Below are positions 1 through 64,000 of a stretch of DNA of 64,000 nt, one piece after another. Positions within the stretch are counted from its first letter, which is position 1. Each line of letters opens with the position of its first letter. The stretch is from Prevotella sp. tf2-5. Its GTDB lineage: Bacteria; Bacteroidota; Bacteroidia; Bacteroidales; Bacteroidaceae. Under the pieces are notes generated by a model. It searched no databases. It worked only from the letters and a program-made list of their open reading frames with translations, and had not been told where the DNA came from. The DNA is taken from NCBI RefSeq assembly GCF_900115435.1, contig NZ_FOWK01000004.1, forward strand, positions 124,001 to 188,000. The letters run 5' to 3'. The position numbers and the translations under genes are program-made.

Positions 1-220
1 TATGCATCTCCCATCCACCACTGCCAACATGGAATATACTGTCATCAAGCATAGTCGTTGCTCCGCTAAGCAAAATCAATGGCAGGAAGATTAATGAAGA
101 GAAAAAAGTGTTGAAGAAAAGTACAGGAATCACTGCATTGTCTTTCAATGCCACCTTCTTCAACGTATCATAGCAGCCCAGTAATGCTGCCGAAATAAAT
201 GCTAATATTAACCACGTCAT
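1..220 (-). CDS. EamA/DMT-type permease, N-terminal fragment
   Basis: This is the first 73 codons of a membrane protein that runs off the left edge of the window. It begins MTWLILAFISAALLGCYDT and continues with a second hydrophobic stretch (PVLFFNTFFSSLIFLPLIL). That two-helix start with a short charged loop (LKKVALKD) is typical of the drug/metabolite transporter superfamily. The ATG overlaps the truA stop codon in an ATGA arrangement, so the two are probably co-transcribed. The substrate cannot be inferred from this fragment. The family call rests on hydropathy and the general N-terminal pattern, not on a specific motif. Confidence 0.6.
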   Translation of the reverse strand, partial: MTWLILAFISAALLGCYDTLKKVALKDNAVIPVLFFNTFFSSLIFLPLILLSGATTMLDDSIFHVGSGGWEMH

Positions 221-960
221 CTCGTTATATCGTTATATCGAACCTCCTCCAAACACAATGCCTTTGCCGGCATCGACTCACCTGCCTGGGTACGGCGTCC
301 TCCTTTGATCACCTCACGGAACTCGTCAAGCGTCATACGATGACGCCCTACCTCTATCAATGTACCCACCACAGCACGTACCATATTACGCAGAAAGCGA
401 TTAGCGGTAATCTCAAAATACCACACATCATTGGCTGTCTGATGCCATTGCGCCGCATAGATATGGCAGATTGTCGTCTTCACATCACTACCTGCCTTAC
501 AAAATGCCCCGAAGTCATCATATTCCATTAATATCCGTGCCGCCTCATTCATCATCGGGAAATCGAGCACATAGTGTAACTCTAAAGAAAAATGACGCAA
601 AAACGGATTCTTCTTGGTGTGAATATAATAATGATAGGTACGTGCAGACGCAGAAAAACGGGCATGCAAATCATCTGCTACCCGTTCCACTCTGTCGACA
701 CTGATATCCGCAGGCAAGACCCCGTTCAGTTTCTTCGTCAACACTTTGGCGTCAAAAGATACTTCAGTGTCGAAATGTGCCGCCATTTGACGGGCATGCA
801 CCCCGGCATCCGTCCTTCCAGCTCCCGTCACACTGATGTCCTCTCGTAGCAGAAGTGACAAGGCACGGTGCAGTTCTTCCTGCACCGTGTCCCCGTTAGG
901 TTGTAACTGCCACCCGTGGTAGTTTGTCCCGTCGTAACTGAACCAGATGAAATATCTCAT
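217..960 (-). CDS. truA: tRNA pseudouridine(38-40) synthase TruA
   Basis: TruA isomerises uridines 38, 39 and 40 in the anticodon arm of many tRNAs. At 247 residues it has the normal family length. The catalytic signature GAGRTDAGVHA is intact, with the nucleophilic aspartate at about residue 51. The N-terminal YDGTNYHGWQLQP motif and the later RFLRNMVRAVVGTLIEVG block are also classical. The gene starts an apparent two-gene unit with the downstream permease through a 4-bp ATGA overlap. Nothing in it is unusual. Confidence 0.97.
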   Translation of the reverse strand: MRYFIWFSYDGTNYHGWQLQPNGDTVQEELHRALSLLLREDISVTGAGRTDAGVHARQMAAHFDTEVSFDAKVLTKKLNGVLPADISVDRVERVADDLHARFSASARTYHYYIHTKKNPFLRHFSLELHYVLDFPMMNEAARILMEYDDFGAFCKAGSDVKTTICHIYAAQWHQTANDVWYFEITANRFLRNMVRAVVGTLIEVGRHRMTLDEFREVIKGGRRTQAGESMPAKALCLEEVRYNDITR

Positions 961-982
961 AAGGAGGTGAACATCTGTCTCT

Positions 983-2560
983 TTAGAATGAATACGTCAA
1001 GGAGCACTGGATTTGGTGACGGTTGTCTTTGACGCTAACAGCAGAACAGCCGTTTGTCTCCGTGAAAGTTCCGATTACAGCATCATTCTCATCATAGATT
1101 TCACCACTGGCAGTCAGTGAAGGCATGAAAGGATAGAAGTTGCCTTTACGCATGCTGTACTGATAAGCAAGGTCGAGACGGAACTTATCGAAAGAGAAGC
1201 CTACACCTGCTGTGATGCGATGCGTGTCTTTCCAGTTGACAAAATGCGTAGTTGACGCATAATAGACACCAGGTGACAATAATGTCTGGTCGCGAACACC
1301 GTTCTCTTGATACATTGGAGACACATAGTTGTAACCCAGACGGACAGCGATATTCTTGTCAATCTTGTATTCTCCACCCAGCTTCAGGGTAGAAACACCC
1401 TTCAGTGTCTTCTCTGTGTGACGCTTCATTACATTGTCACTGGAACTGCTCTCACTATAAGTATCACTCCAGTAATCGTAATAGCCGCCATCAATGGTTC
1501 GCATGTCACAGGCTCCATAGTCGGCATACTCATAGACGGCACCCAGTGCGAGATAGTCGCCAACAGTATGTCCAAGGCTCAAACCAAACTTCCAAGGAGT
1601 ATTGAAACGGAAGTCTTCCTTAGCGGCAGAGTGATCTCCTTTTAACACATTATCGGAAGTAGAATATGTAAATTCCGTGTAGTTCTCTGTTGTCAGACGA
1701 TAGAAAGTAGGAGAAGCCACAGAAACACCAATGCGGAAGGGAGACTCCTCGATAGGACGGACAATCAGACCAGCCTTGATGTTATAACCATGACCACTGA
1801 TCTTATGATTGTCAGCTACCAGAACGTCATCATAAGTATTACTGTTCAGTATTTCATAATACTCACTATAGTTCTTATAATTGACGGAATGTACACCGAT
1901 GGTCAGACCCAGATACAGGCGGTTCTTGATATTACCACTGATATTGAAGTCAAACTCGCCGATATATCCTGTATTCGCACGCTGGAACGTATATGCCTCA
2001 CCATCATAACTGTACATGGTCTTCTCTACGTCGTCATATAACATATTACCAAAATAAAGGTCGTCAAGTTGTGACCATGCATAAGTATCAAACAGACCTG
2101 CAATATCCTTAATAATTGTCTGACGATTCTGCGACGATCCATTAAGACCTGCTTCTGCTGCTAACACATGGTTAAAATTACGATTCTTATGGTAATTAAA
2201 ACCAAAATTCAGATAACCTGTCTTGCCAGTACGACTGCTGAAAACGACACCGATCTGGTCGAATGACACATGGGTCTTACTTCCGTCTTGGAAGCTCTTT
2301 CCATCCTCCTGCATATTAACACCCAGTGTAACGGAGACTTGTCCCTTGCGGAATAAGCCAATACCCGCAGGGTTGGAACCCATCGTGGAAATTTCAGCAC
2401 CCAGGGCATCCATCGCTCCACCCATACCCACATAACGTGCTGTACCATTCAGATCCTCTGTGGCAAGAGCAGCACCTACATAGGTGTCCTGTGTGGCTGG
2501 CTGGGCCTGCAGTTGCATAGCGACCGTCGCCATTGCTACAAAAAAATATATCTTCTTCAT
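983..2560 (-). CDS. outer-membrane beta-barrel protein, OmpP1/FadL-like
   Basis: A 525-residue exported protein with a clear signal peptide (MKKIYFFVAMATVAMQLQAQ). An N-terminal segment ARYVGMGGAMDALGAEISTMGSNPAGIGLFRKG resembles the hatch region of Bacteroidetes FadL/PorV-type proteins. The rest alternates amphipathic strands with tyrosine- and glycine-rich turns, and ends in an aromatic strand (QCSLTYSF), as expected for a barrel inserted by the BAM complex. FadL-type proteins carry hydrophobic compounds, but the substrate here is unknown. It sits head-to-tail between truA and a Tyr/Gly-rich exported protein. The family call comes from overall architecture and is moderately sure. Confidence 0.7.
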   Translation of the reverse strand: MKKIYFFVAMATVAMQLQAQPATQDTYVGAALATEDLNGTARYVGMGGAMDALGAEISTMGSNPAGIGLFRKGQVSVTLGVNMQEDGKSFQDGSKTHVSFDQIGVVFSSRTGKTGYLNFGFNYHKNRNFNHVLAAEAGLNGSSQNRQTIIKDIAGLFDTYAWSQLDDLYFGNMLYDDVEKTMYSYDGEAYTFQRANTGYIGEFDFNISGNIKNRLYLGLTIGVHSVNYKNYSEYYEILNSNTYDDVLVADNHKISGHGYNIKAGLIVRPIEESPFRIGVSVASPTFYRLTTENYTEFTYSTSDNVLKGDHSAAKEDFRFNTPWKFGLSLGHTVGDYLALGAVYEYADYGACDMRTIDGGYYDYWSDTYSESSSSDNVMKRHTEKTLKGVSTLKLGGEYKIDKNIAVRLGYNYVSPMYQENGVRDQTLLSPGVYYASTTHFVNWKDTHRITAGVGFSFDKFRLDLAYQYSMRKGNFYPFMPSLTASGEIYDENDAVIGTFTETNGCSAVSVKDNRHQIQCSLTYSF

Positions 2561-2599
2561 ATCTTTAAACTTTAAACACTAAACTATAAACTCTCTAAA

Positions 2600-3430
2600 C
2601 TATCTACGTCCACCATAAGAGTGTCCACCGCCACCTGAGCGTCCGCCGCCTCCGAAGGATCCGCCACGAGAGCCTCCTCCAAAGGAACCTGTGCTGCGAG
2701 AAGTACCAAAGGAGTGATTACCAACATTGTTGTGGTGGGAAGAGTAAGTACGCGTACCATAACTGCGAGAACCTCCTACGTTGCGATGGTGTGTGCCTCC
2801 AGAATATCTATGATGCGATACTCCTGCACGACTCCAGCGAGCACCACTACCATTACGATACGTATAGTAACGAGGTCCGTACCACCCATAGTAACCATAG
2901 TGATAGCGCCAAGGAGAATACCAAGTGGAATAGTAATAAGGAGAACGCCATCCCCAATAACCATAATAGCCGTAGTAACCACCATAATACCAAGGATCAT
3001 ACCAACTGTCATACCAAGGATAATAGCTGCTGTAATACCAAGGAGATGCCCATCTGCCATCACGATAACCCTCCCAATATGCTACACTGGGTGTATAGTC
3101 GTCGAAACGACTCATCCGACGGGTATACGTATAGTCTGACACCTCACTATAAGCAGAGTCAGGATAGACCCCGCGCTCAGCAGAGAAGTCTATAATGTCA
3201 TTACCCGCAGAGTCGATGGGGGCTACACGGCTCCACGCACGGCGGTTATATTCGTCAGCGCTACGTGTACTGCCCACATAGTAAGTATTGGCAGGCATAC
3301 CATACTTCTCCGCATCCTTAGCCACGTTCTCCTTCGTAGGAACAAAGTAGAGATCGTCGTCCTGTGCCATCATAGTGATGGGCATGGCTCCTAAGAGGAC
3401 TGAGAGTAGAACTAACTTTTTCATCTTCAT
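2600..3430 (-). CDS. exported tyrosine/glycine-rich protein of unknown function
   Basis: A 276-residue protein with signal peptide (MKMKKLVLLSVLLGAMPITMMAQ). I chose the ATG at 3430 because it begins directly before the signal peptide; an upstream extension would bury it. The centre (about residues 115-190) is extraordinarily rich in Tyr, Trp and Pro (YYSSYYPWYDSWYDPWYYG), and the tail is Gly/Ser/Arg-rich (GGSRGGSFGGGGRSGGGG). The composition suggests a surface or periplasmic low-complexity protein. No enzymatic motif is visible. It is divergent from prmA across a long inverted repeat and has a TATTTTTG -7 box at 3458-3465 on its own strand. Confidence 0.75.
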   Translation of the reverse strand: MKMKKLVLLSVLLGAMPITMMAQDDDLYFVPTKENVAKDAEKYGMPANTYYVGSTRSADEYNRRAWSRVAPIDSAGNDIIDFSAERGVYPDSAYSEVSDYTYTRRMSRFDDYTPSVAYWEGYRDGRWASPWYYSSYYPWYDSWYDPWYYGGYYGYYGYWGWRSPYYYSTWYSPWRYHYGYYGWYGPRYYTYRNGSGARWSRAGVSHHRYSGGTHHRNVGGSRSYGTRTYSSHHNNVGNHSFGTSRSTGSFGGGSRGGSFGGGGRSGGGGHSYGGRR

Positions 3431-3457
3431 TTTATATCTTTCTAAAGTTTCACGTTG

Positions 3458-3538
3458 CAAAAATACAACGATTTTCAATGCAAAATTAGGGAAAAACCCT
3501 AAGATAAGGTAGGTTTTTCCCTAATTTTTGTAATTTTG
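3458..3538. promoter_or_regulatory. divergent promoter region with a 17-bp inverted repeat
   Basis: The sequence AAAATTAGGGAAAAACC at 3482-3498 is repeated in perfect inverted orientation at 3512-3528, with a 13-base spacer. The minus-strand gene has a TATTTTTG box at 3458-3465, and a second TAATTTTG box is built into the left arm (3481-3488). The plus-strand prmA has TAATTTTG at 3531-3538. The element sits between two divergent genes, so it could be an operator or a symmetric pair of promoters. Confidence 0.6.
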
Positions 3539-3558
3539 CACTTAAAATTTAACACACG

Positions 3559-4428
3559 ATGAAATATTACGAGGTTATTTTCAAGATTCACCCTGTCACA
3601 CAAGATGCCCGTGACATCCTTGCGGCAATGACAGGTGAAGCGGGATTCGAATCCTTTGAGGAGACAGAGGATGGCTTGAAGGGATATGTGCAACAAGGCT
3701 CTTTCGACCAAGATGTTCTAGACCAGACCATCCAGTATTTCCCTATGGAAGGGACGCATATTATATATAATGTAGAAGAAGCCGAAGACAAAGACTGGAA
3801 CGAACAATGGGAACAGGAGGGCTTTGAACCAATCATCATTGATGAAGGCAAAATGGTGATTCATGACGGACGTCATCTCAACGCTCCATTATCCATGCTC
3901 AACTCTTCTCTCTCCATAGAAATCGATGCTCATCTGGCTTTCGGTACTGGTACCCATGAGACAACAAGAATGATTTGCTCAACCCTGTTATCTGAACAGC
4001 TCAAAGGTAAGAGGATCTTGGATGCAGGGTGTGGAACGGGTATCTTGGGAATTGCCGCACTAAAACTTGGGGCAAGCAGTGTAACGGCTTATGACATAGA
4101 CGAATGGAGCTCCGACAACACTAGACACAATGCTATTATTAACCAAGTGGACAGCTACATGGAAATTCTTTGCGGAGATGCCTCTATTCTTGACTCCATC
4201 AACAAGCGTTTTGATTATGTCCTGGCAAATATCAACAGGAATATCCTGTTGCAAGACATGAGAAGATTCCACCAGGTTATGGCAAGTGGTGCCTCCCTGA
4301 TCATGAGCGGTTTCTATACAGAGGACATCCCCTTGTTGGAAGCCAAAGGACAAGAACTGGGACTCACATTAGTCAGTCAACGGGAAGATAATCATTGGGC
4401 ATCTATTATCATGCGCGAACATTATTAA
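3559..4428 (+). CDS. prmA: ribosomal protein L11 methyltransferase
   Basis: PrmA tri-methylates lysines and the N-terminus of ribosomal protein L11 using S-adenosylmethionine. The 289-residue sequence has the N-terminal substrate domain and then the SAM-binding Rossmann domain. The family signature LAFGTGTHETTR is at about residue 128, the glycine-rich DAGCGTGILGIAALKLGA follows, and LANINRNILL is the NxxxN motif near the active site. The length is normal and the gene is intact. It is preceded by a TAATTTTG -7 box and followed by serS with its own promoter. Confidence 0.96.
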   Translation: MKYYEVIFKIHPVTQDARDILAAMTGEAGFESFEETEDGLKGYVQQGSFDQDVLDQTIQYFPMEGTHIIYNVEEAEDKDWNEQWEQEGFEPIIIDEGKMVIHDGRHLNAPLSMLNSSLSIEIDAHLAFGTGTHETTRMICSTLLSEQLKGKRILDAGCGTGILGIAALKLGASSVTAYDIDEWSSDNTRHNAIINQVDSYMEILCGDASILDSINKRFDYVLANINRNILLQDMRRFHQVMASGASLIMSGFYTEDIPLLEAKGQELGLTLVSQREDNHWASIIMREHY

Positions 4429-4472
4429 TTAAATATTCTATTATAAAATTTTCAATTCTCAATTAATATTTG

Positions 4473-4480
4473 TACCTTTG
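4473..4480 (+). promoter_or_regulatory. serS -7 promoter box TACCTTTG
   Basis: A perfect Bacteroidetes primary-sigma -7 element (TAnnTTTG), 39 bases before the serS start. Upstream is AT-rich sequence with no good TTTG -33 box. Confidence 0.6.
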
Positions 4481-4519
4481 CACCGTTTATTCGAATAAAA
4501 ATTAAAACAAAATATAATT

Positions 4520-5836
4520 ATGCTTACATTAAAACTCATTACTGAGGAGACAGACCGCGTGATTCGCGGACTGGAAAAAAAACACTTTAAGGGAGCCAAA
4601 GAAGCTATTGACGAGGTCCTTGCCGTAGACAAGCGTCGTCGTGAAGCCCAGCAGAAACTGGATGCCAACTTAAGTGAGGCAAAGAAGATGGCTGCACAAA
4701 TTGGTGGACTGATGAAAGAAGGTAAGAAAGCTGAAGCTGAAGCCATCAAAGAGTCCGTATCAAAGATGAAGGAATCCAACAAGCAGTTGGAGGACACCAT
4801 GAATGAGGCTCAGGAGGAAATGACACGTCTGCTTTGTCAGATTCCAAATATCCCATACGATGAGGTACCTGAGGGCGCTACCGCAGAAGACAATCATGTG
4901 GTTAAAAGTAATCAGAAGGAATGCGACGGCACAGACACCGTTGGTAATTGGACTGCAAATCCTGAGGTTCCTACGGCAAAACTGCCCCACTGGGAACTTG
5001 CCAAGAAATATAACCTTATCGATTTCGACTTAGGTGTAAAGATTACTGGCGCAGGATTCCCTGTATATATTGGCAAGGGTGCCAGACTGCAGCGCGCCCT
5101 CATCAACTTCTTCCTTGACGAAGCCCGCAAGAGTGGCTATACGGAGATTATGCCTCCGACAGTTGTCAATGCCGCTTCAGGTTACGGAACAGGACAGCTA
5201 CCTGACAAGGAGGGACAGATGTACCACTGTGAGGTGGATGATTTCTATCTCATCCCCACCGCTGAGGTTCCTGTGACCAACATTTACCGAGACGTGATCC
5301 TTGACGAGAAAGACCTGCCTATCAAGAACTGCGCCTATACCGAGTGTTTCCGCAGAGAAGCGGGAAGCTATGGTAAGGATGTGCGTGGTCTGAACCGTCT
5401 GCATGAATTCTCGAAAATTGAGATTGTACGCATTGACAAGCCCGAGCACTCCAAAGAGAGCCATAAGGAGATGTTGGAACATGTAGAGGGACTGCTGAAG
5501 AAGTTGGAACTTCCTTACCGTATCCTGCTGCTTTGTGGTGGAGATCAGAGTTTCACCTCAGCTATCTGCTATGATTTCGAGGTCTATTCTGAAGCTCAGA
5601 AGCGTTGGTTGGAAGTATCATCAGTATCTAACTTTGACACCTACCAGGCAAACCGTCTGAAATGCCGCTATCGTCGTACGGACACGAAGAAGACAGAACT
5701 GTGTCATACACTGAACGGTTCCGCCTTAGCCCTGCCCCGTATCGTAGCAGCTATCCTTGAGAATAACCAGACCGAGAACGGCATCAAGATTCCTGCCGCC
5801 CTCGTTCCCTATACAGGTTTTGAAATCATTGACTAA
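4520..5836 (+). CDS. serS: seryl-tRNA synthetase
   Basis: Class II aminoacyl-tRNA synthetase that charges tRNA-Ser. The N-terminal 110 residues form the long antiparallel coiled-coil arm that contacts the tRNA variable loop (heptad-rich, many Lys/Glu/Ala). The catalytic core follows: motif 2 TECFRREAGSYGKDVRGLNRLHEFSKIE and motif 3 LNGSALALPRIVAAILENNQ. LIPTAEVP is the family-specific serine-site segment. The length of 438 residues is slightly above the E. coli enzyme. The gene is complete, starts at the only reasonable ATG, and has its own -7 box. Confidence 0.97.
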   Translation: MLTLKLITEETDRVIRGLEKKHFKGAKEAIDEVLAVDKRRREAQQKLDANLSEAKKMAAQIGGLMKEGKKAEAEAIKESVSKMKESNKQLEDTMNEAQEEMTRLLCQIPNIPYDEVPEGATAEDNHVVKSNQKECDGTDTVGNWTANPEVPTAKLPHWELAKKYNLIDFDLGVKITGAGFPVYIGKGARLQRALINFFLDEARKSGYTEIMPPTVVNAASGYGTGQLPDKEGQMYHCEVDDFYLIPTAEVPVTNIYRDVILDEKDLPIKNCAYTECFRREAGSYGKDVRGLNRLHEFSKIEIVRIDKPEHSKESHKEMLEHVEGLLKKLELPYRILLLCGGDQSFTSAICYDFEVYSEAQKRWLEVSSVSNFDTYQANRLKCRYRRTDTKKTELCHTLNGSALALPRIVAAILENNQTENGIKIPAALVPYTGFEIID

Positions 5837-5861
5837 AAAAATCACTTAAAACAATTCAATT

Positions 5862-6506
5862 ATGGACAAGAATCAGAAGTTTGTTATCACCATTAACCGC
5901 GAATTAGGTAGTGGTGGTCGTACTATCGGCAAGATGTTAGCAGAGAAATTAGGTGTATCCTTCTACGACAAGGCTCTCATCAAAGAGTTGGAGAAGAAGT
6001 TCAATTTAAATACTGAAGAGATTGAACGTCTGAAGGGCAGCAAGACCCAGTGGTGGCGCGAGCTCATCAACACAGCAATGTACATGGGTCAGAACATGAA
6101 CGAGGTATGGTATTACCAGCGTATGTCAGGTGATGAGTTCCATTTGACGACTACCGATGATATGTTCAAAGTAGAGAAGGAAGTCCTCCAAAAACTCGCA
6201 GAGGAAGAGTCTTGCATTATTGCTGGTCGTTCCGGATTCTATATCTTAGCCAACCACCCCAACCACCTCAGCATTCTGATTCAGGCATCCAAAGAGCATC
6301 GTATCGAGCGCATCATGAAGAAGCAAAACTTGAGTCATGAGGAAGCTGAGAAAGTCATCAAGAAGATTGATGACATGCGTGAGACTTATGTGAAGAAATT
6401 CACGGGTACTTCACGTTATGACACTCGTAATTACGATCTCGTCATCTCTATGGACGGCAAGACCGAGCAGGAGGCAGTAGACCTGATCCTCCAATATATT
6501 GGATAA
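5862..6506 (+). CDS. cytidylate kinase-like family protein
   Basis: A 214-residue P-loop nucleotide kinase of the cytidylate-kinase-like family (not canonical Cmk). The nucleotide-binding start is ITINRELGSGGRTIGKMLAEKLG, where GSGGRTIG replaces the usual GxxxxGKS/T Walker A. Downstream is CIIAGRSGFYILA, which matches the family's second conserved block, and a RIERIMKKQ lid-like segment. Members are common next to metabolic genes in Bacteroidetes and Firmicutes, but their true substrates are largely unproven. It lies 25 bp after serS and 6 bp before the NfnAB fusion, so an operon is likely. Confidence 0.8.
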   Translation: MDKNQKFVITINRELGSGGRTIGKMLAEKLGVSFYDKALIKELEKKFNLNTEEIERLKGSKTQWWRELINTAMYMGQNMNEVWYYQRMSGDEFHLTTTDDMFKVEKEVLQKLAEEESCIIAGRSGFYILANHPNHLSILIQASKEHRIERIMKKQNLSHEEAEKVIKKIDDMRETYVKKFTGTSRYDTRNYDLVISMDGKTEQEAVDLILQYIG

Positions 6507-6512
6507 TTTCTT

Positions 6513-8870
6513 ATGAATAAAATTGTAAAAAAAGAACAGTTCTCCGAGAAGGTCTTCCTTTTTGAGATAGAGGCTCCATTGATTGCCAAGAGTCGTAAGG
6601 CTGGTAATTTCGTAATCGTACGCGTTGGTAAAAAAGGTGAGCGTATGCCTTTGACCATCGCTGCCGCTGACATCGAGAAGGGTACCATTACCTTGGTAGT
6701 TCAGATGGTGGGACTCTCCTCTAAGAAGCTCTGTGCCTTAAACGTTGGTGACTATGTAACAGACGTTGTAGGTCCGCTGGGCAATCCCACGAAAATTGAG
6801 AAATATGGAACCGTCGTATGTGCGGGTGGTGGATTGGGTGTCGCTCCTATGCTACCTATCATCCAGGCTTTGAAAGCAGCAGGCAACCGTGTGTTGTCTG
6901 TGATGGCAGGACGCTCAAAGGACTTAATCATTCTTGAGGATAAAGTACGCGAGAGTTCTGACGAAGTCATCATCATGACGGATGACGGAAGCTATGGTGA
7001 GAAGGGTGTGGTTACTGTTGGTATTGAGAAATTCATCGAACAGGAGCCCCATGTGGATAAGGTATTCGCCATTGGTCCTCCCATCATGATGAAGTTCTCT
7101 AACCTCACCGCTCAGAAGCACAATATTCCTTGTGAGGTGTCGCTGAACACCATCATGGTGGATGGTACAGGTATGTGTGGTGCCTGCCGTCTGACTATTG
7201 GTGGCAAGACGAAATTCGTTTGCATCGACGGTCCTGAGTTTGACGGAGCGTTAGTAGACTGGGATGAAATGTTCAAACGCATGGGTACTTTTAAGCGTGA
7301 GGAGCAGGAAGAACTTTCACACTATGAAGAGCACCTTGACTCAGAGAACACTAAAGACGCTAAAGTAACTATAGATACTATAGGCACTATAGGTACTATA
7401 AAAACCACAGATCCCATCGAAACGCTCACAGACCGTAATGCATCATGGCGTGAAGAACTCCGCAAGAGCATGAAGCCCAAAGAGCGTACAGCCATCGAGC
7501 GTGTCATCATGCCAGAACTCGACCCCGTTTATCGAGCAACCACCCGTACGGAGGAAGTGAACATCGGACTGACCAAGGAAATGGCGATGACGGAAGCGAA
7601 GCGTTGTCTCGACTGTGCGAAACCGACATGTGTGGAGGGCTGTCCCGTAAACATCAATATTCCTTCTTTCATCAAGAATATTGAGCGTGGTGATTTCCTG
7701 GCAGCAGCTAAGGTACTGAAGAACACCTCTGCATTACCCGCTGTTTGCGGTCGTGTCTGTCCGCAAGAAAAGCAGTGTGAGAGTAAGTGTATCCACTTGA
7801 AGATGAATGAGCCTGCTGTTGCTATCGGTTATCTGGAACGCTTCGCAGCTGACTATGAGCGTGAGAGCGGAAATATTAGTCTGCCGGAGATTGCTCCAGC
7901 CAATGGTATCAAGATTGCCGTCGTGGGGTCAGGTCCTGCTGGACTCTCTTTTGCTGGCGATATGGTAAAGAAAGGATACGATGTGTATGTCTTCGAAGCT
8001 CTGCATGAGATTGGTGGTGTACTAAAATATGGTATTCCTGAGTTCCGTCTGCCTAACAAGATTGTTGATGTGGAGATTGAGAACCTCGCCAAGATGGGTG
8101 TACATTTCCAAACGGATGTCATCGTGGGTAAGACCATCAGTGTTGAGCAATTAGAGCAACAGGGATTCAAGGGTATCTTCGTAGGTTCTGGCGCTGGTCT
8201 GCCTAACTTTATGAATATCCCTGGTGAAAACAGCATCAATATCATGTCGTCTAACGAGTATCTGACTCGAGTAAATCTGATGGATGCCGCTAACCCAACT
8301 ACAGACACTCCTTTGAATCCTGCTAAGAGTGTACTTGTTGTTGGTGGTGGAAACACTGCTATGGACTCATGTCGTACGGCAAAGCGTCTGGGTGCTGATG
8401 TCACACTGGTTTATCGCCGTTCTGAAGTTGAGATGCCAGCACGTCTGGAGGAAGTGAAGCACGCCAAGGAGGAAGGTATCAAATTCCTGACACTGCACAA
8501 CCCCATCGAGTATATCGCTGATGAACAGGGTGCTGTAAAACAGGCGGTTCTTCAGGTGATGGAATTGGGTGAGCCTGACGCATCAGGTCGTCGTAGCCCT
8601 GTACCCGTCGAGGGCAAGACTGTCACCCTGGATGTTGACCAGGTAATCGTTGCTGTAGGTGTATCTCCTAACCCACTCGTCCCGAAGTCTATCGACGGAC
8701 TTGAATTGGGTCGCAAAAATACGATTGTCGTCAACGAGGAGATGCAGTCATCACGTGCTGAGATCTTTGCTGGTGGTGATATCGTACGTGGCGGTGCCAC
8801 AGTGATTCTCGCAATGGGCGATGGACGTCGTGCCGCCCAGAACATGGATGAATTCCTTCAGAAGAAATGA
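6513..8870 (+). CDS. NfnA-NfnB fusion: FAD/[2Fe-2S] subunit joined to a GltD-like oxidoreductase
   Basis: Residues 1-260 are the electron-transfer subunit type shared by dihydroorotate dehydrogenase B, sulfide dehydrogenase and NfnA: an FAD-binding beta barrel (RMPLTIAAADIEKGTITLVVQ), NAD-binding GGGLGVAPML, and the [2Fe-2S] cluster cysteines in GTGMCGACRLTIGGKTKFVC. Residues 330-785 are the NfnB/GltD subunit: cysteines RCLDCAKPTC for a [4Fe-4S] cluster, and two dinucleotide folds (VVGSGPAGLSFAGD, VVGGGNTAMDSCRTAKRLGA). The parts are separate polypeptides in Thermotoga and Clostridium. The likely role is NADH/ferredoxin/NADP transhydrogenation. The linker at about residues 285-310 is a Thr-Ile-Gly repeat encoded by repeated ACTATAG units. 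Confidence 0.88.
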   Translation: MNKIVKKEQFSEKVFLFEIEAPLIAKSRKAGNFVIVRVGKKGERMPLTIAAADIEKGTITLVVQMVGLSSKKLCALNVGDYVTDVVGPLGNPTKIEKYGTVVCAGGGLGVAPMLPIIQALKAAGNRVLSVMAGRSKDLIILEDKVRESSDEVIIMTDDGSYGEKGVVTVGIEKFIEQEPHVDKVFAIGPPIMMKFSNLTAQKHNIPCEVSLNTIMVDGTGMCGACRLTIGGKTKFVCIDGPEFDGALVDWDEMFKRMGTFKREEQEELSHYEEHLDSENTKDAKVTIDTIGTIGTIKTTDPIETLTDRNASWREELRKSMKPKERTAIERVIMPELDPVYRATTRTEEVNIGLTKEMAMTEAKRCLDCAKPTCVEGCPVNINIPSFIKNIERGDFLAAAKVLKNTSALPAVCGRVCPQEKQCESKCIHLKMNEPAVAIGYLERFAADYERESGNISLPEIAPANGIKIAVVGSGPAGLSFAGDMVKKGYDVYVFEALHEIGGVLKYGIPEFRLPNKIVDVEIENLAKMGVHFQTDVIVGKTISVEQLEQQGFKGIFVGSGAGLPNFMNIPGENSINIMSSNEYLTRVNLMDAANPTTDTPLNPAKSVLVVGGGNTAMDSCRTAKRLGADVTLVYRRSEVEMPARLEEVKHAKEEGIKFLTLHNPIEYIADEQGAVKQAVLQVMELGEPDASGRRSPVPVEGKTVTLDVDQVIVAVGVSPNPLVPKSIDGLELGRKNTIVVNEEMQSSRAEIFAGGDIVRGGATVILAMGDGRRAAQNMDEFLQKK

Positions 8871-9235
8871 ACGGACTCTATACCATCATACTGCTCATAC
8901 TAAGCAACGTCTTTATGACGCTTGCTTGGTATGGGCATTTGAAATTATCAGAAACTGGGGTTAGCAACAACTGGCCTCTCCTGGGAGTTATCCTCTTCTC
9001 ATGGATGATTGCCTTCTTTGAATATTGTTGTCAGGTTCCTGCTAACCGCCTGGGATTTGAAGGGAACGGCGGTCCTTTCACTTTGGTACAGTTGAAGGTC
9101 ATTCAGGAATGCATCTCCCTGGGAGTCTTTGCCGTGATTGCTAACATCATGTTCCAAGGTCAGAATCTGCATTGGAATCATATTCTTGCTTTCTTCCTTA
9201 TTATTTGTGCTGTTTATCTCGTCTTTATGAAGTAG
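8867..9235 (+). CDS. DMT-family small membrane protein (DUF486)
   Basis: A 122-residue integral membrane protein with four predicted helices. It contains the DUF486 hallmarks TLAWYGHLK near the N-terminus and the central FEYCCQVPANRLGF. The ATG overlaps the stop of the NfnAB fusion by 4 bp (ATGA), which implies translational coupling. The family resembles half-size drug/metabolite transporters, and its transported compound is unknown. The protein is complete. Confidence 0.85.
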   Translation: MNGLYTIILLILSNVFMTLAWYGHLKLSETGVSNNWPLLGVILFSWMIAFFEYCCQVPANRLGFEGNGGPFTLVQLKVIQECISLGVFAVIANIMFQGQNLHWNHILAFFLIICAVYLVFMK

Positions 9236-9236
9236 A

Positions 9237-11093
9237 ATGACGCTTGAAGAACGACTTTGGAAGACTTTCAATAAAGCATTAGGTATGTACCAGCTCATTG
9301 ACGAGGATGACAAGATTCTTGTCGGTTTGTCTGGAGGAAAAGACTCTCTCTGCTTATTGGAATTTCTTGCCCGCCGTTCTAAGGTGCATGTTCCTCATTT
9401 CACAGTTCATGCGTTACATGTCCGTATGGAGAATATCCAGTATGAGACTGACACCTCCTATCTTCAACGTTTCTGCGATAATCTTGGAGTACCTCTTCAT
9501 ATCGTCACTACGAGTTTTAACTCTCAACCCTCAACGCTACACTCTACACAAAAGAGGAAGCCTGCTTGTTTCCTTTGTTCCTGGCAACGTCGGAAACAGC
9601 TCTTCAATCTCGCACAAGAGCTGGGATGTAATAAAATTGCCTTAGGTCATCATCAGGACGACATCATTCATACGGCATTGATGAACCTCACCTTCCAGGG
9701 ACAGTTCTCGACAATGCCGGCCTGTCTGGAGATGGATAAGATGCCACTGACTATCATTCGTCCGTTATGTCTTTGTGAGGAAGCGGACATCAAAGAATAT
9801 GCGGAACAACAGCACTACGAGAAACAGTTGAAACAGTGTCCCTATGAACACGACACACAACGGACTATGGTTCAGGAACTTTTTGACCGGATGCAACTGA
9901 TGAACAAAGAAGCACGCTATTCCATCTGGAACGCACTGGAAAAAAGTCAGAAACTGATACAACGCGCATCTTTGTTGTTGCTATTACTTTTAGTCTCTGT
10001 GGCTGTCCCTGCACAACGGAAGAAACAGGTCAGACAGAAAATAGAACAACCTTCCGCACATTCTGAGCGACTCCAACGAATGACAATGTCAACACAACAT
10101 ATTATGTTTATCGACAGTGTCGTCTTGCGGAAAGAAGAGTTTCTGAAAGCATATCATCTGTCATCAGAGGCAGGACGTATCGCTCCCTACTCGACCTTCT
10201 TCCCGCAAAAGGAATCTCAGACAATGACGTATATGAATGCCCTGAATAACAGATGTCTATATGCTGAAAACGACAGTTGCATTTACTCGCAAGAACTGCT
10301 TCAGCAACAATGGTCTATGCCAGACACCTTGGCGGGAATTAATACAGACAGACAGCTACGGCATATCTGTTATCCTTTTATAATGCCTGACGGTATGACA
10401 CTCTACTTTGCTGCTGAAGGAGAAGAGAGCATCGGTGGCTACGACCTGTTCATGACCACCTACGATGCGGCAGAGGGACATTTCCTCAAACCAGAGAATA
10501 TCGGTATGCCTTTCAATTCGACTGCCAATGATTATCTGTATGTTATTGACGAATACAACCATCTGGGGTTCTTTGCCTCTGACCGTAACCAGCCGGACAG
10601 TATGGTGTGCGTCTATACGTTCATCCCTGCTGAGAAATACCAACCCTACGATGCAACGAAATACACACCTGAACAGATAATGGCATTTGCACAGATTGCT
10701 GATATCAAAATGACACAGGATGATCAGCAACAATATAACGCGGCACAGAAGCGGTTACGACAAGCTAAGAAGCAACCTGCGCAAAAATCTTATGAGTTCT
10801 CCTTTGTGGTCAATGACCAATTGACGTACCATTATCTCAAGGATTTCAAAGCTGCTGGTAATCAAAAACGCTATCAACAACTCATACAGTTGCAACAACG
10901 TTATGACAAGATCGTACAGGCTTTAGACAAAGCCCGTATGTACTTCCCGAAGGCGACTGCAAATGAACGTCAGGCTCTGTCTCGTGAGATTCTCGATAAT
11001 GAGAAACTGCAGTACGAGTTACATCTTTCCATCCGGCAACAGGAGAAAAATATCCGAAATGCGGAAATTATCTATTTAACTAGAAACAAATAA
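9237..11093 (+). CDS. TtcA-like tRNA thiolation protein fused to an exported repeat-like protein
   Basis: Residues 1-235 are a PP-loop ATPase of the TtcA/TilS group: VGLSGGKDSLCLL at about residue 27, a CxxC (ACFLCSW), then LGHHQDDIIHTALMNL and RPLCLCEEADI. TtcA inserts sulfur at cytidine 32 of tRNA. From about residue 240 the frame continues into a hydrophobic, signal-peptide-like segment (ASLLLLLLLVSVAVPAQ), and then about 350 residues resembling exported PD40/beta-propeller-type proteins (MPDGMTLYFAAEGEESIGGYDLF) with a basic coiled C-terminus. Joining a cytosolic enzyme to an exported protein is odd. Internal ATGs just before the hydrophobic segment could give a separate product, so this may be two genes that lost a stop codon. 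Confidence 0.8.
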   Translation: MTLEERLWKTFNKALGMYQLIDEDDKILVGLSGGKDSLCLLEFLARRSKVHVPHFTVHALHVRMENIQYETDTSYLQRFCDNLGVPLHIVTTSFNSQPSTLHSTQKRKPACFLCSWQRRKQLFNLAQELGCNKIALGHHQDDIIHTALMNLTFQGQFSTMPACLEMDKMPLTIIRPLCLCEEADIKEYAEQQHYEKQLKQCPYEHDTQRTMVQELFDRMQLMNKEARYSIWNALEKSQKLIQRASLLLLLLLVSVAVPAQRKKQVRQKIEQPSAHSERLQRMTMSTQHIMFIDSVVLRKEEFLKAYHLSSEAGRIAPYSTFFPQKESQTMTYMNALNNRCLYAENDSCIYSQELLQQQWSMPDTLAGINTDRQLRHICYPFIMPDGMTLYFAAEGEESIGGYDLFMTTYDAAEGHFLKPENIGMPFNSTANDYLYVIDEYNHLGFFASDRNQPDSMVCVYTFIPAEKYQPYDATKYTPEQIMAFAQIADIKMTQDDQQQYNAAQKRLRQAKKQPAQKSYEFSFVVNDQLTYHYLKDFKAAGNQKRYQQLIQLQQRYDKIVQALDKARMYFPKATANERQALSREILDNEKLQYELHLSIRQQEKNIRNAEIIYLTRNK

Positions 11094-11098
11094 GTCTT

Positions 11099-11974
11099 AT
11101 GAGCAAAAGAGTTTTTCCTGCATCAGAATTGATTATTAATAACGACGGCTCTTGCTTCCATCTGCATCTGAAACCGGAACAATTAGCTGACAAAGTAATC
11201 CTCGTGGGTGATCCTGGACGTGTAGAGACTGTCGCCTCTCATTTCGACTCGAAAGAGTGCGAGGTCAGTAGTCGTGAGTTTCATGCCATCACTGGTACGT
11301 ATCAGGGGAAACGCATCACTGTACAGTCAACGGGTATCGGCTGTGAAAATATCGATATCGTAATGAATGAGCTCGACACCCTTGCGAATGTCGACTATAC
11401 CACCAGAATGGAGAAGGAGGAGCATCGTAGTCTGACGATCGTGCGCATCGGTACCTGTGGCGGCTTACAACCTTTCACACCTACTGGATGCTTCATCGCC
11501 AGCGTCAAGAGTATTGGTTTCGATGGATTGCTGAATTTCTATGCTGGACGTAATGAGGTATGTGACCTCCAACTTGAGAAGGCTTTCAAGGAACACATGC
11601 AGTGGGATCCTGTCAAGGGAGCTCCTTATGTTGCCGTCGCTGACGCTGAACTCATCAACAAAATAGCACAGGACGATATGGTTCGCGGCTATACGATTGC
11701 CTGTGGTGGCTTCTATGGACCACAGGGACGACAACTCCGTGCTCCTATTGCCGATCCTGACCAGAATGCCAAAGTGGAGTCGTTCGAATATGAGGGCATG
11801 AAGGTCTGTAACTTCGAGATGGAGTCCTCCGCCCTCGCTGGTATGGCTTCCCTCTTAGGACATCGTGCGATGACCTGCTGTATGGTCATCGCCAACCGCT
11901 ACACCACTGAGATGAATACGGAGTATAAGAACTCCATTGATACCCTCATACAAAAGGTATTCGACCGCATATAA
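11099..11974 (+). CDS. uridine phosphorylase-like nucleoside phosphorylase
   Basis: A 291-residue member of the PNP/UDP family, which cleaves nucleosides with phosphate to free base and ribose-1-phosphate. Visible hallmarks are KVILVGDPGRVETVASHF near the N-terminus (phosphate-binding GDPGR), IVRIGTCGGLQ, and FEMESSALAGMASLLGHRAMTCC (the E of EMES binds ribose). Bacteroidetes annotations often call this group uridine phosphorylase, but base preference cannot be read from sequence. Its TAA stop shares its last base with the mnmE ATG, indicating tight coupling. Confidence 0.88.
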   Translation: MSKRVFPASELIINNDGSCFHLHLKPEQLADKVILVGDPGRVETVASHFDSKECEVSSREFHAITGTYQGKRITVQSTGIGCENIDIVMNELDTLANVDYTTRMEKEEHRSLTIVRIGTCGGLQPFTPTGCFIASVKSIGFDGLLNFYAGRNEVCDLQLEKAFKEHMQWDPVKGAPYVAVADAELINKIAQDDMVRGYTIACGGFYGPQGRQLRAPIADPDQNAKVESFEYEGMKVCNFEMESSALAGMASLLGHRAMTCCMVIANRYTTEMNTEYKNSIDTLIQKVFDRI

Positions 11975-13320
11975 TGAACGAAACAATCTGCGCACTTGCA
12001 ACGGCTCCCGGTGGAGCTCTCGGCATCATCCGTGTCTCAGGACCTCTGTCTCTTGAGATTCTTTCTCGTATTTTCACCAAGAATCTCTCTGAGGCTCAAC
12101 CCAACACTATCCACTACGGACATATCAAGGATGAAGTTGAGATCATTGATGAGGTAATGGTGAGTATCTTCCGTGCTCCACATTCTTATACAGGGGAAGA
12201 CAGCGCAGAGATTTCTTGTCATGGTTCTCGTTATATATTAAATAAGGTATTAGAATTACTGGTGCAACAGGGTTGTCGAATGGCAGAACCTGGCGAATAT
12301 ACGATGCGAGCCTACCTCAACGGGAAGTTGGATTTAAGTCAGGCTGAGGCAGTTGCCGACCTCATCGCATCCTCCAATCAGGCGACACATCATCTCGCCA
12401 TGAGTCAGCTCAGAGGACATTTCTCATCTGAGCTTGCACAGTTGCGTGCGCAATTGTTGAAACTCACTTCCCTATTGGAACTCGAACTCGACTTCTCTGA
12501 CCATGAGGACTTGGAATTTGCTGACCGGACAGAGCTTGATAAGTTGGCGAAAAATATCAACAAACATATTTCAAAACTTATACACTCTTTTGAGACTGGA
12601 CAGGCTCTCAAACAAGGTATTCCTGTCACTATTATCGGTAAGACTAACGTCGGAAAATCCACTTTGCTGAACCGACTACTGAAAGACGATCGGGCTATCG
12701 TTTCTAACGTACATGGAACTACACGAGACACCATCGAAGACACTATTGACATCAAAGGTGTCACCTTCCGCTTTATCGATACTGCTGGTATCCGACAGAC
12801 TACTGACGAGGTGGAGAAAATTGGTATTGGTCGTACTTACTCTGCTATGGAAAAAGCCCGTATCATCCTTTGGATAATTGACGAGAAACCAACAAATGAA
12901 GAAATAAACGAGATAGCACATCATACTGGAAACAAGAAAGTTATCATTGTAAGAAACAAATCAGACCTAAGCGAAAGCAACGCTCTCACAATTGCTGATT
13001 TTCCTATCATTTCCATTTCCGCAAAACTCGGTACCAATATCGACGCACTAGAGACTGTCATCTATGAAGCTGCAGACATCCCTACCCTCGCCGACTCTGA
13101 CATTATCGTCACCAATGCTCGCCATTATGATGCCCTGACGAGAGCCCAAGAAAGTCTCAATCGTGTCATCAGCAGTCTCCAGGCTCAAGTCCCAGGAGAC
13201 CTTGTCGCAGAGGACCTCCGTCAAGTTCTCTCCGAACTATCCGAAATCACAGGTGAGGGACAAATCACCCCCAACGAAGTGTTAGGAAATATTTTTAAAA
13301 ATTTTTGCGTGGGAAAGTAG
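11974..13320 (+). CDS. mnmE: tRNA modification GTPase MnmE
   Basis: MnmE, with MnmG, makes the 5-carboxymethylaminomethyl group on wobble uridines. The 448-residue sequence has the tetrahydrofolate-binding N-domain (APGGALGIIRVSGP), helical domain, and an inserted Ras-like G domain: G1 GKTNVGKST, G2 region HGTTRDT, G3 DTAGI, G4 NKSD. It ends in the invariant FC-x-GK (FCVGK), where the cysteine is needed for the reaction. The gene is intact, but the accessory element begins immediately after it, so its 3' end is the probable integration site. Confidence 0.97.
   Translation: MNETICALATAPGGALGIIRVSGPLSLEILSRIFTKNLSEAQPNTIHYGHIKDEVEIIDEVMVSIFRAPHSYTGEDSAEISCHGSRYILNKVLELLVQQGCRMAEPGEYTMRAYLNGKLDLSQAEAVADLIASSNQATHHLAMSQLRGHFSSELAQLRAQLLKLTSLLELELDFSDHEDLEFADRTELDKLAKNINKHISKLIHSFETGQALKQGIPVTIIGKTNVGKSTLLNRLLKDDRAIVSNVHGTTRDTIEDTIDIKGVTFRFIDTAGIRQTTDEVEKIGIGRTYSAMEKARIILWIIDEKPTNEEINEIAHHTGNKKVIIVRNKSDLSESNALTIADFPIISISAKLGTNIDALETVIYEAADIPTLADSDIIVTNARHYDALTRAQESLNRVISSLQAQVPGDLVAEDLRQVLSELSEITGEGQITPNEVLGNIFKNFCVGK
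13303..13320 (+). other. candidate attachment site: 3' end of mnmE
   Basis: The last 18 bases of mnmE (ttttgcgtgggaaagtag, encoding FCVGK-stop) mark the boundary between core genome and element. The same gene end is the known target of Salmonella genomic island 1 in proteobacteria. I found no second copy in the window, so the partner site, if any, lies outside. This is inferred from position and from the analogy. Confidence 0.4.
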
Positions 13321-13360
13321 AATGACTAAAACAACTCTGAACAATTTAGAACAACTATTA

Positions 13361-13387
13361 GAAAGTCTCTCATTTTGAGGGACTTTC
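13361..13387 (+). terminator. probable terminator of the mnmE operon
   Basis: GAAAGTC-TCTC, an ATTTT loop, and GAGG-GACTTTC form a stem 40 bases after the mnmE stop, followed by cgtcatttt. The T-tract is short but the position fits. Confidence 0.6.
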
Positions 13388-13497
13388 GTCATTTTAACAC
13401 TTCAAGTTCCTTTTTTGTTTATCCCAGTTTTTCGACCTATTTTTGTACCGTGTTTCTACCGCGAGCAAAAATTGTGCTTTATACAAATGACATTTGT

Positions 13498-13579
13498 TGT
13501 CCCAATTGAGACGCTATGAGACACGTCCCTAAATGTTCGCGACTGTCCCAATTGAGACACCATGAGACACGTTGGGACA
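13498..13579. repeat. two 29-bp direct repeats with an extra inverted half-site
   Basis: A 29-base unit beginning TGTCCCAATTGAGAC and ending ATGAGACACGT occurs at 13498-13526 and 13544-13572. The copies differ at two bases and start 46 bp apart. The second is closed by an inverted TTGGGACA (13572-13579) that pairs with its own TGTCCCAA (13544-13551). The pair lies in the 314-bp gap between mnmE and the HTH-array gene. It may be a binding array for that protein, integrase arm sites or an attachment-proximal element. I see no gene in this gap. Confidence 0.7.
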
Positions 13580-13634
13580 CAATGATACAGAATTAGAGTA
13601 GTAAAAGTAAAATGTATAAACAAAATTTAGTCAA

Positions 13635-15212
13635 ATGGAATATAAGAAAAAATGTCTTTTGTGTGGCAAGTATTACGTCGCTCACACAGTAGAATCACGT
13701 TACTGCAGCAAGAGATGTGTCAATTTAGCATGGAAAGCAAGAACCAGAAAAAAAGAGATCAATCAAAAATTGGAATTGAGGCAAGAAGTGGACTACCATA
13801 ATGCTACAGCAGACTTGAAAAGTGCAGAGTTTCTAACTCCTACCGAGACTGCCCGGCTCCTCCGAATCAGTCGATCTACATTATATCGATATTTATCGTC
13901 CGAAGAAATCAAATGTAGGCAGTTCAAAGGGAAGACCCTGATAAGACGCAAGGATATTGACAAATTATTCGACGAAGCTTTTGAATACAAGCATAACAAA
14001 GCCAAAAAGAGATGGCAACCTGTCAGCGAATATTATACCATGGGAGAAATCGTTGAGAAATACAAGATTAGTCGCAAAACGGTATGGCGAAGATGTGATC
14101 GATTTAACATCCCCAAAATCTACGAAGGTCGAAATACTTTTTTCCCACGAACCGATATAGAGAAGCATTTTGACGAGCTCATAGAAGAATTCGACCCAGA
14201 AGAGTACTACACACCTGATCAAGTCATGGCGAAATATCACATGACACATGCTGCCGTGCTTGTTTTTGCCAGAAGACATAAAGTTCCAAGGATAAATAGA
14301 CAACGTACTGTCTATTATTCAAAAGAATATATTGACAGTATCAAGTCCAAAGTGCAGTCTATCGATTCACTTTATTATACTTCAAGAGAAATAATGGAAA
14401 AATATGGCATAACCAAGACGCAAGTTAAATACTGTTTGCACCGATACAAAATCGACAGCATAAAGAAAGGAAGATTCTCTTTGATAAACCGCGCTAATTT
14501 TGACGAAGTATTCAATGAACGAATGGGTATTCAGAAATCAATCGCAAAGTATCAAGAGAAAGATAAACAAGCCAAGAAAGATAATGGGTTTGAAGAAATT
14601 GTTAAAGGTATTGCTGTTGATCAAGCCCCTGAGCCTATGCCTTACAACGAAGATGATATAACTCCAAACATGAACTTTGGTAAAATAGAAGGATATCTCA
14701 ATGCCGAGCAAATCTCTGAGAAATATAAACTGACAGTTGAGTGGGTTCATTATCTAACACGAAAGAAGCAAATCCCCAGAGTATACAAGTGCGGACTGCT
14801 TTTTTATGACGAAAAGGCCGTGGCGGATGTCTTTAGCAAATATAACTCACCAGAAGGAATTACAGAATGGTACACATCAGATGAGGTAGAGCAAATCTTC
14901 AACATCACATCAGACCAACGAAACAGGTTCAGTCATCGACACAAAATACCAACCAAGAAGGAATATGGTGTAATCTACTATTCTAAATTACATATGGACT
15001 TTGCCAAAAACCCTGGTTCAAAGTATGCAGGTGAATATTACAAGGTTGAAGAAATTATGGAGAAATATCATGTTACCCGTGAAAAGGTATATAGCATTGT
15101 CCGCTATAGAAAGATTCCGAAGGTACGAGACGGTAAGATAGCTCTATTTCTCAAATCAATTGTTGACAAGGAATTTAGTAGTTTACAGGATGAAAATGAA
15201 CAAAAATCATAA
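13635..15212 (+). CDS. DNA-binding protein with a zinc ribbon and seven tandem helix-turn-helix modules
   Basis: A 525-residue protein. The N-terminus carries a zinc-binding pattern (CLLCGKYYVAHTVESRYCSKRC). It is followed by seven repeats of one MerR/excisionase-like winged HTH unit of about 55-65 residues, recognisable from starts such as FLTPTETARLLRISRSTLY, YYTMGEIVEKYKISRKTVW, YYTPDQVMAKYHMTHAAV, YYTSREIMEKYGITKTQV, YLNAEQISEKYKLTVEWV, WYTSDEVEQIFNITSDQR and YYKVEEIMEKYHVTREKV. Such an array suggests binding to a long repetitive DNA site. It is first in the element and next to the integrase, so control of excision or transfer is likely. The 29-bp repeats just upstream are a natural candidate target. 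The function is inferred. Confidence 0.8.
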   Translation: MEYKKKCLLCGKYYVAHTVESRYCSKRCVNLAWKARTRKKEINQKLELRQEVDYHNATADLKSAEFLTPTETARLLRISRSTLYRYLSSEEIKCRQFKGKTLIRRKDIDKLFDEAFEYKHNKAKKRWQPVSEYYTMGEIVEKYKISRKTVWRRCDRFNIPKIYEGRNTFFPRTDIEKHFDELIEEFDPEEYYTPDQVMAKYHMTHAAVLVFARRHKVPRINRQRTVYYSKEYIDSIKSKVQSIDSLYYTSREIMEKYGITKTQVKYCLHRYKIDSIKKGRFSLINRANFDEVFNERMGIQKSIAKYQEKDKQAKKDNGFEEIVKGIAVDQAPEPMPYNEDDITPNMNFGKIEGYLNAEQISEKYKLTVEWVHYLTRKKQIPRVYKCGLLFYDEKAVADVFSKYNSPEGITEWYTSDEVEQIFNITSDQRNRFSHRHKIPTKKEYGVIYYSKLHMDFAKNPGSKYAGEYYKVEEIMEKYHVTREKVYSIVRYRKIPKVRDGKIALFLKSIVDKEFSSLQDENEQKS

Positions 15213-15241
15213 ATATTCACGATTATTCGCAGATTATCGAG

Positions 15242-15280
15242 CGATTATCTGGATAATCGGACTACAATTCAAGAATTTTG
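15242..15280 (+). promoter_or_regulatory. integrase promoter with CGATTATC palindrome
   Basis: CGATTATC-TG-GATAATCG at 15242-15259 is a perfect palindrome. It ends 13 bp before a degenerate -7 box (GAATTTTG, 15273-15280). Additional half-sites (CGATTAT, GATTATCG) lie just upstream at 15219-15240. The same palindrome, with one mismatch, and the same 13-bp gap occur at 17827-17865. Confidence 0.65.
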
Positions 15281-15325
15281 CAGCGTTTTAAATCACTTAA
15301 TATTAACATTATAAAAGTAATAATT

Positions 15326-16525
15326 ATGAAACAAATTTGCAAAACAGTTGTACTTCGCACACGCACAATGAAAAATGGTATGTTGTCTTTTTACTTGGAC
15401 TACTATCCAGGTTTCCGCGACCATCTCTCTATGAAGACTATCCGTCATGAGACGATTGGAATCTACATCTATGAGAACCCGCGTAATAATAGAGAGAAGG
15501 AGTACAACAAGTTGATGACTGAGAAAGCCGAGGCTATACGATGCCGACGCTTTGAATCAATCGTAAACGAACGCTATGACTTCTTTGACAAGACAAAGAT
15601 GAAAGGCGATTTTCTGGCATACTTCAAGACTATTGCAAGAAACAAAAACGAGAAATGGGATTTTGTCTATGCTCATTTTGAGAAGTTTGTTGGCGGCAAA
15701 TGCACCTTTGAGGAAGTTGATTATGACCTTTGCAACAGATTCCGAGACTATCTGATGAATGCCAAAAGTTTAGGGACTGGACACCCTCTCAAGCAGAATT
15801 CTGCAGCAGGCTATTGGGCAACATTCCGTGCATTCTTGAATATTGCCTATAGAAACAAGTTCATCAAAGAGAATCCCAATGATTACCTCGAAAAGATTAA
15901 GACGGTTCCAACAGACAAGGAGACACTGTCACTTGATGAAATCCAAAAGTTGATAGAAACGCCATGCGAAATAGAGGTATTGAAGAAAGCGGTCATCTTC
16001 GATTGTCTTACAGGATTGCGTCGCAGCGATATCCTGCGACTTGAATGGGAGAAAATCTGTGCAACGTCTGATGATTCTCAATATCTTGATATGGCTACTC
16101 AGAAGACTGGAAGTGAGGGATTTATCTTTATCTCTGACAAACTAATGGAGTTTATTGGGCCAAGAGGGAAAGGCCTTGTATTCAAAGGATTTAAACCCTA
16201 CATGACCAATTATCCCATGAAGAAGTGGTTTAAACAAGCTGGAATAACCAAACATGTCACATTCCATGGACTTCGTCACACCGTAGCTTCTAGAATGGTA
16301 GAACTGGGAGTTAATATTCAGACTGTACAACATATCCTTGCTCATCAAAGCATCTCAACAACTCAGATTTATGCTAAACATGCAGATCCACAGTTGAAAG
16401 CCGCTGCAGAATTGATCTCTGAAAAGATATTTGAAAAGGCTGATAATCCTGTAGTGTCTACGGATAAACAATCAGAGGACATAAAAGATTCCAATGTTAC
16501 AATTAAATTGATTGACTTCGAATAA
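15326..16525 (+). CDS. tyrosine recombinase/integrase of the mobilizable element
   Basis: A 399-residue site-specific recombinase that should integrate and excise the element. The N-terminal third is the arm-binding and SAM-like core-binding region typical of Bacteroidetes integrases. The catalytic residues are all visible: Arg232 in LTGLRRSDILRL, His314 and Arg317 in HGLRHTVASRM, His340 in LAHQSIST, and the nucleophile Tyr349 in TQIYAKH. I used the ATG at 15326 (MKQICKT) because a longer upstream start would overlap its own promoter. The gene is complete. A strong hairpin follows it. Confidence 0.93.
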   Translation: MKQICKTVVLRTRTMKNGMLSFYLDYYPGFRDHLSMKTIRHETIGIYIYENPRNNREKEYNKLMTEKAEAIRCRRFESIVNERYDFFDKTKMKGDFLAYFKTIARNKNEKWDFVYAHFEKFVGGKCTFEEVDYDLCNRFRDYLMNAKSLGTGHPLKQNSAAGYWATFRAFLNIAYRNKFIKENPNDYLEKIKTVPTDKETLSLDEIQKLIETPCEIEVLKKAVIFDCLTGLRRSDILRLEWEKICATSDDSQYLDMATQKTGSEGFIFISDKLMEFIGPRGKGLVFKGFKPYMTNYPMKKWFKQAGITKHVTFHGLRHTVASRMVELGVNIQTVQHILAHQSISTTQIYAKHADPQLKAAAELISEKIFEKADNPVVSTDKQSEDIKDSNVTIKLIDFE

Positions 16526-16531
16526 AAAAGT

Positions 16532-16598
16532 AGCCCGACAATATGGAAGATTAGGAAAAAACATGAACAATCCTAAATATTTAACATATTGTCGGGCT
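16532..16598 (+). terminator. nested hairpin after the integrase gene
   Basis: AGCCCGACAATATG (16532-16545) pairs perfectly with CATATTGTCGGGCT (16585-16598). Inside the loop TTAGGA (16551-16556) pairs with TCCTAA (16571-16576). The stem is followed by only three T residues, so it could be a terminator or another structured element. Confidence 0.55.
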
Positions 16599-16657
16599 TT
16601 GAAATGTTAAATTCTGAAGTTTTTCTAATATTTCCTTTTAGTTTCTAAGAAACTTAT

Positions 16658-16665
16658 TATTTTTG
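16658..16665 (+). promoter_or_regulatory. -7 box TATTTTTG
   Basis: A TAnnTTTG element 30 bases before the membrane-protein gene, in otherwise AT-rich sequence. Confidence 0.5.
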
Positions 16666-16694
16666 CCGCCCGAAAACAAAAACAGGATAACAAA

Positions 16695-17792
16695 ATGTTT
16701 AAAAATTTAAGAAATGTATTAAAATGGGTGGCAATAGGCACCTTCATTCATCTACACACGGTATACGACAGTGGTGATTATGCCATTTGGCGAAATCAAA
16801 TGGCCGTGTATATTCCTATTATTTGGGATATGATTAAGTACATCACAGAAATTGTACTCGTATTTTATATCCTATTCGTAGTCTGCAAACTTGATTTTAA
16901 GAAATTTATGCTGGGACCACTTGCTGTTGATATTCCTTTATTAAAACCTTTGAATGAAGCAAGCTCAACTATAATGAATGAATGTATCAACCCACAAAAA
17001 GATAGTGACATAGAAAGAAAGGAAAATGAGCACGAAATCGTTGACAAACCGATTGCTCCTAAAAAAACAATGGAGGATGTAGAAGCTGTGATTGATATTC
17101 CTACAAAACAAGAGCTAGAAAAAACAGAAAAGCCTAAAGACAAAGAGCATGTTCAGGTAAGCCAAGAACCGAAAATGCCTAAAGTTGCAAATACAGTTAT
17201 GGCTCAACACACTACGGACAGCAATTATTCTGGAGTATTGCCTGCTGATGAAGAGCCTGGATATAATCTATATGAAAAAGCCCTTAACGACCTAAAAATG
17301 AGTTACGCTCAATTATACCGAAATCGATTAGAAATATGTGGTAACTATGTTAGAAGTACTTTGGCTAAACACATGGAGTACAAAGACGTGAATACGCTTA
17401 TGACTAATGTTCAAAAATGGCATAATATACAAAATGAACTCAATGAAAAGTTTAAAGAAGATGCAGGGCGGTATAGCGCAAATCAAGATATAGACATCAA
17501 CGAATATAACGATTTCATCTCTGAAATAGAAACCATTCACCAACATAGCAATATTCCCGACAAACAATTGGCGTCGATTGACCTATTTCACTTAGCGTGG
17601 AATATTGGTCAGTGTTTCGGATGGAATGGAAAAAGCAGAGCTATTTTCATTAAAGCATGTTTCCCCCAAAACCTTCAAACGGTAACACTTCTTACAGTTA
17701 AGAATAACCTTAAGAAGCAAGGGTCATGCAAAATTGATTTAAATGACCTCATCAATAAAGATGATAACCAAATTGAAGAGAAAGTTGCATAA
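16695..17792 (+). CDS. membrane-anchored protein of unknown function in the mobilizable element
   Basis: 365 residues, not recognised. The N-terminal 80 residues have a hydrophobic stretch (VLKWVAIGTFIHLHTVY) and a stronger transmembrane helix (YITEIVLVFYILFVVCKL). A long Lys/Glu/Pro-rich spacer (about 100-175) follows. The C-terminal half is a soluble helical region (LYEKALNDLKMSYAQLYRNRLEICGNYV). The final IFIKACFPQNLQTVTLLTVKNNLKKQGSCKID looks like a folded domain. It stands alone between the integrase and the small HTH gene with its own -7 box. A role in the element's maintenance or exclusion is possible, but nothing in the sequence shows it. Confidence 0.75.
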   Translation: MFKNLRNVLKWVAIGTFIHLHTVYDSGDYAIWRNQMAVYIPIIWDMIKYITEIVLVFYILFVVCKLDFKKFMLGPLAVDIPLLKPLNEASSTIMNECINPQKDSDIERKENEHEIVDKPIAPKKTMEDVEAVIDIPTKQELEKTEKPKDKEHVQVSQEPKMPKVANTVMAQHTTDSNYSGVLPADEEPGYNLYEKALNDLKMSYAQLYRNRLEICGNYVRSTLAKHMEYKDVNTLMTNVQKWHNIQNELNEKFKEDAGRYSANQDIDINEYNDFISEIETIHQHSNIPDKQLASIDLFHLAWNIGQCFGWNGKSRAIFIKACFPQNLQTVTLLTVKNNLKKQGSCKIDLNDLINKDDNQIEEKVA

Positions 17793-17826
17793 TAATAATT
17801 AGTTCAAGACTTCTATGATTTTTCTA

Positions 17827-17865
17827 AGATTATATTGATAATCGACCTGCCATTCAGTTCCTTTG
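17827..17865 (+). promoter_or_regulatory. replication-module promoter with CGATTATC-type palindrome
   Basis: GATTATA-TT-GATAATCG (17828-17844) matches the integrase-promoter palindrome with one arm mismatch. It ends 13 bp before TTCCTTTG (17858-17865). ATTCA and CGTTT also align between the two promoters, so both probably answer to one regulator. Confidence 0.65.
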
Positions 17866-17891
17866 CAAGCGTTTATTAAATTTTTTCGAAC

Positions 17892-18275
17892 ATGGAAGAA
17901 ATAAGTTTCAACGACTTGCCAAAGGTAATGTCGCAAGTTCTCGACAAGGTTGAAGGACTTGAAAAGGCTCTCAATGGGCTTAAAGACGAATTAGGTAGTA
18001 AAAGGAATCATGGTGATGGAAATGGACATATTCCAATGACCATTGATGAAGCCTGCGAATTTCTCAGGATGAAGAAGTCTACCATGTACTACAATTTAGA
18101 ACATGGCAATATCCCTGGCATCCGAAGAGGAAAGAAGTATATTCTTTTCAAGGATGAGCTTATTCACTGGCTTGAGGGAGGACGTACTAATTCTGATGCA
18201 GCGATGAGCGCAGAAGAGTTTAATGCCTCTATCATGGATTCACAAAAACGTAAACCTAAAATCTTCAAGTTATGA
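17892..18275 (+). CDS. small excisionase-like helix-turn-helix protein
   Basis: 127 residues. An N-terminal coiled segment (LPKVMSQVLDKVEGLEKALNGLKDELG) precedes a MerR/excisionase-type HTH (MTIDEACEFLRMKKSTMYYNLEHGNIPGIRRGKKYILFKDELIHWLE), the standard DNA-binding domain of Bacteroidetes mobile-element accessory proteins. Such proteins act as recombination directionality factors or repressors. Its stop overlaps the start of the DUF3987 gene by 4 bp. It could bind the GATAATC palindrome in front of its own operon, but that is a guess. Confidence 0.85.
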   Translation: MEEISFNDLPKVMSQVLDKVEGLEKALNGLKDELGSKRNHGDGNGHIPMTIDEACEFLRMKKSTMYYNLEHGNIPGIRRGKKYILFKDELIHWLEGGRTNSDAAMSAEEFNASIMDSQKRKPKIFKL

Positions 18276-19786
18276 GTGAGATGTTATTAAAGATTACAAA
18301 CATGGTCCGCGCAGAAGCGGATCATGTTTCCAAAACGAGTCTGCCGTTGGAAGTGTTCCCTCAACAGATTCAGAACATTATTTTTTTGTTAGCTCATTAT
18401 GAGAACTTCAACATCGAATATGTTGTAGCAATCATCCTTTCAGTTATAGCAACTGCTATAGGAAATGCTTGTCATATCCTCGTAAAAGGAAGCTGGGAGA
18501 TTAGTCCGTCAATCTACATGATGCTTATTGGAAGGCCAGGACTTGGCAAGACGCCTCCACTCAACTTCCTTTATAAGCCAATTCGTGAACGCGACAGGGT
18601 GAACTATCAGAAGTACAAAGAGGAATATGATACCTACAGAAAAGAACTGGCAGAAAGAAGGAATTGCAAAGGGGAAGATTGCTATTCGGAAATGATTGAC
18701 GAGCCAAATCTTATCACGACTGTTGTTTCTGATTTGACTCCAGAAGCCATGATGAGGGTTCATTACAACAATCCTCGTGGAATTGTCATTGTTGCCGATG
18801 AGATTCTTGCATTGTTCAATTCGGTTAAACGATATAGTAATAAGAACAACCTCATCGAGGACTTATTATCTGCATATAGTGGTCAAACCTTGAAGACAAT
18901 AAGAAAATCAGAATCCATTCCTATCCTTATCAACAATCCATGCATCAATTTGATTGGCTCTCTACAGACCGACTTACTATCTGAAGTGTTTTGTAAGTCC
19001 TACAAAGGAAATGGTTTACTTGATAGGTTCTTGTTCGTTTATCCTGAAAATAGGATGATCTCAAAATGGGTCAGGAGCAATCATGAGGAGACACGTCCTG
19101 ACATTCAATCCATGTGGGCAACTATTGTCAATAGAATAATGGATCTCCCCTGCCCTATTGATAATACTGACCATAGCATCAAGCCAAACGTTCTAAGAAT
19201 GAATGACGAGGCTGAGAAATATTTCTTTGATTGGCATAACCGTTTCGTTGATGAAGCTAACAGCATACAAGACGATTTGATGATGGACAGTAGACGAATG
19301 AAACTCGATGGAAATGCTGCCCGACTGGCTTTGGTTTTCCAAATCATGAAATGGGCTGCAGGTGAAGGAAACATGCTATGTGTTGATCTTGATTCCGTAA
19401 AGAGTGCAATCCGCATGATTGACTATTACGAAAACACCTACCAACGTATTCAGGACATAATCGTTTCTGGAAATCTGGAAACAGGTACTGACGACTGGCT
19501 GGCATACCTCAACCACCAATTCACTTCAAAAGAAGCATTGGAGATTGGTAAGCGGATGGGTATGTCTAGACGTTCCGTCTACTATGCGCTTGATAACTTG
19601 TGTAGTTTACAGCATCCTGTTATCATCAAGGTAAGACATGGCGTATATGAGAAAAAAGAACCTGCAAATACGAATGCACTTTGCACTTTTGCACTTTCCG
19701 ACAAAAGTGCTGACCAAGAGAGTATATGCGGCTCTTCAGACGATAGTGCAAAAAGTGCAAAGTGCAACCAACAAATAATTGGATAG
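18272..19786 (+). CDS. DUF3987 primase/helicase-associated ATPase
   Basis: A 504-residue DUF3987 protein, a P-loop family found in mobile elements next to primases. The phosphate-binding loop MLIGRPGLGKTPPLNF is at about residue 85, and a probable Walker B region is IVIVADEILALF at about residue 170. LIGSLQTDLLSEVF and LDRFLFVYPE are further conserved family blocks. It probably works with the toprim primase-like protein encoded 2 bp downstream during replication or transfer. A large inverted repeat of TGCACTTT units is embedded in its last 120 bases. Confidence 0.85.
   Translation: MSEMLLKITNMVRAEADHVSKTSLPLEVFPQQIQNIIFLLAHYENFNIEYVVAIILSVIATAIGNACHILVKGSWEISPSIYMMLIGRPGLGKTPPLNFLYKPIRERDRVNYQKYKEEYDTYRKELAERRNCKGEDCYSEMIDEPNLITTVVSDLTPEAMMRVHYNNPRGIVIVADEILALFNSVKRYSNKNNLIEDLLSAYSGQTLKTIRKSESIPILINNPCINLIGSLQTDLLSEVFCKSYKGNGLLDRFLFVYPENRMISKWVRSNHEETRPDIQSMWATIVNRIMDLPCPIDNTDHSIKPNVLRMNDEAEKYFFDWHNRFVDEANSIQDDLMMDSRRMKLDGNAARLALVFQIMKWAAGEGNMLCVDLDSVKSAIRMIDYYENTYQRIQDIIVSGNLETGTDDWLAYLNHQFTSKEALEIGKRMGMSRRSVYYALDNLCSLQHPVIIKVRHGVYEKKEPANTNALCTFALSDKSADQESICGSSDDSAKSAKCNQQIIG
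19675..19766. repeat. inverted repeat made of TGCACTTT iterons
   Basis: Three tandem TGCACTTT-type units at 19675-19695 face three inverted AAAGTGCA-type units at 19745-19766. The two 21-22-base arms match except for one extra base. They are separated by 49 bases and lie in the coding end of the DUF3987 gene. The array could be an iteron-like replication origin or a hairpin controlling expression of the primase gene. Confidence 0.6.
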
Positions 19787-19788
19787 CT

Positions 19789-20808
19789 ATGAGTGAATAT
19801 AGATTTCATCTCCAAAAATATAAGCAAGGCAACAAACTGTCCTGTCCTGAATGCGGAATGAAGAAATGCTTCGTGAAGTACATTGACGAAGAAGGCAAGA
19901 TTATCTTCCCAGATTCTGTCGGCAAATGTGATCATGTCAACCGTTGTGGATATCACTATACTCCGAAAGAGTATTTTCATGACCACCCTGACTTAAAGCC
20001 TGAGTCCGATGACTGTTTCAGTCCTGGCGACCATATCAAGAAAGCCGTTGCAACGCCTGTTCAACCTTCATTTATCCCATCAGAGATAATGGAGCAGACA
20101 TTGACACACTATGATATCAACCCACTCCATCGTTTCCTATGTGGAACCATTGGGCAGAAAGAGACAGGCAGACTCTTTAAACTTTATAAGGTGGGAACCT
20201 CAAAGAAATGGGAAGGCTCGACTATCTTCTGGCAGATTGATTCTACTGGGCGTGTCCGAACAGGAAAGATTATGAACTACAATCCTCAGAATGGTCATCG
20301 CATCAAGGAGCCACAAAGTTATGTCACCTGGGTTCATGCCGTTATGAAGACAGAAGGCTATCATCTGAAGCAGTGTCTCTTTGGCGAACATCTGCTTTCT
20401 GAGCACACTGATAAGAAGGTCATGTTGGTTGAGAGTGAGAAGACTGCAATCATAGCCTCACACTTCATGCCAGATTTCCTTTGGTTGGCAACGGGTGGCA
20501 TGAACGGTTGTTTCAACTCTGATGCGATGCAAGTTCTGAGAAATAGAGACGTTATTCTAATGCCTGACCTCGGTGCTTCGAATGAGTGGCACAATAAAGC
20601 AGAATTGCTTAAGCCGATTTGCAAGAGCATCTGTGTTAGTGATGTTCTCGAAAAATGCGCGACCGAAGAGCAGTGCAATGGCGGTTTGGATATTGCAGAC
20701 TTTTTGTTGATGGAAGAGACGGCACAGATGATACTCCAACAGATGATCAGAAACAATCCTGCAGTTCAACTGCTCATTGATATATTCCAACTTGAAATAG
20801 TCGAATAG
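19789..20808 (+). CDS. toprim primase-like protein with CHC2-type zinc finger (DUF6371-like)
   Basis: 339 residues. The N-terminus has a zinc-ribbon pattern (CPECGMKKC ... KCDHVNRCGYHYTP) as in primases. A middle region FWQIDSTGRVRTGKIMNY is followed by a toprim-like domain (KVMLVESEKTAIIASHF ... VILMPDLGASNEW). I chose the ATG at 19789, 2 bp after the DUF3987 stop. It is clearly related to the cargo primase at 35977-37065, sharing FWQID, LFGxHL and VESEKTA. It is probably the initiating primase of the element. Confidence 0.82.
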   Translation: MSEYRFHLQKYKQGNKLSCPECGMKKCFVKYIDEEGKIIFPDSVGKCDHVNRCGYHYTPKEYFHDHPDLKPESDDCFSPGDHIKKAVATPVQPSFIPSEIMEQTLTHYDINPLHRFLCGTIGQKETGRLFKLYKVGTSKKWEGSTIFWQIDSTGRVRTGKIMNYNPQNGHRIKEPQSYVTWVHAVMKTEGYHLKQCLFGEHLLSEHTDKKVMLVESEKTAIIASHFMPDFLWLATGGMNGCFNSDAMQVLRNRDVILMPDLGASNEWHNKAELLKPICKSICVSDVLEKCATEEQCNGGLDIADFLLMEETAQMILQQMIRNNPAVQLLIDIFQLEIVE

Positions 20809-20948
20809 AAAGAGCTTGCTCTACATAGGACTCAAAAAAGTCCATAACACAATAAGGACTTTTCACCCTATAGGTCGAAAGTCCCTTGGGAGCCAGTCCC
20901 AAGTGTGTAAAAAAGAGCAAGCTCACAAACAAAAACAATAGAATTAAA
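20809..20948. other. candidate origin of transfer (oriT)
   Basis: The gap before the relaxase gene is packed with inverted repeats. GAGCTTGCTCT (20812-20822) pairs with AGAGCAAGCTC (20914-20924) and encloses the region. AAAAGTCC (20836-20843) pairs with GGACTTTT (20856-20863), and CTTGGGA (20885-20891) with TCCCAAG (20897-20903). MobV elements carry oriT immediately upstream of mob. No nick site can be assigned. Confidence 0.6.
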
Positions 20949-22508
20949 ATGGATATAGAACAGAAACAAGCCATGCATGTTGAGCCAGGAAAATCGTTTG
21001 GTTCAGCAGAGGCAAATGAGAATGAAAGACGTTGGGATGACCAGAAAATAGATACGAAAAACCTGGTTCCAACCAATCATTATGACAAGACGAGGATGCA
21101 TTTAAACTTCGAAATCGGTGAAGACAGGAAGGTGCATCCACTAGGTTATCATAAGCAAAATCTCGACAAAAGATTAGAGAAAAGGCTAACAAAATTAGGG
21201 TGGCACCCATTCAAAAAAGACAGCAAAATCCAACCGAATTGCTGTGCAAAATTCATCTTTGGCGGAGACCATGACAGGACATTGGAGATGGCTTTTGGCA
21301 GCCAAGAAGTTAACTTGGACAAAGAGGCAGACAACAGCCACCTTCAGCGTTGTGAAGAAATCGAGCACTGGGCATTGGACGTTTATTCATGGTGTGCTAA
21401 ACGATATGGGCAAGAAAATATCATTGGTTTCCAAGTTCATTTGGACGAGACTTCACCCCACATCCATGCCCTGATTGTCCCTGTTGGAGAACGTGGAAAA
21501 GACAAGCATCCATGCGTCATGTGGTCTGCAAAATTTGGCAAAAACATCTACGAATATGGTAAGATCCTTAGGGATATGCACACCTCTCTTTATGAAGAAG
21601 TCGGCAAGAAATATGGCTTGGAGAGAGGTGACAGTGTGCGTGGTCGTGATGTTAAACATCTGAACAAAACAGAATATATTCGGAAACTTAACAAGGAAAT
21701 CAAGGAGAAAGAGAAAGCCATCAAAGGGCTTCAGACCATGATCTCCAATCTGGAAAAAGAAAGGGCTAACTTGAATCGAGAAAGCGATAATCTTAAGTGG
21801 GAGTTGATGATGAAAAAAGGTAATGCCAAGCAGATTGAGGAAAGAAAAGCTGCCATTGAAAGAGATTTGGAAGAAGTAAAACAGAAAATCAACGACAAGA
21901 ATCAGAAACTGATTTCTGTAGAAAAAGAGCTATTCCATAAGCAAGAAGAACTGGATGCAATGTCTGCTGACGTGAAGAAAGCATACACCATCAGAAAGCC
22001 TATACAAAGCGTTGGAGGGTCATACACCATACCAAAAATCACATCAAAACCGCCTACATTTGGGGCTGACAGTTGGGTTGCAAAGCAGAACGAAATGATT
22101 AAAGAGGCCTTCAAAGATACTGTTCAAAAGATGGCTGCCACATACCAAACTGAAGCCAACCGACAGATAGAAGAGGCTCAAAAAAACGTCATTTATGACT
22201 ATAGTGAGCTACACCATCTTCGTGCCGACAACCAGCACTTGTCTGCAGAGAATCAAGAATTGAATTCTCAACTTTACACGCTCCTTGATCAGTTTAGTAC
22301 GCCAAATCTTCGTAGTGCTGTTCTTGCACTTGCCAATAACATCATTAATGATCCGAATTACTCTTCAGGAGGTGGTGGCGGAGATTCTTCTGACTTGCGA
22401 TGGGATGGCCGTAAGCCAGGTGAAGATGAGGACTCTTTTGCCCGCCGTTGTCTGCTTTATGCATCCCTGCAGGTGGCCAGAAATCGGAAGAAAGGATTAC
22501 ATCGTTAA
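20949..22508 (+). CDS. MobV (Mob/Pre) family relaxase
   Basis: A 519-residue mobilization protein that should nick oriT and pilot the strand into a recipient. The N-terminal domain contains the MobV metal-binding signature QVHLDETSPHIHALIVPV with histidines at about 164, 171 and 173. A long coiled coil (about 240-345) and a second helical segment occupy the C-terminal half, which ends in a Gly-rich linker and a basic tail. I used the ATG at 20949 rather than an earlier in-frame start inside the oriT repeats. It needs a conjugative helper encoded elsewhere. Confidence 0.92.
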   Translation: MDIEQKQAMHVEPGKSFGSAEANENERRWDDQKIDTKNLVPTNHYDKTRMHLNFEIGEDRKVHPLGYHKQNLDKRLEKRLTKLGWHPFKKDSKIQPNCCAKFIFGGDHDRTLEMAFGSQEVNLDKEADNSHLQRCEEIEHWALDVYSWCAKRYGQENIIGFQVHLDETSPHIHALIVPVGERGKDKHPCVMWSAKFGKNIYEYGKILRDMHTSLYEEVGKKYGLERGDSVRGRDVKHLNKTEYIRKLNKEIKEKEKAIKGLQTMISNLEKERANLNRESDNLKWELMMKKGNAKQIEERKAAIERDLEEVKQKINDKNQKLISVEKELFHKQEELDAMSADVKKAYTIRKPIQSVGGSYTIPKITSKPPTFGADSWVAKQNEMIKEAFKDTVQKMAATYQTEANRQIEEAQKNVIYDYSELHHLRADNQHLSAENQELNSQLYTLLDQFSTPNLRSAVLALANNIINDPNYSSGGGGGDSSDLRWDGRKPGEDEDSFARRCLLYASLQVARNRKKGLHR

Positions 22509-22527
22509 GCATGTATCTATCGGAATA

Positions 22528-22554
22528 GATGTCGAGAATATATTTCTTGACATC
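22528..22554 (+). terminator. hairpin after the relaxase gene
   Basis: GATGTCGAGAA pairs with TTCTTGACATC with a single G-T wobble, 20 bases after the mob stop, followed by TATTTG. It lies between converging transcripts. Confidence 0.55.
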
Positions 22555-22612
22555 TATTTGTTCGAGGTTACAGTCAATACCTAAATTAAATTTATTACAA
22601 TAATACAATACT

Positions 22613-23455
22613 CTATTCATCCCGAATAATGATCTTACCACCATCTTTCCCAAATATATCGTCACCGATTACCTTTATAGAAGCAGGGACAGACAAAATC
22701 AAGTAACCCTCATGAAACAAAAATGCCTGGTCACAGATGGTCAATGTCCCTTCTGGAACGAAATATTCATTATCTGTAAAACCTTTACGGGCATAAAGCA
22801 GACGCTTTCTGTCAATTGTATAGACCACGTCTTTATCATCAATGATCACCTCATCATCAGACCATGATTCATTGGGATCCAATTCCTCTGGGACATACGG
22901 TTTGTCCCAGAAACAGATTGCCCCTACCGTGTCTGAACCACCTAGAATAGCATCAAATGACTCCTCCGGGCAGGTATATGGTATGTAAAGGCATTCAAGT
23001 TTGTCACAACCGACAAAAGCCAGTTTCTCAACTGTTTCTGTACCCTCCCTAATCTTGTAGTTCTTAACATCTGCACATTTTAGCAGACATTTCCCGTCTT
23101 TACTATACACTGCCCCGAACTCATCAACAAAGCCATTGGCAATTTCCTCCTCCAGTTCATCACTACGAACACAGTTCTCCGGATAAGGCCAATTCCAGTA
23201 ATTCACCTTCAAGCCCTTTGGAGCATAACGCATGGCATCATTGCTCATAGGATAATCCGTATACCATTCAACAGTATAAGGGATATCAATTTCTTTAAGA
23301 TTGGGTCGATCCTTAAAAGCCTTATTATCAATTTCCTCAACACCTTCTGGGACTCGATATCGTGAAACATCTGGAACCTTTAAAAGAGTCTTTCCGTCAA
23401 GGGATATGATAGCTCCATCCTCATCATATAGGTTTCTATAAATTATACCTTCCAT
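22613..23455 (-). CDS. BspA-like leucine-rich-repeat protein (LRR_5), cytoplasmic
   Basis: 280 residues with no signal peptide. Repeated units of the BspA type are visible: LLKVPDVSRYRVPEGVEEIDNKAFKDRPNLKEIDIP, LLKCADVKNYKIREGTETVEKLAFVGCDKLECLYIP, and YFVPEGTLTICDQAFLFHEGYLILSVP. It ends KIIIRDE. It is a paralogue of the protein at 52420-53337, which ends VINIRDE. It is last in the minus-strand operon WG - AAA+ - GNAT - LRR and its start overlaps the acetyltransferase by 20 bp. LRR_5 domains bind proteins, so an adaptor for the AAA+ protein is plausible. Confidence 0.8.
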   Translation of the reverse strand: MEGIIYRNLYDEDGAIISLDGKTLLKVPDVSRYRVPEGVEEIDNKAFKDRPNLKEIDIPYTVEWYTDYPMSNDAMRYAPKGLKVNYWNWPYPENCVRSDELEEEIANGFVDEFGAVYSKDGKCLLKCADVKNYKIREGTETVEKLAFVGCDKLECLYIPYTCPEESFDAILGGSDTVGAICFWDKPYVPEELDPNESWSDDEVIIDDKDVVYTIDRKRLLYARKGFTDNEYFVPEGTLTICDQAFLFHEGYLILSVPASIKVIGDDIFGKDGGKIIIRDE

Positions 23456-23990
23456 TGCAAATAAGTGAATTAATAAACATATTGACCTTATTAAGCATGG
23501 CCATCAGTTCAATATAACCGATTCCATAACCGTTCATATGAATATCGTATCGATGATAATCTTCATCTGGATATGGTATCTTCTGATCTACATAGCCGTT
23601 TCTGACATAAAACCACTTTCTTCTGAGACATTCCTCATAGTCATCATTGTCCGGGTGAGGTGTAAAGATGGTCAGAGCTATGGGGCGATTGCCTTGAATC
23701 TCCCGTAGATACTTCAATAATGCTGTTCCGTAGCCCTTATCCTGAAAGTCAGGCTCAATGGCGAGATAATAGATGAAAGAACCTTGAAAGAAGTTTATCA
23801 CATAAGTATAGCCAACAAACACACTATTATCCTCAACTGCAACAAAGTCCACTGATGCGCCATTATATAACCCTGCAAGGAAGTGAAGATTCGCAGTTGT
23901 TTCTGCCGAAGGGAACACCTTTATGTTCAGCTCCTCTATTTTGGAGTTGAGTTCCAAATCATCTTCTCTAACTTTTCTAAATGTAATCAT
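23436..23990 (-). CDS. GNAT-family N-acetyltransferase
   Basis: 184 residues of the GNAT fold, which transfers an acyl group from acyl-CoA to an amine. The CoA-binding motif A is clear: FIYYLAIEPDFQDKGYGTALLKYL (Q-x-x-G-x-G/A as QDKGYG, about residues 82-87). VFVGYTYVI forms the preceding strand. The acceptor cannot be predicted. It lies between the AAA+ gene (12 bp upstream) and the LRR gene (20-bp overlap) in the operon reading from 26522. The second AAA+/LRR cassette near 51-53 kb lacks this acetyltransferase. Confidence 0.88.
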   Translation of the reverse strand: MITFRKVREDDLELNSKIEELNIKVFPSAETTANLHFLAGLYNGASVDFVAVEDNSVFVGYTYVINFFQGSFIYYLAIEPDFQDKGYGTALLKYLREIQGNRPIALTIFTPHPDNDDYEECLRRKWFYVRNGYVDQKIPYPDEDYHRYDIHMNGYGIGYIELMAMLNKVNMFINSLICNGRYNL

Positions 23991-24002
23991 TTTGCTCCTT
24001 CT

Positions 24003-25742
24003 TTATATAAAACCTATATGTGCTCCGCCTTTCTTCACAATTTTCTCTTCGCGGCAGTATTGCTCAATTTTCTCATCGGTCACATAATCATTCCCATAAA
24101 GAATGCTCTCTATATCACACTTACGGGTAATATTCTCAATCTGTCCTCCGCTAAAATCATAGGCAGAGGCCAGTTTATCAGCGGTCTTTTCAGAGAGTTC
24201 CGGTAGCATAGACTGCCATATTTTGGTGCGCTGAGCCAATTCGGGTTTCTCAAATTTTACCTTGTAGAGGAAGCGTCGCTCAAAGGCATCATCCATGTTC
24301 TGTACCAAGTTTGTCGTTGCGATCATAATACCGTCCAGCGTTTCCATCTCTTGTAGAATGATGTTCTGAATGGAGTTCTCCATCTTGTCAACAGAACGCT
24401 CAGCACCCTCCTTTCGTTTACCGATGACAGCATCTGCCTCATTGAAGAGAAGGATAGGAACTTTCTTGGAATTCTTAGCGACAGCACGATAGCGGTCAAA
24501 AATAGCCTTGATATTCTTCTCGCTCTCGCCTACCCACATACTCTTCACCTGCGAGATATTCACCTGCATGATATCACGGCCAGTCTTTTTAGCCATCTGG
24601 AGCACACTCTCAGTCTTTCCTGTGCCAGGTTCGCCATAGAACAGACAGGCAAAGCCCTGACGCCGTCCTTTTTCCTTCAGGCGGTTACATATACTCATAT
24701 AATGCCCCTCATCAAGCAACTCAGCCAGTCCTTCAAGTTGGTGCATGACCTCGTCATTAAAGAACAGCTCTTTGGCTACTATACTATCGCTCCGCACCAC
24801 GTCACAACCTTTGTTCTCTGGCTGCTTGATGTCAAACTCTTGAAGGAGTGTTTCACGTGCTTTGGCTGTCAATTGATATTCGTCTTTATCTTTGAAACCT
24901 TCAGAAAAAGCGTTTTCTACCCAACCTTCCCTAACCAGAAAGTGCCTTCCTTCGGACATGGCTCTGTCAAAATTATACTTCTGATGCTGTGCATCAAACA
25001 AGAAGACAAGATGACTCATAGGGATATTAACTGTTCCGCATAATACCAGATGACGACACATGTGAGTAACTACAGCCTCACTTTCTGCTGACATGCCAAT
25101 ATTACGTAGAGCCTTTACATATGAAAGATCCGGATTTTCATCCATCAGCCGTTCTATCTCTTCAAACATCAGTTCTGAAGAGAGTTCATCCTCATGGCGC
25201 AGATGGGTGATATCATAAAAATGCTGGAAGAACTGAATTCCAGAGGCATTCTTGTATGACTTACGTTGGAACGGCTCATTCTTAGCGAGGCTTTCCAGAA
25301 ATGATTGGGTCACGGCATAGTCATAACTTCCATTCATGTTATTTCTTATCATGCGAAGCATACCTTTCCTTACCAAGTCATCCACCTCTCCTTTATACTG
25401 TAGCACTTGTACGCTGTTACAATCAAGGTATCGAGCGACATCCGCGAAGTCGGACTTATTGCCTGAGGCACTCGACTCCGCGAAAAGAGCCAGTAGCACA
25501 GCCTGTATCTTAGTGATGCCCTGACGTTCTGAAAGGAAGGTAATAAAACGATCTGCCTTCTCAAAGAATAAAGAACTCAGCTCCGAATCCTCAGCAAGGG
25601 TTACAATGAGATCCACTGCTGACAACATGGTTAGTTCTTCATTCTCATCAATAAAGTCAGGAGTCAGTTCCTGTTCCATCTCTGCCTTTTCCTGTATTTT
25701 AAGTTTGCGTAGTGGCTTTCTTATTTTCTTGCCTCTTATCAT
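24003..25742 (-). CDS. AAA+ ATPase, paralogue 1 of the duplicated cassette
   Basis: 579 residues. The first 340 form a helical region unlike known domains. The C-terminal 230 are an AAA+ module of the CDC48/spastin-like type: Walker A FYGEPGTGKTES at about 367, Walker B region PILLFNEADAVIGKR, sensor IATTN and arginine finger DAFERRFLYKVKF. The Walker B aspartate is replaced by asparagine (FNEAD), as in the paralogue at 50655-52409. The proteins align end to end, including the final IGFI. It likely remodels or unfolds a protein substrate. It is 3 bp after the WG gene in the same operon. Confidence 0.88.
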   Translation of the reverse strand: MIRGKKIRKPLRKLKIQEKAEMEQELTPDFIDENEELTMLSAVDLIVTLAEDSELSSLFFEKADRFITFLSERQGITKIQAVLLALFAESSASGNKSDFADVARYLDCNSVQVLQYKGEVDDLVRKGMLRMIRNNMNGSYDYAVTQSFLESLAKNEPFQRKSYKNASGIQFFQHFYDITHLRHEDELSSELMFEEIERLMDENPDLSYVKALRNIGMSAESEAVVTHMCRHLVLCGTVNIPMSHLVFLFDAQHQKYNFDRAMSEGRHFLVREGWVENAFSEGFKDKDEYQLTAKARETLLQEFDIKQPENKGCDVVRSDSIVAKELFFNDEVMHQLEGLAELLDEGHYMSICNRLKEKGRRQGFACLFYGEPGTGKTESVLQMAKKTGRDIMQVNISQVKSMWVGESEKNIKAIFDRYRAVAKNSKKVPILLFNEADAVIGKRKEGAERSVDKMENSIQNIILQEMETLDGIMIATTNLVQNMDDAFERRFLYKVKFEKPELAQRTKIWQSMLPELSEKTADKLASAYDFSGGQIENITRKCDIESILYGNDYVTDEKIEQYCREEKIVKKGGAHIGFI

Positions 25743-25745
25743 ATC

Positions 25746-26522
25746 TCAGTCTTTAAAAAATGTATCTGGATTGTACTCCCCAACGAGATACCCCTCATAG
25801 TCGATGGCTTCCTCGCATGTCATAAAATCACCTGATTCGTTGATGACACCTTCCACATCGTCTTTTGTGACAGTGCAGGGCTGCTCCATATCAACAAATT
25901 CAACCTTGTCATATTGAGGAGCAATATAGAGGTCATTACATGTTCTGTCAAGAAGGCCGTACTTGTTACCTGACCTAATCACAAGACATCGTCCGTTAGC
26001 ATGCGTTATTTCATCAAGCATACAAGGGGCAATTACATGTCCATCCTTGCCTATAATCCCAAGTTTACCGTCTTTCTTGACAGTGTAATAAGGTTCTATG
26101 AGCATATATGAGATGGAGTCGTAGACAAAAGGAGTCAGTGCCTCGCCACTACCATCTGGCTTTACCAGTCCTGCCTTTCCGTTCAGTTTTGCAACCCGAG
26201 GAATGTTTCCGCAATATATTTTGTGACAAAGTTCACCTATACCGTCATACTTCGCGGGCAAGAGTACCTTACCAGTCGCATCCTTTGTGCCATATTTTCC
26301 ATTTTTCTCAAAAATGGTGTCATACCAGTCGTAACGGTCAATGTATTGGGATCGAATCATCACTAAGTCATAGGAAGAACGACGATTTCCCTCTATCACC
26401 TCATCATTCTCTTCTGCTTTCTCTATATCATCAATAATATTATCCAGTTTCTTAACGAACTGGAGATTCTTCACTGTAGCCTTTGGCTTGTTCACCACGA
26501 TTGTCGCACTCTTTACACTCAT
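25746..26522 (-). CDS. WG-repeat protein
   Basis: 258 residues, first gene of the minus-strand operon. WG-type beta repeats are visible: YDTIFEKNGKYGTKDATGKVLLPAKYDGI, RVAKLNGKAGLVKPDGSGEALTPFVYDSI, YYTVKKDGKLGIIGKDGHVIAPCMLDEI and CLVIRSGNKYGLLDRTCNDLYIAPQYDKV. There is no signal peptide, so it is cytoplasmic. I chose the ATG at 26522; a TTG at 26576 would lie inside the -7 box. WG repeats are thought to be protein-binding scaffolds. It is controlled by the KTATA-N2-TATAm operator 27 bp upstream of its -7 box. Confidence 0.82.
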   Translation of the reverse strand: MSVKSATIVVNKPKATVKNLQFVKKLDNIIDDIEKAEENDEVIEGNRRSSYDLVMIRSQYIDRYDWYDTIFEKNGKYGTKDATGKVLLPAKYDGIGELCHKIYCGNIPRVAKLNGKAGLVKPDGSGEALTPFVYDSISYMLIEPYYTVKKDGKLGIIGKDGHVIAPCMLDEITHANGRCLVIRSGNKYGLLDRTCNDLYIAPQYDKVEFVDMEQPCTVTKDDVEGVINESGDFMTCEEAIDYEGYLVGEYNPDTFFKD

Positions 26523-26573
26523 GTTTATATTCTTTTTAATTACTATCCTTGGTGAGTCCTCGGATTTCTGTGG

Positions 26574-26622
26574 CAAAGATAAGACAAAAAATATGTATAT
26601 GGTCTGGAGTTATAGGTATAAC
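26574..26622 (-). promoter_or_regulatory. cargo-regulon promoter: GTTATA-GG-TATAAC operator plus TATCTTTG
   Basis: The palindrome GTTATA-GG-TATAAC (26609-26622) is separated by exactly 27 bp from the minus-strand -7 box TATCTTTG (26574-26581). It drives the WG/AAA+/GNAT/LRR operon. There is no TTTG -33 box. Confidence 0.75.
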
Positions 26623-26649
26623 ATATACTCTTCAATTATTTACATTTCT

Positions 26650-26698
26650 GTTATACATATAACAAAACAGGTAATACAAATACTATTAATTATCTTTG
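26650..26698 (+). promoter_or_regulatory. cargo-regulon promoter: GTTATA-CA-TATAAC operator plus TATCTTTG
   Basis: The palindrome at 26650-26663 is followed after 27 bp by TATCTTTG (26691-26698). It drives the zincin gene and is back to back with the previous operator. Confidence 0.75.
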
Positions 26699-26723
26699 CC
26701 ATAAAATTAAAAGTAACATCAAT

Positions 26724-27161
26724 ATGGCAAGTATTAGAAACATTAAGAAAAGTAACAAGTATCAAACTGTCGATTACTCAGATTTCTCACATGAGGAGTA
26801 CCAGAATCTCCTTCATAGTGGGAGTAAAGTTGAACCAAGGAAAAAAGCTGCGCAAGAACTTTTGAACTACCTTTGTGACAAATATGGAATTCCACGTTGC
26901 CCAATATTTGTCTTTAATACGACATACGACCCCAAATTTGGATTCACATGTATGGGATTATATCAAGGAGTTAAAGAAGGAATTACCCTTTGGAACAATC
27001 GTCACTATATGGTTCCATGTGACATCAGAACCTTCATCAATACACTTCTTCATGAATTTATGCATCACTATGACTATTATTATTTGAGATTACCAGATTC
27101 TGTTCATTGTAAAGGATTTGAATCAAGAATAAGGGACTTGAGGAGGAAACTTGCGAGTTAA
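26724..27161 (+). CDS. SprT-like zinc metalloprotease-fold protein
   Basis: 145 residues. The zincin signature LLHEFMHHYD gives metal ligands His110 and His114 with catalytic Glu111. A third ligand is probably His128 in LPDSVHCKGFESR. A short HEXXH protein ending in a helical tail resembles the SprT/Wss1 group, some of which cut proteins crosslinked to DNA. The match is looser than for the zincin at 53330-53710. It is monocistronic or leads into the sigma-factor gene, though a hairpin overlaps its 3' end. The protease activity is inferred from the motif. Confidence 0.78.
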   Translation: MASIRNIKKSNKYQTVDYSDFSHEEYQNLLHSGSKVEPRKKAAQELLNYLCDKYGIPRCPIFVFNTTYDPKFGFTCMGLYQGVKEGITLWNNRHYMVPCDIRTFINTLLHEFMHHYDYYYLRLPDSVHCKGFESRIRDLRRKLAS

Positions 27162-27172
27162 TTCTCGCTTTT
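27153..27172 (+). terminator. terminator overlapping the zincin stop codon
   Basis: GCGAG and CTCGC pair around TTAATT and are followed by TTTTCTC. The hairpin includes the TAA stop of the zincin gene. Confidence 0.55.
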
Positions 27173-27187
27173 CTCCCAATCCTTATC

Positions 27188-27236
27188 GCTATACGTATAT
27201 AATGGAGGCATGTGTGTTTATATTATAGTAACTTTG
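27188..27236 (+). promoter_or_regulatory. cargo-regulon promoter: GCTATA-CG-TATATA operator plus TAACTTTG
   Basis: The palindrome at 27188-27201 and TAACTTTG at 27229-27236 are 27 bp apart. It drives the RpoD-like sigma-factor gene, which places that gene inside the regulon. Confidence 0.75.
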
Positions 27237-27265
27237 CAACCCAAAAAGTATAAGATAGTAGAAAT

Positions 27266-28138
27266 ATGAGACAACTGAAGATTAACAAAAGCATTACCCC
27301 TCGTTCTGAGCAGTCACTCGACAAGTACCTTTCTGAGATTAGTCGTGTTCCTTTGGTGTCAACTGAAGAAGAAGTATTACTTGCCCAAGCCATTCATGCG
27401 GGAGGAAAGAAAGGTGAAATTGCCAAAGACAAGCTTGTTAAAGCCAATTTGCGCTTTGTGGTATCTGTTGCTAAACAATATCAGAACCAAGGTGTTTCCC
27501 TTACAGACCTGATTAGTGAAGGAAATATTGGACTTATAACAGCTGCTAATAAGTTTGATGAAACACGTGGTTTCAAGTTTATCTCCTATGCCATCTGGTG
27601 GATTCGTCAAAGCATCCTTCAGGCCATCGCAGAGTACAGCAATATGGTACGCAGGCCCCAGAGTCAGATTGCCATCAGCAACAAGATCAAGAATGCCACG
27701 AATGAATTTATTCAGAAACAGCAACGTTACCCGTCTGCAGAGGAGTTGAGTGACATTATTTCTTTGGAAATTGACAAGATTGAAAAGGCCATTCAAGGTG
27801 AAGCACATGTTGCCAGTATTGATGCTCCCATTTCTGAAGATGAGGGAACAACGGTAGCTGATATGATGTCGTCCTCCTCAGAGTATGCAACTGACCGAAA
27901 GGTTGACCATGACTCCATGTGTAGCGACCTGATGCAAGTGTTGTGTACCGTCCTCAATGATAGGGAAAGAACTATTGTCATCCAAAGTTTTGGCATTGGA
28001 TGTCAAGAGAGGGCACTCGACGATATTGGCTACGATATGGGACTTACCCGTGAACGTGTCCGTCAGATCCGTGAGCGTGGTCTGGACAAGATGCGCAAAA
28101 GCAGCAAGTCAAGATTTCTTCTCAGGCACTTAGGTTGA
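27266..28138 (+). CDS. RpoD-like sigma-70 factor (accessory copy)
   Basis: 290 residues with the same architecture as the Bacteroidetes primary sigma factor: the N-terminal MRQLKINKSITPRSEQSLDKYL, region 1.2/2 (KANLRFVVSVAKQYQNQGVSLTDLISEGNIGLITAANKFDETRGFKFISYAIWWIRQSI), region 3, and region 4 HTH (LDDIGYDMGLTRERVRQIRERGLDKMRKSSKSR). Region 2.3-2.4 is well conserved, so it should read promoters like the housekeeping factor. Regions 3 and 4.1 are diverged (CTVLNDRERTIVIQSFGIGCQERA). It starts a probable operon with the phosphoesterase 17 bp downstream and is a likely driver of the island. It is unlikely to be the only rpoD of the cell. Confidence 0.9.
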   Translation: MRQLKINKSITPRSEQSLDKYLSEISRVPLVSTEEEVLLAQAIHAGGKKGEIAKDKLVKANLRFVVSVAKQYQNQGVSLTDLISEGNIGLITAANKFDETRGFKFISYAIWWIRQSILQAIAEYSNMVRRPQSQIAISNKIKNATNEFIQKQQRYPSAEELSDIISLEIDKIEKAIQGEAHVASIDAPISEDEGTTVADMMSSSSEYATDRKVDHDSMCSDLMQVLCTVLNDRERTIVIQSFGIGCQERALDDIGYDMGLTRERVRQIRERGLDKMRKSSKSRFLLRHLG

Positions 28139-28155
28139 ATTGTTTGCATAAGATA

Positions 28156-28911
28156 ATGAATAAGAAAATACTGATTATTCCAGATGTTCATGGCCGTACT
28201 TTTTGGAAGTCGGCCTTGAGATCTGGTGACTACGAGAAAATTGTGTTTCTTGGAGACTACACTGATCCCTATGAAATGGAGGACATTACGAATCGTGAGG
28301 CTCTTAAGAACTTCAAATCCATCATAGCCTTCAAGCAGCAGAACCCTGAAAAAGTCGTTTTGCTGTTGGGTAATCATGACCTTCATTACTATTCTGAGTA
28401 TTATTATGAACTTGCCGGTGGTGTCAGGTATGATCCTGTTTCTGCCGTTTCCCTTCAGCGTTTATTCTCAAAATATCATAGTTGTTTTCAACTAGCATGG
28501 GAAACAGATTGGGGCAATAAACACTATCTGTTTTCGCACGCAGGTATCACGCAGAGCTGGCTTAAGCGGAATGTGGAACTGATTAGGAAACCGGACGCAA
28601 GGCATTTGAATCGCCTTCTTCATTCCAATGAGGGTCTGGAATCTTTGGCACAAGTAGGTGAAATGCGTTGGGGTGATTATCCCAGCGGTAGTATGGTATG
28701 GGCTGATGTTGAAGAATTGCTCGTCTCGAATCCCTTATTTGGTATTTACCAGATTGTTGGGCACACTATGCAGTTTGATGGGCCGATTATCACAGAAGAC
28801 CTTGCATGTCTTGACTGTCGTGCAGCATTTTCGCTCAACGAAATGGGAAAAATTGAATTGGTTACAGAACTGACCTCTTATGAGGATGTTATCACCTCTT
28901 TTACGAGCTAA
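28156..28911 (+). CDS. calcineurin-like metallophosphoesterase
   Basis: 251 residues. The dinuclear metal-site motifs are all present: IIPDVHGR, FLGDYTDPYE, LLGNHDLHY, a middle FSHAG and C-terminal IVGHTMQFDG. The family hydrolyses phosphodiesters or phosphomonoesters, including dinucleoside polyphosphates and ADP-ribose in some branches; the substrate here is unknown. I chose the ATG at 28156 rather than a TTG inside the sigma-factor stop. Co-transcription with the sigma factor and the next-door PARG gene suggests a link to NAD or ADP-ribose, but this is contextual only. Confidence 0.88.
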   Translation: MNKKILIIPDVHGRTFWKSALRSGDYEKIVFLGDYTDPYEMEDITNREALKNFKSIIAFKQQNPEKVVLLLGNHDLHYYSEYYYELAGGVRYDPVSAVSLQRLFSKYHSCFQLAWETDWGNKHYLFSHAGITQSWLKRNVELIRKPDARHLNRLLHSNEGLESLAQVGEMRWGDYPSGSMVWADVEELLVSNPLFGIYQIVGHTMQFDGPIITEDLACLDCRAAFSLNEMGKIELVTELTSYEDVITSFTS

Positions 28912-28937
28912 TTCTTGGTATTTTGATTTATTATTTG

Positions 28938-28945
28938 TAGTTTTG
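28938..28945 (+). promoter_or_regulatory. -7 box TAGTTTTG before the PARG gene
   Basis: A TAnnTTTG element 19 bases before the macrodomain gene. No KTATA-N2-TATAm palindrome is present at the expected place, so this gene is not an obvious regulon member. Confidence 0.5.
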
Positions 28946-28963
28946 CAAACAAAAAGTAGAAAT

Positions 28964-29911
28964 ATGACAACAGACAATTACCCCTCATGGGATGCAAAGG
29001 CATGGCTCGCAGAGTTTGAGCCATCCAAAATGGTACAGGGTGGCACTCGCCCTGTAAGAGCCAAAGTCTTCCAGTCGACTTTGGAAATAGTAACTAAAGG
29101 TGGTTATAAGGCTCCTTCTGGAATAACTATACGATTTGACAACCTCCATAATGGAAAGACACTTCGAGATAATGTCTTTTGTGAAAAGGAGATCTCGTTG
29201 AAAAATGTAGAGCACAAATATACTACAGAGTACAAAGTTGTCAATCAAGATTGTTTGGCATATGCCAAGACTCTCTTTGATCAAGATTATACAGACGACC
29301 TTTGTGTACTCAATATGGCCAGTCCCAAGAATCCTGGAGGTGGAGTATATGGTGGTGCTGGCGCACAGGAAGAATACCTTTTCCGTTGCTCAGATTATTT
29401 CCGTTTCCTTTTCCAATATGCAGATCCTGCAATGTTTGATTGCGAGAAGGAATATGGAATCCCCCACAATCCACATCACTCTTATCCATTGAAAAGGAAT
29501 TATGGTGGCGTGTACTCTCATGGTGTTACAGTTTTCCGCGATACCGAAGCAAACGGCTATGCATTGTTAGATAACCCTTGGCAGGTGAATTTTGTAGCTG
29601 TCGCAGCAATTAATATAAGAAGGTTTATGAATGGTAGAACAACCATACCGGATAATTTCATTCCCTCAACTCTCAACCTTATTCGTACCATCTTACGAAT
29701 TGCATACAATAACGGCCAGCGCAGACTAGTGCTTGGGGCTTTTGGTTGCGGAGCTTTTGCCAATCCACCCAAGCACATGGCTCAACTGTTCAAGCAGGTC
29801 TTTGAAGAGCCAGAGTTCCAGGGACTTTTCCGTGAGATTCATTTTGCCATCATCGAGGATCATAACTCCCATGGTCAAAACTATAATGCATTTAAAGAAG
29901 TGTTTGGATAA
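28964..29911 (+). CDS. PARG-type macrodomain protein (TIGR02452/DUF2263)
   Basis: 315 residues of the microbial poly(ADP-ribose) glycohydrolase-like family. The macrodomain's ADP-ribose loop is NMASPKNPGGGVYGGAGAQEE, where GGG (about 125-127) and QEE (about 135-137) are the PARG catalytic signature with two acidic residues. YGGVYSHGVTVFRD and LVLGAFGCGAFANPPKHMAQLFKQVF are the diphosphate-binding strand and loop. It should remove ADP-ribose or poly(ADP-ribose) from macromolecules. The start at ATG 28964 follows its -7 box. It lies between the phosphoesterase gene and a small zinc-binding protein. Confidence 0.92.
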   Translation: MTTDNYPSWDAKAWLAEFEPSKMVQGGTRPVRAKVFQSTLEIVTKGGYKAPSGITIRFDNLHNGKTLRDNVFCEKEISLKNVEHKYTTEYKVVNQDCLAYAKTLFDQDYTDDLCVLNMASPKNPGGGVYGGAGAQEEYLFRCSDYFRFLFQYADPAMFDCEKEYGIPHNPHHSYPLKRNYGGVYSHGVTVFRDTEANGYALLDNPWQVNFVAVAAINIRRFMNGRTTIPDNFIPSTLNLIRTILRIAYNNGQRRLVLGAFGCGAFANPPKHMAQLFKQVFEEPEFQGLFREIHFAIIEDHNSHGQNYNAFKEVFG

Positions 29912-29928
29912 TTAAAACTCAATAGCTT

Positions 29929-30114
29929 ATGTTGGTTACATGTCAATGTTGTCATAGAACAATGTCAGATAAAGGACATTGGTTCGTTTGTGATTCCTGT
30001 GGGTATCGTATTTGCCCATCATGTCTTTCCAGTCATAGTGGCCCGTTCAGTTCAGGTGGATATAAATGTAGTCAGTGTGCTTGGGGACATATGAAAGATG
30101 TATGGAATTGGTAA
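29929..30114 (+). CDS. small zinc-ribbon protein
   Basis: 61 residues with four CxxC-like pairs: CQCCHRTM, CDSCGYRICPSC, and CSQC. Ten cysteines and a histidine in so short a protein imply two bound zinc ions, as in RING/treble-clef or double zinc-ribbon folds. It is 17 bp after the PARG gene and probably co-transcribed. It could be an adaptor that recruits the macrodomain protein. The function is unknown. Confidence 0.75.
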   Translation: MLVTCQCCHRTMSDKGHWFVCDSCGYRICPSCLSSHSGPFSSGGYKCSQCAWGHMKDVWNW

Positions 30115-30122
30115 TAAATAAA

Positions 30123-30153
30123 GGACGGTGGAGTCTCAACGACTGCACCGTCC
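30123..30153. terminator. hairpin between converging transcripts
   Basis: GGACGGTG (30123-30130) pairs with CACCGTCC (30146-30153), just after the zinc-ribbon gene. There is no T-tract, so termination is a guess. The remaining sequence up to 30270 shows nothing else. Confidence 0.45.
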
Positions 30154-30270
30154 GTAGACATATAAAGGAAGGTTTAGTCTTTCCTATCCGATAAATCTGG
30201 ACAACTCACAGATGATTGGAATAGTTACGACGTTCCCATAATAATGATAGTATGATATTCCGCTGAATAC

Positions 30271-30987
30271 CTATTTTGTTATTATTTCTATCTTCCCGTT
30301 GAGGAATGGTTTCCATTCATCGGCTCCGAAATCCCCCTCCACAAATACCGTATCGCCAGGAGCAACGGTCTGGTTCCAGTGTTCCATCAGTGTCTCGTTG
30401 CGACTCGTACTTGGTTTAATCATCCTGCTCAACTTATCCATCGGCTCAAATGCCGGACCTGGCATATGGTGAGCTTTCTCTTCCTCCTTACGAGGACGTT
30501 CCATCCATGCCTTTAGTTCCGTCATGCAACCTTCGAGTGAAGTATGGATATTTTCTACTCCATAGTACTTTGCCATACGCCGCAGATGATGAATACCAGC
30601 CATGTCATCACCATTCTCATTCTTGAACTCGGGATCAATACCGATGATTACCCTATGCCCACGCGCCAGATTCTCTGCCATCTCCAATCTGGTGGTGATG
30701 GCATAATAACGCCAAGGCTTCATAGGACGGGCCTGAGGCGGAATCCAGAATAAAATCACGTCGCACATGCGCAGGCCAAAGGTTTCCCAGTTCACCTGAT
30801 AGGTACCCGTCACAAATCGATCTGTCTTACGGGGATTCAGGAATGTAATGTCATCAATACCAACCTTTGCAGCCACCTTGGGAGCCTGAGCCTGCCAAGA
30901 TGGTGCGCCATTCATCGGGCCTGCCAGAAATACAGTCCACTGAGTTTTCTCAGTCACTGGCGTCGGGGATTTAATAACTTCAATCAT
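30271..30987 (-). CDS. nucleoside 2-deoxyribosyltransferase-like protein
   Basis: 238 residues. The first 150 match the deoxyribosyltransferase/DNPH1-like Rossmann fold: VFLAGPMNGAPSWQAQ (nucleotide-binding GPM), TFLNPRK, WETFGLRMCDVILFWIPPQ and AITTRLEMAENLARG, where the acidic residue in TRLEM could be the nucleophile. These enzymes cut or swap N-glycosidic bonds of deoxynucleosides, and relatives act on NAD-like substrates. The C-terminal 90 residues form a separate small beta-rich extension (VFVEGDFGADEWKPFLNGK). It is transcribed divergently from the ART-like gene from a promoter carrying the regulon palindrome. Confidence 0.82.
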   Translation of the reverse strand: MIEVIKSPTPVTEKTQWTVFLAGPMNGAPSWQAQAPKVAAKVGIDDITFLNPRKTDRFVTGTYQVNWETFGLRMCDVILFWIPPQARPMKPWRYYAITTRLEMAENLARGHRVIIGIDPEFKNENGDDMAGIHHLRRMAKYYGVENIHTSLEGCMTELKAWMERPRKEEEKAHHMPGPAFEPMDKLSRMIKPSTSRNETLMEHWNQTVAPGDTVFVEGDFGADEWKPFLNGKIEIITK

Positions 30988-31009
30988 GCAATTAAATAGT
31001 TTGATGACG

Positions 31010-31077
31010 CAAAAGTACGAAAAATAATCAAAAGTTGCTCTTTATTATACTTATAATCGATTTTTTTCGTATATTTG
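31010..31077. promoter_or_regulatory. divergent cargo-regulon promoter: ATTATA-CT-TATAAT
   Basis: The palindrome at 31044-31057 lies 26 bp from the minus-strand -7 box TACTTTTG (31010-31017) of the deoxyribosyltransferase-like gene. It lies only 12 bp from the plus-strand TATATTTG (31070-31077) of the ART-like gene. One bound protein could thus affect the two directions differently. Confidence 0.65.
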
Positions 31078-31100
31078 CATCAATTTTAATGGCTTGTTAT

Positions 31101-31706
31101 ATGGAAATATTTTATCATGGCACATCAGTGCTTTTCAAGAAGTTTGATATTGCCCATGCTTTGGAAGGCGATGGCAAGGCGAAATTTGGTTTTGGTACTT
31201 ATGTCACAGAGTCATATACATCTGCTGCGCACTATGCTTACAATAAGAAGCGTCCAGAGAACAAAGACTATTATGTTTATACCCTTGAGATTCCCGATAT
31301 GACAGAAGATAACTATCTGTTCTCCTGTCGCCCTGTTCATCCATCTATCATTGGACGTACTGAAAAGGTTCTTGGCGAGCAGATTCCTGCTGAAGCAACT
31401 ACTGTTGGCAAGTATTTCCGTAAATATGTTGGTAATCGACTTACAGGTAAAGAGGGTACTGTAAAGAAACTCATTGGTAGTGCAGACCTCGATTCAGAAA
31501 AGGCTGCTGCTAAATTCTTCAGCGAGATAGGTCTTGAATATTTTGCATGGCCACAGGCACAGACTAACCCTGATGGCTTGACAAATAGAGTTGTCTTGAA
31601 CATTGACAAGATTCGCATTGTTCGCATCGACAAGGTGGAGCTTGACCCGAAGAAGTTCCAGCTCGTAGAAGGTTCCCCAAAAGAAATTCCGTTTGACAGT
31701 TTCTAA
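31101..31706 (+). CDS. ADP-ribosyltransferase-like (ART-fold) protein
   Basis: 201 residues. The start MEIFYHGTSVLFKKFD has the H-G-T motif of the ADP-ribosyltransferase/KptA-like fold. FGFGTYVTESYTSAAHYA supplies the strand with an aromatic residue and the helix, and VYTLEIPD follows. A third motif with a typical Glu is not clearly recognised near NRVVLNIDK, so catalysis is uncertain. It is followed after 13 bp by a NADAR gene, suggesting a modifier and eraser pair. I used the ATG at 31101 because a start at 31089 would leave almost no leader after the -7 box. The family call is moderate. Confidence 0.65.
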   Translation: MEIFYHGTSVLFKKFDIAHALEGDGKAKFGFGTYVTESYTSAAHYAYNKKRPENKDYYVYTLEIPDMTEDNYLFSCRPVHPSIIGRTEKVLGEQIPAEATTVGKYFRKYVGNRLTGKEGTVKKLIGSADLDSEKAAAKFFSEIGLEYFAWPQAQTNPDGLTNRVVLNIDKIRIVRIDKVELDPKKFQLVEGSPKEIPFDSF

Positions 31707-31718
31707 AATCTAGATAGT

Positions 31719-32297
31719 ATGAACTTCTACAGTATAGCCCCATTTATTCAGGAATTCTATCCTGAATATTATTCCATAGAGACGTACCCTGTTTCTGAGT
31801 GTGTTGCCATCCGTAAGGTGAAAGAGTTTTGGGGTATTTTGGGAAATTTCGCTCCCACACCTATTGTTATTAATAATGTGACGTTCAAAACTTCAGAGCT
31901 GTTGTTCCAGCTTATGAAATTCAAAGACGAAGAGCCAGTGAAGGCAGTCTTCAGTGCTAATAATCCCAAGATGACCACCAAGCATTGGGAAAAGACCCAC
32001 CGTCGAGAAGACTGGGGTAAGATCATCGTTGATGCCATGAAGTTCTGTCTTACAAAGAAGTACGAACAAAGTGAGGATTTCCGTAAGGAACTGGAGCGCT
32101 CTAAAGGTAAATACATTGTCGAAGACCAGACATCCTTCCCCAAAAAGACTCCAGACACCTGGGGTGTCAAACAACAAGGTGACAACTATGTCGGTCCAAA
32201 CCTCTTAGGTCGACTCCTGATGGAACTTCGCGACAACGGGAAATTGGAATATAAACTCCCTGATGACGCTTTTACGTTCCTTCAGTATCTGAAGTAG
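31719..32297 (+). CDS. NADAR domain protein 1 (YbiA-like)
   Basis: 192 residues of the NADAR/YbiA family. Conserved blocks are EFWGILGNFAPTPI (NF motif), TSELLFQLMKF (with the key Glu), TPDTWGVKQQG (DxWG) and VGPNLLGRLLMELR (GxNxLGxxLMxxR). NADAR proteins are known to remove ADP-ribose from nucleic acids, including guanine bases modified by DarT-type toxins. Position 13 bp after the ART-like gene supports a reversal or immunity function. Its stop region overlaps the end of the converging gene by 26 bp. Confidence 0.88.
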   Translation: MNFYSIAPFIQEFYPEYYSIETYPVSECVAIRKVKEFWGILGNFAPTPIVINNVTFKTSELLFQLMKFKDEEPVKAVFSANNPKMTTKHWEKTHRREDWGKIIVDAMKFCLTKKYEQSEDFRKELERSKGKYIVEDQTSFPKKTPDTWGVKQQGDNYVGPNLLGRLLMELRDNGKLEYKLPDDAFTFLQYLK

Positions 32298-32934
32298 ATT
32301 TGGGTGGACGTTTAAGTTTTCTCCACTTCCCTCCAACAGGTGAATGCCTTTTCATATATAGACGCGTAGATTCATCCAGACACATATCAAAAACATCTTT
32401 GATAGTGTTCATATAAACGTCACTCCAACCCTCTGCTTTGGGGAAAACAAGTTTGTACGCATGAATGTCTTCCACATAATGTTCTATAATGTCAAGGAAT
32501 TCCCGAAATTGACCATACATTTCTTCTTTATTACTATCCGAGAACTGATCGAAGACTATCATCTTTCGTTTTGACCATAACCTTCCCTTATAATATATAT
32601 GGGGGTAACTAAAGCGGCAACGTTCCATTTTATTAAAGAGGTCTGGATGCCTTTCATCTGAAGAACCGAATTGTATTCTCCCTTTCTGGTCAAGATAATA
32701 CACAAAGGGCATGGCATCATCATCATTCCAGTCGAGTTTGATTTTGGCAGGCCCCAGTTGCCCCCAGAATCGATAGTAAACCCTAACCTTATCAGAACTA
32801 ACAACACCTTTGCCAGCCATGTTAAAATCACAACTAAACTTATACTCCGTCTTCTTCATAAACTCCTCCAACGTAACATAATTATCCATTTTTCCTGTTA
32901 TGTCTATAACTTTGATAATTCCTATATTATTCAT
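32272..32934 (-). CDS. unrecognised protein, last gene of the minus-strand cargo operon
   Basis: 220 residues, not recognised. It begins MNNIGIIKVIDITGKMDNYVTLEEFM and carries a beta-rich N-terminus, a central helical stretch (EEMYGQFREFLDIIEHYVEDIHAYKLVFP) and a basic C-terminus (KRHSPVGGKWRKLKRPPKS). The ATG at 32934 overlaps the previous stop as ATGA, so it is translationally coupled to the helicase-LRR gene. Its 3' end converges on the NADAR gene with a 26-bp overlap. No function can be assigned. Confidence 0.75.
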   Translation of the reverse strand: MNNIGIIKVIDITGKMDNYVTLEEFMKKTEYKFSCDFNMAGKGVVSSDKVRVYYRFWGQLGPAKIKLDWNDDDAMPFVYYLDQKGRIQFGSSDERHPDLFNKMERCRFSYPHIYYKGRLWSKRKMIVFDQFSDSNKEEMYGQFREFLDIIEHYVEDIHAYKLVFPKAEGWSDVYMNTIKDVFDMCLDESTRLYMKRHSPVGGKWRKLKRPPKSTSDTEGT

Positions 32935-35213
32935 TTTTCTAGTTTGGGACAATTCCAAAATGTTTGAGAAGTAACTCCCGTAACTCCACCTTGGAAATCA
33001 ATTCTTCTAAGATTAATATCGGAAGCGAAAGTATCAGCAGAGGTCAGCTCTACATACTGGTTTACAGTTATTGTTTCAACAAATGGATTACCACCGAAGT
33101 CGGCAATACGCTTGACATCTTCTGATACAACATAGTTTTTCTGCTGAGTCCAGCAACACAGCAGCTCTTGGTTCTTATCGTCAATCAGCGCGTCATTCTC
33201 CACATGGTATCCTTCTGCATGACAGACAACGCCTTCAAAACCTTCGTGTGCACTTACTATACCATAGTCAATACTTTTTACTGTATCAGGAATTACAAGA
33301 CGCTTTAAATGATTACACCCCCAGAAAGCCCAATGACCAATGTTGGTAATATTTTCGTGGATGTCAATCTCTTTTATACCGCTGCAATAAAACAACTCAG
33401 GACTTATATAGTCTATTTGTGAAGGCAGTTTTAGATATCTAAGCACTTCTGTATAGCGGAAAACGCCATCTTCTATTGACTCAATACTTTCAGGCAGATT
33501 TATCTTTTCGAGTTGGCTGCAGCAGTTAAAGGCACCGCCTTTTATTTCTTTTACAGATGAAGGCAGAATTACTTTTTTCAGTTTCCTGCAACTCTCACAC
33601 ATAAATTCAGGCACCTCGGTTATACCTTCTGGCAATTCAATTTCTTCTATTGGACAGCGAATAAATGTGTTAACATCCATCTCACGCAGTGTACTGGGCA
33701 ATTCGATCTTCTTAAGTTTCGCCTCTGGCAGCCAGAAGGAATCCTCCATAATTTCCACTCCTTCAGGGATGGAATACTCCTCACATGTGAAGAGCAAAGG
33801 ATCGACCTTCTTCAATATGCGACCATAATTGCTGTAGGTCACACCCCATTCGTCTGTTTGCTCCTCGTCAAGCAGCATTTTAGCAAAAGGTAGAATGACA
33901 TCTTGGAGAATTACGCTATTATCTCTACCATTACGAGGAATATCAATTACGTTAGGGAAGAACTGAGGAATGAAGCTTCCCCTCAAAAAGTTATATGGAA
34001 TCTCACTTATAAAGAACCCCCAACACTTTCTACGACTTTCTTCTGAAAGATTATCAAACAGATGCTTGTCCAGGTTTTCGAGAGCCATAACGTTCATAAT
34101 ACCTCTTAATACATTCCAAGAGCTGGGATTGATACAAATACGGTGATATTCATGCAGCGTAATTGCATACATTGCACCCAATTCTACACCAATAATCAAA
34201 TCAGGATGATGTCCCTGACACAAAAGTCTTATATATGGCAAATCTTCATCTGGATTACACTCGATATGTGGCACAATAACATTGTCATGAGGAAAACAAG
34301 CCTTTAAGCTATCAGAAATATTGTCCATTAGTCCAGAGCCTTGTAGGAGCAGTATAGTCTTACTTCGTTTGCAAATCTCATCCATAGCTGTAACCATCCG
34401 CAGCGCTTTATTGTAAAGAGAATGTTTCAAATGAACATAAACATTCCTTTCTGTATCATATCTCAAGATGCCTTCTCCCATCTGTTCAAAGCCACGTTTC
34501 GCAATAGTAAGAAGACCGAAGCAAATTCCTTGTTCATTCTTCTCGATAGTCTGAACTTGATAGTGGTCTGGACGATATAAGAATACGGAATAGTCAGAAA
34601 AATCATTAATCGTCATGAATTCCTGATGGTCTGACATTATGGGATAACGATGCTTTTCTTCTGTGCCAGATCCTAACATGGCCGTAGTGATAATAGTAGC
34701 TCGAAGTTCATCAGCTAATTCTCTCAAAGATCTCATGCATACAAATAATTCATCCGCACGATTGTGCTTATAGCAGTCAATAAGTTGAAGGCTGTCGATG
34801 ATAAAGAGTTTCACTCCATGCTCTGATGATAATTTACGCATTCTGTCTCTGAGTTCATCAATTGTAATAGCAGGCTTATCATCAATATATAGAGGTGAAG
34901 CCGTCAATCGAGAAATATGCTCATCGAGTTTCTCCCATTCATCATGGTTAAGTTTGCCATTCAGGATTTTGTCCCCATCAATATCACATACACTGGAAAT
35001 TAGCCGATTCACCAGTTTTACATTGCTCATCTCCATGGAGAAGAATGAACAAGGGATTTTCTCGTCAACGGCAACGTTTTTTGCTATAGATAGTGCCAAC
35101 GAGGTTTTTCCTGTTCTACCTTGTCCTGCAATCACTATCATTTCTGAAGATTTCAGTCCTCCCGTTACTATATCAATTGCGGAGAATCCCGTTTTTATCA
35201 CAATCGTTTCCAT
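32931..35213 (-). CDS. DnaB/RecA-like ATPase fused to BspA-type leucine-rich repeats
   Basis: 760 residues. Residues 1-260 are a DnaB-type RecA core: FSAIDIVTGGLKSSEMIVIAGQGRTGKTSLAL (P-loop 30-37), a probable Walker B at KLFIIDSLQLIDCY, and an arginine/glutamine-rich end that contacts DNA or a neighbour. About 260-470 is an unassigned helical region. About 480-760 is an LRR_5 array (PEGVEIMEDSFWLPEAKLKKIELPSTLREMDVNTF and four or more further units). I know of no standard family joining these. It follows a CHC2-toprim primase in the same operon, so it may act as its helicase with a built-in protein-recognition arm. The ATG at 35213 is preferred over a GTG six bases earlier. Confidence 0.82.
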   Translation of the reverse strand: METIVIKTGFSAIDIVTGGLKSSEMIVIAGQGRTGKTSLALSIAKNVAVDEKIPCSFFSMEMSNVKLVNRLISSVCDIDGDKILNGKLNHDEWEKLDEHISRLTASPLYIDDKPAITIDELRDRMRKLSSEHGVKLFIIDSLQLIDCYKHNRADELFVCMRSLRELADELRATIITTAMLGSGTEEKHRYPIMSDHQEFMTINDFSDYSVFLYRPDHYQVQTIEKNEQGICFGLLTIAKRGFEQMGEGILRYDTERNVYVHLKHSLYNKALRMVTAMDEICKRSKTILLLQGSGLMDNISDSLKACFPHDNVIVPHIECNPDEDLPYIRLLCQGHHPDLIIGVELGAMYAITLHEYHRICINPSSWNVLRGIMNVMALENLDKHLFDNLSEESRRKCWGFFISEIPYNFLRGSFIPQFFPNVIDIPRNGRDNSVILQDVILPFAKMLLDEEQTDEWGVTYSNYGRILKKVDPLLFTCEEYSIPEGVEIMEDSFWLPEAKLKKIELPSTLREMDVNTFIRCPIEEIELPEGITEVPEFMCESCRKLKKVILPSSVKEIKGGAFNCCSQLEKINLPESIESIEDGVFRYTEVLRYLKLPSQIDYISPELFYCSGIKEIDIHENITNIGHWAFWGCNHLKRLVIPDTVKSIDYGIVSAHEGFEGVVCHAEGYHVENDALIDDKNQELLCCWTQQKNYVVSEDVKRIADFGGNPFVETITVNQYVELTSADTFASDINLRRIDFQGGVTGVTSQTFWNCPKLEK

Positions 35214-35237
35214 AATCACTTTGTTTTCAAATTATTT

Positions 35238-35990
35238 TCAAATATCTATATTCCTCTTATACTTAATCATTTCTTCTTTGTCAAGTGGCAGAACTCCAAT
35301 AGCTACATCTGAGGAAGTGTGAACATTATTCTTGTGGAGCACCTCCAAAAGATTGTCAATACGAGATCGGGCTTCTTTAATAAAGGACAATGCTGATGTA
35401 GTTATTTCATCTGGATATATCATTATATTCCATCCTCCATGTACGTAATGTCTATTACATACAATCCCAACATGTCCAATATATGAATCTATACAATAAT
35501 CATTCGATTCTTTATTTAATTCAGGAAGAGCTTCATTCCTAATGATATCATTATCCCCAATAGGACAGTTATTGAAGAATTCTTTTGGCAAATCAACACA
35601 AAAATCCATTCCATTAATAATGGAAATATGGGATTGTACTTTTAAATCTTCAATAATAGTTTTTAAGCTTTTATACGTTCTTACAGAAACTTGTACATCT
35701 ATAAAACGATAGTGATATTTGTGGAAGCATAAAACTACCTGATGGAAATCATCCATGAAAACACGAATATAGATACCAGAATTGTGTTCCTTATGACATC
35801 TCGGCCCAAGGAGATTTACGTTAAACACCTGTTTTATCTCCAGTATGCGTCTCTGAAACCAATGTGGAAACATATGAGAGAGTTCCAGCAACTTACAATC
35901 TTTTTGTATTGTATGCAACACATCAAGAGGTAGATAACTGTTGTCAATTAGATGCTTCATTGACTGTTGTTTTCTATTATTCTCCTTCAT
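35238..35990 (-). CDS. unrecognised protein between primase and helicase genes
   Basis: 250 residues, not recognised. It begins MKENNRKQQSMKHLIDNSYLPLDVLHTIQKDCKLLELSHMFPHWFQRRILEIKQVF. The middle is beta-rich (IYIRVFMDDFHQVVLCFHKYHYRFIDVQVSVRTYKSL) and the C-terminus is helical (ALSFIKEARSRIDNLLEVLHKNN). I chose the ATG at 35990, which overlaps the primase stop by 14 bp; longer starts would overlap it further. Its place between primase and helicase genes suggests an accessory replication protein, by context only. Confidence 0.72.
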   Translation of the reverse strand: MKENNRKQQSMKHLIDNSYLPLDVLHTIQKDCKLLELSHMFPHWFQRRILEIKQVFNVNLLGPRCHKEHNSGIYIRVFMDDFHQVVLCFHKYHYRFIDVQVSVRTYKSLKTIIEDLKVQSHISIINGMDFCVDLPKEFFNNCPIGDNDIIRNEALPELNKESNDYCIDSYIGHVGIVCNRHYVHGGWNIMIYPDEITTSALSFIKEARSRIDNLLEVLHKNNVHTSSDVAIGVLPLDKEEMIKYKRNIDI

Positions 35991-37065
35991 TGCTATACCC
36001 TTCTTCAACATTTTGTATTTTGCGTATAATAATATCTGCAGCATCGGCTTTCATACCATCCTCCTCACACCAATTCTGATCCAGGAAGTCGGTGTAAAGC
36101 ACCACTCTGTTATAGTTGAATTTGTCGAGGAGTTTTCTCCATTCCTCAATACCATCTTTGTCTGGCCACAAACAGATGTTGCGCTTCATGTCAATGAGTG
36201 GATGTAGTGTGTCAGCCCTTAAATTCTTCAACCCGCCACATGCCAGAAACAAATCCTGTTCAATCTCACCAAAGTGAATGGCGCATATCAACGCCGTTTT
36301 CTCACTCTCCACAAGATGAATGGTGGCTTGGGGATATTTGCTGACGAGATGCATGCCAAAGAGAGTAGAGCGAAATTCCGTATGTTCGAAATCGATTTGC
36401 TCACGAACAATCTTCTGATTATGCATCCACCCTGGGTTATATTTCTTGTCGCGATGGCCATCATGTAGATATCTCATCAGTTTGCCACTTCGCACATTGC
36501 CACTTTCATCAATTTGCCAGAAGATGACACGCCCATCTCGCCAATGCCCCACACAATATCTCCATAACGTTTTCTCTATTCTGTCTCGTTCCTCTTTGGT
36601 TTCCCAAGGCAAACTGCGTAACCAGTTGCAGAAGCGGTCACGCTGGGTATAGCGCATTGACTTCCCAACTACATCGCGAGGAATGCTCAGCGTTTCCAGA
36701 GGTAATGGTTTTGGACGTGGTAGTGGTAGTGGTGGAGTGTAGTCAATTGGTACGTCATCTACGTCAATGTTGTACTTCTTTCCGAGCCAGCGAATAGCAT
36801 CTGGGAAGGTCATGTGCTCATGATTCATCAGGAACTGAACAGCTCCTCCCTTAGCATCACAGACGAAACACCGGTATGTGCCACCACCAGACTTCACGCC
36901 TTCTGGACGCACAATAAAGTTTCCGTCGTGGTGATCGTCATGAAACGGACAACAGCCGGTATAGTTCACGCCAGCCTTGCGAAGTTCCACGAAGTCGCCT
37001 ATAACTTCAACGATGCTCGTCGCATCAAGAACCTTATCTATTATCCATCTCTCTATTTTAGGCAT
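35977..37065 (-). CDS. CHC2-type primase with toprim domain
   Basis: 362 residues. The N-terminal zinc finger is DnaG-like: Cys39, His42, Cys66 and Cys69 in CCPFHDDH and YRCFVCDAKGG, with the DnaG-like FLMNHEHMTFPDAIRWLGKKYNID afterwards. The C-terminal toprim-like part has FWQIDESGNVRSGKLMRYL, STLFGMHLV, HLVESEKTALICAIHF and ICLWPDKDG. It is the cargo counterpart of the mobile-element primase at 19789-20808 and shares the same blocks. With the DnaB-like gene downstream it forms a primase-helicase pair. It belongs to the long operon from 38827. Confidence 0.88.
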   Translation of the reverse strand: MPKIERWIIDKVLDATSIVEVIGDFVELRKAGVNYTGCCPFHDDHHDGNFIVRPEGVKSGGGTYRCFVCDAKGGAVQFLMNHEHMTFPDAIRWLGKKYNIDVDDVPIDYTPPLPLPRPKPLPLETLSIPRDVVGKSMRYTQRDRFCNWLRSLPWETKEERDRIEKTLWRYCVGHWRDGRVIFWQIDESGNVRSGKLMRYLHDGHRDKKYNPGWMHNQKIVREQIDFEHTEFRSTLFGMHLVSKYPQATIHLVESEKTALICAIHFGEIEQDLFLACGGLKNLRADTLHPLIDMKRNICLWPDKDGIEEWRKLLDKFNYNRVVLYTDFLDQNWCEEDGMKADAADIIIRKIQNVEEGYSNEGE

Positions 37066-37080
37066 ATCTATCTTTATCTT

Positions 37081-37242
37081 TTATTCATCAGCTATTCCAT
37101 CCAATGCTTCCAAGAAGTCTTCTGCAGATACCAAATTACCTATTTCACTCCAGTCTTTTACGAAAAGTACGTCAGAAATATCCATCTCAACGTTTTCGTT
37201 GATTCTTATCTTTGATGGCAATATTTCCTTTTGTATCTCCAT
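37081..37242 (-). CDS. small acidic protein (53 aa), related to the tail of the WG protein
   Basis: A 53-residue reading frame beginning MEIQKEILPSKIRINENV and continuing with an acidic stretch ending LDGIADE. It resembles the last 45 residues of the WG protein encoded at 37408-37974 (shared pattern K-I-x(5)-MDI-x-D followed by EDFxxAxD). The two are probably the same domain, alone here and fused there. It starts 3 bp before the stop of the preceding small gene and ends 16 bp before the primase start. No function is known. Confidence 0.7.
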   Translation of the reverse strand: MEIQKEILPSKIRINENVEMDISDVLFVKDWSEIGNLVSAEDFLEALDGIADE

Positions 37243-37244
37243 GT

Positions 37245-37436
37245 CTATTTAAAATCACCTTCTATAGACTTTTTCATGTCTTCCAATGTCATATAGCCAT
37301 TGTTCAAGTACCAATCCATATCGACTTCATAGTCTATATATCTATTATCGACATTGAGCTGAGAATCCATGAAATCCCTATGTTCAATTACCAATTTGTC
37401 ACCTTCCTTATTTATCAGATGTACCTTTCTTCCCAT
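37245..37436 (-). CDS. small paralogue family member E (63 aa)
   Basis: Begins MGRKVHLINKEGDKLVIEH and ends with a short basic/acidic tail. The hallmark of this family is the internal D-x-DWYLxxGY motif (here MDWYLNNGYM). Its start overlaps the end of the WG gene by 29 bp, exactly the overlap seen between members B and C. Both upstream genes end in GTSDK because the shared DNA also encodes the next protein's start in another frame. No known domain. A small antitoxin-like or adaptor protein is possible. Confidence 0.72.
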   Translation of the reverse strand: MGRKVHLINKEGDKLVIEHRDFMDSQLNVDNRYIDYEVDMDWYLNNGYMTLEDMKKSIEGDFK

Positions 37437-37974
37437 TGCCTTCGAGAATATCGTCTATAGCTTTGAAAAATTCCTCAGAATCAACAACATCTCCTAATTC
37501 ATTCAAATCTTCAATAATCACCATGTCATTGATATCCATTTCACAGGTATCACTTATTTTAATCATTTGAGGAGCAGTTCTTTCCCTTGTCCATATTACG
37601 TTTCCTTCTTTGTCTATGTATCTTTGTTTATCATCAAAAACAATCGCCCTTCCTTTATAAAATGGATGTGCGTAGTTCCAAACTAATGGTATTACCAGTT
37701 CTCCAGATTTATTTACATAACCACATTTCCCATCTCTTTCAACTACAGCAAGACCTTCTGAGAAAGATTCACAATTGTCCCATTCTAAAGGAATAACAAC
37801 TTTTCCTGTCTTATCAATAAAACCATATTGCCAATTTTGAACCATAGCCAACCCTTCATGAAAATTATAAACCATATTCCATTGGGCAGGAATTACGATC
37901 TGACCTTGAAGGTTTTTATATCCCATTTTACTATTATCATCACTATAAGGTATCAAATCTTGTTCTTCTTTCAT
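37408..37974 (-). CDS. WG-repeat protein with acidic tail
   Basis: 188 residues. Three WG-type repeats are clear: MGYKNLQGQIVIPAQWNMVYNF, YGFIDKTGKVVIPLEWDNCESF and CGYVNKSGELVIPLVWNYAHPF, followed by RYIDKEGNVIW. The last 60 residues are the same module as the 53-residue protein just downstream. There is no signal peptide. I used the ATG at 37974, one base after the preceding stop. It is a second WG protein alongside that at 25746-26522, and probably a cytoplasmic scaffold. Confidence 0.8.
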   Translation of the reverse strand: MKEEQDLIPYSDDNSKMGYKNLQGQIVIPAQWNMVYNFHEGLAMVQNWQYGFIDKTGKVVIPLEWDNCESFSEGLAVVERDGKCGYVNKSGELVIPLVWNYAHPFYKGRAIVFDDKQRYIDKEGNVIWTRERTAPQMIKISDTCEMDINDMVIIEDLNELGDVVDSEEFFKAIDDILEGNGKKGTSDK

Positions 37975-37975
37975 A

Positions 37976-38170
37976 TTACACATTCTCTTTATTGTGGGTC
38001 TTTCGGTAATCATCAGCTGAGATATAACCATTACGTTAGCACTCCTCTACATCTATCTTCGGGTGCAGTTTAATCTCCGTATTCTGGATTTTAAGCGAAT
38101 CAGACTCAATGATTCTTCTTTCTTGCTTTTTTAACTTCGCGAGCATTTCTTCTGAACTAATGTCCTTCAT
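37976..38170 (-). pseudogene. small paralogue family member D, interrupted by an in-frame TAA
   Basis: The frame starts MKDISSEEMLAKLKKQERR and reaches IDVEEC, where TAA follows at 38038-38036. The same frame then continues RNGYISADDYRKTHNKENV. That tail is the equivalent of ERGYISASDYRKYLNERLYG in the protein at 38419-38640, and the stop falls where that protein has a leucine, so no frameshift is involved. It is therefore a premature stop, a sequencing error or a recoded site. The upstream 44-residue peptide may still be made. It overlaps the preceding gene by 14 bp. Confidence 0.6.
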
Positions 38171-38447
38171 ATTCTTTGCTTATTGCTTTCATTGTTTCTT
38201 CTTTAGCTTCATCTATCGTGAGCCACTCATTATTGTTAATCTCTTCTTGGGAAATGGAACTATATCCTCTTTCAATTCTCCTAAACATATCTTCTGCTTT
38301 ACTATATCCATTAGCCAGATACCAATCAACATCAAGATCATAATCATCATATTTACCATCACAATTATGTTCAGATATCATAAGATCCCGAGTATAAACA
38401 ACCATTTTCTCACCTTCATTATTTATCAGATGTACCTTCCTGCCCAT
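38157..38447 (-). CDS. small paralogue family member C (96 aa)
   Basis: Starts MGRKVHLINNEGEKMVVYT and contains the family core DGKYDDYDLDVDWYLANGY, then an extra C-terminal helix (WLTIDEAKEETMKAISKEYEG) that the shorter members lack. The ATG at 38447 gives a 29-bp overlap with the previous gene; a longer frame from 38480 would bury the conserved start. Strongly acidic. No known function. Confidence 0.72.
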   Translation of the reverse strand: MGRKVHLINNEGEKMVVYTRDLMISEHNCDGKYDDYDLDVDWYLANGYSKAEDMFRRIERGYSSISQEEINNNEWLTIDEAKEETMKAISKEYEGH

Positions 38448-38640
38448 ATAATCTTTCATTGAGATATTTACGATAGTCACTTGCTGAAATATAGCCTCTT
38501 TCTAAATAGGAAGAAACATCCAACCTGGGAAGATTTTCAATTTCTTCCTCAGAAAGATTTGCAGGTTCTCCATTAAGGAGATTCTCATCCATTTCAAAAA
38601 TATTACCTTTACCATCTCTAATTTTAACTATCCTTCCCAT
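38419..38640 (-). CDS. small paralogue family member B (73 aa)
   Basis: Starts MGRIVKIRDGKGNIFEMDE, then LPRLDVSSYLERGYISASDYRKYLNERLYG. It is a diverged member: D-V-S-S-Y-L-x-x-G-Y replaces D-V-D-W-Y-L-x-x-G-Y. It ends GTSDK because its last 29 bases also encode the start of member C in another frame. It overlaps member A by 17 bp. No known function. Confidence 0.72.
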   Translation of the reverse strand: MGRIVKIRDGKGNIFEMDENLLNGEPANLSEEEIENLPRLDVSSYLERGYISASDYRKYLNERLYGQEGTSDK

Positions 38641-38827
38641 AAAATTGACCTTCTATTCGTCTTCTCGCTTCTTCAATGGTTACATATCCACTTGCCAGAT
38701 ACCAATCCACATCCAGGTAGTACTCATCATATTTCCCATCTTTCAGCATTTCAGAATCATTAAAAACCTTGTGAGGTATAGCTATCTTCTCGCCGGTTAT
38801 ACTTATCAAATGAACGTTTTTATCCAT
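38624..38827 (-). CDS. small paralogue family member A (67 aa)
   Basis: First gene of the long minus-strand operon. Starts MDKNVHLISITGEKIAIP and has the family core DGKYDEYYLDVDWYLASGYVTIEEARRRIEGQF. ATG 38827 is chosen over a TTG six bases earlier. It lies 33 bp after a TAATTTTG -7 box, with the regulon operator upstream. The family has four intact members in this operon plus the interrupted one. Confidence 0.75.
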   Translation of the reverse strand: MDKNVHLISITGEKIAIPHKVFNDSEMLKDGKYDEYYLDVDWYLASGYVTIEEARRRIEGQFYGKDS

Positions 38828-38859
38828 ATCCAATTCTTATTATTATTCTTTTCTAGGTG

Positions 38860-38944
38860 CAAAATTACAGATTTTCTTTGGTTGACATACCTCGTTCTAT
38901 ACGTATATATTCACGGTCTATATGGAAGGAAATTCCGAACTTTG
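38860..38944. promoter_or_regulatory. divergent cargo-regulon promoter: TCTATA-CG-TATATA
   Basis: One palindrome (38896-38909) serves two divergent transcripts. It is 28 bp from the minus-strand -7 box TAATTTTG (38860-38867) and 27 bp from the plus-strand GAACTTTG (38937-38944). The near-equal spacing on both sides supports a shared activator. Confidence 0.75.
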
Positions 38945-38970
38945 CACCGCGAAACATAAATCACAGTACA

Positions 38971-41337
38971 ATGACAGCAAAACAGACAAGCAAAATTACA
39001 CCGAAAACTCGGGGCGGGAAGAAGCTCATGAGCGAGTTACTGACAGACACTCGTAATTACATTGAACAGGCGGAACAAGCAGACGTAGAATCCCTGCGTC
39101 AGTTCTTGCTCACCAATCCGGAACGTCCCCTCATCGCGATGGGACATGGTGGTGCCCACTCCTCTGCTTCGTATGCAGCACTGCTCTACGGAACCAACTG
39201 TAGCTTAGGCCGTGTCGTAACTCCGTATCAGGCCAACTCTTTTTCTGACGAAACACTCCGTAACTCGAAGCTCCTGCTTGTCAGTACATCGCTGAAGAAT
39301 CAGGACGCCGTGTACATCGCAGACCGCATGATTCGGGTGAATCCACAACATAGCTGCGCCCTCACCATGTCCCACGACGAGAACGCCGTCATGAAGCGTA
39401 TGCAGAAGACCAATCCCAACAGTGTCATCCGTCATACTTTCGAGCACTCCAACGGATTCATTAGCGTCAATGGAACCTTCGCGTACTTCTCTTTATTATA
39501 TAAAGCCTTTACTGGTGATGCCGACTTCTCGAATAAGCTGGCTCTCTCGTCAGAGCCTGCCGACAATTACGCATATCGCTGTGTCGATGGTATCTCGACT
39601 CCGCCAGACCTTAGCTCCATCTCGCAATTCACCGTATTGTACGGATCATACGGTGAACCTGTAGCTCATAAGATGGAGAGTAACATGACCGAAGCCGGTC
39701 TGGCCTCCTGTGTCATCTCTGACTTCCGCGACGAGTGTCACGGACGTTTCCTTGCACTCTCCAACTTCATCAGCAGTCCCAAACACCCACAGACCGACTG
39801 CGCACTGGTGCTGTTAGTCACTCCTCGCGAAGAAGCCGTATGCCGTAACCTGCTTGACCGACTGCCAGGTCATCTGCCCGTCATCATCATCCGTACTGAC
39901 ATCGACTCGCCATTGGGATCCATTGACCTGCTGTACAAGATGAGTATGTTCACCAGCGACTTCGGCGAGAAGTACCGTCATTCCAACCCCAACGATCCCA
40001 ACAACCTGGGCGGTTTCAGTAAAGGAGCCTTCCGCGACCTCGTCAGCTTTCAGGAAGATTTTAGCTTGTACGGTCCTCTCAACTTCACAGCTGCCCCTGT
40101 TCCATATACGGACAGACTTCAGCTGAAGACCAAAACCAACAGTGTTGATGTCCTCGGATATCACTTCTCTGACATTGAAGTGCCGTATTTGTTGGCAGCC
40201 TTCGATGACAGTCGTGATGCGCTGAAGACGCAGCAGACCATTCTCAACCCTGAAAAGGGATATCTGAACAATCCCCAGCGTATTCGCCGCGACTTCCTTG
40301 AAGATCGCTTCCATGCGAAGTGCCGTAGAGCACTGGAATTCGAGAAGCCCGACTGTCTCTGGTGTGCTGAGTGGAAGAAGTTTCTTCAGGGAGAACCTGC
40401 CGACATCAATATTCTTAACGATGCATATATCAACTGGCTGGGCAGCACGCTGTGGTTCATTCGCCAACCCGATGGAACCATCAGTGTTGAAACGGTCATT
40501 CCAGGTGCACCTGTAACACTGCCCACTCGTGGACTCATTGGTGGCATCGTCGGAGATGTACTCGGCTCGAAATATGAGCTGGAGAAGGACAAACTGAAAA
40601 TAAAAGCTCTCGCTGGCAAATCCCATCTGAAGCCGTCTGTAACCATGACATACACCGATGACACCGTGCTTTCGCTGGCTATTGCCAAGTGGCTCGTTTA
40701 TGACCCATCGCATGACAAACAGACGCTCGTTGACCTCTTCAAACATCTCGCTCGTCGATATGCGCCATACTCTTTCAGTAAAACCTTCCGTGCTTGGGTT
40801 CGCTCTGACAACCGTGAACCTTATGGTGCCAATACCAACGGCAGTGCCATGCGTGTTGCTCCTGTAGCTTGGTACGCCCAGTCGCTTGATGAGTGTCTGG
40901 CTCTGGCGAAGACCTCCGCCGAAGTCACCCATAACTCTGATGAGGGTATCCGTGGTGCCCAGGCCATCGCTGCCGCCATCTTCCTGAACAGAACTGGCCA
41001 CTCGAAGTCCGACATTAGGTCGTACATCGAACAGACCTTCGGTTACGATCTCAACCGTACCACTGACGATATTCGACCTTCATACGCATTCGAGACCACC
41101 TGTGATAAGAGCGTTCCAGAATCCATAATCTGCTTCCTCGAAGCAGAGTCCTTCGAAGATGCTGTCATCCGTGCCATCTCCCTTAGTGGCGATACAGACA
41201 CCATGGGCTGCATGGCTGGTAACATTGCTGCTGCCTCGATGGACGTGCCTGCCGACCTTGCCACCTTCGCTTATGAGAAACTCCCGCTTGAACTGCGGGA
41301 GATTCTCGACGGATGGAACAGAACGGTATACGTATAA
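38971..41337 (+). CDS. SIS-like domain fused to an ADP-ribosylglycohydrolase
   Basis: 788 residues. The first 330 contain two sugar-isomerase (SIS)-like halves (LIAMGHGGAHSSASYAALLYGTNCSLGRVVTPYQ; LVLLVTPREEAVCRNLLDRLPGHLPVIIIRTD), a fold that binds phosphosugars. A spacer region follows. From about 520 it is an ADP-ribosylglycohydrolase (DraG/ARH): GGIVGDVLGSKYE at 524, TYTDDTVLSLA with the metal-binding Thr562-Asp563-Asp564, and the C-terminal SGDTDTMGCMAGNIAAA with Asp741 and Asp743. All key metal ligands are present. It should release ADP-ribose from a modified target or hydrolyse an ADP-ribose derivative. The palindrome for the next gene overlaps its last codons. Confidence 0.88.
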   Translation: MTAKQTSKITPKTRGGKKLMSELLTDTRNYIEQAEQADVESLRQFLLTNPERPLIAMGHGGAHSSASYAALLYGTNCSLGRVVTPYQANSFSDETLRNSKLLLVSTSLKNQDAVYIADRMIRVNPQHSCALTMSHDENAVMKRMQKTNPNSVIRHTFEHSNGFISVNGTFAYFSLLYKAFTGDADFSNKLALSSEPADNYAYRCVDGISTPPDLSSISQFTVLYGSYGEPVAHKMESNMTEAGLASCVISDFRDECHGRFLALSNFISSPKHPQTDCALVLLVTPREEAVCRNLLDRLPGHLPVIIIRTDIDSPLGSIDLLYKMSMFTSDFGEKYRHSNPNDPNNLGGFSKGAFRDLVSFQEDFSLYGPLNFTAAPVPYTDRLQLKTKTNSVDVLGYHFSDIEVPYLLAAFDDSRDALKTQQTILNPEKGYLNNPQRIRRDFLEDRFHAKCRRALEFEKPDCLWCAEWKKFLQGEPADINILNDAYINWLGSTLWFIRQPDGTISVETVIPGAPVTLPTRGLIGGIVGDVLGSKYELEKDKLKIKALAGKSHLKPSVTMTYTDDTVLSLAIAKWLVYDPSHDKQTLVDLFKHLARRYAPYSFSKTFRAWVRSDNREPYGANTNGSAMRVAPVAWYAQSLDECLALAKTSAEVTHNSDEGIRGAQAIAAAIFLNRTGHSKSDIRSYIEQTFGYDLNRTTDDIRPSYAFETTCDKSVPESIICFLEAESFEDAVIRAISLSGDTDTMGCMAGNIAAASMDVPADLATFAYEKLPLELREILDGWNRTVYV

Positions 41338-41373
41338 AATGAAAGAACTCCTGAAATGTATTTTGTACCTTTG
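41325..41373 (+). promoter_or_regulatory. cargo-regulon promoter: GGTATA-CG-TATAAA operator plus TACCTTTG
   Basis: The operator (41325-41338) sits inside the last codons and stop of the ADP-ribosylglycohydrolase gene. It is 27 bp from TACCTTTG (41366-41373) of the sugar kinase gene. Confidence 0.75.
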
Positions 41374-41404
41374 CACCCAGATTGATTTATTTAGGTTGTA
41401 TAAT

Positions 41405-42313
41405 ATGAAAAAGGTAAATGAAACGATTGGGCTGACATGCCTTGGTGCGGGTACTTTCCCGCTCGACAATCTTCAGGAGAAGATCGGTAAGAACGTGAAC
41501 ATCATCTACCAGCATGTGGGTGGTACGGCAGGCAATGTCATGACCATCCTCGCATGGATGGGGTGGCATACACTGCCTGCTGCTCGTCTCGATGACTCTG
41601 AGGTGGGGTTTCAGCTGAAGGCTGACATGGAGGCTTATGGCTGTGACACTCGGCTTGTCAGCAATGCGCCTGACGGTGGTACGACCATCCTCGACATCAT
41701 CCACAAAACAGGGCGTGACGGTAAACCCAAGACCGCCTACATGGCTCACTCTCCTCGTGGTGGACGTTTCGTCAACCATCGCTTTTGGACGTTGAAACAG
41801 GCGCAGGAACTCTTCGACTCGCTGGAGGAGATGCCCGACGTATTCTTCTTCGACCGCTGCGCTCCTGGCAACATCCTACTTGCTCAGCTGTTCCATGAGC
41901 GTGGGGTGCTTGTGTATTACGAACCGAATGAGCCTGTAGACCGCAATTTTCTCCGTGCTGTAGCTGCCAGTGACATCGTGAAATTCTCTAACGAGAAGCA
42001 TCCTGACGTCTCGTTCACTGAAGGTTTTACTGACAAGCTCTTCATTCAGACGCTGAACGAGAAAGGTCTTCGTTTCAAGCTTCGTTCAGAGGGCTGGATT
42101 ACAATTCCTCCTGAACACAACCCACATGCTGTGGATGGTGAAGGTGCCGGTGACTGGACAACCTCGGCTTTCATCAATGAGATGGGGCATCACCACATGC
42201 TGACCTTTGACAGAATTCATCTGCCAAACGTCACCCACTGCCTGGAAGAAGCACAGCGGGTTGCTTCTCAAAGTGTTTCATATATAGGTGCAAAGGGACT
42301 GATTCATCATTAG
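41405..42313 (+). CDS. PfkB-family carbohydrate kinase
   Basis: 302 residues of the ribokinase/PfkB fold. The glycine-rich N-terminal motif GGTAGNVMTILAWMG and the C-terminal anion-hole/catalytic motif DGEGAGDWTTSAFI (catalytic Asp in GAGD) are present. The sequence is shorter in the lid than canonical ribokinase. The start MKKVNETIG at 41405 lies 31 bp after the -7 box. Placement directly after an ADP-ribosylglycohydrolase suggests phosphorylation of a sugar released from ADP-ribose, such as ribose. This is inferred from context. Confidence 0.85.
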   Translation: MKKVNETIGLTCLGAGTFPLDNLQEKIGKNVNIIYQHVGGTAGNVMTILAWMGWHTLPAARLDDSEVGFQLKADMEAYGCDTRLVSNAPDGGTTILDIIHKTGRDGKPKTAYMAHSPRGGRFVNHRFWTLKQAQELFDSLEEMPDVFFFDRCAPGNILLAQLFHERGVLVYYEPNEPVDRNFLRAVAASDIVKFSNEKHPDVSFTEGFTDKLFIQTLNEKGLRFKLRSEGWITIPPEHNPHAVDGEGAGDWTTSAFINEMGHHHMLTFDRIHLPNVTHCLEEAQRVASQSVSYIGAKGLIHH

Positions 42314-42370
42314 TCCCTTACTATTTCTTAAAAATGAGCCTCAGAAAGTACAAGTTTGGGAAATTATTCG

Positions 42371-42378
42371 TAAATTTG
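42371..42378 (+). promoter_or_regulatory. -7 box TAAATTTG before the AddB-like gene
   Basis: TAnnTTTG, 25 bases before the start. No regulon palindrome lies at the 27-bp position. Confidence 0.5.
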
Positions 42379-42403
42379 CAGAAGATAGCTAAATAAACCA
42401 AGT

Positions 42404-45076
42404 ATGAAGATTGTATATAGTCCTTTCTACAGTGGGAATTACTTTATGAACATGCAAGACCAGAAAGTGGCACTTGATGTTCAGGTATTGGAAACCCAAG
42501 GTCTTCTTAGCCAGCTTGCTTTACATGCTGGTATCCATCAACAAATGCCATCATATCCGGAACGGCTCACCTCGTACCATAAAGCTCTGCTGGATTATGA
42601 TAGCAGTTTTAAGGACAATATCTTCCATCGGAGTATTGTCATTGATAGCATGAGTGTTGCTAAAACTCTACTCCGTTGGCGAGATAACTTGGCTCTGTGC
42701 GGTTGGAGTAAGAATATTGTTTTGAAAGATAGTACTCGTCTCAATACATTGGCTGAGATTGATAACTATTTCAAGGACGAAGGCCTTGCCGCATTGTTTA
42801 CTAAACTATCAGACACTATCCGCAGGATGGAATCTGGAGAGCTAAATGTCCCTATGGCATACAAGACTCTCATCATTGAGATACCTTGTCATGTGGATCT
42901 CCTTCCTGATTTCATAAAACCACTTATGTCATCACTCCAAAATCTTGATGTAACCATTGAGGAGAAAACGGACTATACAAAGTCGCAACCAGCGACTATC
43001 ACAGAGATACATTTTTCTCAGCTATGGAAAGCTGAAGCATGGTTGGCACAGCAGCAACCAAATGCTTATGAAGTTTGGATCAACACCAACAACAAGCGCC
43101 TTGACAACTGGCTTCATATGTCGGGCAACCCTGTCTGCGGTAGCGAGATGACCGATACCAATCCGCAGATAACACAAATGTTTCTATTGGCTATACAACT
43201 TTTCCAGCGTCCTCTTAATGTGAATACGCTTCTGCAATATCTCTTCCTGCCAGAATGTCCTCTTGACAGAAGACTTCGAAGAGAGTTGGCAAATAGAATT
43301 GTTCATGAGGGAGGCTTTTGCAATGAGAAGGTGCAGGATTGTGTCAACAGCTATATTGAGCGAGAACTTAAAGATGAAGATGATGAAACACCACAGGAAA
43401 TGACAAAGGAACAGCGCGAGGAGAACTATATCACCTATTTACCGTTCGATATAAGGACAGATGAAGGAGCCTTACCACTCGCAGAGGAAGCGAACGAGGT
43501 GAATGTCAAAGCTCTGTCTAAATTTCTGTCTTCAATCAGTTCCTACGCATCAAGTAAAGCAGTAAAGATTGCTGCTGTACAACCTTATGACGCACGGATT
43601 GCTCAATTAAGGAACGTTGCAGAGATGACCGATGCATTGCTCCATCAGATAGAAACGTTGATTGATGGCAACTTGTCCTTTACTACTCTTAACCAATGGG
43701 CGCAATCGCTTTATGAGGACGGTGACTATACACTCTATCATGCGCAAGTCAATAGAAGGAACGTTATCAACAGACCCTCAAATATGATTGGGGAGTCCAA
43801 GAATACCGTATGGTGTGATTTCTATGGTGATGTGCAGGCCACCCTCTCTACTGATTTCCTTTCAAATCTTGAGGTAAAACAACTGAAGGATGCCGGTATC
43901 TTACTTTGGGACAAACAGCATGAAAGTGACTTTATGCACTTGATGCTGGCCATGCCTGTTTATAAGACTTCAGGTAATCTCACCGTTATAACTTGTTCAC
44001 AGCAAGGAGCCACCAAACTACCCATGCATCCCCTGTATCTCCAATTGCCCGCCATCACTAAGCAGGAAGACGGAGATAAACTGTATAGCGAGATAGCTTC
44101 CAAGAAGATTGACGTGATTGACAATCACCGTGATACAGATGCAGAGAAAATCTGTTTTGATGCGGGAAAGCATCCTGTCAAATGGCGGTCTAAAGAGAGT
44201 TTTTCTGCCTTAGAGAAGCTACTCCAGTCCCCCCTCGACTATTTCATGAACTACACTTTGGGATTCACAGATGCCAGTGATACGGACATCAAATTGCCGC
44301 TGACTTATGGAAATGTGGCTCATGATGTGGTTGAGAATCTCTTCACTTCCGAAAGAAACGGTGAACCGCTTTCAGAATTTGTCGTCAGCCATTATGAAGT
44401 CGCATTCCGTAGGGCACTTATTAGAAAAGGCGCTATACTTTTGCTGCCTGAGCATCATCTCAACAAAGAGCGCATAAAATACAAGTTGAAAGAATGTGTC
44501 AGTAAGTTGGCCACTATCATTCAGGAGAATGGTCTGACGGTCATTCAGTGCGAGCAGGAAGAAGAACAAGATCTGGGACTACAAGGGGGTGTCGCTCTCC
44601 ATGGCTTTATTGATATGTTGCTAAATGACAAAGCAGGCAACAATGTGGTGTTCGACTTAAAATGGGTTAGCAAAAAAGATAAGTACAAGACAGTGTTGGA
44701 GAAAAATCGTGCTCTCCAGCTTGCGATTTATAAAGATATGCTATTACACCATGATAATCGTCCTCAGTCCGTTCGCACTGCATATTTTGTCATGCCTTAT
44801 GGAATACTCTACAGTACTGATGATTTCTTTGGTAGCAATTGTGAGTTGATTACTCCCAACATGCAGCCTGATATCATGGAACAACTGCGAAAGGGCTATG
44901 CCGAGAGGGTAAGTGAGATTAGTAGTGGAGTTATTGAAACGGCTGATAATGTACCCATCAGCAAGTTGAGTTATGCTCAGTCTGTCAATGTCTATCCTCT
45001 GGAAGATGACGGGAAAAAGACTGAGCCCAAAAAGGCAGAGAACCTGTATTCAGACTATAAGTGTTTCACCATCTAA
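42404..45076 (+). CDS. AddB-like PD-(D/E)XK nuclease
   Basis: 890 residues. The C-terminus carries a PD-(D/E)XK nuclease: GFIDMLLNDKAGNNVVFDLKW at about 733-753 provides the D...(D/E)xK metal site, and LQLAIYKDM supplies the conserved Gln/Tyr. Upstream, SALEKLLQSPLDYFMNYTLGF is the conserved AddB/RecB-nuclease block. The N-terminal half is helicase-like in length but shows no Walker motifs, as in AddB. It precedes an AddA-like helicase-nuclease with about a 14-bp gap. The pair should process double-strand DNA ends. Confidence 0.8.
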   Translation: MKIVYSPFYSGNYFMNMQDQKVALDVQVLETQGLLSQLALHAGIHQQMPSYPERLTSYHKALLDYDSSFKDNIFHRSIVIDSMSVAKTLLRWRDNLALCGWSKNIVLKDSTRLNTLAEIDNYFKDEGLAALFTKLSDTIRRMESGELNVPMAYKTLIIEIPCHVDLLPDFIKPLMSSLQNLDVTIEEKTDYTKSQPATITEIHFSQLWKAEAWLAQQQPNAYEVWINTNNKRLDNWLHMSGNPVCGSEMTDTNPQITQMFLLAIQLFQRPLNVNTLLQYLFLPECPLDRRLRRELANRIVHEGGFCNEKVQDCVNSYIERELKDEDDETPQEMTKEQREENYITYLPFDIRTDEGALPLAEEANEVNVKALSKFLSSISSYASSKAVKIAAVQPYDARIAQLRNVAEMTDALLHQIETLIDGNLSFTTLNQWAQSLYEDGDYTLYHAQVNRRNVINRPSNMIGESKNTVWCDFYGDVQATLSTDFLSNLEVKQLKDAGILLWDKQHESDFMHLMLAMPVYKTSGNLTVITCSQQGATKLPMHPLYLQLPAITKQEDGDKLYSEIASKKIDVIDNHRDTDAEKICFDAGKHPVKWRSKESFSALEKLLQSPLDYFMNYTLGFTDASDTDIKLPLTYGNVAHDVVENLFTSERNGEPLSEFVVSHYEVAFRRALIRKGAILLLPEHHLNKERIKYKLKECVSKLATIIQENGLTVIQCEQEEEQDLGLQGGVALHGFIDMLLNDKAGNNVVFDLKWVSKKDKYKTVLEKNRALQLAIYKDMLLHHDNRPQSVRTAYFVMPYGILYSTDDFFGSNCELITPNMQPDIMEQLRKGYAERVSEISSGVIETADNVPISKLSYAQSVNVYPLEDDGKKTEPKKAENLYSDYKCFTI

Positions 45077-45090
45077 CGCTGCAGATTATC

Positions 45091-48000
45091 ATGACAAAGA
45101 CTTTCATAAGCGCCGGAGCAGGATCTGGCAAAACATACAGAATAACCACCGATGTCGCAAAGATGGTGTTCGACGGGAAGTTGAATCCCGAACAGGTAAT
45201 AATGACTACGTTTACCAAGGCTGCCGCACAGGAACTACGCGAGAAGGCAAAAAAAGAACTGGCTAAACTTGGCAAGCATCGTGAGGCACAGCAAATGGAA
45301 CATGCTCTTATTGGAACTGTCCATTCTGTGGCCAATTCTTTCCTGACCAAGTATTGGTATCTGCTCGGCATTATGCCTGATGCCGCTGCTATGGAAGAGA
45401 ATGAACTCCAGCTTTATCGTGACCATTCACTTCGCGGGCTGCTTGAGCCCAAAGACCGCAATTTCCTCTATAGATATGCGGAAGACTATAATGTTATATA
45501 TGATCCAAAGGAGCGCAAGTCTGGTATCAATTATGAGTTTTGGAAGGCTGACCTCTGTAAAGTTCTCGACTTCATGCAGTGGTATGGCATCAATGAAGAG
45601 CAACTGAAGAAAAGCCTTGAAACAACCGAAAGCTTCATTAAGTGTTTGGAACCTAAGGAAGATACATCACTGATGGAATGTGCCAAAGCCGTTATCTGTG
45701 AGGTTGAAGAGATTCTGACCAGTATGACCAGACCTGGGGCAAAGGCAAAAGCTGAATTCGAGCGTATCAATTACTACAAGGGGCGAGAACTTTCTATAGA
45801 CGAACTGAATGACTTGGAATCTATAGCCAAGGGACGTTGCAAGGATTCTGATAATACAAAGCGTTTGTCAGCAAGTCTTTCAGGAATGGAAATTTTCACA
45901 GAGGAGAGATCCAAACGTCAAAGAGAGTACGCCTCCCTCATTTTCCGATTGGCCAGCAGATGGCAAAAGGAATACCGTCAGTATAAGGATGAGCATCACC
46001 TGATAGACTTCAACGACATGGAGGAGATGTTCCTTGACCTACTTGGGATGCCTGAGGTTCAGAATGACATCAAGTCGCGTTATACCCATCTGTTTGTGGA
46101 CGAGTTCCAGGATTCCAACCCCATGCAGGTACGCATCTTTCAGGGACTTTCCAAACTGCTTAACACCTGCTATGTTGGTGATAAGAAGCAGGCTATATAT
46201 GGCTTCCGAGGATCTGACACAGAATTGACAGCTGCAGTAGCCGACAGCATTTCTGACACAGAACATTTGGAGCACTCTTACCGTTCAGTCAAGCCGCTTG
46301 TTGACTTCTCTAATGCCATTTTCTCGCAGGTATTCAGCAAGATGACAGAGAAGGAAGTGAAACTATTGATGCCAGAGAAGAATGGCAATGACACTCCTGT
46401 CAAACATCCGCTTCGCCTATGGCCTTATAACGGTGACAAGAATCTTGCTCAACAAATCCAACAGTTCATACTCCAAGAGGGAATGGATGCGAAAGACGTC
46501 GCCGTCTTGGCTCGTACGAATGAGAACTTGGATAAGTTGGCCGATGAACTTCGAGCATTAAAGGTTCCTGTATGTCGTGAATCCAATGACATAAAGGAGT
46601 CAAGGGCTGGCCGTCTTATGAAAGCTCTTCTTACTTTGGTTAACAGACCACATAATCAGTTGGCACGAGCAGAAGTAGCCTATCTGACGGAACCAGGCTA
46701 TAATGTCACCAAGATTATCGAAAATCGACTTGACTTCCTGTCTGAAGAGAGTCAAGACCCTACTGTGTATCTAAAAGAAGTGCCCATTTTAAACCGTTTG
46801 GGTAGTCTTCTGAGTTTTCGCTCCACGAAAGAACAGGAGTTTGCAACTAACTTGCTTGGCTATCAAAGTATAAGTTCGCTTGTTGAGAGTCTCGTTATCG
46901 AACTTGACCTCTATGCTCTAGTACAGGGGTGGGAAAACGCGTTAGCAGAGGAAACTAACCTCCAAGTGCTTATAGACCTTGCACGGAGATATGAAGACTA
47001 TGCTACCAAATTAGCACAGCCCGCAACAGTGGCAGGCTTTATAGATTTCTTCACCGGACAGAAACAAGACGGAGCTGCAAACGAAGACGGTGTTCGGCTT
47101 TTTACTTATCATAAGTCGAAGGGGTTGGAATGGAAGGTAGTCATCCTGCTGTCGCTTGAAAACGATGCTTCCGATGCCACAAAGATAGCTACACGTAGTA
47201 TGTTGGGATGCCACTATCATCGCGAACAGCTACCGACTCCGGAGAATCCAAACCCTCCTATGACTATCTCATTGGTTCGTAACATCTATGCTCCTTCAAA
47301 CGAGAATGCCAAGAAATCTGCAGTCACATCACGTATGCAGCAACATCCGTCTTGGCAATCCATCTCAGAACGTGAGATAGGAGAGAATGCACGACTACTA
47401 TATGTGGGTGTAACCCGTGCTCGCGAAATTCTGATTCTTGCCCCTAAAGAGAAAGACAATGGCATTACCCTCAGCTGGTTCCGTTCAGTTAGAGTTGAGA
47501 ATGTTGCACAACTTCTTGACGGGAGTCATAGCCAAGACCTCTTTGGCATAGGTATGCCGTTCCATATCGAGCGTTATGATAGTGACAACGTTTTAGCTTG
47601 GCCTGAACACGTCATGAACGGTGTTCACGATATGGCAAAAGACTTCTCTCCGCTAAATAACATCCTTTTTGTATCTCCGTCAAAAGCAGGAACTGCTCCA
47701 CATGACATTGTTCCCATAAACGACAAAGAGTATCGTATGCTCGTCCGTAACAAAACGAGCGAAGAAGCTCTCATGGGGGACTTCATCCACCAAGTATTTT
47801 GTTGTTGTGATGACGGTATCAGTGTTGAGCGAATTATTCAGCTCCGTGACAGCTATGGGTTTACAGAAAAGAATATGCCAGAGCCAGGCCGACTGTTAGA
47901 TTCGTGGACATATCTGACAGATTTGCTTGAATCACGCTACGGAAAATCTGTAATGCGGCATCATGAGAAACCTTTCCGTCATATTGACGATGAAGGACAT

Positions 48001-48240
48001 GTAGTTAGCGGCTACATTGATCTCATCTGGGAAACAGTAGATTCGTATATTATTATTGATTACAAGACATGTCCCGGCAGCTATAGTCTTGTGTTCAATC
48101 CAACCAGTGAACACTATGCAGGCCGTCATGGCGACCAACTCGACTGCTATCAGCAGGCTTTAGAAGCTGAAGGGAAGAAAAAGGTCGCTGCGAGAATTAT
48201 CTATTATCCCATCACACAATTCGTCGTTGAAGTAAAGTAA
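45091..48240 (+). CDS. AddA/RecB-like UvrD-family helicase-nuclease
   Basis: 1049 residues. All UvrD-type motifs are visible: I (Walker A) SAGAGSGKTYRI at 7-15, II DEFQDSNPMQ, III GDKKQAIYGFRGSD, V/VI YHKSKGLEWKVVILLS and LLYVGVTRAREILIL. A C-terminal nuclease domain has HIDDEGHVVSGYIDLIWE...IIIDYKTC (D...DYK) and the LDCYQQALE block. Together with the upstream protein it makes an AddAB-like complex. I used the ATG at 45091. The operon continues into the NADAR-2 and sirtuin genes, linking DNA-end processing to ADP-ribose handling. Confidence 0.93.
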   Translation: MTKTFISAGAGSGKTYRITTDVAKMVFDGKLNPEQVIMTTFTKAAAQELREKAKKELAKLGKHREAQQMEHALIGTVHSVANSFLTKYWYLLGIMPDAAAMEENELQLYRDHSLRGLLEPKDRNFLYRYAEDYNVIYDPKERKSGINYEFWKADLCKVLDFMQWYGINEEQLKKSLETTESFIKCLEPKEDTSLMECAKAVICEVEEILTSMTRPGAKAKAEFERINYYKGRELSIDELNDLESIAKGRCKDSDNTKRLSASLSGMEIFTEERSKRQREYASLIFRLASRWQKEYRQYKDEHHLIDFNDMEEMFLDLLGMPEVQNDIKSRYTHLFVDEFQDSNPMQVRIFQGLSKLLNTCYVGDKKQAIYGFRGSDTELTAAVADSISDTEHLEHSYRSVKPLVDFSNAIFSQVFSKMTEKEVKLLMPEKNGNDTPVKHPLRLWPYNGDKNLAQQIQQFILQEGMDAKDVAVLARTNENLDKLADELRALKVPVCRESNDIKESRAGRLMKALLTLVNRPHNQLARAEVAYLTEPGYNVTKIIENRLDFLSEESQDPTVYLKEVPILNRLGSLLSFRSTKEQEFATNLLGYQSISSLVESLVIELDLYALVQGWENALAEETNLQVLIDLARRYEDYATKLAQPATVAGFIDFFTGQKQDGAANEDGVRLFTYHKSKGLEWKVVILLSLENDASDATKIATRSMLGCHYHREQLPTPENPNPPMTISLVRNIYAPSNENAKKSAVTSRMQQHPSWQSISEREIGENARLLYVGVTRAREILILAPKEKDNGITLSWFRSVRVENVAQLLDGSHSQDLFGIGMPFHIERYDSDNVLAWPEHVMNGVHDMAKDFSPLNNILFVSPSKAGTAPHDIVPINDKEYRMLVRNKTSEEALMGDFIHQVFCCCDDGISVERIIQLRDSYGFTEKNMPEPGRLLDSWTYLTDLLESRYGKSVMRHHEKPFRHIDDEGHVVSGYIDLIWETVDSYIIIDYKTCPGSYSLVFNPTSEHYAGRHGDQLDCYQQALEAEGKKKVAARIIYYPITQFVVEVK

Positions 48241-48251
48241 ATCAAATAATT

Positions 48252-49133
48252 ATGAGAGTAACAGATAAACACGTATGTTTCTGGAACGAATGGCCAAGCA
48301 ATTGGCATCCAGCAGAATTTGACATTGAAGTAAACGAAGTACACTGTCACTTCTATAATACTGAGCAGTATTTCATGTATATGAAGGCCATTGTCTTTGG
48401 TGATGAAGAAATTGCCAAGCAAATCCTCGCTGATGGCAATCCCAAAAAGGTAAAGGCTCTTGGCCGTAAGGTGCAGAACTATGACGAACAGGTTTGGAAT
48501 GATAAGCGTTATCAAATCATGCTTAAAGCCAATGTCGCCAAGTTCAGTCAAAACGAAGACTTGAAACAACTTCTTCTATCCCCGGAATATAAGGGACATG
48601 GTTTTGTTGAAGCCTCTCCTTATGATAAAGTATGGGGTATTCGTATGTATGAGAGTAATCCAGATATAGACAACGAGACTAAGTGGAAAGGGCTCAACCT
48701 TCTTGGCAAAGTCCTGGACGAAACCCGCAGAATCATTGTTGAAGAAGAGTCCATTAAAGAGAATTTCTTAATCTGGGATGACCGAGATACAAACGAGTGC
48801 TTCTTTGGTATTTCTATTCTTATAGGTGACCAATCATATACAGGAAAGAAGGAGTTGAAGTTTGATTCAAGCAATCCTGATAAGATGCCAACAATATTGC
48901 TCCATGACGAATATTGGCAAGTCGAAAGCTTGAGACTTACCGATAGGCATGAAATGGAACTGAATCTTATCAGTAACGATATCACCAAAAAAGTGCTTGT
49001 TTCAGATGATGAAATTGAAAAGAAGGAAGCTTACAAGCTACTCTGTGCGGCCTTCGATAATACTGAGCACGAGAAATCAGAAGGTGAAGACTATGAAGAT
49101 GTAGAGGATTTCTACGGATGGGAGCTTTCATAG
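48252..49133 (+). CDS. NADAR domain protein 2 with a C-terminal extension
   Basis: 293 residues. Residues 1-160 are a NADAR/YbiA domain: FWNEWPSNWHP, NTEQYFMYMKA with the conserved Glu, ASPYDKVWGIRM (DxVWG) and KGLNLLGKVLDETRRI. The C-terminal 130 residues are an added, unrecognised acidic domain (WDDRDTNECFFGISILIG; ends EDYEDVEDFYGWELS). It is 11 bp after the AddA-like gene and 25 bp before the sirtuin gene. It is distant in sequence from the NADAR protein at 31719. Confidence 0.86.
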   Translation: MRVTDKHVCFWNEWPSNWHPAEFDIEVNEVHCHFYNTEQYFMYMKAIVFGDEEIAKQILADGNPKKVKALGRKVQNYDEQVWNDKRYQIMLKANVAKFSQNEDLKQLLLSPEYKGHGFVEASPYDKVWGIRMYESNPDIDNETKWKGLNLLGKVLDETRRIIVEEESIKENFLIWDDRDTNECFFGISILIGDQSYTGKKELKFDSSNPDKMPTILLHDEYWQVESLRLTDRHEMELNLISNDITKKVLVSDDEIEKKEAYKLLCAAFDNTEHEKSEGEDYEDVEDFYGWELS

Positions 49134-49158
49134 TCTATATAGGCAACTAATTTGGTAT

Positions 49159-49857
49159 ATGAATAAGAAACTGGTTGTTCTGTCTGGAGCAGGAATAAGC
49201 AAAGAAAGTGGTATTGATACATTCCGCGATAAGGATGGCATTTGGAAAAAGAAAGATGCCATGCAGTTGGCAAGCATCGAAGGATGGAATAACAATCCTA
49301 AGGCTGTGCTTGACTTCTACAATGCCCGTCGTCGCCAGTTGCTGGAGGTTCAGCCAAACAAAGCTCATGAGTTGTTGGCACAACTTGAAGAATGGTACGA
49401 TGTCAGTATAATCACCCAAAATGTCGATGACCTCCATGAAAGAGCTGGTTCTTCTCATGTCATACATCTTCATGGAGAGCTTGCCAAGGTCTGTTCGTCC
49501 ATCGACAAGGAGAAAACGGAGTGTATCGAGTTCCGCCCTCTGTTTGATGATATTCAGCTTGGTGACAAAGCTAAAGACGGTAGTCAACTTCGTCCTTATA
49601 TTGTCTGGTTTGGTGAACCTGTTCCCAACATGCCTATTGCAATGAATACGGCTTTCGAGGCTGATATCTTTGTTGTTATTGGTACGTCCCTGTTGGTTTC
49701 ACCAGCAAACACACTAACAGCATGTTCAGGCGCAAATCATAATATTGTAATTGATCCAGGGGAGGTGGAGATTCCAGAAGGGTTCCTCCATATCAAGGAA
49801 ACCGCAACTATTGGTATGGAAATGCTATACCATTCTCTCTGCAAATTGGCTCAATAA
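49159..49857 (+). CDS. Sir2-family NAD-dependent deacylase
   Basis: 232 residues of the sirtuin fold. The NAD-binding GAGISKESGIDTFRD, TQNVDDLHERAG, catalytic His105 in HLHGEL, and GTSLLVSPA are all present. The usual zinc-binding CxxC pairs are not; KVCSSIDKEKTECIEF has only two cysteines, as in many Bacteroidetes sirtuins. SQLRPYIVWFGEPVP matches the deacylase-type C-terminal part. It consumes NAD and makes O-acyl-ADP-ribose, a possible substrate for its macrodomain and NADAR neighbours. Confidence 0.92.
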   Translation: MNKKLVVLSGAGISKESGIDTFRDKDGIWKKKDAMQLASIEGWNNNPKAVLDFYNARRRQLLEVQPNKAHELLAQLEEWYDVSIITQNVDDLHERAGSSHVIHLHGELAKVCSSIDKEKTECIEFRPLFDDIQLGDKAKDGSQLRPYIVWFGEPVPNMPIAMNTAFEADIFVVIGTSLLVSPANTLTACSGANHNIVIDPGEVEIPEGFLHIKETATIGMEMLYHSLCKLAQ

Positions 49858-49866
49858 ATCGCATTC

Positions 49867-49915
49867 GGTATACGTATAGAAACATAGCCTTTCCAAGGTA
49901 GATTGTCTAATTTTG
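49867..49915 (+). promoter_or_regulatory. cargo-regulon promoter: GGTATA-CG-TATAGA operator plus TAATTTTG
   Basis: The operator at 49867-49880 is 27 bp from TAATTTTG (49908-49915). It drives the HAD phosphatase gene. Confidence 0.75.
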
Positions 49916-49943
49916 CAGCCGTAAATGTTAATAGTTAGTGTTT

Positions 49944-50576
49944 ATGGCAAAGCAGAAGATAATCAATCGTGACTACAAAACAGTGCTTTTCGACTACGAC
50001 GGCACTCTATTCGATACTGTAGAAGCTGACCAGTACGTGGCCAGACAAAAGACCCTACGACGTTTTTCCCCTGAGTGGGTACAGGCCAGAAAGGAGTATC
50101 TCGAACACGTCAAGCAGTGTCCGTTGTACGATGGTTGGCACCAAGTCTTCGAATACATCAAAGCAAACAACATCCAGGCAGCCATCGTGTCTGGCAACAA
50201 CCGTGAAGTTCTGAACGTAGCCGTTCGCACTTTTGGTTTGCAGGAAATCTTCCCTAAGGATAAAATCAATCGCATAGGCTGTAAAGATGCCACTGGGCGA
50301 AGAATAAGGAAACGTGGTGGTAATCCCGCTCTCTTCGAATATGCTTTGAAGCAACTCAAAGAAGACCCTACTCATGTTCTTGCCTTTGGCAACGAACTGT
50401 GCGATGCACAGGCTGCTGGCAATGCAGGCATCAAGGCATACCATTGTCTTTGGGGTGCAGATGCAGGCGAGAAAGAGCTGATGCTCGCAGACCCAGAGCA
50501 TCAATGTATTACATCACCACTCCAAATAATCGACATCTTGCGTTCTGAGGTCAATTCTCAGAACCAACCAGCTTAA
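49944..50576 (+). CDS. HAD-superfamily phosphatase
   Basis: 210 residues. Motif I is FDYDGTLFDTVEADQ (nucleophile and acid/base aspartates), and motif II is AAIVSGNNREVLN. A later LAFGNELCDAQAAGNAGIKAYHCLWGA block contains the motif IV acidic residues. A C1 cap domain is implied by the spacing. The ATG at 49944 is preferred over a GTG two codons earlier. The likely substrate is a small phosphate ester such as a sugar phosphate, but it cannot be chosen from sequence. Its promoter is in the regulon. Confidence 0.88.
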   Translation: MAKQKIINRDYKTVLFDYDGTLFDTVEADQYVARQKTLRRFSPEWVQARKEYLEHVKQCPLYDGWHQVFEYIKANNIQAAIVSGNNREVLNVAVRTFGLQEIFPKDKINRIGCKDATGRRIRKRGGNPALFEYALKQLKEDPTHVLAFGNELCDAQAAGNAGIKAYHCLWGADAGEKELMLADPEHQCITSPLQIIDILRSEVNSQNQPA

Positions 50577-50579
50577 TCT

Positions 50580-50628
50580 GTTATATGTATAACTTTAGTG
50601 TTTGTTTTGTTGTTAATGCCTACCTTTG
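50580..50628 (+). promoter_or_regulatory. cargo-regulon promoter: GTTATA-TG-TATAAC operator plus TACCTTTG
   Basis: The palindrome with perfect arms at 50580-50593 is 27 bp from TACCTTTG (50621-50628). It drives the second AAA+/LRR/zincin operon. Confidence 0.75.
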
Positions 50629-50654
50629 CATCACAAAATCAAAAATAGTACAAT

Positions 50655-52409
50655 ATGAATATTAGAAAGAAACCAGTACGCAGACTTAAGTCAGGAATCG
50701 GAGGTCAGGTAGATCTCCCAGGTGAGATTATGGACGAGTTCAAGGAGCCTGACACTTGGACTATCATCACTGCACTTGACAGAATCCTTGATTTGGCACA
50801 GGACTCTCAATTGTCAGACGAGTTTTGGAAGTCGGTAAAGAATCCATTGGCTTTTCTTAATAAGGAACTGGGGTTAACCAACGTCCAGATTGTCGCTCTT
50901 GCCATGCTCATTGAGGCTGGCGAACCGATGTCTTGGAAGAGCATGGGTAACTATCTCGGCTGTTCTCGTCTGTCAATCATGGTATATTCTGAGGAGATTG
51001 AGGAATTGGTAACCAAGCGCTGGGCTATTCACAAAGGAGTCCATGAGATTGGTGGTTTCTTCGAGGGTATTGCTCTGGTACGTGGTGTAGTCACGGCACT
51101 TCGTCATAACAAGACATTCGTTCCAGAGAAGATAGACGGTCTTAATGAGCAACAGTTCGTTGACAAACTGGAGAGGCATGTCGAAAAGAATATGAATGAC
51201 CGCAATGCAGTATTTAATGATGATGAGGAATGGATGCGCGAATTTGCCAAGGCGAATCCACATCTTCCTCTCTGTCATGAGGTCCTGAAGTTTGATGATA
51301 TTCATGTTCAGTCGCTTCTGTTGCTGATAGTCGTTGATTATGCACAGTGGGAAGGTTCTGATGGTGAGGGTCTTACCTTCCAGACTATCGATGGTCTTTA
51401 TCCAGAAGAGTATGACTGTGACTTTATGCGCGAGGGACTTAGAGACGGGACTCATCCCCTCATTCAATGCGGTTATATTGAGCATAAGTGTAATGAGGGC
51501 CAGGCCGATACAGAGCAGTATATGCTCACACGTAAGGCAAAGTCTGAGCTTCTTTCTGCCTATACGCCCAGTCACTCAAAGTGTAGAAGGATGAGACCCG
51601 ATGACCGCTTCCTGAAAAGCCACGATGCCATCAGGGAGAAGTCGTTGTTCTTCAATACATCAGAGCAAGAGCAGATTGAGCGACTCACCAGTCTGCTTAG
51701 TACCGAGACCCTGCCCTCTATCCAGAAGCGACTCGAAGAACAGGGTATGCGCAAGGGCTTTGCTTGCTTGTTTTATGGTGCCCCTGGTACGGGTAAGACT
51801 GAGACTGTCCTACAGATTGCCCGTCAGACGGGACGTGACCTCATGCAGGTGGACATCGCTGGTCTGCGCGATAAGTGGGTTGGTGAGAGTGAGAAGAATA
51901 TCAAGGAGGTGTTTGCCCGTTATCGCAGACTGTGTCAGAACAGCGAGGTGATGCCCATCCTGTTTTTTAACGAGGCAGATGCCATCATCAACAAGCGCAC
52001 GGAGAACGTGGAGCACTCTGTCGATAAGATGGATAACGCCATGCAGAACATCATCCTGCAGGAGATTGAAGACCTTGATGGCATTCTCATTGCCACCACC
52101 AACCTGACGAGCAACCTTGACAAGGCCTTTGAGCGTCGTTTCCTCTACAAGGTGGAGTTCCACAAGCCTGATACGGACGTGAAGACCAAGATTTGGCGTT
52201 CCATGCTGAAGGATATCAGTGCAGACGATGCCCGTCAGCTGGCCTCCCACTTCGATTTCTCTGGTGGTCAGATAGAGAATATCGCCCGCAAGCGCACAGT
52301 TGACTACATTCTCTCAGGTAAATTCGCTTCTCTTGACGAGATAGAGGGCTACTGTCGCGCAGAGCTCCTGGGTGGCAAGGAACGAAGAAGCATAGGTTTT
52401 ATTTCATAA
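50655..52409 (+). CDS. AAA+ ATPase, paralogue 2 of the duplicated cassette
   Basis: 584 residues, collinear with the protein at 24003-25742. Helical N-terminal 340 residues are followed by an AAA+ domain: Walker A FYGAPGTGKTET at about 373, Walker B PILFFNEADAIINKR with Asn in place of the first Asp, sensor IATTN, arginine finger KAFERRFLYKVEF and final SIGFIS. It has its own regulon promoter and is followed by an LRR protein (10-bp gap) and a SprT-like zincin. The order AAA+, LRR, zincin suggests an unfoldase with an adaptor and a protease. Confidence 0.88.
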   Translation: MNIRKKPVRRLKSGIGGQVDLPGEIMDEFKEPDTWTIITALDRILDLAQDSQLSDEFWKSVKNPLAFLNKELGLTNVQIVALAMLIEAGEPMSWKSMGNYLGCSRLSIMVYSEEIEELVTKRWAIHKGVHEIGGFFEGIALVRGVVTALRHNKTFVPEKIDGLNEQQFVDKLERHVEKNMNDRNAVFNDDEEWMREFAKANPHLPLCHEVLKFDDIHVQSLLLLIVVDYAQWEGSDGEGLTFQTIDGLYPEEYDCDFMREGLRDGTHPLIQCGYIEHKCNEGQADTEQYMLTRKAKSELLSAYTPSHSKCRRMRPDDRFLKSHDAIREKSLFFNTSEQEQIERLTSLLSTETLPSIQKRLEEQGMRKGFACLFYGAPGTGKTETVLQIARQTGRDLMQVDIAGLRDKWVGESEKNIKEVFARYRRLCQNSEVMPILFFNEADAIINKRTENVEHSVDKMDNAMQNIILQEIEDLDGILIATTNLTSNLDKAFERRFLYKVEFHKPDTDVKTKIWRSMLKDISADDARQLASHFDFSGGQIENIARKRTVDYILSGKFASLDEIEGYCRAELLGGKERRSIGFIS

Positions 52410-52419
52410 AAGTATTGTC

Positions 52420-53337
52420 ATGAAGAAACTTATCAGTACTAAGGGACTCCATGACGGGCATTTCGATGCCCCATGGACTAACACGGCAATCCATGAAAGG
52501 GTTGACAATAAACTCATGCATTGTTACAAACAAGACTACAGAGAAGACATTGTGATTGCTCCTACTCTCTCATACGAGCTATCAGGAGGAGTTGTTATGA
52601 CTCTTGAATTGGCATATACTATAGACAATCCAACTCCCCAACGACTGGAGAATTTCCGAGAGGCATGTGAGAACTTCTATGAACTTTACGGATTCATGGT
52701 TGAGAACGAGAACGGTACTTCCCGCGTCCTTTTCCGTGCCATTGACATCTTCGACATGGCTTCACTTATCCATGCTCTCGACTATCAGAGTGTCAGTCTG
52801 GAAGGTGTTATCTGTGCTGTTGATGATGGTCTGACAGAGAAGGATGCCATCTACTCGCCCTCTGGCTCATATCTCATACAGATTCCTAATATTCCTCACT
52901 ATCGTATCAAGGAAGGTACCCTCTATATTTCACCGATGGCAGCCAGGCATTGTATTGAACTCCAAAAATTGGACATCCCTGTTGAGATGCTTTTTGACAA
53001 CGGATCGCTCCGTGAATACCCACAAGGGCTGAAGGTCAAAATATGGGATACACATTATGACGGAACACCTGTTGAAGAAGAGGATGACTTTAACAATGAT
53101 ATGCCCATATTCGATGACCATGAAGTTGGTTATTCAAAAGATGGTAAGATTCTGATAGGATGTCGTTATACCTTCAATGATATCTGTTATGAGGTGCCTG
53201 ATGGAGTTGAAGAAATTGAAGACTTTGCTTTTTTAGCTTGCCGCCATAACGTAGAACTCTCCATACCTCGCACTGTTAAGAAAATTGGTGACTACATCTT
53301 TGGAAATGGTGGAGTAATTAATATTAGAGATGAATAA
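52420..53337 (+). CDS. LRR_5 protein, paralogue 2 of the duplicated cassette
   Basis: 305 residues. The N-terminal 120 residues differ from paralogue 1, with a beta-sheet-like segment (GGVVMTLELAYTIDNPTPQRLENFREACENFYELYGF). The C-terminal part has LRR_5 units (SYLIQIPNIPHYRIKEGTLYISPMAARHCIELQKLDIP; YEVPDGVEEIEDFAFLACRHNVELSIPRTVKKIGDYIFG) and the shared ending INIRDE. No signal peptide. It overlaps the zincin gene by 8 bp. Confidence 0.82.
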   Translation: MKKLISTKGLHDGHFDAPWTNTAIHERVDNKLMHCYKQDYREDIVIAPTLSYELSGGVVMTLELAYTIDNPTPQRLENFREACENFYELYGFMVENENGTSRVLFRAIDIFDMASLIHALDYQSVSLEGVICAVDDGLTEKDAIYSPSGSYLIQIPNIPHYRIKEGTLYISPMAARHCIELQKLDIPVEMLFDNGSLREYPQGLKVKIWDTHYDGTPVEEEDDFNNDMPIFDDHEVGYSKDGKILIGCRYTFNDICYEVPDGVEEIEDFAFLACRHNVELSIPRTVKKIGDYIFGNGGVINIRDE

Positions 53338-53710
53338 GATTACAAAGGAAGATATCAGAGTCCGCTATAAGGAGTATAACCAGCTTTACTTTGGCAATCA
53401 GCTGAAGTATTGTAAGTTTTCAGTCCAGAAGATGTCGTGGTGCGAAGGGATGTACACCTATAAGAAGGAGAAAGACGGCATCATTGAAGGTCGTATCTGG
53501 CTTACCAATGATATTGACTGGACGGAAGAAACTCTCCGTGAGGTCATTATCCACGAGATGATTCACCACTATGTCAAGACTATCGACCGCAAATGGGGAG
53601 GTCTCTTCGGACATGGTCGCCTTTTCCGCAGACAATGCAAACGCCTAAAGAGGGACTACGGGCTTACTATCCGAATTCACTCTAGACTACCACGAATAAA
53701 TAATAAATGA
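53330..53710 (+). CDS. SprT-like zinc metalloprotease
   Basis: 126 residues. It matches the SprT family well: the N-terminal block YKEYNQLYFGNQLKYCKFSVQK, and the zincin motif IHEMIHHYVK with ligands His75 and His79, catalytic Glu76, and third ligand His95 in LFGHGRLFRRQCKRL. The C-terminal zinc-ribbon of longer SprT proteins is absent. Related SPRTN/Wss1 proteases cut DNA-protein crosslinks. It starts inside the LRR gene end and overlaps the lipoprotein gene by 4 bp. Confidence 0.9.
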   Translation: MNKITKEDIRVRYKEYNQLYFGNQLKYCKFSVQKMSWCEGMYTYKKEKDGIIEGRIWLTNDIDWTEETLREVIIHEMIHHYVKTIDRKWGGLFGHGRLFRRQCKRLKRDYGLTIRIHSRLPRINNK

Positions 53711-54132
53711 TTATTATGAAAATGACGAAACTATTTTTTGCCCTTTTAGCTTTGATAATGGTATCCTGTGAATGCCCTTATCAAGACGAGTTGGACCGTG
53801 CCCAACAGCGCAAAACTACGGGCGATGTGTTCCATGCCGATGTGTTACTTGGCACTTGGCAGTGTTATTACCCTATGATTATTGGTGGGGTGGAGTTTAA
53901 ACAGATTAAGTTCATGTCAGGTGGCAAAGCCGACATCACGATGGCCAAGCAACATGACACCGAATGGTACACAGAGACCTACAACTATGCCTACTATGGC
54001 AATACCCTGCGATTCTCCAGAAGCGGGAGTAATATCTCCTTAACTATCGATGGGTATTTGTTCCCTGAACTATATCTAAGAGATTCTTTCGGTCGCTATA
54101 CAATGGCTAAACGTAGAGCCGACGGTTGCTAA
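53707..54132 (+). CDS. small lipoprotein
   Basis: 141 residues. The N-terminus has a signal peptide with a lipobox (KLFFALLALIMVSC), so Cys should be lipidated and the protein anchored in an outer or inner membrane. The mature part is beta-rich (LLGTWQCYYPMIIGGVEFKQIKFMSGGKADITM) and resembles small lipocalin/META-like proteins of Bacteroidetes. It is translationally coupled to the SprT gene by ATGA, although an internal ATG at 53716 is also possible. An exported protein in this operon is unexpected. Confidence 0.78.
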   Translation: MIIMKMTKLFFALLALIMVSCECPYQDELDRAQQRKTTGDVFHADVLLGTWQCYYPMIIGGVEFKQIKFMSGGKADITMAKQHDTEWYTETYNYAYYGNTLRFSRSGSNISLTIDGYLFPELYLRDSFGRYTMAKRRADGC

Positions 54133-54165
54133 ACAATTATATTGATTAACAAACATCAAAACGAT

Positions 54166-54702
54166 ATGAGAAAAGTATTATTCCTGCTGTTCGCTCTGAT
54201 AATGAGCACAGCTGTTAAAGCCCAAGAGATTGAGAAGGTCGACAAGTTCACGTCGGGTTACATCAACGGAACCTACATGAACAAGTACAAAACCATCGAC
54301 GGTGTTCTCTATGCTGTCGGCTATGAGGGCACCAAGGATTGGATCCTGGTACGCTATCCTGCCGGTAGTAGGAACACGACCTATAATGTTCACCCGAATT
54401 GCCGCCGAATAGCGCGTGGAGCCTTCGAAGGTGCAGCTTATCTCCGCGAGATCTACCTTCCTGAAACTGTCAGTTTCATCGGCGAGGATGCCTTTGCAGG
54501 TTGTACCTCCCTCCAGGGCATCTACTATGGAGAGAGCACACAATCTGCTGTCAGGGGTATTGAATCAGATGGAATCAGCAATGATGATGCAGAGGAGGTG
54601 GCCCGCTACAATCTCTCTGGTCGCCCCTGTTCTCCAAATGAAAAAGGCGTTCAAATCATTGTATATTCTAATTTTACCACCAAAACTGTGATTTTGGAGT
54701 AA
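54166..54702 (+). CDS. secreted BspA-like LRR protein
   Basis: 178 residues with a signal peptide (MRKVLFLLFALIMSTAVKAQE), so unlike the other LRR proteins here it is exported. One LRR_5-like block is visible (CRRIARGAFEGAAYLREIYLPETVSFIGEDAFAGCTSLQGIYYG). It ends with a short tail (IIVYSNFTTKTVILE) that looks like a Por/T9SS-type or strand-forming C-terminus, but this is weak. It follows the lipoprotein gene by 34 bp. I used the ATG at 54166 because it starts the signal peptide. Confidence 0.75.
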   Translation: MRKVLFLLFALIMSTAVKAQEIEKVDKFTSGYINGTYMNKYKTIDGVLYAVGYEGTKDWILVRYPAGSRNTTYNVHPNCRRIARGAFEGAAYLREIYLPETVSFIGEDAFAGCTSLQGIYYGESTQSAVRGIESDGISNDDAEEVARYNLSGRPCSPNEKGVQIIVYSNFTTKTVILE

Positions 54703-54782
54703 TGCATATAATGCATGTATTAAAAAGTAGCATTTTTACTTATTATTAACCCAAAAACTTTGTACTGATAAGAAATAAAGTA

Positions 54783-54790
54783 TATCTTTG
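54783..54790 (+). promoter_or_regulatory. -7 box TATCTTTG before the Sel1-repeat gene
   Basis: TAnnTTTG 15 bases before the start. No KTATA-N2-TATAm palindrome at the usual distance. A TAATGCATATAATGCAT pair upstream (54701-54717) does not match. Confidence 0.5.
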
Positions 54791-54805
54791 TTGCAAAATT
54801 CAGAA

Positions 54806-57196
54806 ATGAGCACAAATACAGAGCAAAAGACAGGAGCGCTCCACCTGAGACTAATGGACAACGAGGAGCAGTACAGCGATATGCTCGCGTACCTTTTATA
54901 TTATAATAAGGATAACGAGCATTACACCACTGACGTACTGGGAGCTTTGGAAGATGGTTTGGAGAACTATAGCCGCTTCCAAAAACTCGACAATGCTCTC
55001 TCCCCCCGTTTCATCAAGATTGAGAAGCGCATAATGGACAAAGGTGAGAAATTGAAAGCCAATGATACCGAAGGCGCTTATCATATCAGATTCCATTTCG
55101 ATAACGAAAAGGAAGAGGTTGTTCACTTCAAGCGAAAGCAGGAACAATTGCTTTATATGCTCATTCTGTTGTCATCTCTGAAGAACGGCTATACCGCAGA
55201 GTTCCTCAGAAAACCAGTTAAAGAGGATTATTTGGATGATGACGGCGATCTGTATAAGAGAGCTTTTGAAAGAGCCAACAACAGGTATAACCTAATGATG
55301 GTTACGGCAAGGCAACTGATGGAAATGGTATATCCTGCTGGTGGAACTAAAGACAGTATCATCAGGGAAATGGATCCAGAGGTGTCTTTTACCGACATCA
55401 TCCAGAAAATGCGGAGTGTTATTGGTAGTGTTATCAAAAAAAACGGAGAGCTTCAAGAGGAACGTTGGTTCATGCCCTATACCTTGAATGTCAACAAGAA
55501 ACGTATCTATCAGATGCACATGGAACCAACAAAGATTATCTATCCTGAAGAATTGCAGCCCATTGTTGATGCCATGCCACAAGCCAATGATTATGTGGAT
55601 ATGAGCAGCTATGTGTCAGAAGAGATGCAGAAAGAGGATAATGAGATCCTTTTGAAAGGCGTTCAGATGGGTAATGTAAAGTCTATGAATCTGTTGGCAC
55701 AGGCATACAATGAAGGTATTGGTCGTGTAGCAGACCAGGACAAGGCCTTTGCTCTTTGGAAAAAGACATCAGAAATAGGTGATGCTGAGGGGCTTTTCTA
55801 TGTTGGGGCATTTTATGGCACAGGCGATGTTGTGTCTCAGGACTATAGCAAATCCATACAATACCTCCAGAAAGCAGCTGAACTGGGGTATGCTGATGCA
55901 CTCTATCAACTAGGAGTGTACAGATTGCACGGCTTCGGATGCGACATTGACTGGAATGAAGCACTGAATTATTACAGAGCAGCGGCTGAAAAAGGTTGTG
56001 CTGAAGCAGCATACTCAGCAGGATACATCTACGACAGAGGAGAGCACGGTGTGAAGAAAGATGATAAGAAAGCTTTCAACTGGTTTCTGAAAGCCGCTGA
56101 ACTGAACCACACAGTAGCAATTCGCTATGTCATTCGTGCTTATCACGACGGACTTGTGGAGGATGAAGAAGGTGAAGAATACCTGTATTGGATTGAAAAG
56201 GGGCTTGAACTCGACATACCTGAAGTATACTTACAAGTAGGTGTATATATGTATCAGGATGAGGATTATGAAATGGCTTTCGAGTTGCTCGAGACTGCAA
56301 GCGATGAAGGGTTAACAGTAGCCAATCATATCTTAGCCCAAATGTTGATTAAAGGCCAAGGTGTTGAGAAGGATATTGAACGTGGTATAGACTACCTCCG
56401 CGAGGGAGCTTATAACAACGATGAAACATGTTTGATGCTTCTAAAGAAAGTCCGTCCAGAACAATGGAAGGAAATAACCTCGGAGCTTGAAGATGTTCTT
56501 GATATGCGAACAACACTGCAGACACTTGTTGGAGAGATGACTCCACAAGCTAACCAAAACTATTTCCTACAGCTGGTTGATTCCTATCGTGAACATTTTC
56601 ATGAGGACTATCAGAAGGAGATTAACAAACAACTCAGTATCCATCGTTCATCAACAGACAAAAAGAGTAGATCAAAAAGAAAGATTATTGTCAGGAAGTC
56701 TTCATCCAAGAAGGCCCGTTATGAGATAGTTATCATCCTTGCCAATGGAGAAGAGATGCTGGTTAAGCTTAACCCCAACAGCTTGGTGCTTTTGCTTCTG
56801 ACCATCATTTGCTCCTTCAAGAGCGGTTATAGTACAGTAATGGCACTCGACAAGACATGTCGTTCGGTCATGGCAGAACTTGTCAGACTGGTACTTGGCT
56901 ATAGGTCTGAAGCCAAAGCCATCGACTATGTTTGGAAATACATGGACAGCTCACGAAACGGCACAAACTTCTATAAACAATACTCCAACGATGCGAAGAA
57001 GTCCATTGATAGAGCCATTAGTGAGTATGATGATGCTATTCATTTTCTGTTTGACAACAATGAAACGATAGGGAAGCGACCTCTTCGCTCAATGAATCTT
57101 GATGCCAAAGACATCGAATTACCGCCTGAACTTCTACGGCTTGCCCAGCAGATGCCGGACGGAAAAGAAATATTGTATTCACTTGAAGATGAGTAA
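54806..57196 (+). CDS. Sel1-repeat protein with flanking shared modules
   Basis: 796 residues. About 290-500 are Sel1-type helical repeats (LAQAYNEGIGRVADQDKAFALWKK; GLFYVGAFYGTGDVVSQDYSKSIQYLQKAAELG; ALYQLGVYRLHGFGCDIDWNEALNYYRAAAEKG). A module of about 160 residues flanks them. It is visible at about 90-130 (YHIRFHFDNEKEEVVHFKRKQEQLLYMLILLSSLKNGY) and again from about 637 (RYEIVIILANGEEMLVKLNPNSLVLLLLTIICSFKSGY). The same module makes up most of the protein at 57304-57858. Sel1 repeats are adaptors. The gene has its own -7 box. Confidence 0.8.
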   Translation: MSTNTEQKTGALHLRLMDNEEQYSDMLAYLLYYNKDNEHYTTDVLGALEDGLENYSRFQKLDNALSPRFIKIEKRIMDKGEKLKANDTEGAYHIRFHFDNEKEEVVHFKRKQEQLLYMLILLSSLKNGYTAEFLRKPVKEDYLDDDGDLYKRAFERANNRYNLMMVTARQLMEMVYPAGGTKDSIIREMDPEVSFTDIIQKMRSVIGSVIKKNGELQEERWFMPYTLNVNKKRIYQMHMEPTKIIYPEELQPIVDAMPQANDYVDMSSYVSEEMQKEDNEILLKGVQMGNVKSMNLLAQAYNEGIGRVADQDKAFALWKKTSEIGDAEGLFYVGAFYGTGDVVSQDYSKSIQYLQKAAELGYADALYQLGVYRLHGFGCDIDWNEALNYYRAAAEKGCAEAAYSAGYIYDRGEHGVKKDDKKAFNWFLKAAELNHTVAIRYVIRAYHDGLVEDEEGEEYLYWIEKGLELDIPEVYLQVGVYMYQDEDYEMAFELLETASDEGLTVANHILAQMLIKGQGVEKDIERGIDYLREGAYNNDETCLMLLKKVRPEQWKEITSELEDVLDMRTTLQTLVGEMTPQANQNYFLQLVDSYREHFHEDYQKEINKQLSIHRSSTDKKSRSKRKIIVRKSSSKKARYEIVIILANGEEMLVKLNPNSLVLLLLTIICSFKSGYSTVMALDKTCRSVMAELVRLVLGYRSEAKAIDYVWKYMDSSRNGTNFYKQYSNDAKKSIDRAISEYDDAIHFLFDNNETIGKRPLRSMNLDAKDIELPPELLRLAQQMPDGKEILYSLEDE

Positions 57197-57221
57197 GTTA
57201 CGTTAAGAAAAACTACCTTTT

Positions 57222-57280
57222 CTTATACCTATACATTCAGCATTTTTCTTAGGAAGGATGCTGATTTTTTAATACCTTTG
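57222..57280 (+). promoter_or_regulatory. cargo-regulon promoter variant: CTTATA-CC-TATACA operator plus TACCTTTG
   Basis: The palindrome at 57222-57235 lies 37 bp from TACCTTTG (57273-57280), one DNA turn further than the other sites. It drives the 184-residue protein and the second sigma factor. Confidence 0.6.
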
Positions 57281-57303
57281 CACCAGAAAACAAAAGCAAA
57301 AGT

Positions 57304-57858
57304 ATGATAGATATCCAAACAAAAATTGAATCAATGAGTCTTGAAGAAATCAAGCAGCGTCTGGCCGAATACATGGCAGCAGACAAGGAACTCATGCCAG
57401 GTCTTGTAGCCGTAGAAGTCAGGCTCAACCAAACTGGCACTGCAAAGTGTCGCTACAGCATTCTTCTTATTGACGAAGAAGGGGGCGAAATAGAAGTGAA
57501 GTTTCGCGACCGCTACTCTCGACTTGTTTATATCTACACCTTACTTCATCCACAGGGCTATCAGCGTCGAGTGCCAGCAGCCAAGGACTATCGCGAGCTG
57601 TGTCATCTCTACAGCATGCTCTACTTCAGAGATAGTGATGCACTGCTGAACACTATCGCAAGCACGGACTTTGACCATTTCCTGAGTCATTATATCGCTC
57701 AGTCGCGTAACGCAATCCGTCAGGCATCGTCTCTCGCAGAACCCTTTGCCATCGACCGCCCACAGTCACACAATGGCAAGGTACTCATCCCCTTTGTCGC
57801 CGATGGCGGCAACGTCATCATCGACGCATCCCTCCGCATCAACAAGTCTCATCTTTAA
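57304..57858 (+). CDS. protein carrying the module found at both ends of the Sel1 protein
   Basis: 184 residues, not recognised. CRYSILLIDEEGGEIEVKFRDRYSRLVYIYTLLHPQGY at about 46-82 has the same pattern as the N- and C-terminal modules of the Sel1-repeat protein. FLSHYIAQSRNAIRQA also matches FYKQYSNDAKKSIDRA there. It lacks a DNA-binding motif. It is encoded 11 bp before the sigma-factor gene, so it could be an anti-sigma or sigma partner. That is inference only. Confidence 0.72.
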   Translation: MIDIQTKIESMSLEEIKQRLAEYMAADKELMPGLVAVEVRLNQTGTAKCRYSILLIDEEGGEIEVKFRDRYSRLVYIYTLLHPQGYQRRVPAAKDYRELCHLYSMLYFRDSDALLNTIASTDFDHFLSHYIAQSRNAIRQASSLAEPFAIDRPQSHNGKVLIPFVADGGNVIIDASLRINKSHL

Positions 57859-57869
57859 ATATAAGTCCC

Positions 57870-58559
57870 ATGTACAGAAACGGTAAAAACTTCAGCTTCA
57901 CCGACCGCAGTGTCGACAGTGTCAATCTCTTCCTCAGCAGCATCCGTCAGTCTGAGCCCCTTACCACCGAAGCAGAGTATGATCTCTGGTATCGCATGCA
58001 AAATGGCAGCAAGAGTGCTCGTGAGAAGCTCATCTTTGCCAATCTTCGTTACGTTGTCAGTGTAGCCAAGCAGTACCTTGCCTCGAAAGCCCCCTTCGAG
58101 GACCTTATCCAAGCTGGTTGCGAGGGGCTGGTCAGAGCGGTCAATAAGTTCGATGCCTCCCTTGGTTATCGTCTTATCTCATATGCCACTTGGCATATCG
58201 AGAACGAAGTGCGCAAAGCGGCCTATGATTACATCCGCCACAGCCACTCGTCGCTTGATGAACCCCTCTACGCGGACGATAAGGATGGTGAGACACATGC
58301 CGACTATCTTGAAGCCAGACCTTGTCAATCAACAGACTGGAATCTCCGCTATCGCGATGCCCTCGAAGCCCTCAAACGTCGCGCTGAAGACCGCCAATAC
58401 GGACTTAGCCATCTCACTGCAGAGCTCCATCAGATGCTCCTCGACGGCTACACCACCTCCGACTTCGCACGTCGTCACCACCTTTCTGAATCTCAAATGA
58501 CACGTCTCCTCACTATTCTTCGTGAGGAGTCTGGGTCATTCTACCGTCTCGCTGCATGA
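57870..58559 (+). CDS. diverged sigma-70-family factor
   Basis: 229 residues. Region 2 is clear: KLIFANLRYVVSVAKQYLASKAPFEDLIQAGCEGLVRAVNKFDASLGYRLISYATWHIENEVRKA. Region 3 is missing or degenerate (HSSLDEPLYADDKDGETHADYL remains). Region 4 is a short HTH (LLDGYTTSDFARRHHLSESQMTRLLTILREE) unlike the primary sigma factor. It resembles alternative or phage-type sigma factors. It is the last gene of a regulon promoter and is followed by a short gap and a new promoter. Confidence 0.85.
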   Translation: MYRNGKNFSFTDRSVDSVNLFLSSIRQSEPLTTEAEYDLWYRMQNGSKSAREKLIFANLRYVVSVAKQYLASKAPFEDLIQAGCEGLVRAVNKFDASLGYRLISYATWHIENEVRKAAYDYIRHSHSSLDEPLYADDKDGETHADYLEARPCQSTDWNLRYRDALEALKRRAEDRQYGLSHLTAELHQMLLDGYTTSDFARRHHLSESQMTRLLTILREESGSFYRLAA

Positions 58560-58608
58560 TTTCTAATAATAAATGTTATCAAACTAAGTGTTATTGAAGA
58601 AAAAACAC

Positions 58609-58616
58609 TATATTTG
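58609..58616 (+). promoter_or_regulatory. -7 box TATATTTG before the sbcDC operon
   Basis: TAnnTTTG, 28 bases before the first gene of the operon. It overlaps an upstream in-frame TTG, so that start is unlikely. No regulon palindrome is at the expected site. Confidence 0.5.
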
Positions 58617-58643
58617 CAACAAATTAGTAATCAATGGGCAACA

Positions 58644-59801
58644 ATGACGTACGACGAACTAAAATCCAAAGCGAAATGGTTTGATGCTCCAAGAAATTGG
58701 GGTGATACCGATGAAGAGATCCTTGCTAATATAAAGGTGAACATTCAGTTAGAGGCAAGCAAACAATACATTAGTTTGCTTACCAATGTTGACATGAATG
58801 TCCGTACAACGACAAAGGACTTGTTAGAGGCATTATCACAAGCAGGATTTCCACCAGAAAAGATTACGGTGAAAAACGAGCATATTGCCGAGATTGAGTT
58901 AGGAGGAACCTCATGTACCATAACAGATGCTCAAATTGGGCATGCATTCTTGTATGACAACAGCAATACACTTAAATATCTGGACTTCATCCATACACCT
59001 GCAGATTTGGTAGCAGCCTATTTGGTCGAACGCTATTGTTCTGAGAACTGGATAGATAAAGAAGCACTTATGAGGCTTGAACTATATAAGGTGCGTGAAA
59101 AATGGAGGGAGAAGAAATCGAGACTATATCGTAATTATCGAAGTGCCTTCAATGCTATAGATAAGGCTATGAGTAAATCGCAGCCTTACGAATCTTTGCA
59201 TGACGATTTCATTAAGGCCGGAATGAAATACTATAAGTTTGTTGACTCAGAAACTCCAGATGATATATTCTTGGCCAAGTTGGAAACAGAATGGAAAGAC
59301 TATGTAAAACGGGCAAAGTATGAATTTGATCGAGAAAAGAGAAACGAAGCAGCAAGAAAGAGATACGAGAAGGTAACAAAGCCAAGGATGCAGGTTAAAA
59401 AGCAAGAGGTTATCGAACAAAAACGGGCTCTGCTACATGAATACAAGGAGAAATATGGGGTTTTGTGTAAATTCATCAATGTCCATAGCCCATATGACCC
59501 GCATCATCGCTTTGTTGTACCTGCCATTGAAGGTCAGGTTGTGTCATTCTTTGTCCCCGACAAGTTTGAACGCGATTTTTACGATCGGGCTATGGAACTT
59601 GTGTCATATTTGAATGAATTGACCAAAACCTATGGTAGAAGTAAGGTTCAGAAGAAAGGCTCCTTGCCTGATGAAGCAAACAAATCTTTGTCTAAGCTAT
59701 TAAGCAAACTCGGTATTGGCCGTCAATGGCAGGGAATTTATAATGAGTCGCAGCGACATTATCTAGATTCTACATATAGAGACGAAATTGTTATCAAATA
59801 A
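58644..59801 (+). CDS. unrecognised helical protein upstream of sbcD
   Basis: 385 residues, not recognised. The N-terminal part (MTYDELKSKAKWFDAPRNWGDTDEEILANIKV) contains a short motif and is followed by a helical region and a strongly charged coiled coil (REKRNEAARKRYEKVTKPRMQVKKQEVIEQKRALLHEYKEKYG). The C-terminal 120 residues may be a small folded domain (VVPAIEGQVVSFFVPDKFERDFYDRAMELVSYL). The stop is directly followed by the sbcD ATG, so coupling to SbcCD is strong. A DNA-end or nuclease accessory role is a guess. Confidence 0.72.
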   Translation: MTYDELKSKAKWFDAPRNWGDTDEEILANIKVNIQLEASKQYISLLTNVDMNVRTTTKDLLEALSQAGFPPEKITVKNEHIAEIELGGTSCTITDAQIGHAFLYDNSNTLKYLDFIHTPADLVAAYLVERYCSENWIDKEALMRLELYKVREKWREKKSRLYRNYRSAFNAIDKAMSKSQPYESLHDDFIKAGMKYYKFVDSETPDDIFLAKLETEWKDYVKRAKYEFDREKRNEAARKRYEKVTKPRMQVKKQEVIEQKRALLHEYKEKYGVLCKFINVHSPYDPHHRFVVPAIEGQVVSFFVPDKFERDFYDRAMELVSYLNELTKTYGRSKVQKKGSLPDEANKSLSKLLSKLGIGRQWQGIYNESQRHYLDSTYRDEIVIK

Positions 59802-61079
59802 ATGAAGATATTGCATACTGCTGACCTGCACTTGGGTCAGGTCATCTATCAGAACTATGACCGCAGTGACGAGCATCAACACTTCTTCCGTCAGCTGGAA
59901 CAATGGTGTAAGGAAGAACAACCAGATGCTTTGCTCGTGAGCGGTGATGTGTTTGACATCCAACAGCCCTCGGCAACAGTAAAAAAGACATTTACCGACT
60001 ATTTCGTCCGGCTGCACCAGGAATGTCCCCAGATGCACATAGTCATTACGGCTGGCAATCACGATTCAGCCTCCCGCATTCAGGCTGACAGTTCTATATG
60101 GGAACTGGCTAATGCTCATTTGGTTGGAACACCACCAACTATTGATAGCCTTGATAATAATGATGGTTGGCAGTACAACTATATCATCCGACTTGACAGT
60201 GGGTATATAGTAGCTCTGCCGTATATGACAGGAGATCGTAGAAATGTAATACAGTCCATTCTTGACAAGGTGGCCGATGATAACACAATGAGACTACCTG
60301 TTGTCATGATGGCTCACCAAGCTGTGACAGGTCTTGACCCAGCAGGTCATCATTTCGACATCGGCACATTGAGGACACTCGACCCTTCTGCAATGGGTAA
60401 TGGTTATGACTATCTCGCCTTGGGACATATCCATAAACCTCAGACAATCGGACATAAAGAAGATGATAACATCAACACGATAGCCGCTCATCGCTCTCCT
60501 GTAGTCAGATATTCTGGTAGTGCTTTGCATGTCAGTTGTGACGAGACTTATCCCCACACAGTCAGTTTGGTTGAGATTGACTGTCATCAGGGGAAAGTAC
60601 AGATTCGACAATTGCGCATTGATGAACTTCGCCATTTCTATGTCCTACCTTCAGATGGCACATCCTTCACTTCGGCGGATGAAGCATTGGAATCAATGAC
60701 AGAGTTTGTCAGTAAAGGGGAACGTGGCTATATCCGTTTTCGTTTCGACATGAACACTGACTTGCCATCCAACTTTGGTCAAATGATATATGATGCCCTT
60801 TTGCCCTATAACGATGAATGGCGCTATAATCCAAAGATGCTTTGGACTGGGGTGAGTGACAGCAAGGACTCTGAAAAGGAAGAGCTGGTCTTTGAAGTGG
60901 CCGAACTTCAACAAATGACAGACCCAATGATGTTTATCGAACGTACACAAGACCAATATCCTGGACTTGACTTGGAAGATGTGCGCCAGGCCTTCGAGGA
61001 GGTTAAGGCAGAAATGCTACTCCTTAACGAGGAAAAAGAAGTAAAGAATCGACAAAAAACGACAGCCCCTGAACAATGA
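59802..61079 (+). CDS. sbcD: exonuclease SbcD (Mre11-like)
   Basis: 425 residues. The phosphoesterase motifs are intact: HTADLHLGQ, LLVSGDVFDIQQPS, VITAGNHDSAS, a middle MMAHQAVTG and GHIHKPQTIG. With SbcC it makes the double-strand exonuclease and hairpin nuclease that also trims protein-blocked ends. The C-terminal capping region (FVSKGERGYIRFRFDM) is normal. It starts immediately after the preceding stop and shares an ATGA with sbcC. The gene itself shows no abnormality. Confidence 0.95.
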   Translation: MKILHTADLHLGQVIYQNYDRSDEHQHFFRQLEQWCKEEQPDALLVSGDVFDIQQPSATVKKTFTDYFVRLHQECPQMHIVITAGNHDSASRIQADSSIWELANAHLVGTPPTIDSLDNNDGWQYNYIIRLDSGYIVALPYMTGDRRNVIQSILDKVADDNTMRLPVVMMAHQAVTGLDPAGHHFDIGTLRTLDPSAMGNGYDYLALGHIHKPQTIGHKEDDNINTIAAHRSPVVRYSGSALHVSCDETYPHTVSLVEIDCHQGKVQIRQLRIDELRHFYVLPSDGTSFTSADEALESMTEFVSKGERGYIRFRFDMNTDLPSNFGQMIYDALLPYNDEWRYNPKMLWTGVSDSKDSEKEELVFEVAELQQMTDPMMFIERTQDQYPGLDLEDVRQAFEEVKAEMLLLNEEKEVKNRQKTTAPEQ

Positions 61080-64000
61080 AACTGAAAGAACTACATATTC
61101 GCAATATTGCCTCCATTGAGCGGGCTGACATCGATTTTGAGAAGGATCTCAACGATGCCATTACAGGTGATCCGGCTTCAATCTTCCTGATTTCAGGTGA
61201 TACTGGAGCTGGTAAGTCTGTCATTCTTGACAGTATTTCAATGGCTCTTTACAAGAAAACACCACGTATAGCAGATGTGGCAAATGCTTCCAAGAATGAT
61301 TATACCGATGCAGAAGGTGAACAGATACGTGTGGCCAGTATTGAACAGTATACCCGTTTAGGGATTTCTGATAAAGACGAAAGCTACAGTGAGGTCGTCT
61401 TTGAAGGCAATGACGGCAGGATGTATCACGCCCGTCTTACACTCGGCATGAAACTGGGTTCAAAGGATAAAGAAACAGGTATTCGCCCAATAAAACACAG
61501 TAAACCAACATGGGAGATAAGGATTGATAAGGGTGACTGGACGAAGGACAGTGTGGAGCAGACCATCCTTGATGCTATTGGTCTTGACTTCCAGCAGTTC
61601 GGAAGAATGGCCATGCTGGCACAAGGTCAGTTTGCCAACTTCCTAACAGGTGACAAGAAAGAACGCGAGGCCATTTTGGAACAGCTGACAAATACCCAGC
61701 ATTTCACAGCTTACGGCGAGGCCATCAACAGCTTGTGGAAGAAAGCGAAAACCAATCAAGATCGTATTCAGACCATCTACGATACCGAAAAGCCTCACAC
61801 ACTTAGCGATGAAGCGGTTGAGCAACTTACGAAAGAACAACAGGAAGGTCAGAAACAACTTGATATATATGATGCTAAACTGAAGAAGTTTGACGAACAG
61901 CTGAAGTTAATCGAAGGAATCTTGTCCAAAGAGAAGGAGCAAGACCAAGCCAGACAAAAAGTACAAGAACTAACTATTATAATCTCTGGCGACGAATACA
62001 AGAACAACAAGTCTCTATATTCCGATTGGGATGCAACCACCAACGAGCGTCACCAGTTGGCTGACCTCCAGAGAGCAAGGCGTGACGAACAGACTTCAAA
62101 AGAAAGCTTATCGCAGTTGCAAGATAAATTCAATGCCCTCTCATCTGACATCATAGACCGCCAGGCTAAGACCAAGGCTATTGAAGATGCTATCCAGCTT
62201 AACAATGAGTGGATTGAGAAACGCAAGCAACACGAAGACCTGTTTGTCAAAGCCAGAGAGGTCGAAATCAAGATAGGACAATACCTCGAAAAGGTCAGGA
62301 AAACTGACGAGTTAGCAAAAGGGCTCAAAGAAGAACAAGGCAAAACCAAAAGCCTTCTGAAAGCAAAATCAGAAGCTGAAGAGAACGCTAAGAAAGCAAA
62401 GGATGTTGTAAAGGCCAAGGAGAACGAGATAGAAGAATTGGGTAATCAACGTAAAGCTCTGAATCCCCAAGCTATCGACGACCAGAAGAGCAAGAAGGAA
62501 GCTGCAAAGCGAGAGATAGAAAACATCCGTAAATCTTACGATGATTTAGAAACGGCATTGAAAGATGCCAATATACTTCGAGAAGATATTGAGAAAGAAA
62601 AGGCTCAACTATCAGAACTAAAAGATGCGAGCGAAAAGGCAGAGCAAGTCTTTCTGACCAAGAAAACTGAATCTGAGAAAGCCGATAAGCTTTTAACGAC
62701 TATGCAGATGAGCATAAAGGACACCCTTATCAATCTGCGCCACCGACTGCAAGAAGAGCAGGCAGATACCTGTCCGCTATGTGGTCAGCATATAGATTAT
62801 GCCCATCTTAATGATGACTTTAATGGTGTTCTTACTCCGCTTGAAGATGAACAGAAACGCGCTGCTGAAGCATATCAACAAGCTACCAGTCAACGTGACA
62901 CTGCAAGAGATTCCTATAAGAAATTCGACGGTGCCCATCAAATTAAAGCTAAAAACCTAAAGGAAGCCGATCAGAAAAATGATAAGGCAAAAGAAGCCAT
63001 TGAAGCAAAAGCTATAGCAGCTGGTCTAAATATTCAGGATCCCCTAATACCTCAGATAGAGAAACTGCTTGGTTCATTGGATGAAGACATCACCAAATTG
63101 AAGGCAGCCCAGCAAGAGGCAGAGGCTCTACAAGGGAAGATTAATGCTCTGCTGGAAGAAAAGAAGCCTTTGGATACGCTCAAAAGTGAAGCGGAAACAG
63201 CCAAGACAAAGGCAGAGAATGCCGTGAATAATAATTCTGAAACAATCACTCGATTGGATAAGGAGCATAAGGAACTGACCGCTGAATGTGAGACTATCAA
63301 ATCTGAAATCAGTTCTCAACTATCTGGCTATTCTGATAATTGGCAGACTGATATCGATAATCTCCTTAACAAATTAAAGAAAGACGCAAATGAGTATAAC
63401 GACCATCAGAAACAGCTGAACGATGATAGTACCAAACTGGAAAGTGGAACGACGCTTAATAATTCGCTACTTCAATTCAGTCAGAGCATCCTCACAGTAT
63501 GTCCAGAATGGAAGGCTGAGTTTGATGCCAAAGCATATTTTTGTCGTGACATCAACAGGGAATGGGCAGACTTGTTAGCAGAAGTCACAAGACTCGTTTC
63601 AAAGATTAAAGACTGTAAGGCAGTGATTACATCATCTACCGAGGGGTTAACTGCCTATTATCAGGAGTCGGGCAAGACAGAAAAGGATTTGCTGATGCTG
63701 ATTGCCCAAGAACCACAGGTAGCAACAGCTCGTAAATTCGTTGTCGATACAGATTCTCTATTGAAGTCGCGCAATGATGCCATAGTCGATGCGCAGAAAC
63801 AAATAGAAGTTTCGCTTAAGGCATTAGGTCTCAATGAGCGAACTGAGTTGCCAGACTATCAGAGCGTAGAAAACGAGAAAAATGGTACGAAAGCCCTATA
63901 TGACGAACTTTTCACCAATGTTGTTCAGATCAAGGGCCGCTTGGAAACCCATAATAACAACATTAAGCGTCTGAAGGAGATAGAAAATGACCTTGCCATT
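61076..64000 (+). CDS. sbcC: exonuclease SbcC (Rad50-like), 3' end beyond the window
   Basis: The first 975 codons of an SMC-like ATPase. Walker A is LISGDTGAGKSVILDSISMALYK at about residue 40, and FQQFGRMAMLAQGQFANFLTGDKKERE is the conserved Q-loop block. Long coiled coils follow, with the zinc hook TCPLCGQHI (Cys566 and Cys569) near the middle and another long coiled coil thereafter. The Walker B and signature motifs lie beyond the window. It forms a complex with SbcD from the overlapping gene upstream. Confidence 0.94.
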   Translation, partial: MKLKELHIRNIASIERADIDFEKDLNDAITGDPASIFLISGDTGAGKSVILDSISMALYKKTPRIADVANASKNDYTDAEGEQIRVASIEQYTRLGISDKDESYSEVVFEGNDGRMYHARLTLGMKLGSKDKETGIRPIKHSKPTWEIRIDKGDWTKDSVEQTILDAIGLDFQQFGRMAMLAQGQFANFLTGDKKEREAILEQLTNTQHFTAYGEAINSLWKKAKTNQDRIQTIYDTEKPHTLSDEAVEQLTKEQQEGQKQLDIYDAKLKKFDEQLKLIEGILSKEKEQDQARQKVQELTIIISGDEYKNNKSLYSDWDATTNERHQLADLQRARRDEQTSKESLSQLQDKFNALSSDIIDRQAKTKAIEDAIQLNNEWIEKRKQHEDLFVKAREVEIKIGQYLEKVRKTDELAKGLKEEQGKTKSLLKAKSEAEENAKKAKDVVKAKENEIEELGNQRKALNPQAIDDQKSKKEAAKREIENIRKSYDDLETALKDANILREDIEKEKAQLSELKDASEKAEQVFLTKKTESEKADKLLTTMQMSIKDTLINLRHRLQEEQADTCPLCGQHIDYAHLNDDFNGVLTPLEDEQKRAAEAYQQATSQRDTARDSYKKFDGAHQIKAKNLKEADQKNDKAKEAIEAKAIAAGLNIQDPLIPQIEKLLGSLDEDITKLKAAQQEAEALQGKINALLEEKKPLDTLKSEAETAKTKAENAVNNNSETITRLDKEHKELTAECETIKSEISSQLSGYSDNWQTDIDNLLNKLKKDANEYNDHQKQLNDDSTKLESGTTLNNSLLQFSQSILTVCPEWKAEFDAKAYFCRDINREWADLLAEVTRLVSKIKDCKAVITSSTEGLTAYYQESGKTEKDLLMLIAQEPQVATARKFVVDTDSLLKSRNDAIVDAQKQIEVSLKALGLNERTELPDYQSVENEKNGTKALYDELFTNVVQIKGRLETHNNNIKRLKEIENDLAI

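Follow-up and report, generated by a model that had tools for sequence, protein, structure and literature searches.

Class II type activator-dependent promoters carry the site for an activator dimer next to the -35/-33 element. The promoters described here resemble them in having a symmetric site at a fixed distance just upstream of a degenerate -33 region, together with a normal -7 box, and they differ in sharing a single site among many separate promoters in the cargo of a mobile island. By gene content, the closest systems are those treated in a survey of viral RNA-repair and NAD-ADP-ribose conflict systems (PMC9503650) and in work on RtcR-controlled rtcBA (PMC7790460). This island shares with them the ADP-ribose genes, and its relatives share Ro60 and an rtcB-like gene; the palindrome-spaced regulon, the TAnnTTTG boxes, and the setting in a Prevotella-type island set it apart. 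Among the open-access papers listed in literature searches, none showed a matching site or regulon.

Palindrome promoters in the island cargo

Within the window (the whole 64-kb stretch of DNA that was analyzed), TATANNTATA starts at 26611, 26652, 27190, 31046, 38898, 41327, 49869, 50582, and 57224. All nine TATA-N2-TATA palindromes of the earlier note were recovered, each 1-2 bp from where it had been placed. With the last A of TATANNTATA and the T of TAnnTTTG as end points, the gap was 29 bp at six promoters (26611-, 26652+, 27190+, 41327+, 49869+, 50582+) and 28, 30, 39, and 14 bp at 31046-, 38898-, 57224+, and 31046+, respectively. These values match the gaps of 27, 26, 28, 37, and 12 bp obtained by the earlier counting, with the correction that six promoters rather than seven share the commonest one. 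The ten promoters claimed earlier are all there, yet the window holds an eleventh that had been missed, 38898+, where a 29-bp gap leads to GAACTTTGCACC, a box with one mismatch, ahead of an ADP-ribosylglycohydrolase gene. The promoters and the genes behind them are listed below, with scores from the matrix described in the next section.

26574-26620, minus strand: promoter 26611-; palindrome TATACCTATA (26611-26620), 29 bp, -7 box TATCTTTG (26574-26581); matrix score 35.2; genes from 26576 down to 22613, WG-repeat and AAA, then GNAT-like and leucine-rich-repeat-like ORFs (by eye)
26652-26698, plus strand: promoter 26652+; TATACATATA, 29 bp, TATCTTTG; matrix score 30.5; gene 26724-27161, metallopeptidase-like by eye, no Pfam match
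27190-27236, plus strand: promoter 27190+; TATACGTATA, 29 bp, TAACTTTG; matrix score 36.4; sigma factor 27266-28138, then calcineurin-like phosphoesterase and PARG
31010-31055, minus strand: promoter 31046-; TATAAGTATA, 28 bp, TACTTTTG; matrix score 29.6; gene 30271-30987, nucleoside deoxyribosyltransferase-like
31046-31077, plus strand: promoter 31046+; palindrome TATAAGTATA common to 31046-, 14 bp to TATATTTG; ART-like gene 31035-31706 (Pfam matches below cut-off) and NADAR gene 31719-32297
38860-38907, minus strand: promoter 38898-; TATACGTATA, 30 bp, TAATTTTG; matrix score 32.5; small ORF 38157-38480
38898-38944, plus strand: promoter 38898+; palindrome common to 38898-, 29 bp, GAACTTTGCACC; matrix score 29.6; ADP-ribosylglycohydrolase (PF03747), ORF 38857-41337, likely start near 38971 (by eye)
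41327-41373, plus strand: promoter 41327+; TATACGTATA, 29 bp, TACCTTTG; matrix score 39.9; PfkB-family kinase (ORF 41159-42313, internal start), PD-(D/E)XK (42404-45076), UvrD-type (45061-48240)
49869-49915, plus strand: promoter 49869+; TATACGTATA, 29 bp, TAATTTTG; matrix score 35.1; HAD hydrolase 49938-50576
50582-50628, plus strand: promoter 50582+; TATATGTATA, 29 bp, TACCTTTG; matrix score 38.0; cassette of AAA ATPase 50655-52409
57224-57280, plus strand: promoter 57224+; TATACCTATA, 39 bp (29 plus one turn), TACCTTTG; genes 57304-57858 and 57870-58559; the spacer contains a terminator-like hairpin (by eye)

The regulon does not end with the window: 21-23 kb further on, contig positions 209046-211367 hold three additional promoters. 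The core region of the window has one more palindrome, the tenth (TATACGTATA at 3124, within ORF 2600-3478), and no box was found within 60 bp of it; because this core copy is boxless, the statement that none occurs in the core is true for spaced sites only. The label of a 14-bp palindrome is likewise generous, since only the inner 12 bp, TTATACGTATAA, are near-symmetric, and the outer G at -2 (44 of 66 logo sites) is mirrored mostly by A (40/66), with C in 14. The 66 logo sites were chosen by pattern, which fixes their TATA, TATA, TA, and TTTG by construction and leaves the flanks free.

Spacing, the -33 position, and distribution

Sites with gaps of 24-30 numbered 8 in the observed sequence vs. 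0-0.02 per Markov shuffle (orders 1-3, 60 each). We trained a matrix on 49 sites taken from genomes other than the host and the near-identical G098; it found 12 promoters in 144 kb of the host genome, all in cargo and scoring 29.6-42.3. These include 38898+ and the three promoters beyond the window; the two shuffled controls together yielded one match, at 19.2.

A scan of the host genome with gaps of 22-30 returned 15 matches, compared with 5 for the reversed control, and the gap was exactly 29 in 10 of the 15. The matches were mostly confined to the island (11 of 15), with four elsewhere: C4:15012 (gap 29, ahead of an IS1595-type transposase), C16:39690 (TATACTTATA, gap 30), and two AT-centered ones. 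The palindrome's occurrence upstream of IS1595-type transposases would favor a regulator in the host core genome. The genus scan, which was not pre-selected and contains the host genome and G098, gave 110 matches in 45 of 200 genomes vs. 14 matches for the reversed pattern. With the CG center, the order scan matched 2 of 393 genomes, in one genus of 206, and its reversed control matched once. Among 84,980 species genomes, 61 of 68 matching stretches (some sharing one genome) carried titles of Bacteroidales type, chiefly Prevotella or Prevotellaceae, and 7 had other titles. Motif-bearing isolates that came up in this search include Prevotella sp. P5-50 and P3-122 and Xylanibacter ruminicola D31d. 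By these scans, the motif appears nearly confined to such islands and to Prevotella-type genomes.

The spaced site is conserved at orthologous promoters of diverged genomes. We chose 40 related stretches from genus-scan matches with gaps of 28-30, mostly passing over AT-centered ones, and counts from these and from the 19 further genomes considered below describe conservation, not frequency. The gap was 29 in 67 of 79 sites of related contigs, whose contexts had been selected with gaps of 28-30. The longer variant, described earlier as one helical turn more, recurs at exactly 39 bp in two other diverged genomes, G071 and P5-50; the 14-bp arrangement recurs in G081 (locus L256).

In the genus scan, G/C-centered sites numbered 64, 20, and 3 at gaps of 29, 28, and 30, respectively, and AT-centered look-alikes 7, 6, and 10, with no 29-bp preference. 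These counts bear on the idea that no protein reads the site and that an AT-rich upstream element or a DNA-structure feature aids polymerase directly. The site is indeed AT-rich and promoter-bound, but the predominance of G/C over AT-only centers at gap 29 (64 vs. 7), the commonest center being CG (30 of 63 unique sites, a set for which AT-centered matches were mostly not fetched), and the near restriction of the feature to one lineage and its islands make a proteinless reading highly improbable.

The -7 box is intact at the palindrome promoters, and TTTG at -33 is no commoner than chance, occurring in 4 of 63 unique sites compared with 3.0 from spacer shuffles. It occurred in 66 of 285 other boxes, a comparison set left unmerged, while identical stretches were merged for the 63 unique and 66 logo sites. 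The earlier description of the TTTG -33 boxes as absent or poor was therefore accurate. Because of the spacing, matrix, -33, and distribution results, this is, on sequence evidence, a real and lineage-restricted regulon; the host-genome scan and the spacing kept in homologous islands likewise support the proposal of a cargo-wide regulon with fixed spacing.

Much of the island cargo is probably controlled by a dimeric, sequence-specific activator for which the palindrome serves as operator. The near-symmetric TTATACGTATAA site stands 29 bp (28-30) ahead of a Bacteroidetes -7 box that is normal in other respects, and a dimer bound to the site would adjoin the point where sigma region 4 would touch -33 and would recruit RNA polymerase in place of that contact. 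Such a replacement would account for the rigid spacing, including one whole extra turn (39 bp). We consider it unlikely that the palindrome is instead a repressor operator (XRE, WYL, or MarR type) through which the cargo stays off until repression ends, as in many defense islands. A repressor would fit the MarR-like winged helix that the AAA proteins are predicted to have, the small XRE-like gene (L021:2212-2424) present in three islands, and the 14 bp between palindrome and box at 31046+ and L256, where a bound protein would block polymerase. However, nearly all promoters found have the site upstream of -33, TTTG stands at the chance level expected if polymerase needs help (4/63), and repressor sites tolerate varied positions in a way that these palindromes do not.

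Candidate regulators

The putative activator is probably encoded by the island itself. The earlier note saw no obvious cognate regulator; Pfam recognized no helix-turn-helix in either of two candidate families, which agrees with that view, but predicted OmpR/PhoB-like and MarR-like winged helices in regulon members go against it.

54788-57196, plus strand: Sel1-repeat protein with two copies of the 57304-57858 domain (aa 77-271 and 628-801)
57304-57858, plus strand: candidate regulator, stand-alone, 184 aa, predicted OmpR/PhoB-like winged helix
57870-58559, plus strand: sigma-like protein, Pfam match to region 2 only
50655-52409, plus strand: second candidate regulator, AAA ATPase with a predicted N-terminal MarR-like winged helix
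24003-25742, minus strand: paralogous AAA ATPase, 40% identical to 50655-52409, in the 26611- cassette
27266-28138, plus strand: sigma factor, primary sigma paralogue (60% identity with the core copy) with a palindrome promoter in front

The AF2 model of 57304-57858 (pLDDT 89.5) was aligned using VIA-align, which compared only chains top-ranked by Foldseek, and the best scores were for AdeR (Z 7.8), PhoB (6.8), and ToxR (6.0), with the next row at 3.1. These three alignments span 93-98 residues, nearly the whole domain, at values below Z 8, where caution applies, and Foldseek gave no match at E <= 0.001 with this model or the AAA model. The predicted fold aligns with the DNA-bound domains of these OmpR/PhoB-type proteins. 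Unlike them, 57304-57858 matches nothing in Pfam and appears to leave no space for a receiver (its 184-aa model shows no separate receiver-sized domain), and in 54788-57196 the domain is joined to Sel1 repeats. OmpR-type domains usually target direct repeats, which counts against the reading of a palindrome by this family.

Of the 17 genomes with at least two G/C-centered sites, 11 have the winged-helix family, vs. 4 of 183 others; this association is partly circular because the profile was built from proteins beside motif sites; we lowered the family's odds for the same reason. G070, G071, and G151 have the family and no G/C-centered 28-30-bp site, although G071 has the 39-bp form. In 19 further motif-bearing genomes of unstated completeness, taken from the matches of the 84,980-genome search, the winged-helix family was present in 12, an AAA match in 15, and neither in two. 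For both candidates, co-occurrence with the motif may merely mirror shared island membership. The OmpR/PhoB-like family (57304-57858, 54788-57196) is one of the two leading candidates for the activator, at less than even odds.

The AAA+ proteins with the MarR-like winged helix are the other leading candidates, about equally likely. In structure alignment of the AAA N-terminus, the best Z was 8.2, and most of the 50 rows shown were MarR-type, at about 2.6-5.7 Å rmsd. The palindrome is present at the promoter of the 50655-52409 gene itself in many relatives. Among 30 AAA loci (this set and one of 20 are the loci returned, not every match), the spaced palindrome stood at the gene's own promoter in 8 of the 9 most similar and in none of the other 21. 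The cut is not clean, with the spaced site at 40%-identical AAA genes in G088:C37 and G596 and none at a similar gene in G036. The similar clade tracks the motif better than the AAA family as a whole, which we rejected after finding it in 47 of 200 genomes with a weak association (p 0.0011, two or more sites).

A host-encoded WYL-domain regulator tied to rtcB/Ro60 could also read the site, so that the island would be wired into an RNA-damage regulon. WYL and rtcB-like genes (rtcB by eye) adjoin motif promoters in G111 and P5-50, where Ro60 has a motif promoter, and in G081 they are ~7 kb away from motif sites; a relative of 137 aa that lacks the WYL domain (no match to Pfam WYL) sits at the island edge (L022:8998-9411). 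However, the wyl-rtcB intergenic region carries a different inverted repeat, TACGCA-N7-TGCGTA (by eye), for which we rejected the WYL-rtcB regulator. The host genome, with its 11 island sites, matched a full-length WYL query only with this 137-aa fragment and two distant proteins (33-34% identity, contig C15), and no site is present in the single-contig genome G045, whose short relative is 82% identical. We regard this reading as quite unlikely. The short WYL-less helix-turn-helix protein was likewise rejected: it is enriched, yet also occurs in G045 and G070 without sites, and 13 of 17 genomes with two or more sites have no copy of at least 80% identity.

Neither did the sigma factor 27266-28138 qualify as a general reader, with copies of at least 90% identity in only 4 of 26 chosen genomes and none in other motif-bearing genomes among them. 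The sigma-like 57870-58559 is a region-2-only protein with a fixed partner: its gene type lies directly 3' of a 57304-type gene in eight of nine distinct loci (host and G098 being near-identical) and 1.1 kb away in the ninth. Among the orthologues scanned, which were only some of them, that of L203 also matches region 1.2. The arrangement resembles SigO-RsoA of Bacillus subtilis, a two-subunit sigma factor, in placing two small proteins side by side with one matching sigma region 2 only; unlike SigO-RsoA, the island partner has no Pfam match and is a predicted winged helix in place of a region-4 protein. It is conceivable, though improbable, that the island encodes a two-part initiation factor in which 57870-58559 melts TAnnTTTG and a 57304-57858 dimer on the palindrome replaces region 4. 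If so, -33-less mobile-element promoters would be read by a dedicated holoenzyme, and several inputs (RNA damage, ADP-ribose, phage) could trigger one shared emergency program through the winged-helix domain, which elsewhere is fused to Sel1 repeats or to a different N-terminal region.

Targets and meaning of the regulon

The genes in common with the conflict systems named above are NADAR, ART-like, ADP-ribosylglycohydrolase, PARG, Sir2, and 2H genes, and Nudix by eye. In two relatives, a palindrome promoter with a long leader precedes Ro60, and one of these leaders contains a copy of the 23S rRNA GTPase center. These targets suggest an ADP-ribose, RNA-damage, and anti-phage response, with a program that would act in emergencies, when ADP-ribose signals, RNA or DNA damage, or attacking phages are present.

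Defense and stress islands are usually viewed as sets of independent systems. In this island, a single motif at one distance appears to join ADP-ribose enzymes, AAA+ ATPases, sigma factors, and DNA repair, with Ro60 in relatives, in one program, which moves along with the island and is found almost exclusively in one bacterial lineage. Further members can be predicted from the motif in unannotated Prevotella-type genomes, and the motif also provides a direct handle on the regulator; the -33-less promoter architecture is a possible tool for bacteria with few genetic tools.

Spaced palindromes in the window and the host genome

We searched for TATA-N2-TATA palindromes and measured the gap from the last A of each to the T of the TAnnTTTG (-7) box, a spaced site being a palindrome at a near-fixed gap, mostly 29 bp, upstream of such a box. 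The pattern TATANNTATA occurs 10 times in the window, against 0.65-2.3 predicted by three Markov models of the window, and these comprise all nine palindromes of the earlier note and one at 3124. The latter, a perfect TATACGTATA within the core ORF 2600-3478, has no -7 box within 60 bp; the claim that the core lacks the element thus holds for spaced sites but not for the bare palindrome. Eight exact-box promoters were found at gaps of 28-30 in the window. The box of 57224 lies at a gap of 39, and 31046 has a second box on the opposite strand at a gap of 14. At gaps of 24-30, eight spaced sites were observed versus 0-0.02 predicted by the three Markov models.

In the host genome (3.51 Mb in 23 contigs, the window being contig positions 124001-188000), a scan at gaps of 22-30 returned 15 matches versus five for a reversed control pattern. 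The gap was exactly 29 in 10 of the 15, and 11 lay in the island (eight in the window and three at 209046-211367), in line with the proposed island regulon. Another match, at C4:15012 (C4 being a contig), precedes a transposase gene, and the remaining three are off-island with gaps of 22 or 30 (two AT-centred, one TATACTTATA).

An independent test used a weight matrix derived from 49 sites in other genomes, with the host genome and the near-identical genome G098 excluded. Applied at gaps of 28-30 and a threshold of 12 bits to 144 kb spanning the window, it identified 12 sites (29.6-42.3 bits). All 12 belong to the cargo, and the flanking core and mobile backbone had none. Two shuffled sequences gave zero sites and a single site at 19.2, respectively. 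One of the 12 promoters was new (38898, plus strand, gap 29, box GAACTTTG, upstream of an ADP-ribosylglycohydrolase gene); because a plus-strand promoter is also present there, the 38898 palindrome is a two-way site. With small corrections, the earlier observation and its central interpretation stand. New elements are the matrix test, the lineage restriction, the spacing control, the missed promoters, the conservation of the 39- and 14-bp variants, and a pair of concrete candidates for the regulator.

Conservation and lineage range

The spaced pattern gave 110 matches in 45 of 200 genus genomes (own included), versus 14 for the reversed pattern. G/C-centred sites numbered 64, 20, and 3 at gaps of 29, 28, and 30, whereas AT-centred sites numbered 7, 6, and 10, a contrast that is an internal control dividing real sites from look-alikes. 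Comparison with related islands, as the earlier note had proposed, bore out the spacing, with gap 29 in 67 of the 79 sites in fetched contexts (pre-picked at gaps of 28-30). The 39-bp gap of 57224, previously counted as 37 bp at 57222 and described as one extra helical turn, recurs upstream of the orthologous gene in genomes G071 and P5-50, and the 14-bp divergent arrangement recurs in genome G081. A terminator-like hairpin lies in the promoter spacer in both the window (57224-57280) and G071 (contig C82; L255:1350), the spacer being exactly 10 bp longer in both. In G071 the hairpin is changed on both arms; on visual inspection it resembles the upstream gene's terminator, retained within the promoter.

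Across the order, the CG-centred pattern was found in two of 393 genomes, both of the host's genus and one with a single match at gap 28; the reversed control gave one match. Among 84,980 species genomes, the pattern at gap 29 identified 68 stretches. Of these, 61 bear names within Prevotella, Xylanibacter, Prevotellaceae, Bacteroidaceae, or another Bacteroidales group (one is Candidatus Sodaliphilus), with ruminants and other animals as the source of many; the other seven are named outside those groups.

Promoter type and candidate regulators

Among 63 unique promoters with the palindrome, four have TTTG 17-23 bp from the box, where shuffled spacers would give 3.0; among 285 other TAnnTTTGC sites on the same contigs, 66 have it, in agreement with the earlier description of the -33 element as absent or poor. 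Positions 15-19, the would-be -33, weakly favour A, G, and C. By the Bacteroidetes promoter numbering that we assume, the palindrome centre would be some 46-48 bp upstream of the point where transcription begins, beside sigma region 4. This position would suit an activator and not a typical repressor.

Two candidate families stand out as readers of the palindrome:
57304-57858, winged-helix protein (predicted)
54788-57196, Sel1-repeat protein with the same domain at both ends
50655-52409, AAA ATPase
24003-25742, AAA ATPase

The predicted winged-helix domain also occurs in proteins beside motif promoters in other genomes. The AlphaFold2 model of 57304-57858 (pLDDT 89.5) aligned best by VIA-align with the DNA-binding domains of AdeR (Z 7.8), PhoB (6.8), and ToxR (6.0) over 93-98 residues; the next row had Z 3.1. 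The family occurs in 15 of 200 genus genomes, 11 of which belong to the 17 with at least two G/C-centred sites, an association that is partly circular, since motif-bearing loci supplied the seeds of the profile. In eight of nine distinct loci the 57304-type gene has a sigma gene like 57870-58559 directly behind it, and in the ninth (L203) a WYL gene lies between the two; this arrangement prompts a possible two-part sigma reading.

The N-terminal 350 residues of the AAA ATPase gave a predicted model (pLDDT 77.4) in which residues 22-154 look MarR-like (best Z 8.2). Among 30 AAA loci returned by the genus scan, a spaced palindrome was at the gene's own promoter in eight of the nine most similar (at least 44% identity) and in none of the other 21. 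The clade cut is not clean, because 40%-identical genes in G088 (contig C37) and G596 also carry the palindrome. Nineteen further motif-bearing genomes held the winged-helix family in 12 cases, an AAA match in 15, and neither in two; 12 of the 20 AAA genes returned from them have a spaced site. No single family accounts for every case, and the co-occurrence of family and motif may be hitch-hiking within islands.

Target genes and a proposed ADP-ribose and RNA-damage theme

Promoter targets and accompanying genes were as follows:
WG-repeat/AAA cassette, target in the window
Metallopeptidase-like gene (by eye), target
Primary sigma factor paralogue, then calcineurin-like phosphoesterase and PARG, target
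Nucleoside deoxyribosyltransferase-like gene, target
ART-like (sub-threshold) and NADAR genes, target
ADP-ribosylglycohydrolase, target
PfkB kinase, target
HAD hydrolase, target
Second AAA cassette with SprT-like gene, target
Winged-helix (predicted) and sigma pair, target
49159-49857, Sir2, same stretch
48252-49133, second NADAR gene, same stretch
Downstream cargo: second ADP-ribosylglycohydrolase, 2H/LigT phosphoesterase
Downstream cargo, restriction-type: DUF262/Orf5-like, two methyltransferases, McrB-like, NERD helicase
15278-16525, tyrosine integrase, backbone
20886-22508, Mob_Pre relaxase, backbone

Motif promoters of relatives precede orthologues of several of these targets and further genes, e.g., SbcD-like, Sir2, HD-domain (by eye), and Ro60 genes. 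The ORF at C4:15012 is an IS1595/ISXO2-type transposase by Pfam, and four other stretches (L207, L222, L226, L237) have a palindrome promoter before such a transposase (by similarity or eye); an insertion sequence may therefore be wired to the same switch as the island. Cargo beyond the window holds two SAM-I/IV riboswitches (L021:1537-1647, plus strand; L022:7949-8053, minus strand). Three islands (L021:2212-17128, G098C16, and G081C39) share a conserved small XRE-like gene, and the restriction or defence-type block that follows it differs in each; this stretch is a likely exchange spot inside the cargo.

In genome G081, two tRNA-like RNAs (L058:7646-7764 and 7847-7964, minus strand; RF00005, 52.9 and 46.8 bits), the better-scoring carrying a long anticodon-region insert, lie upstream of a 754-aa protein (sub-threshold Prok-RING match) adjoining rtcB-like and WYL genes. 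A different inverted repeat, TACGCA-N7-TGCGTA (read by eye), lies in the wyl-rtcB intergenic region of G081 and G111 before the rtcB-like gene, with a similar one before wyl; it may be the WYL operator.

In two genomes, RUG14682 (TROVE identity by Pfam) and P5-50, a TROVE/Ro60 gene adjoining rtcB-like and WYL genes has a palindrome promoter and a leader some 320 nt long. These leaders share 76% identity over 217 nt but have different middle parts. That of RUG14682 is the 23S rRNA GTPase-associated centre (Rfam RF02541, 63.9 bits, E 1.1e-16): L234:5540-5620, in the leader of the TROVE gene 5682-7295, corresponds to RF02541 positions 1079-1158 with an altered closing stem. P5-50 (L185) has a different module in its place. 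At the Rfam gathering threshold, a scan of the window and the 40 kb beyond it found no RF02541-type match.

The gene set fits systems that add ADP-ribose to molecules or remove it, and a published survey ties NADAR to RNA repair and virus-host conflict (PMC9503650). The Ro60 leader with its 23S GTPase-associated centre, although outside the window, supports the RNA-damage theme.
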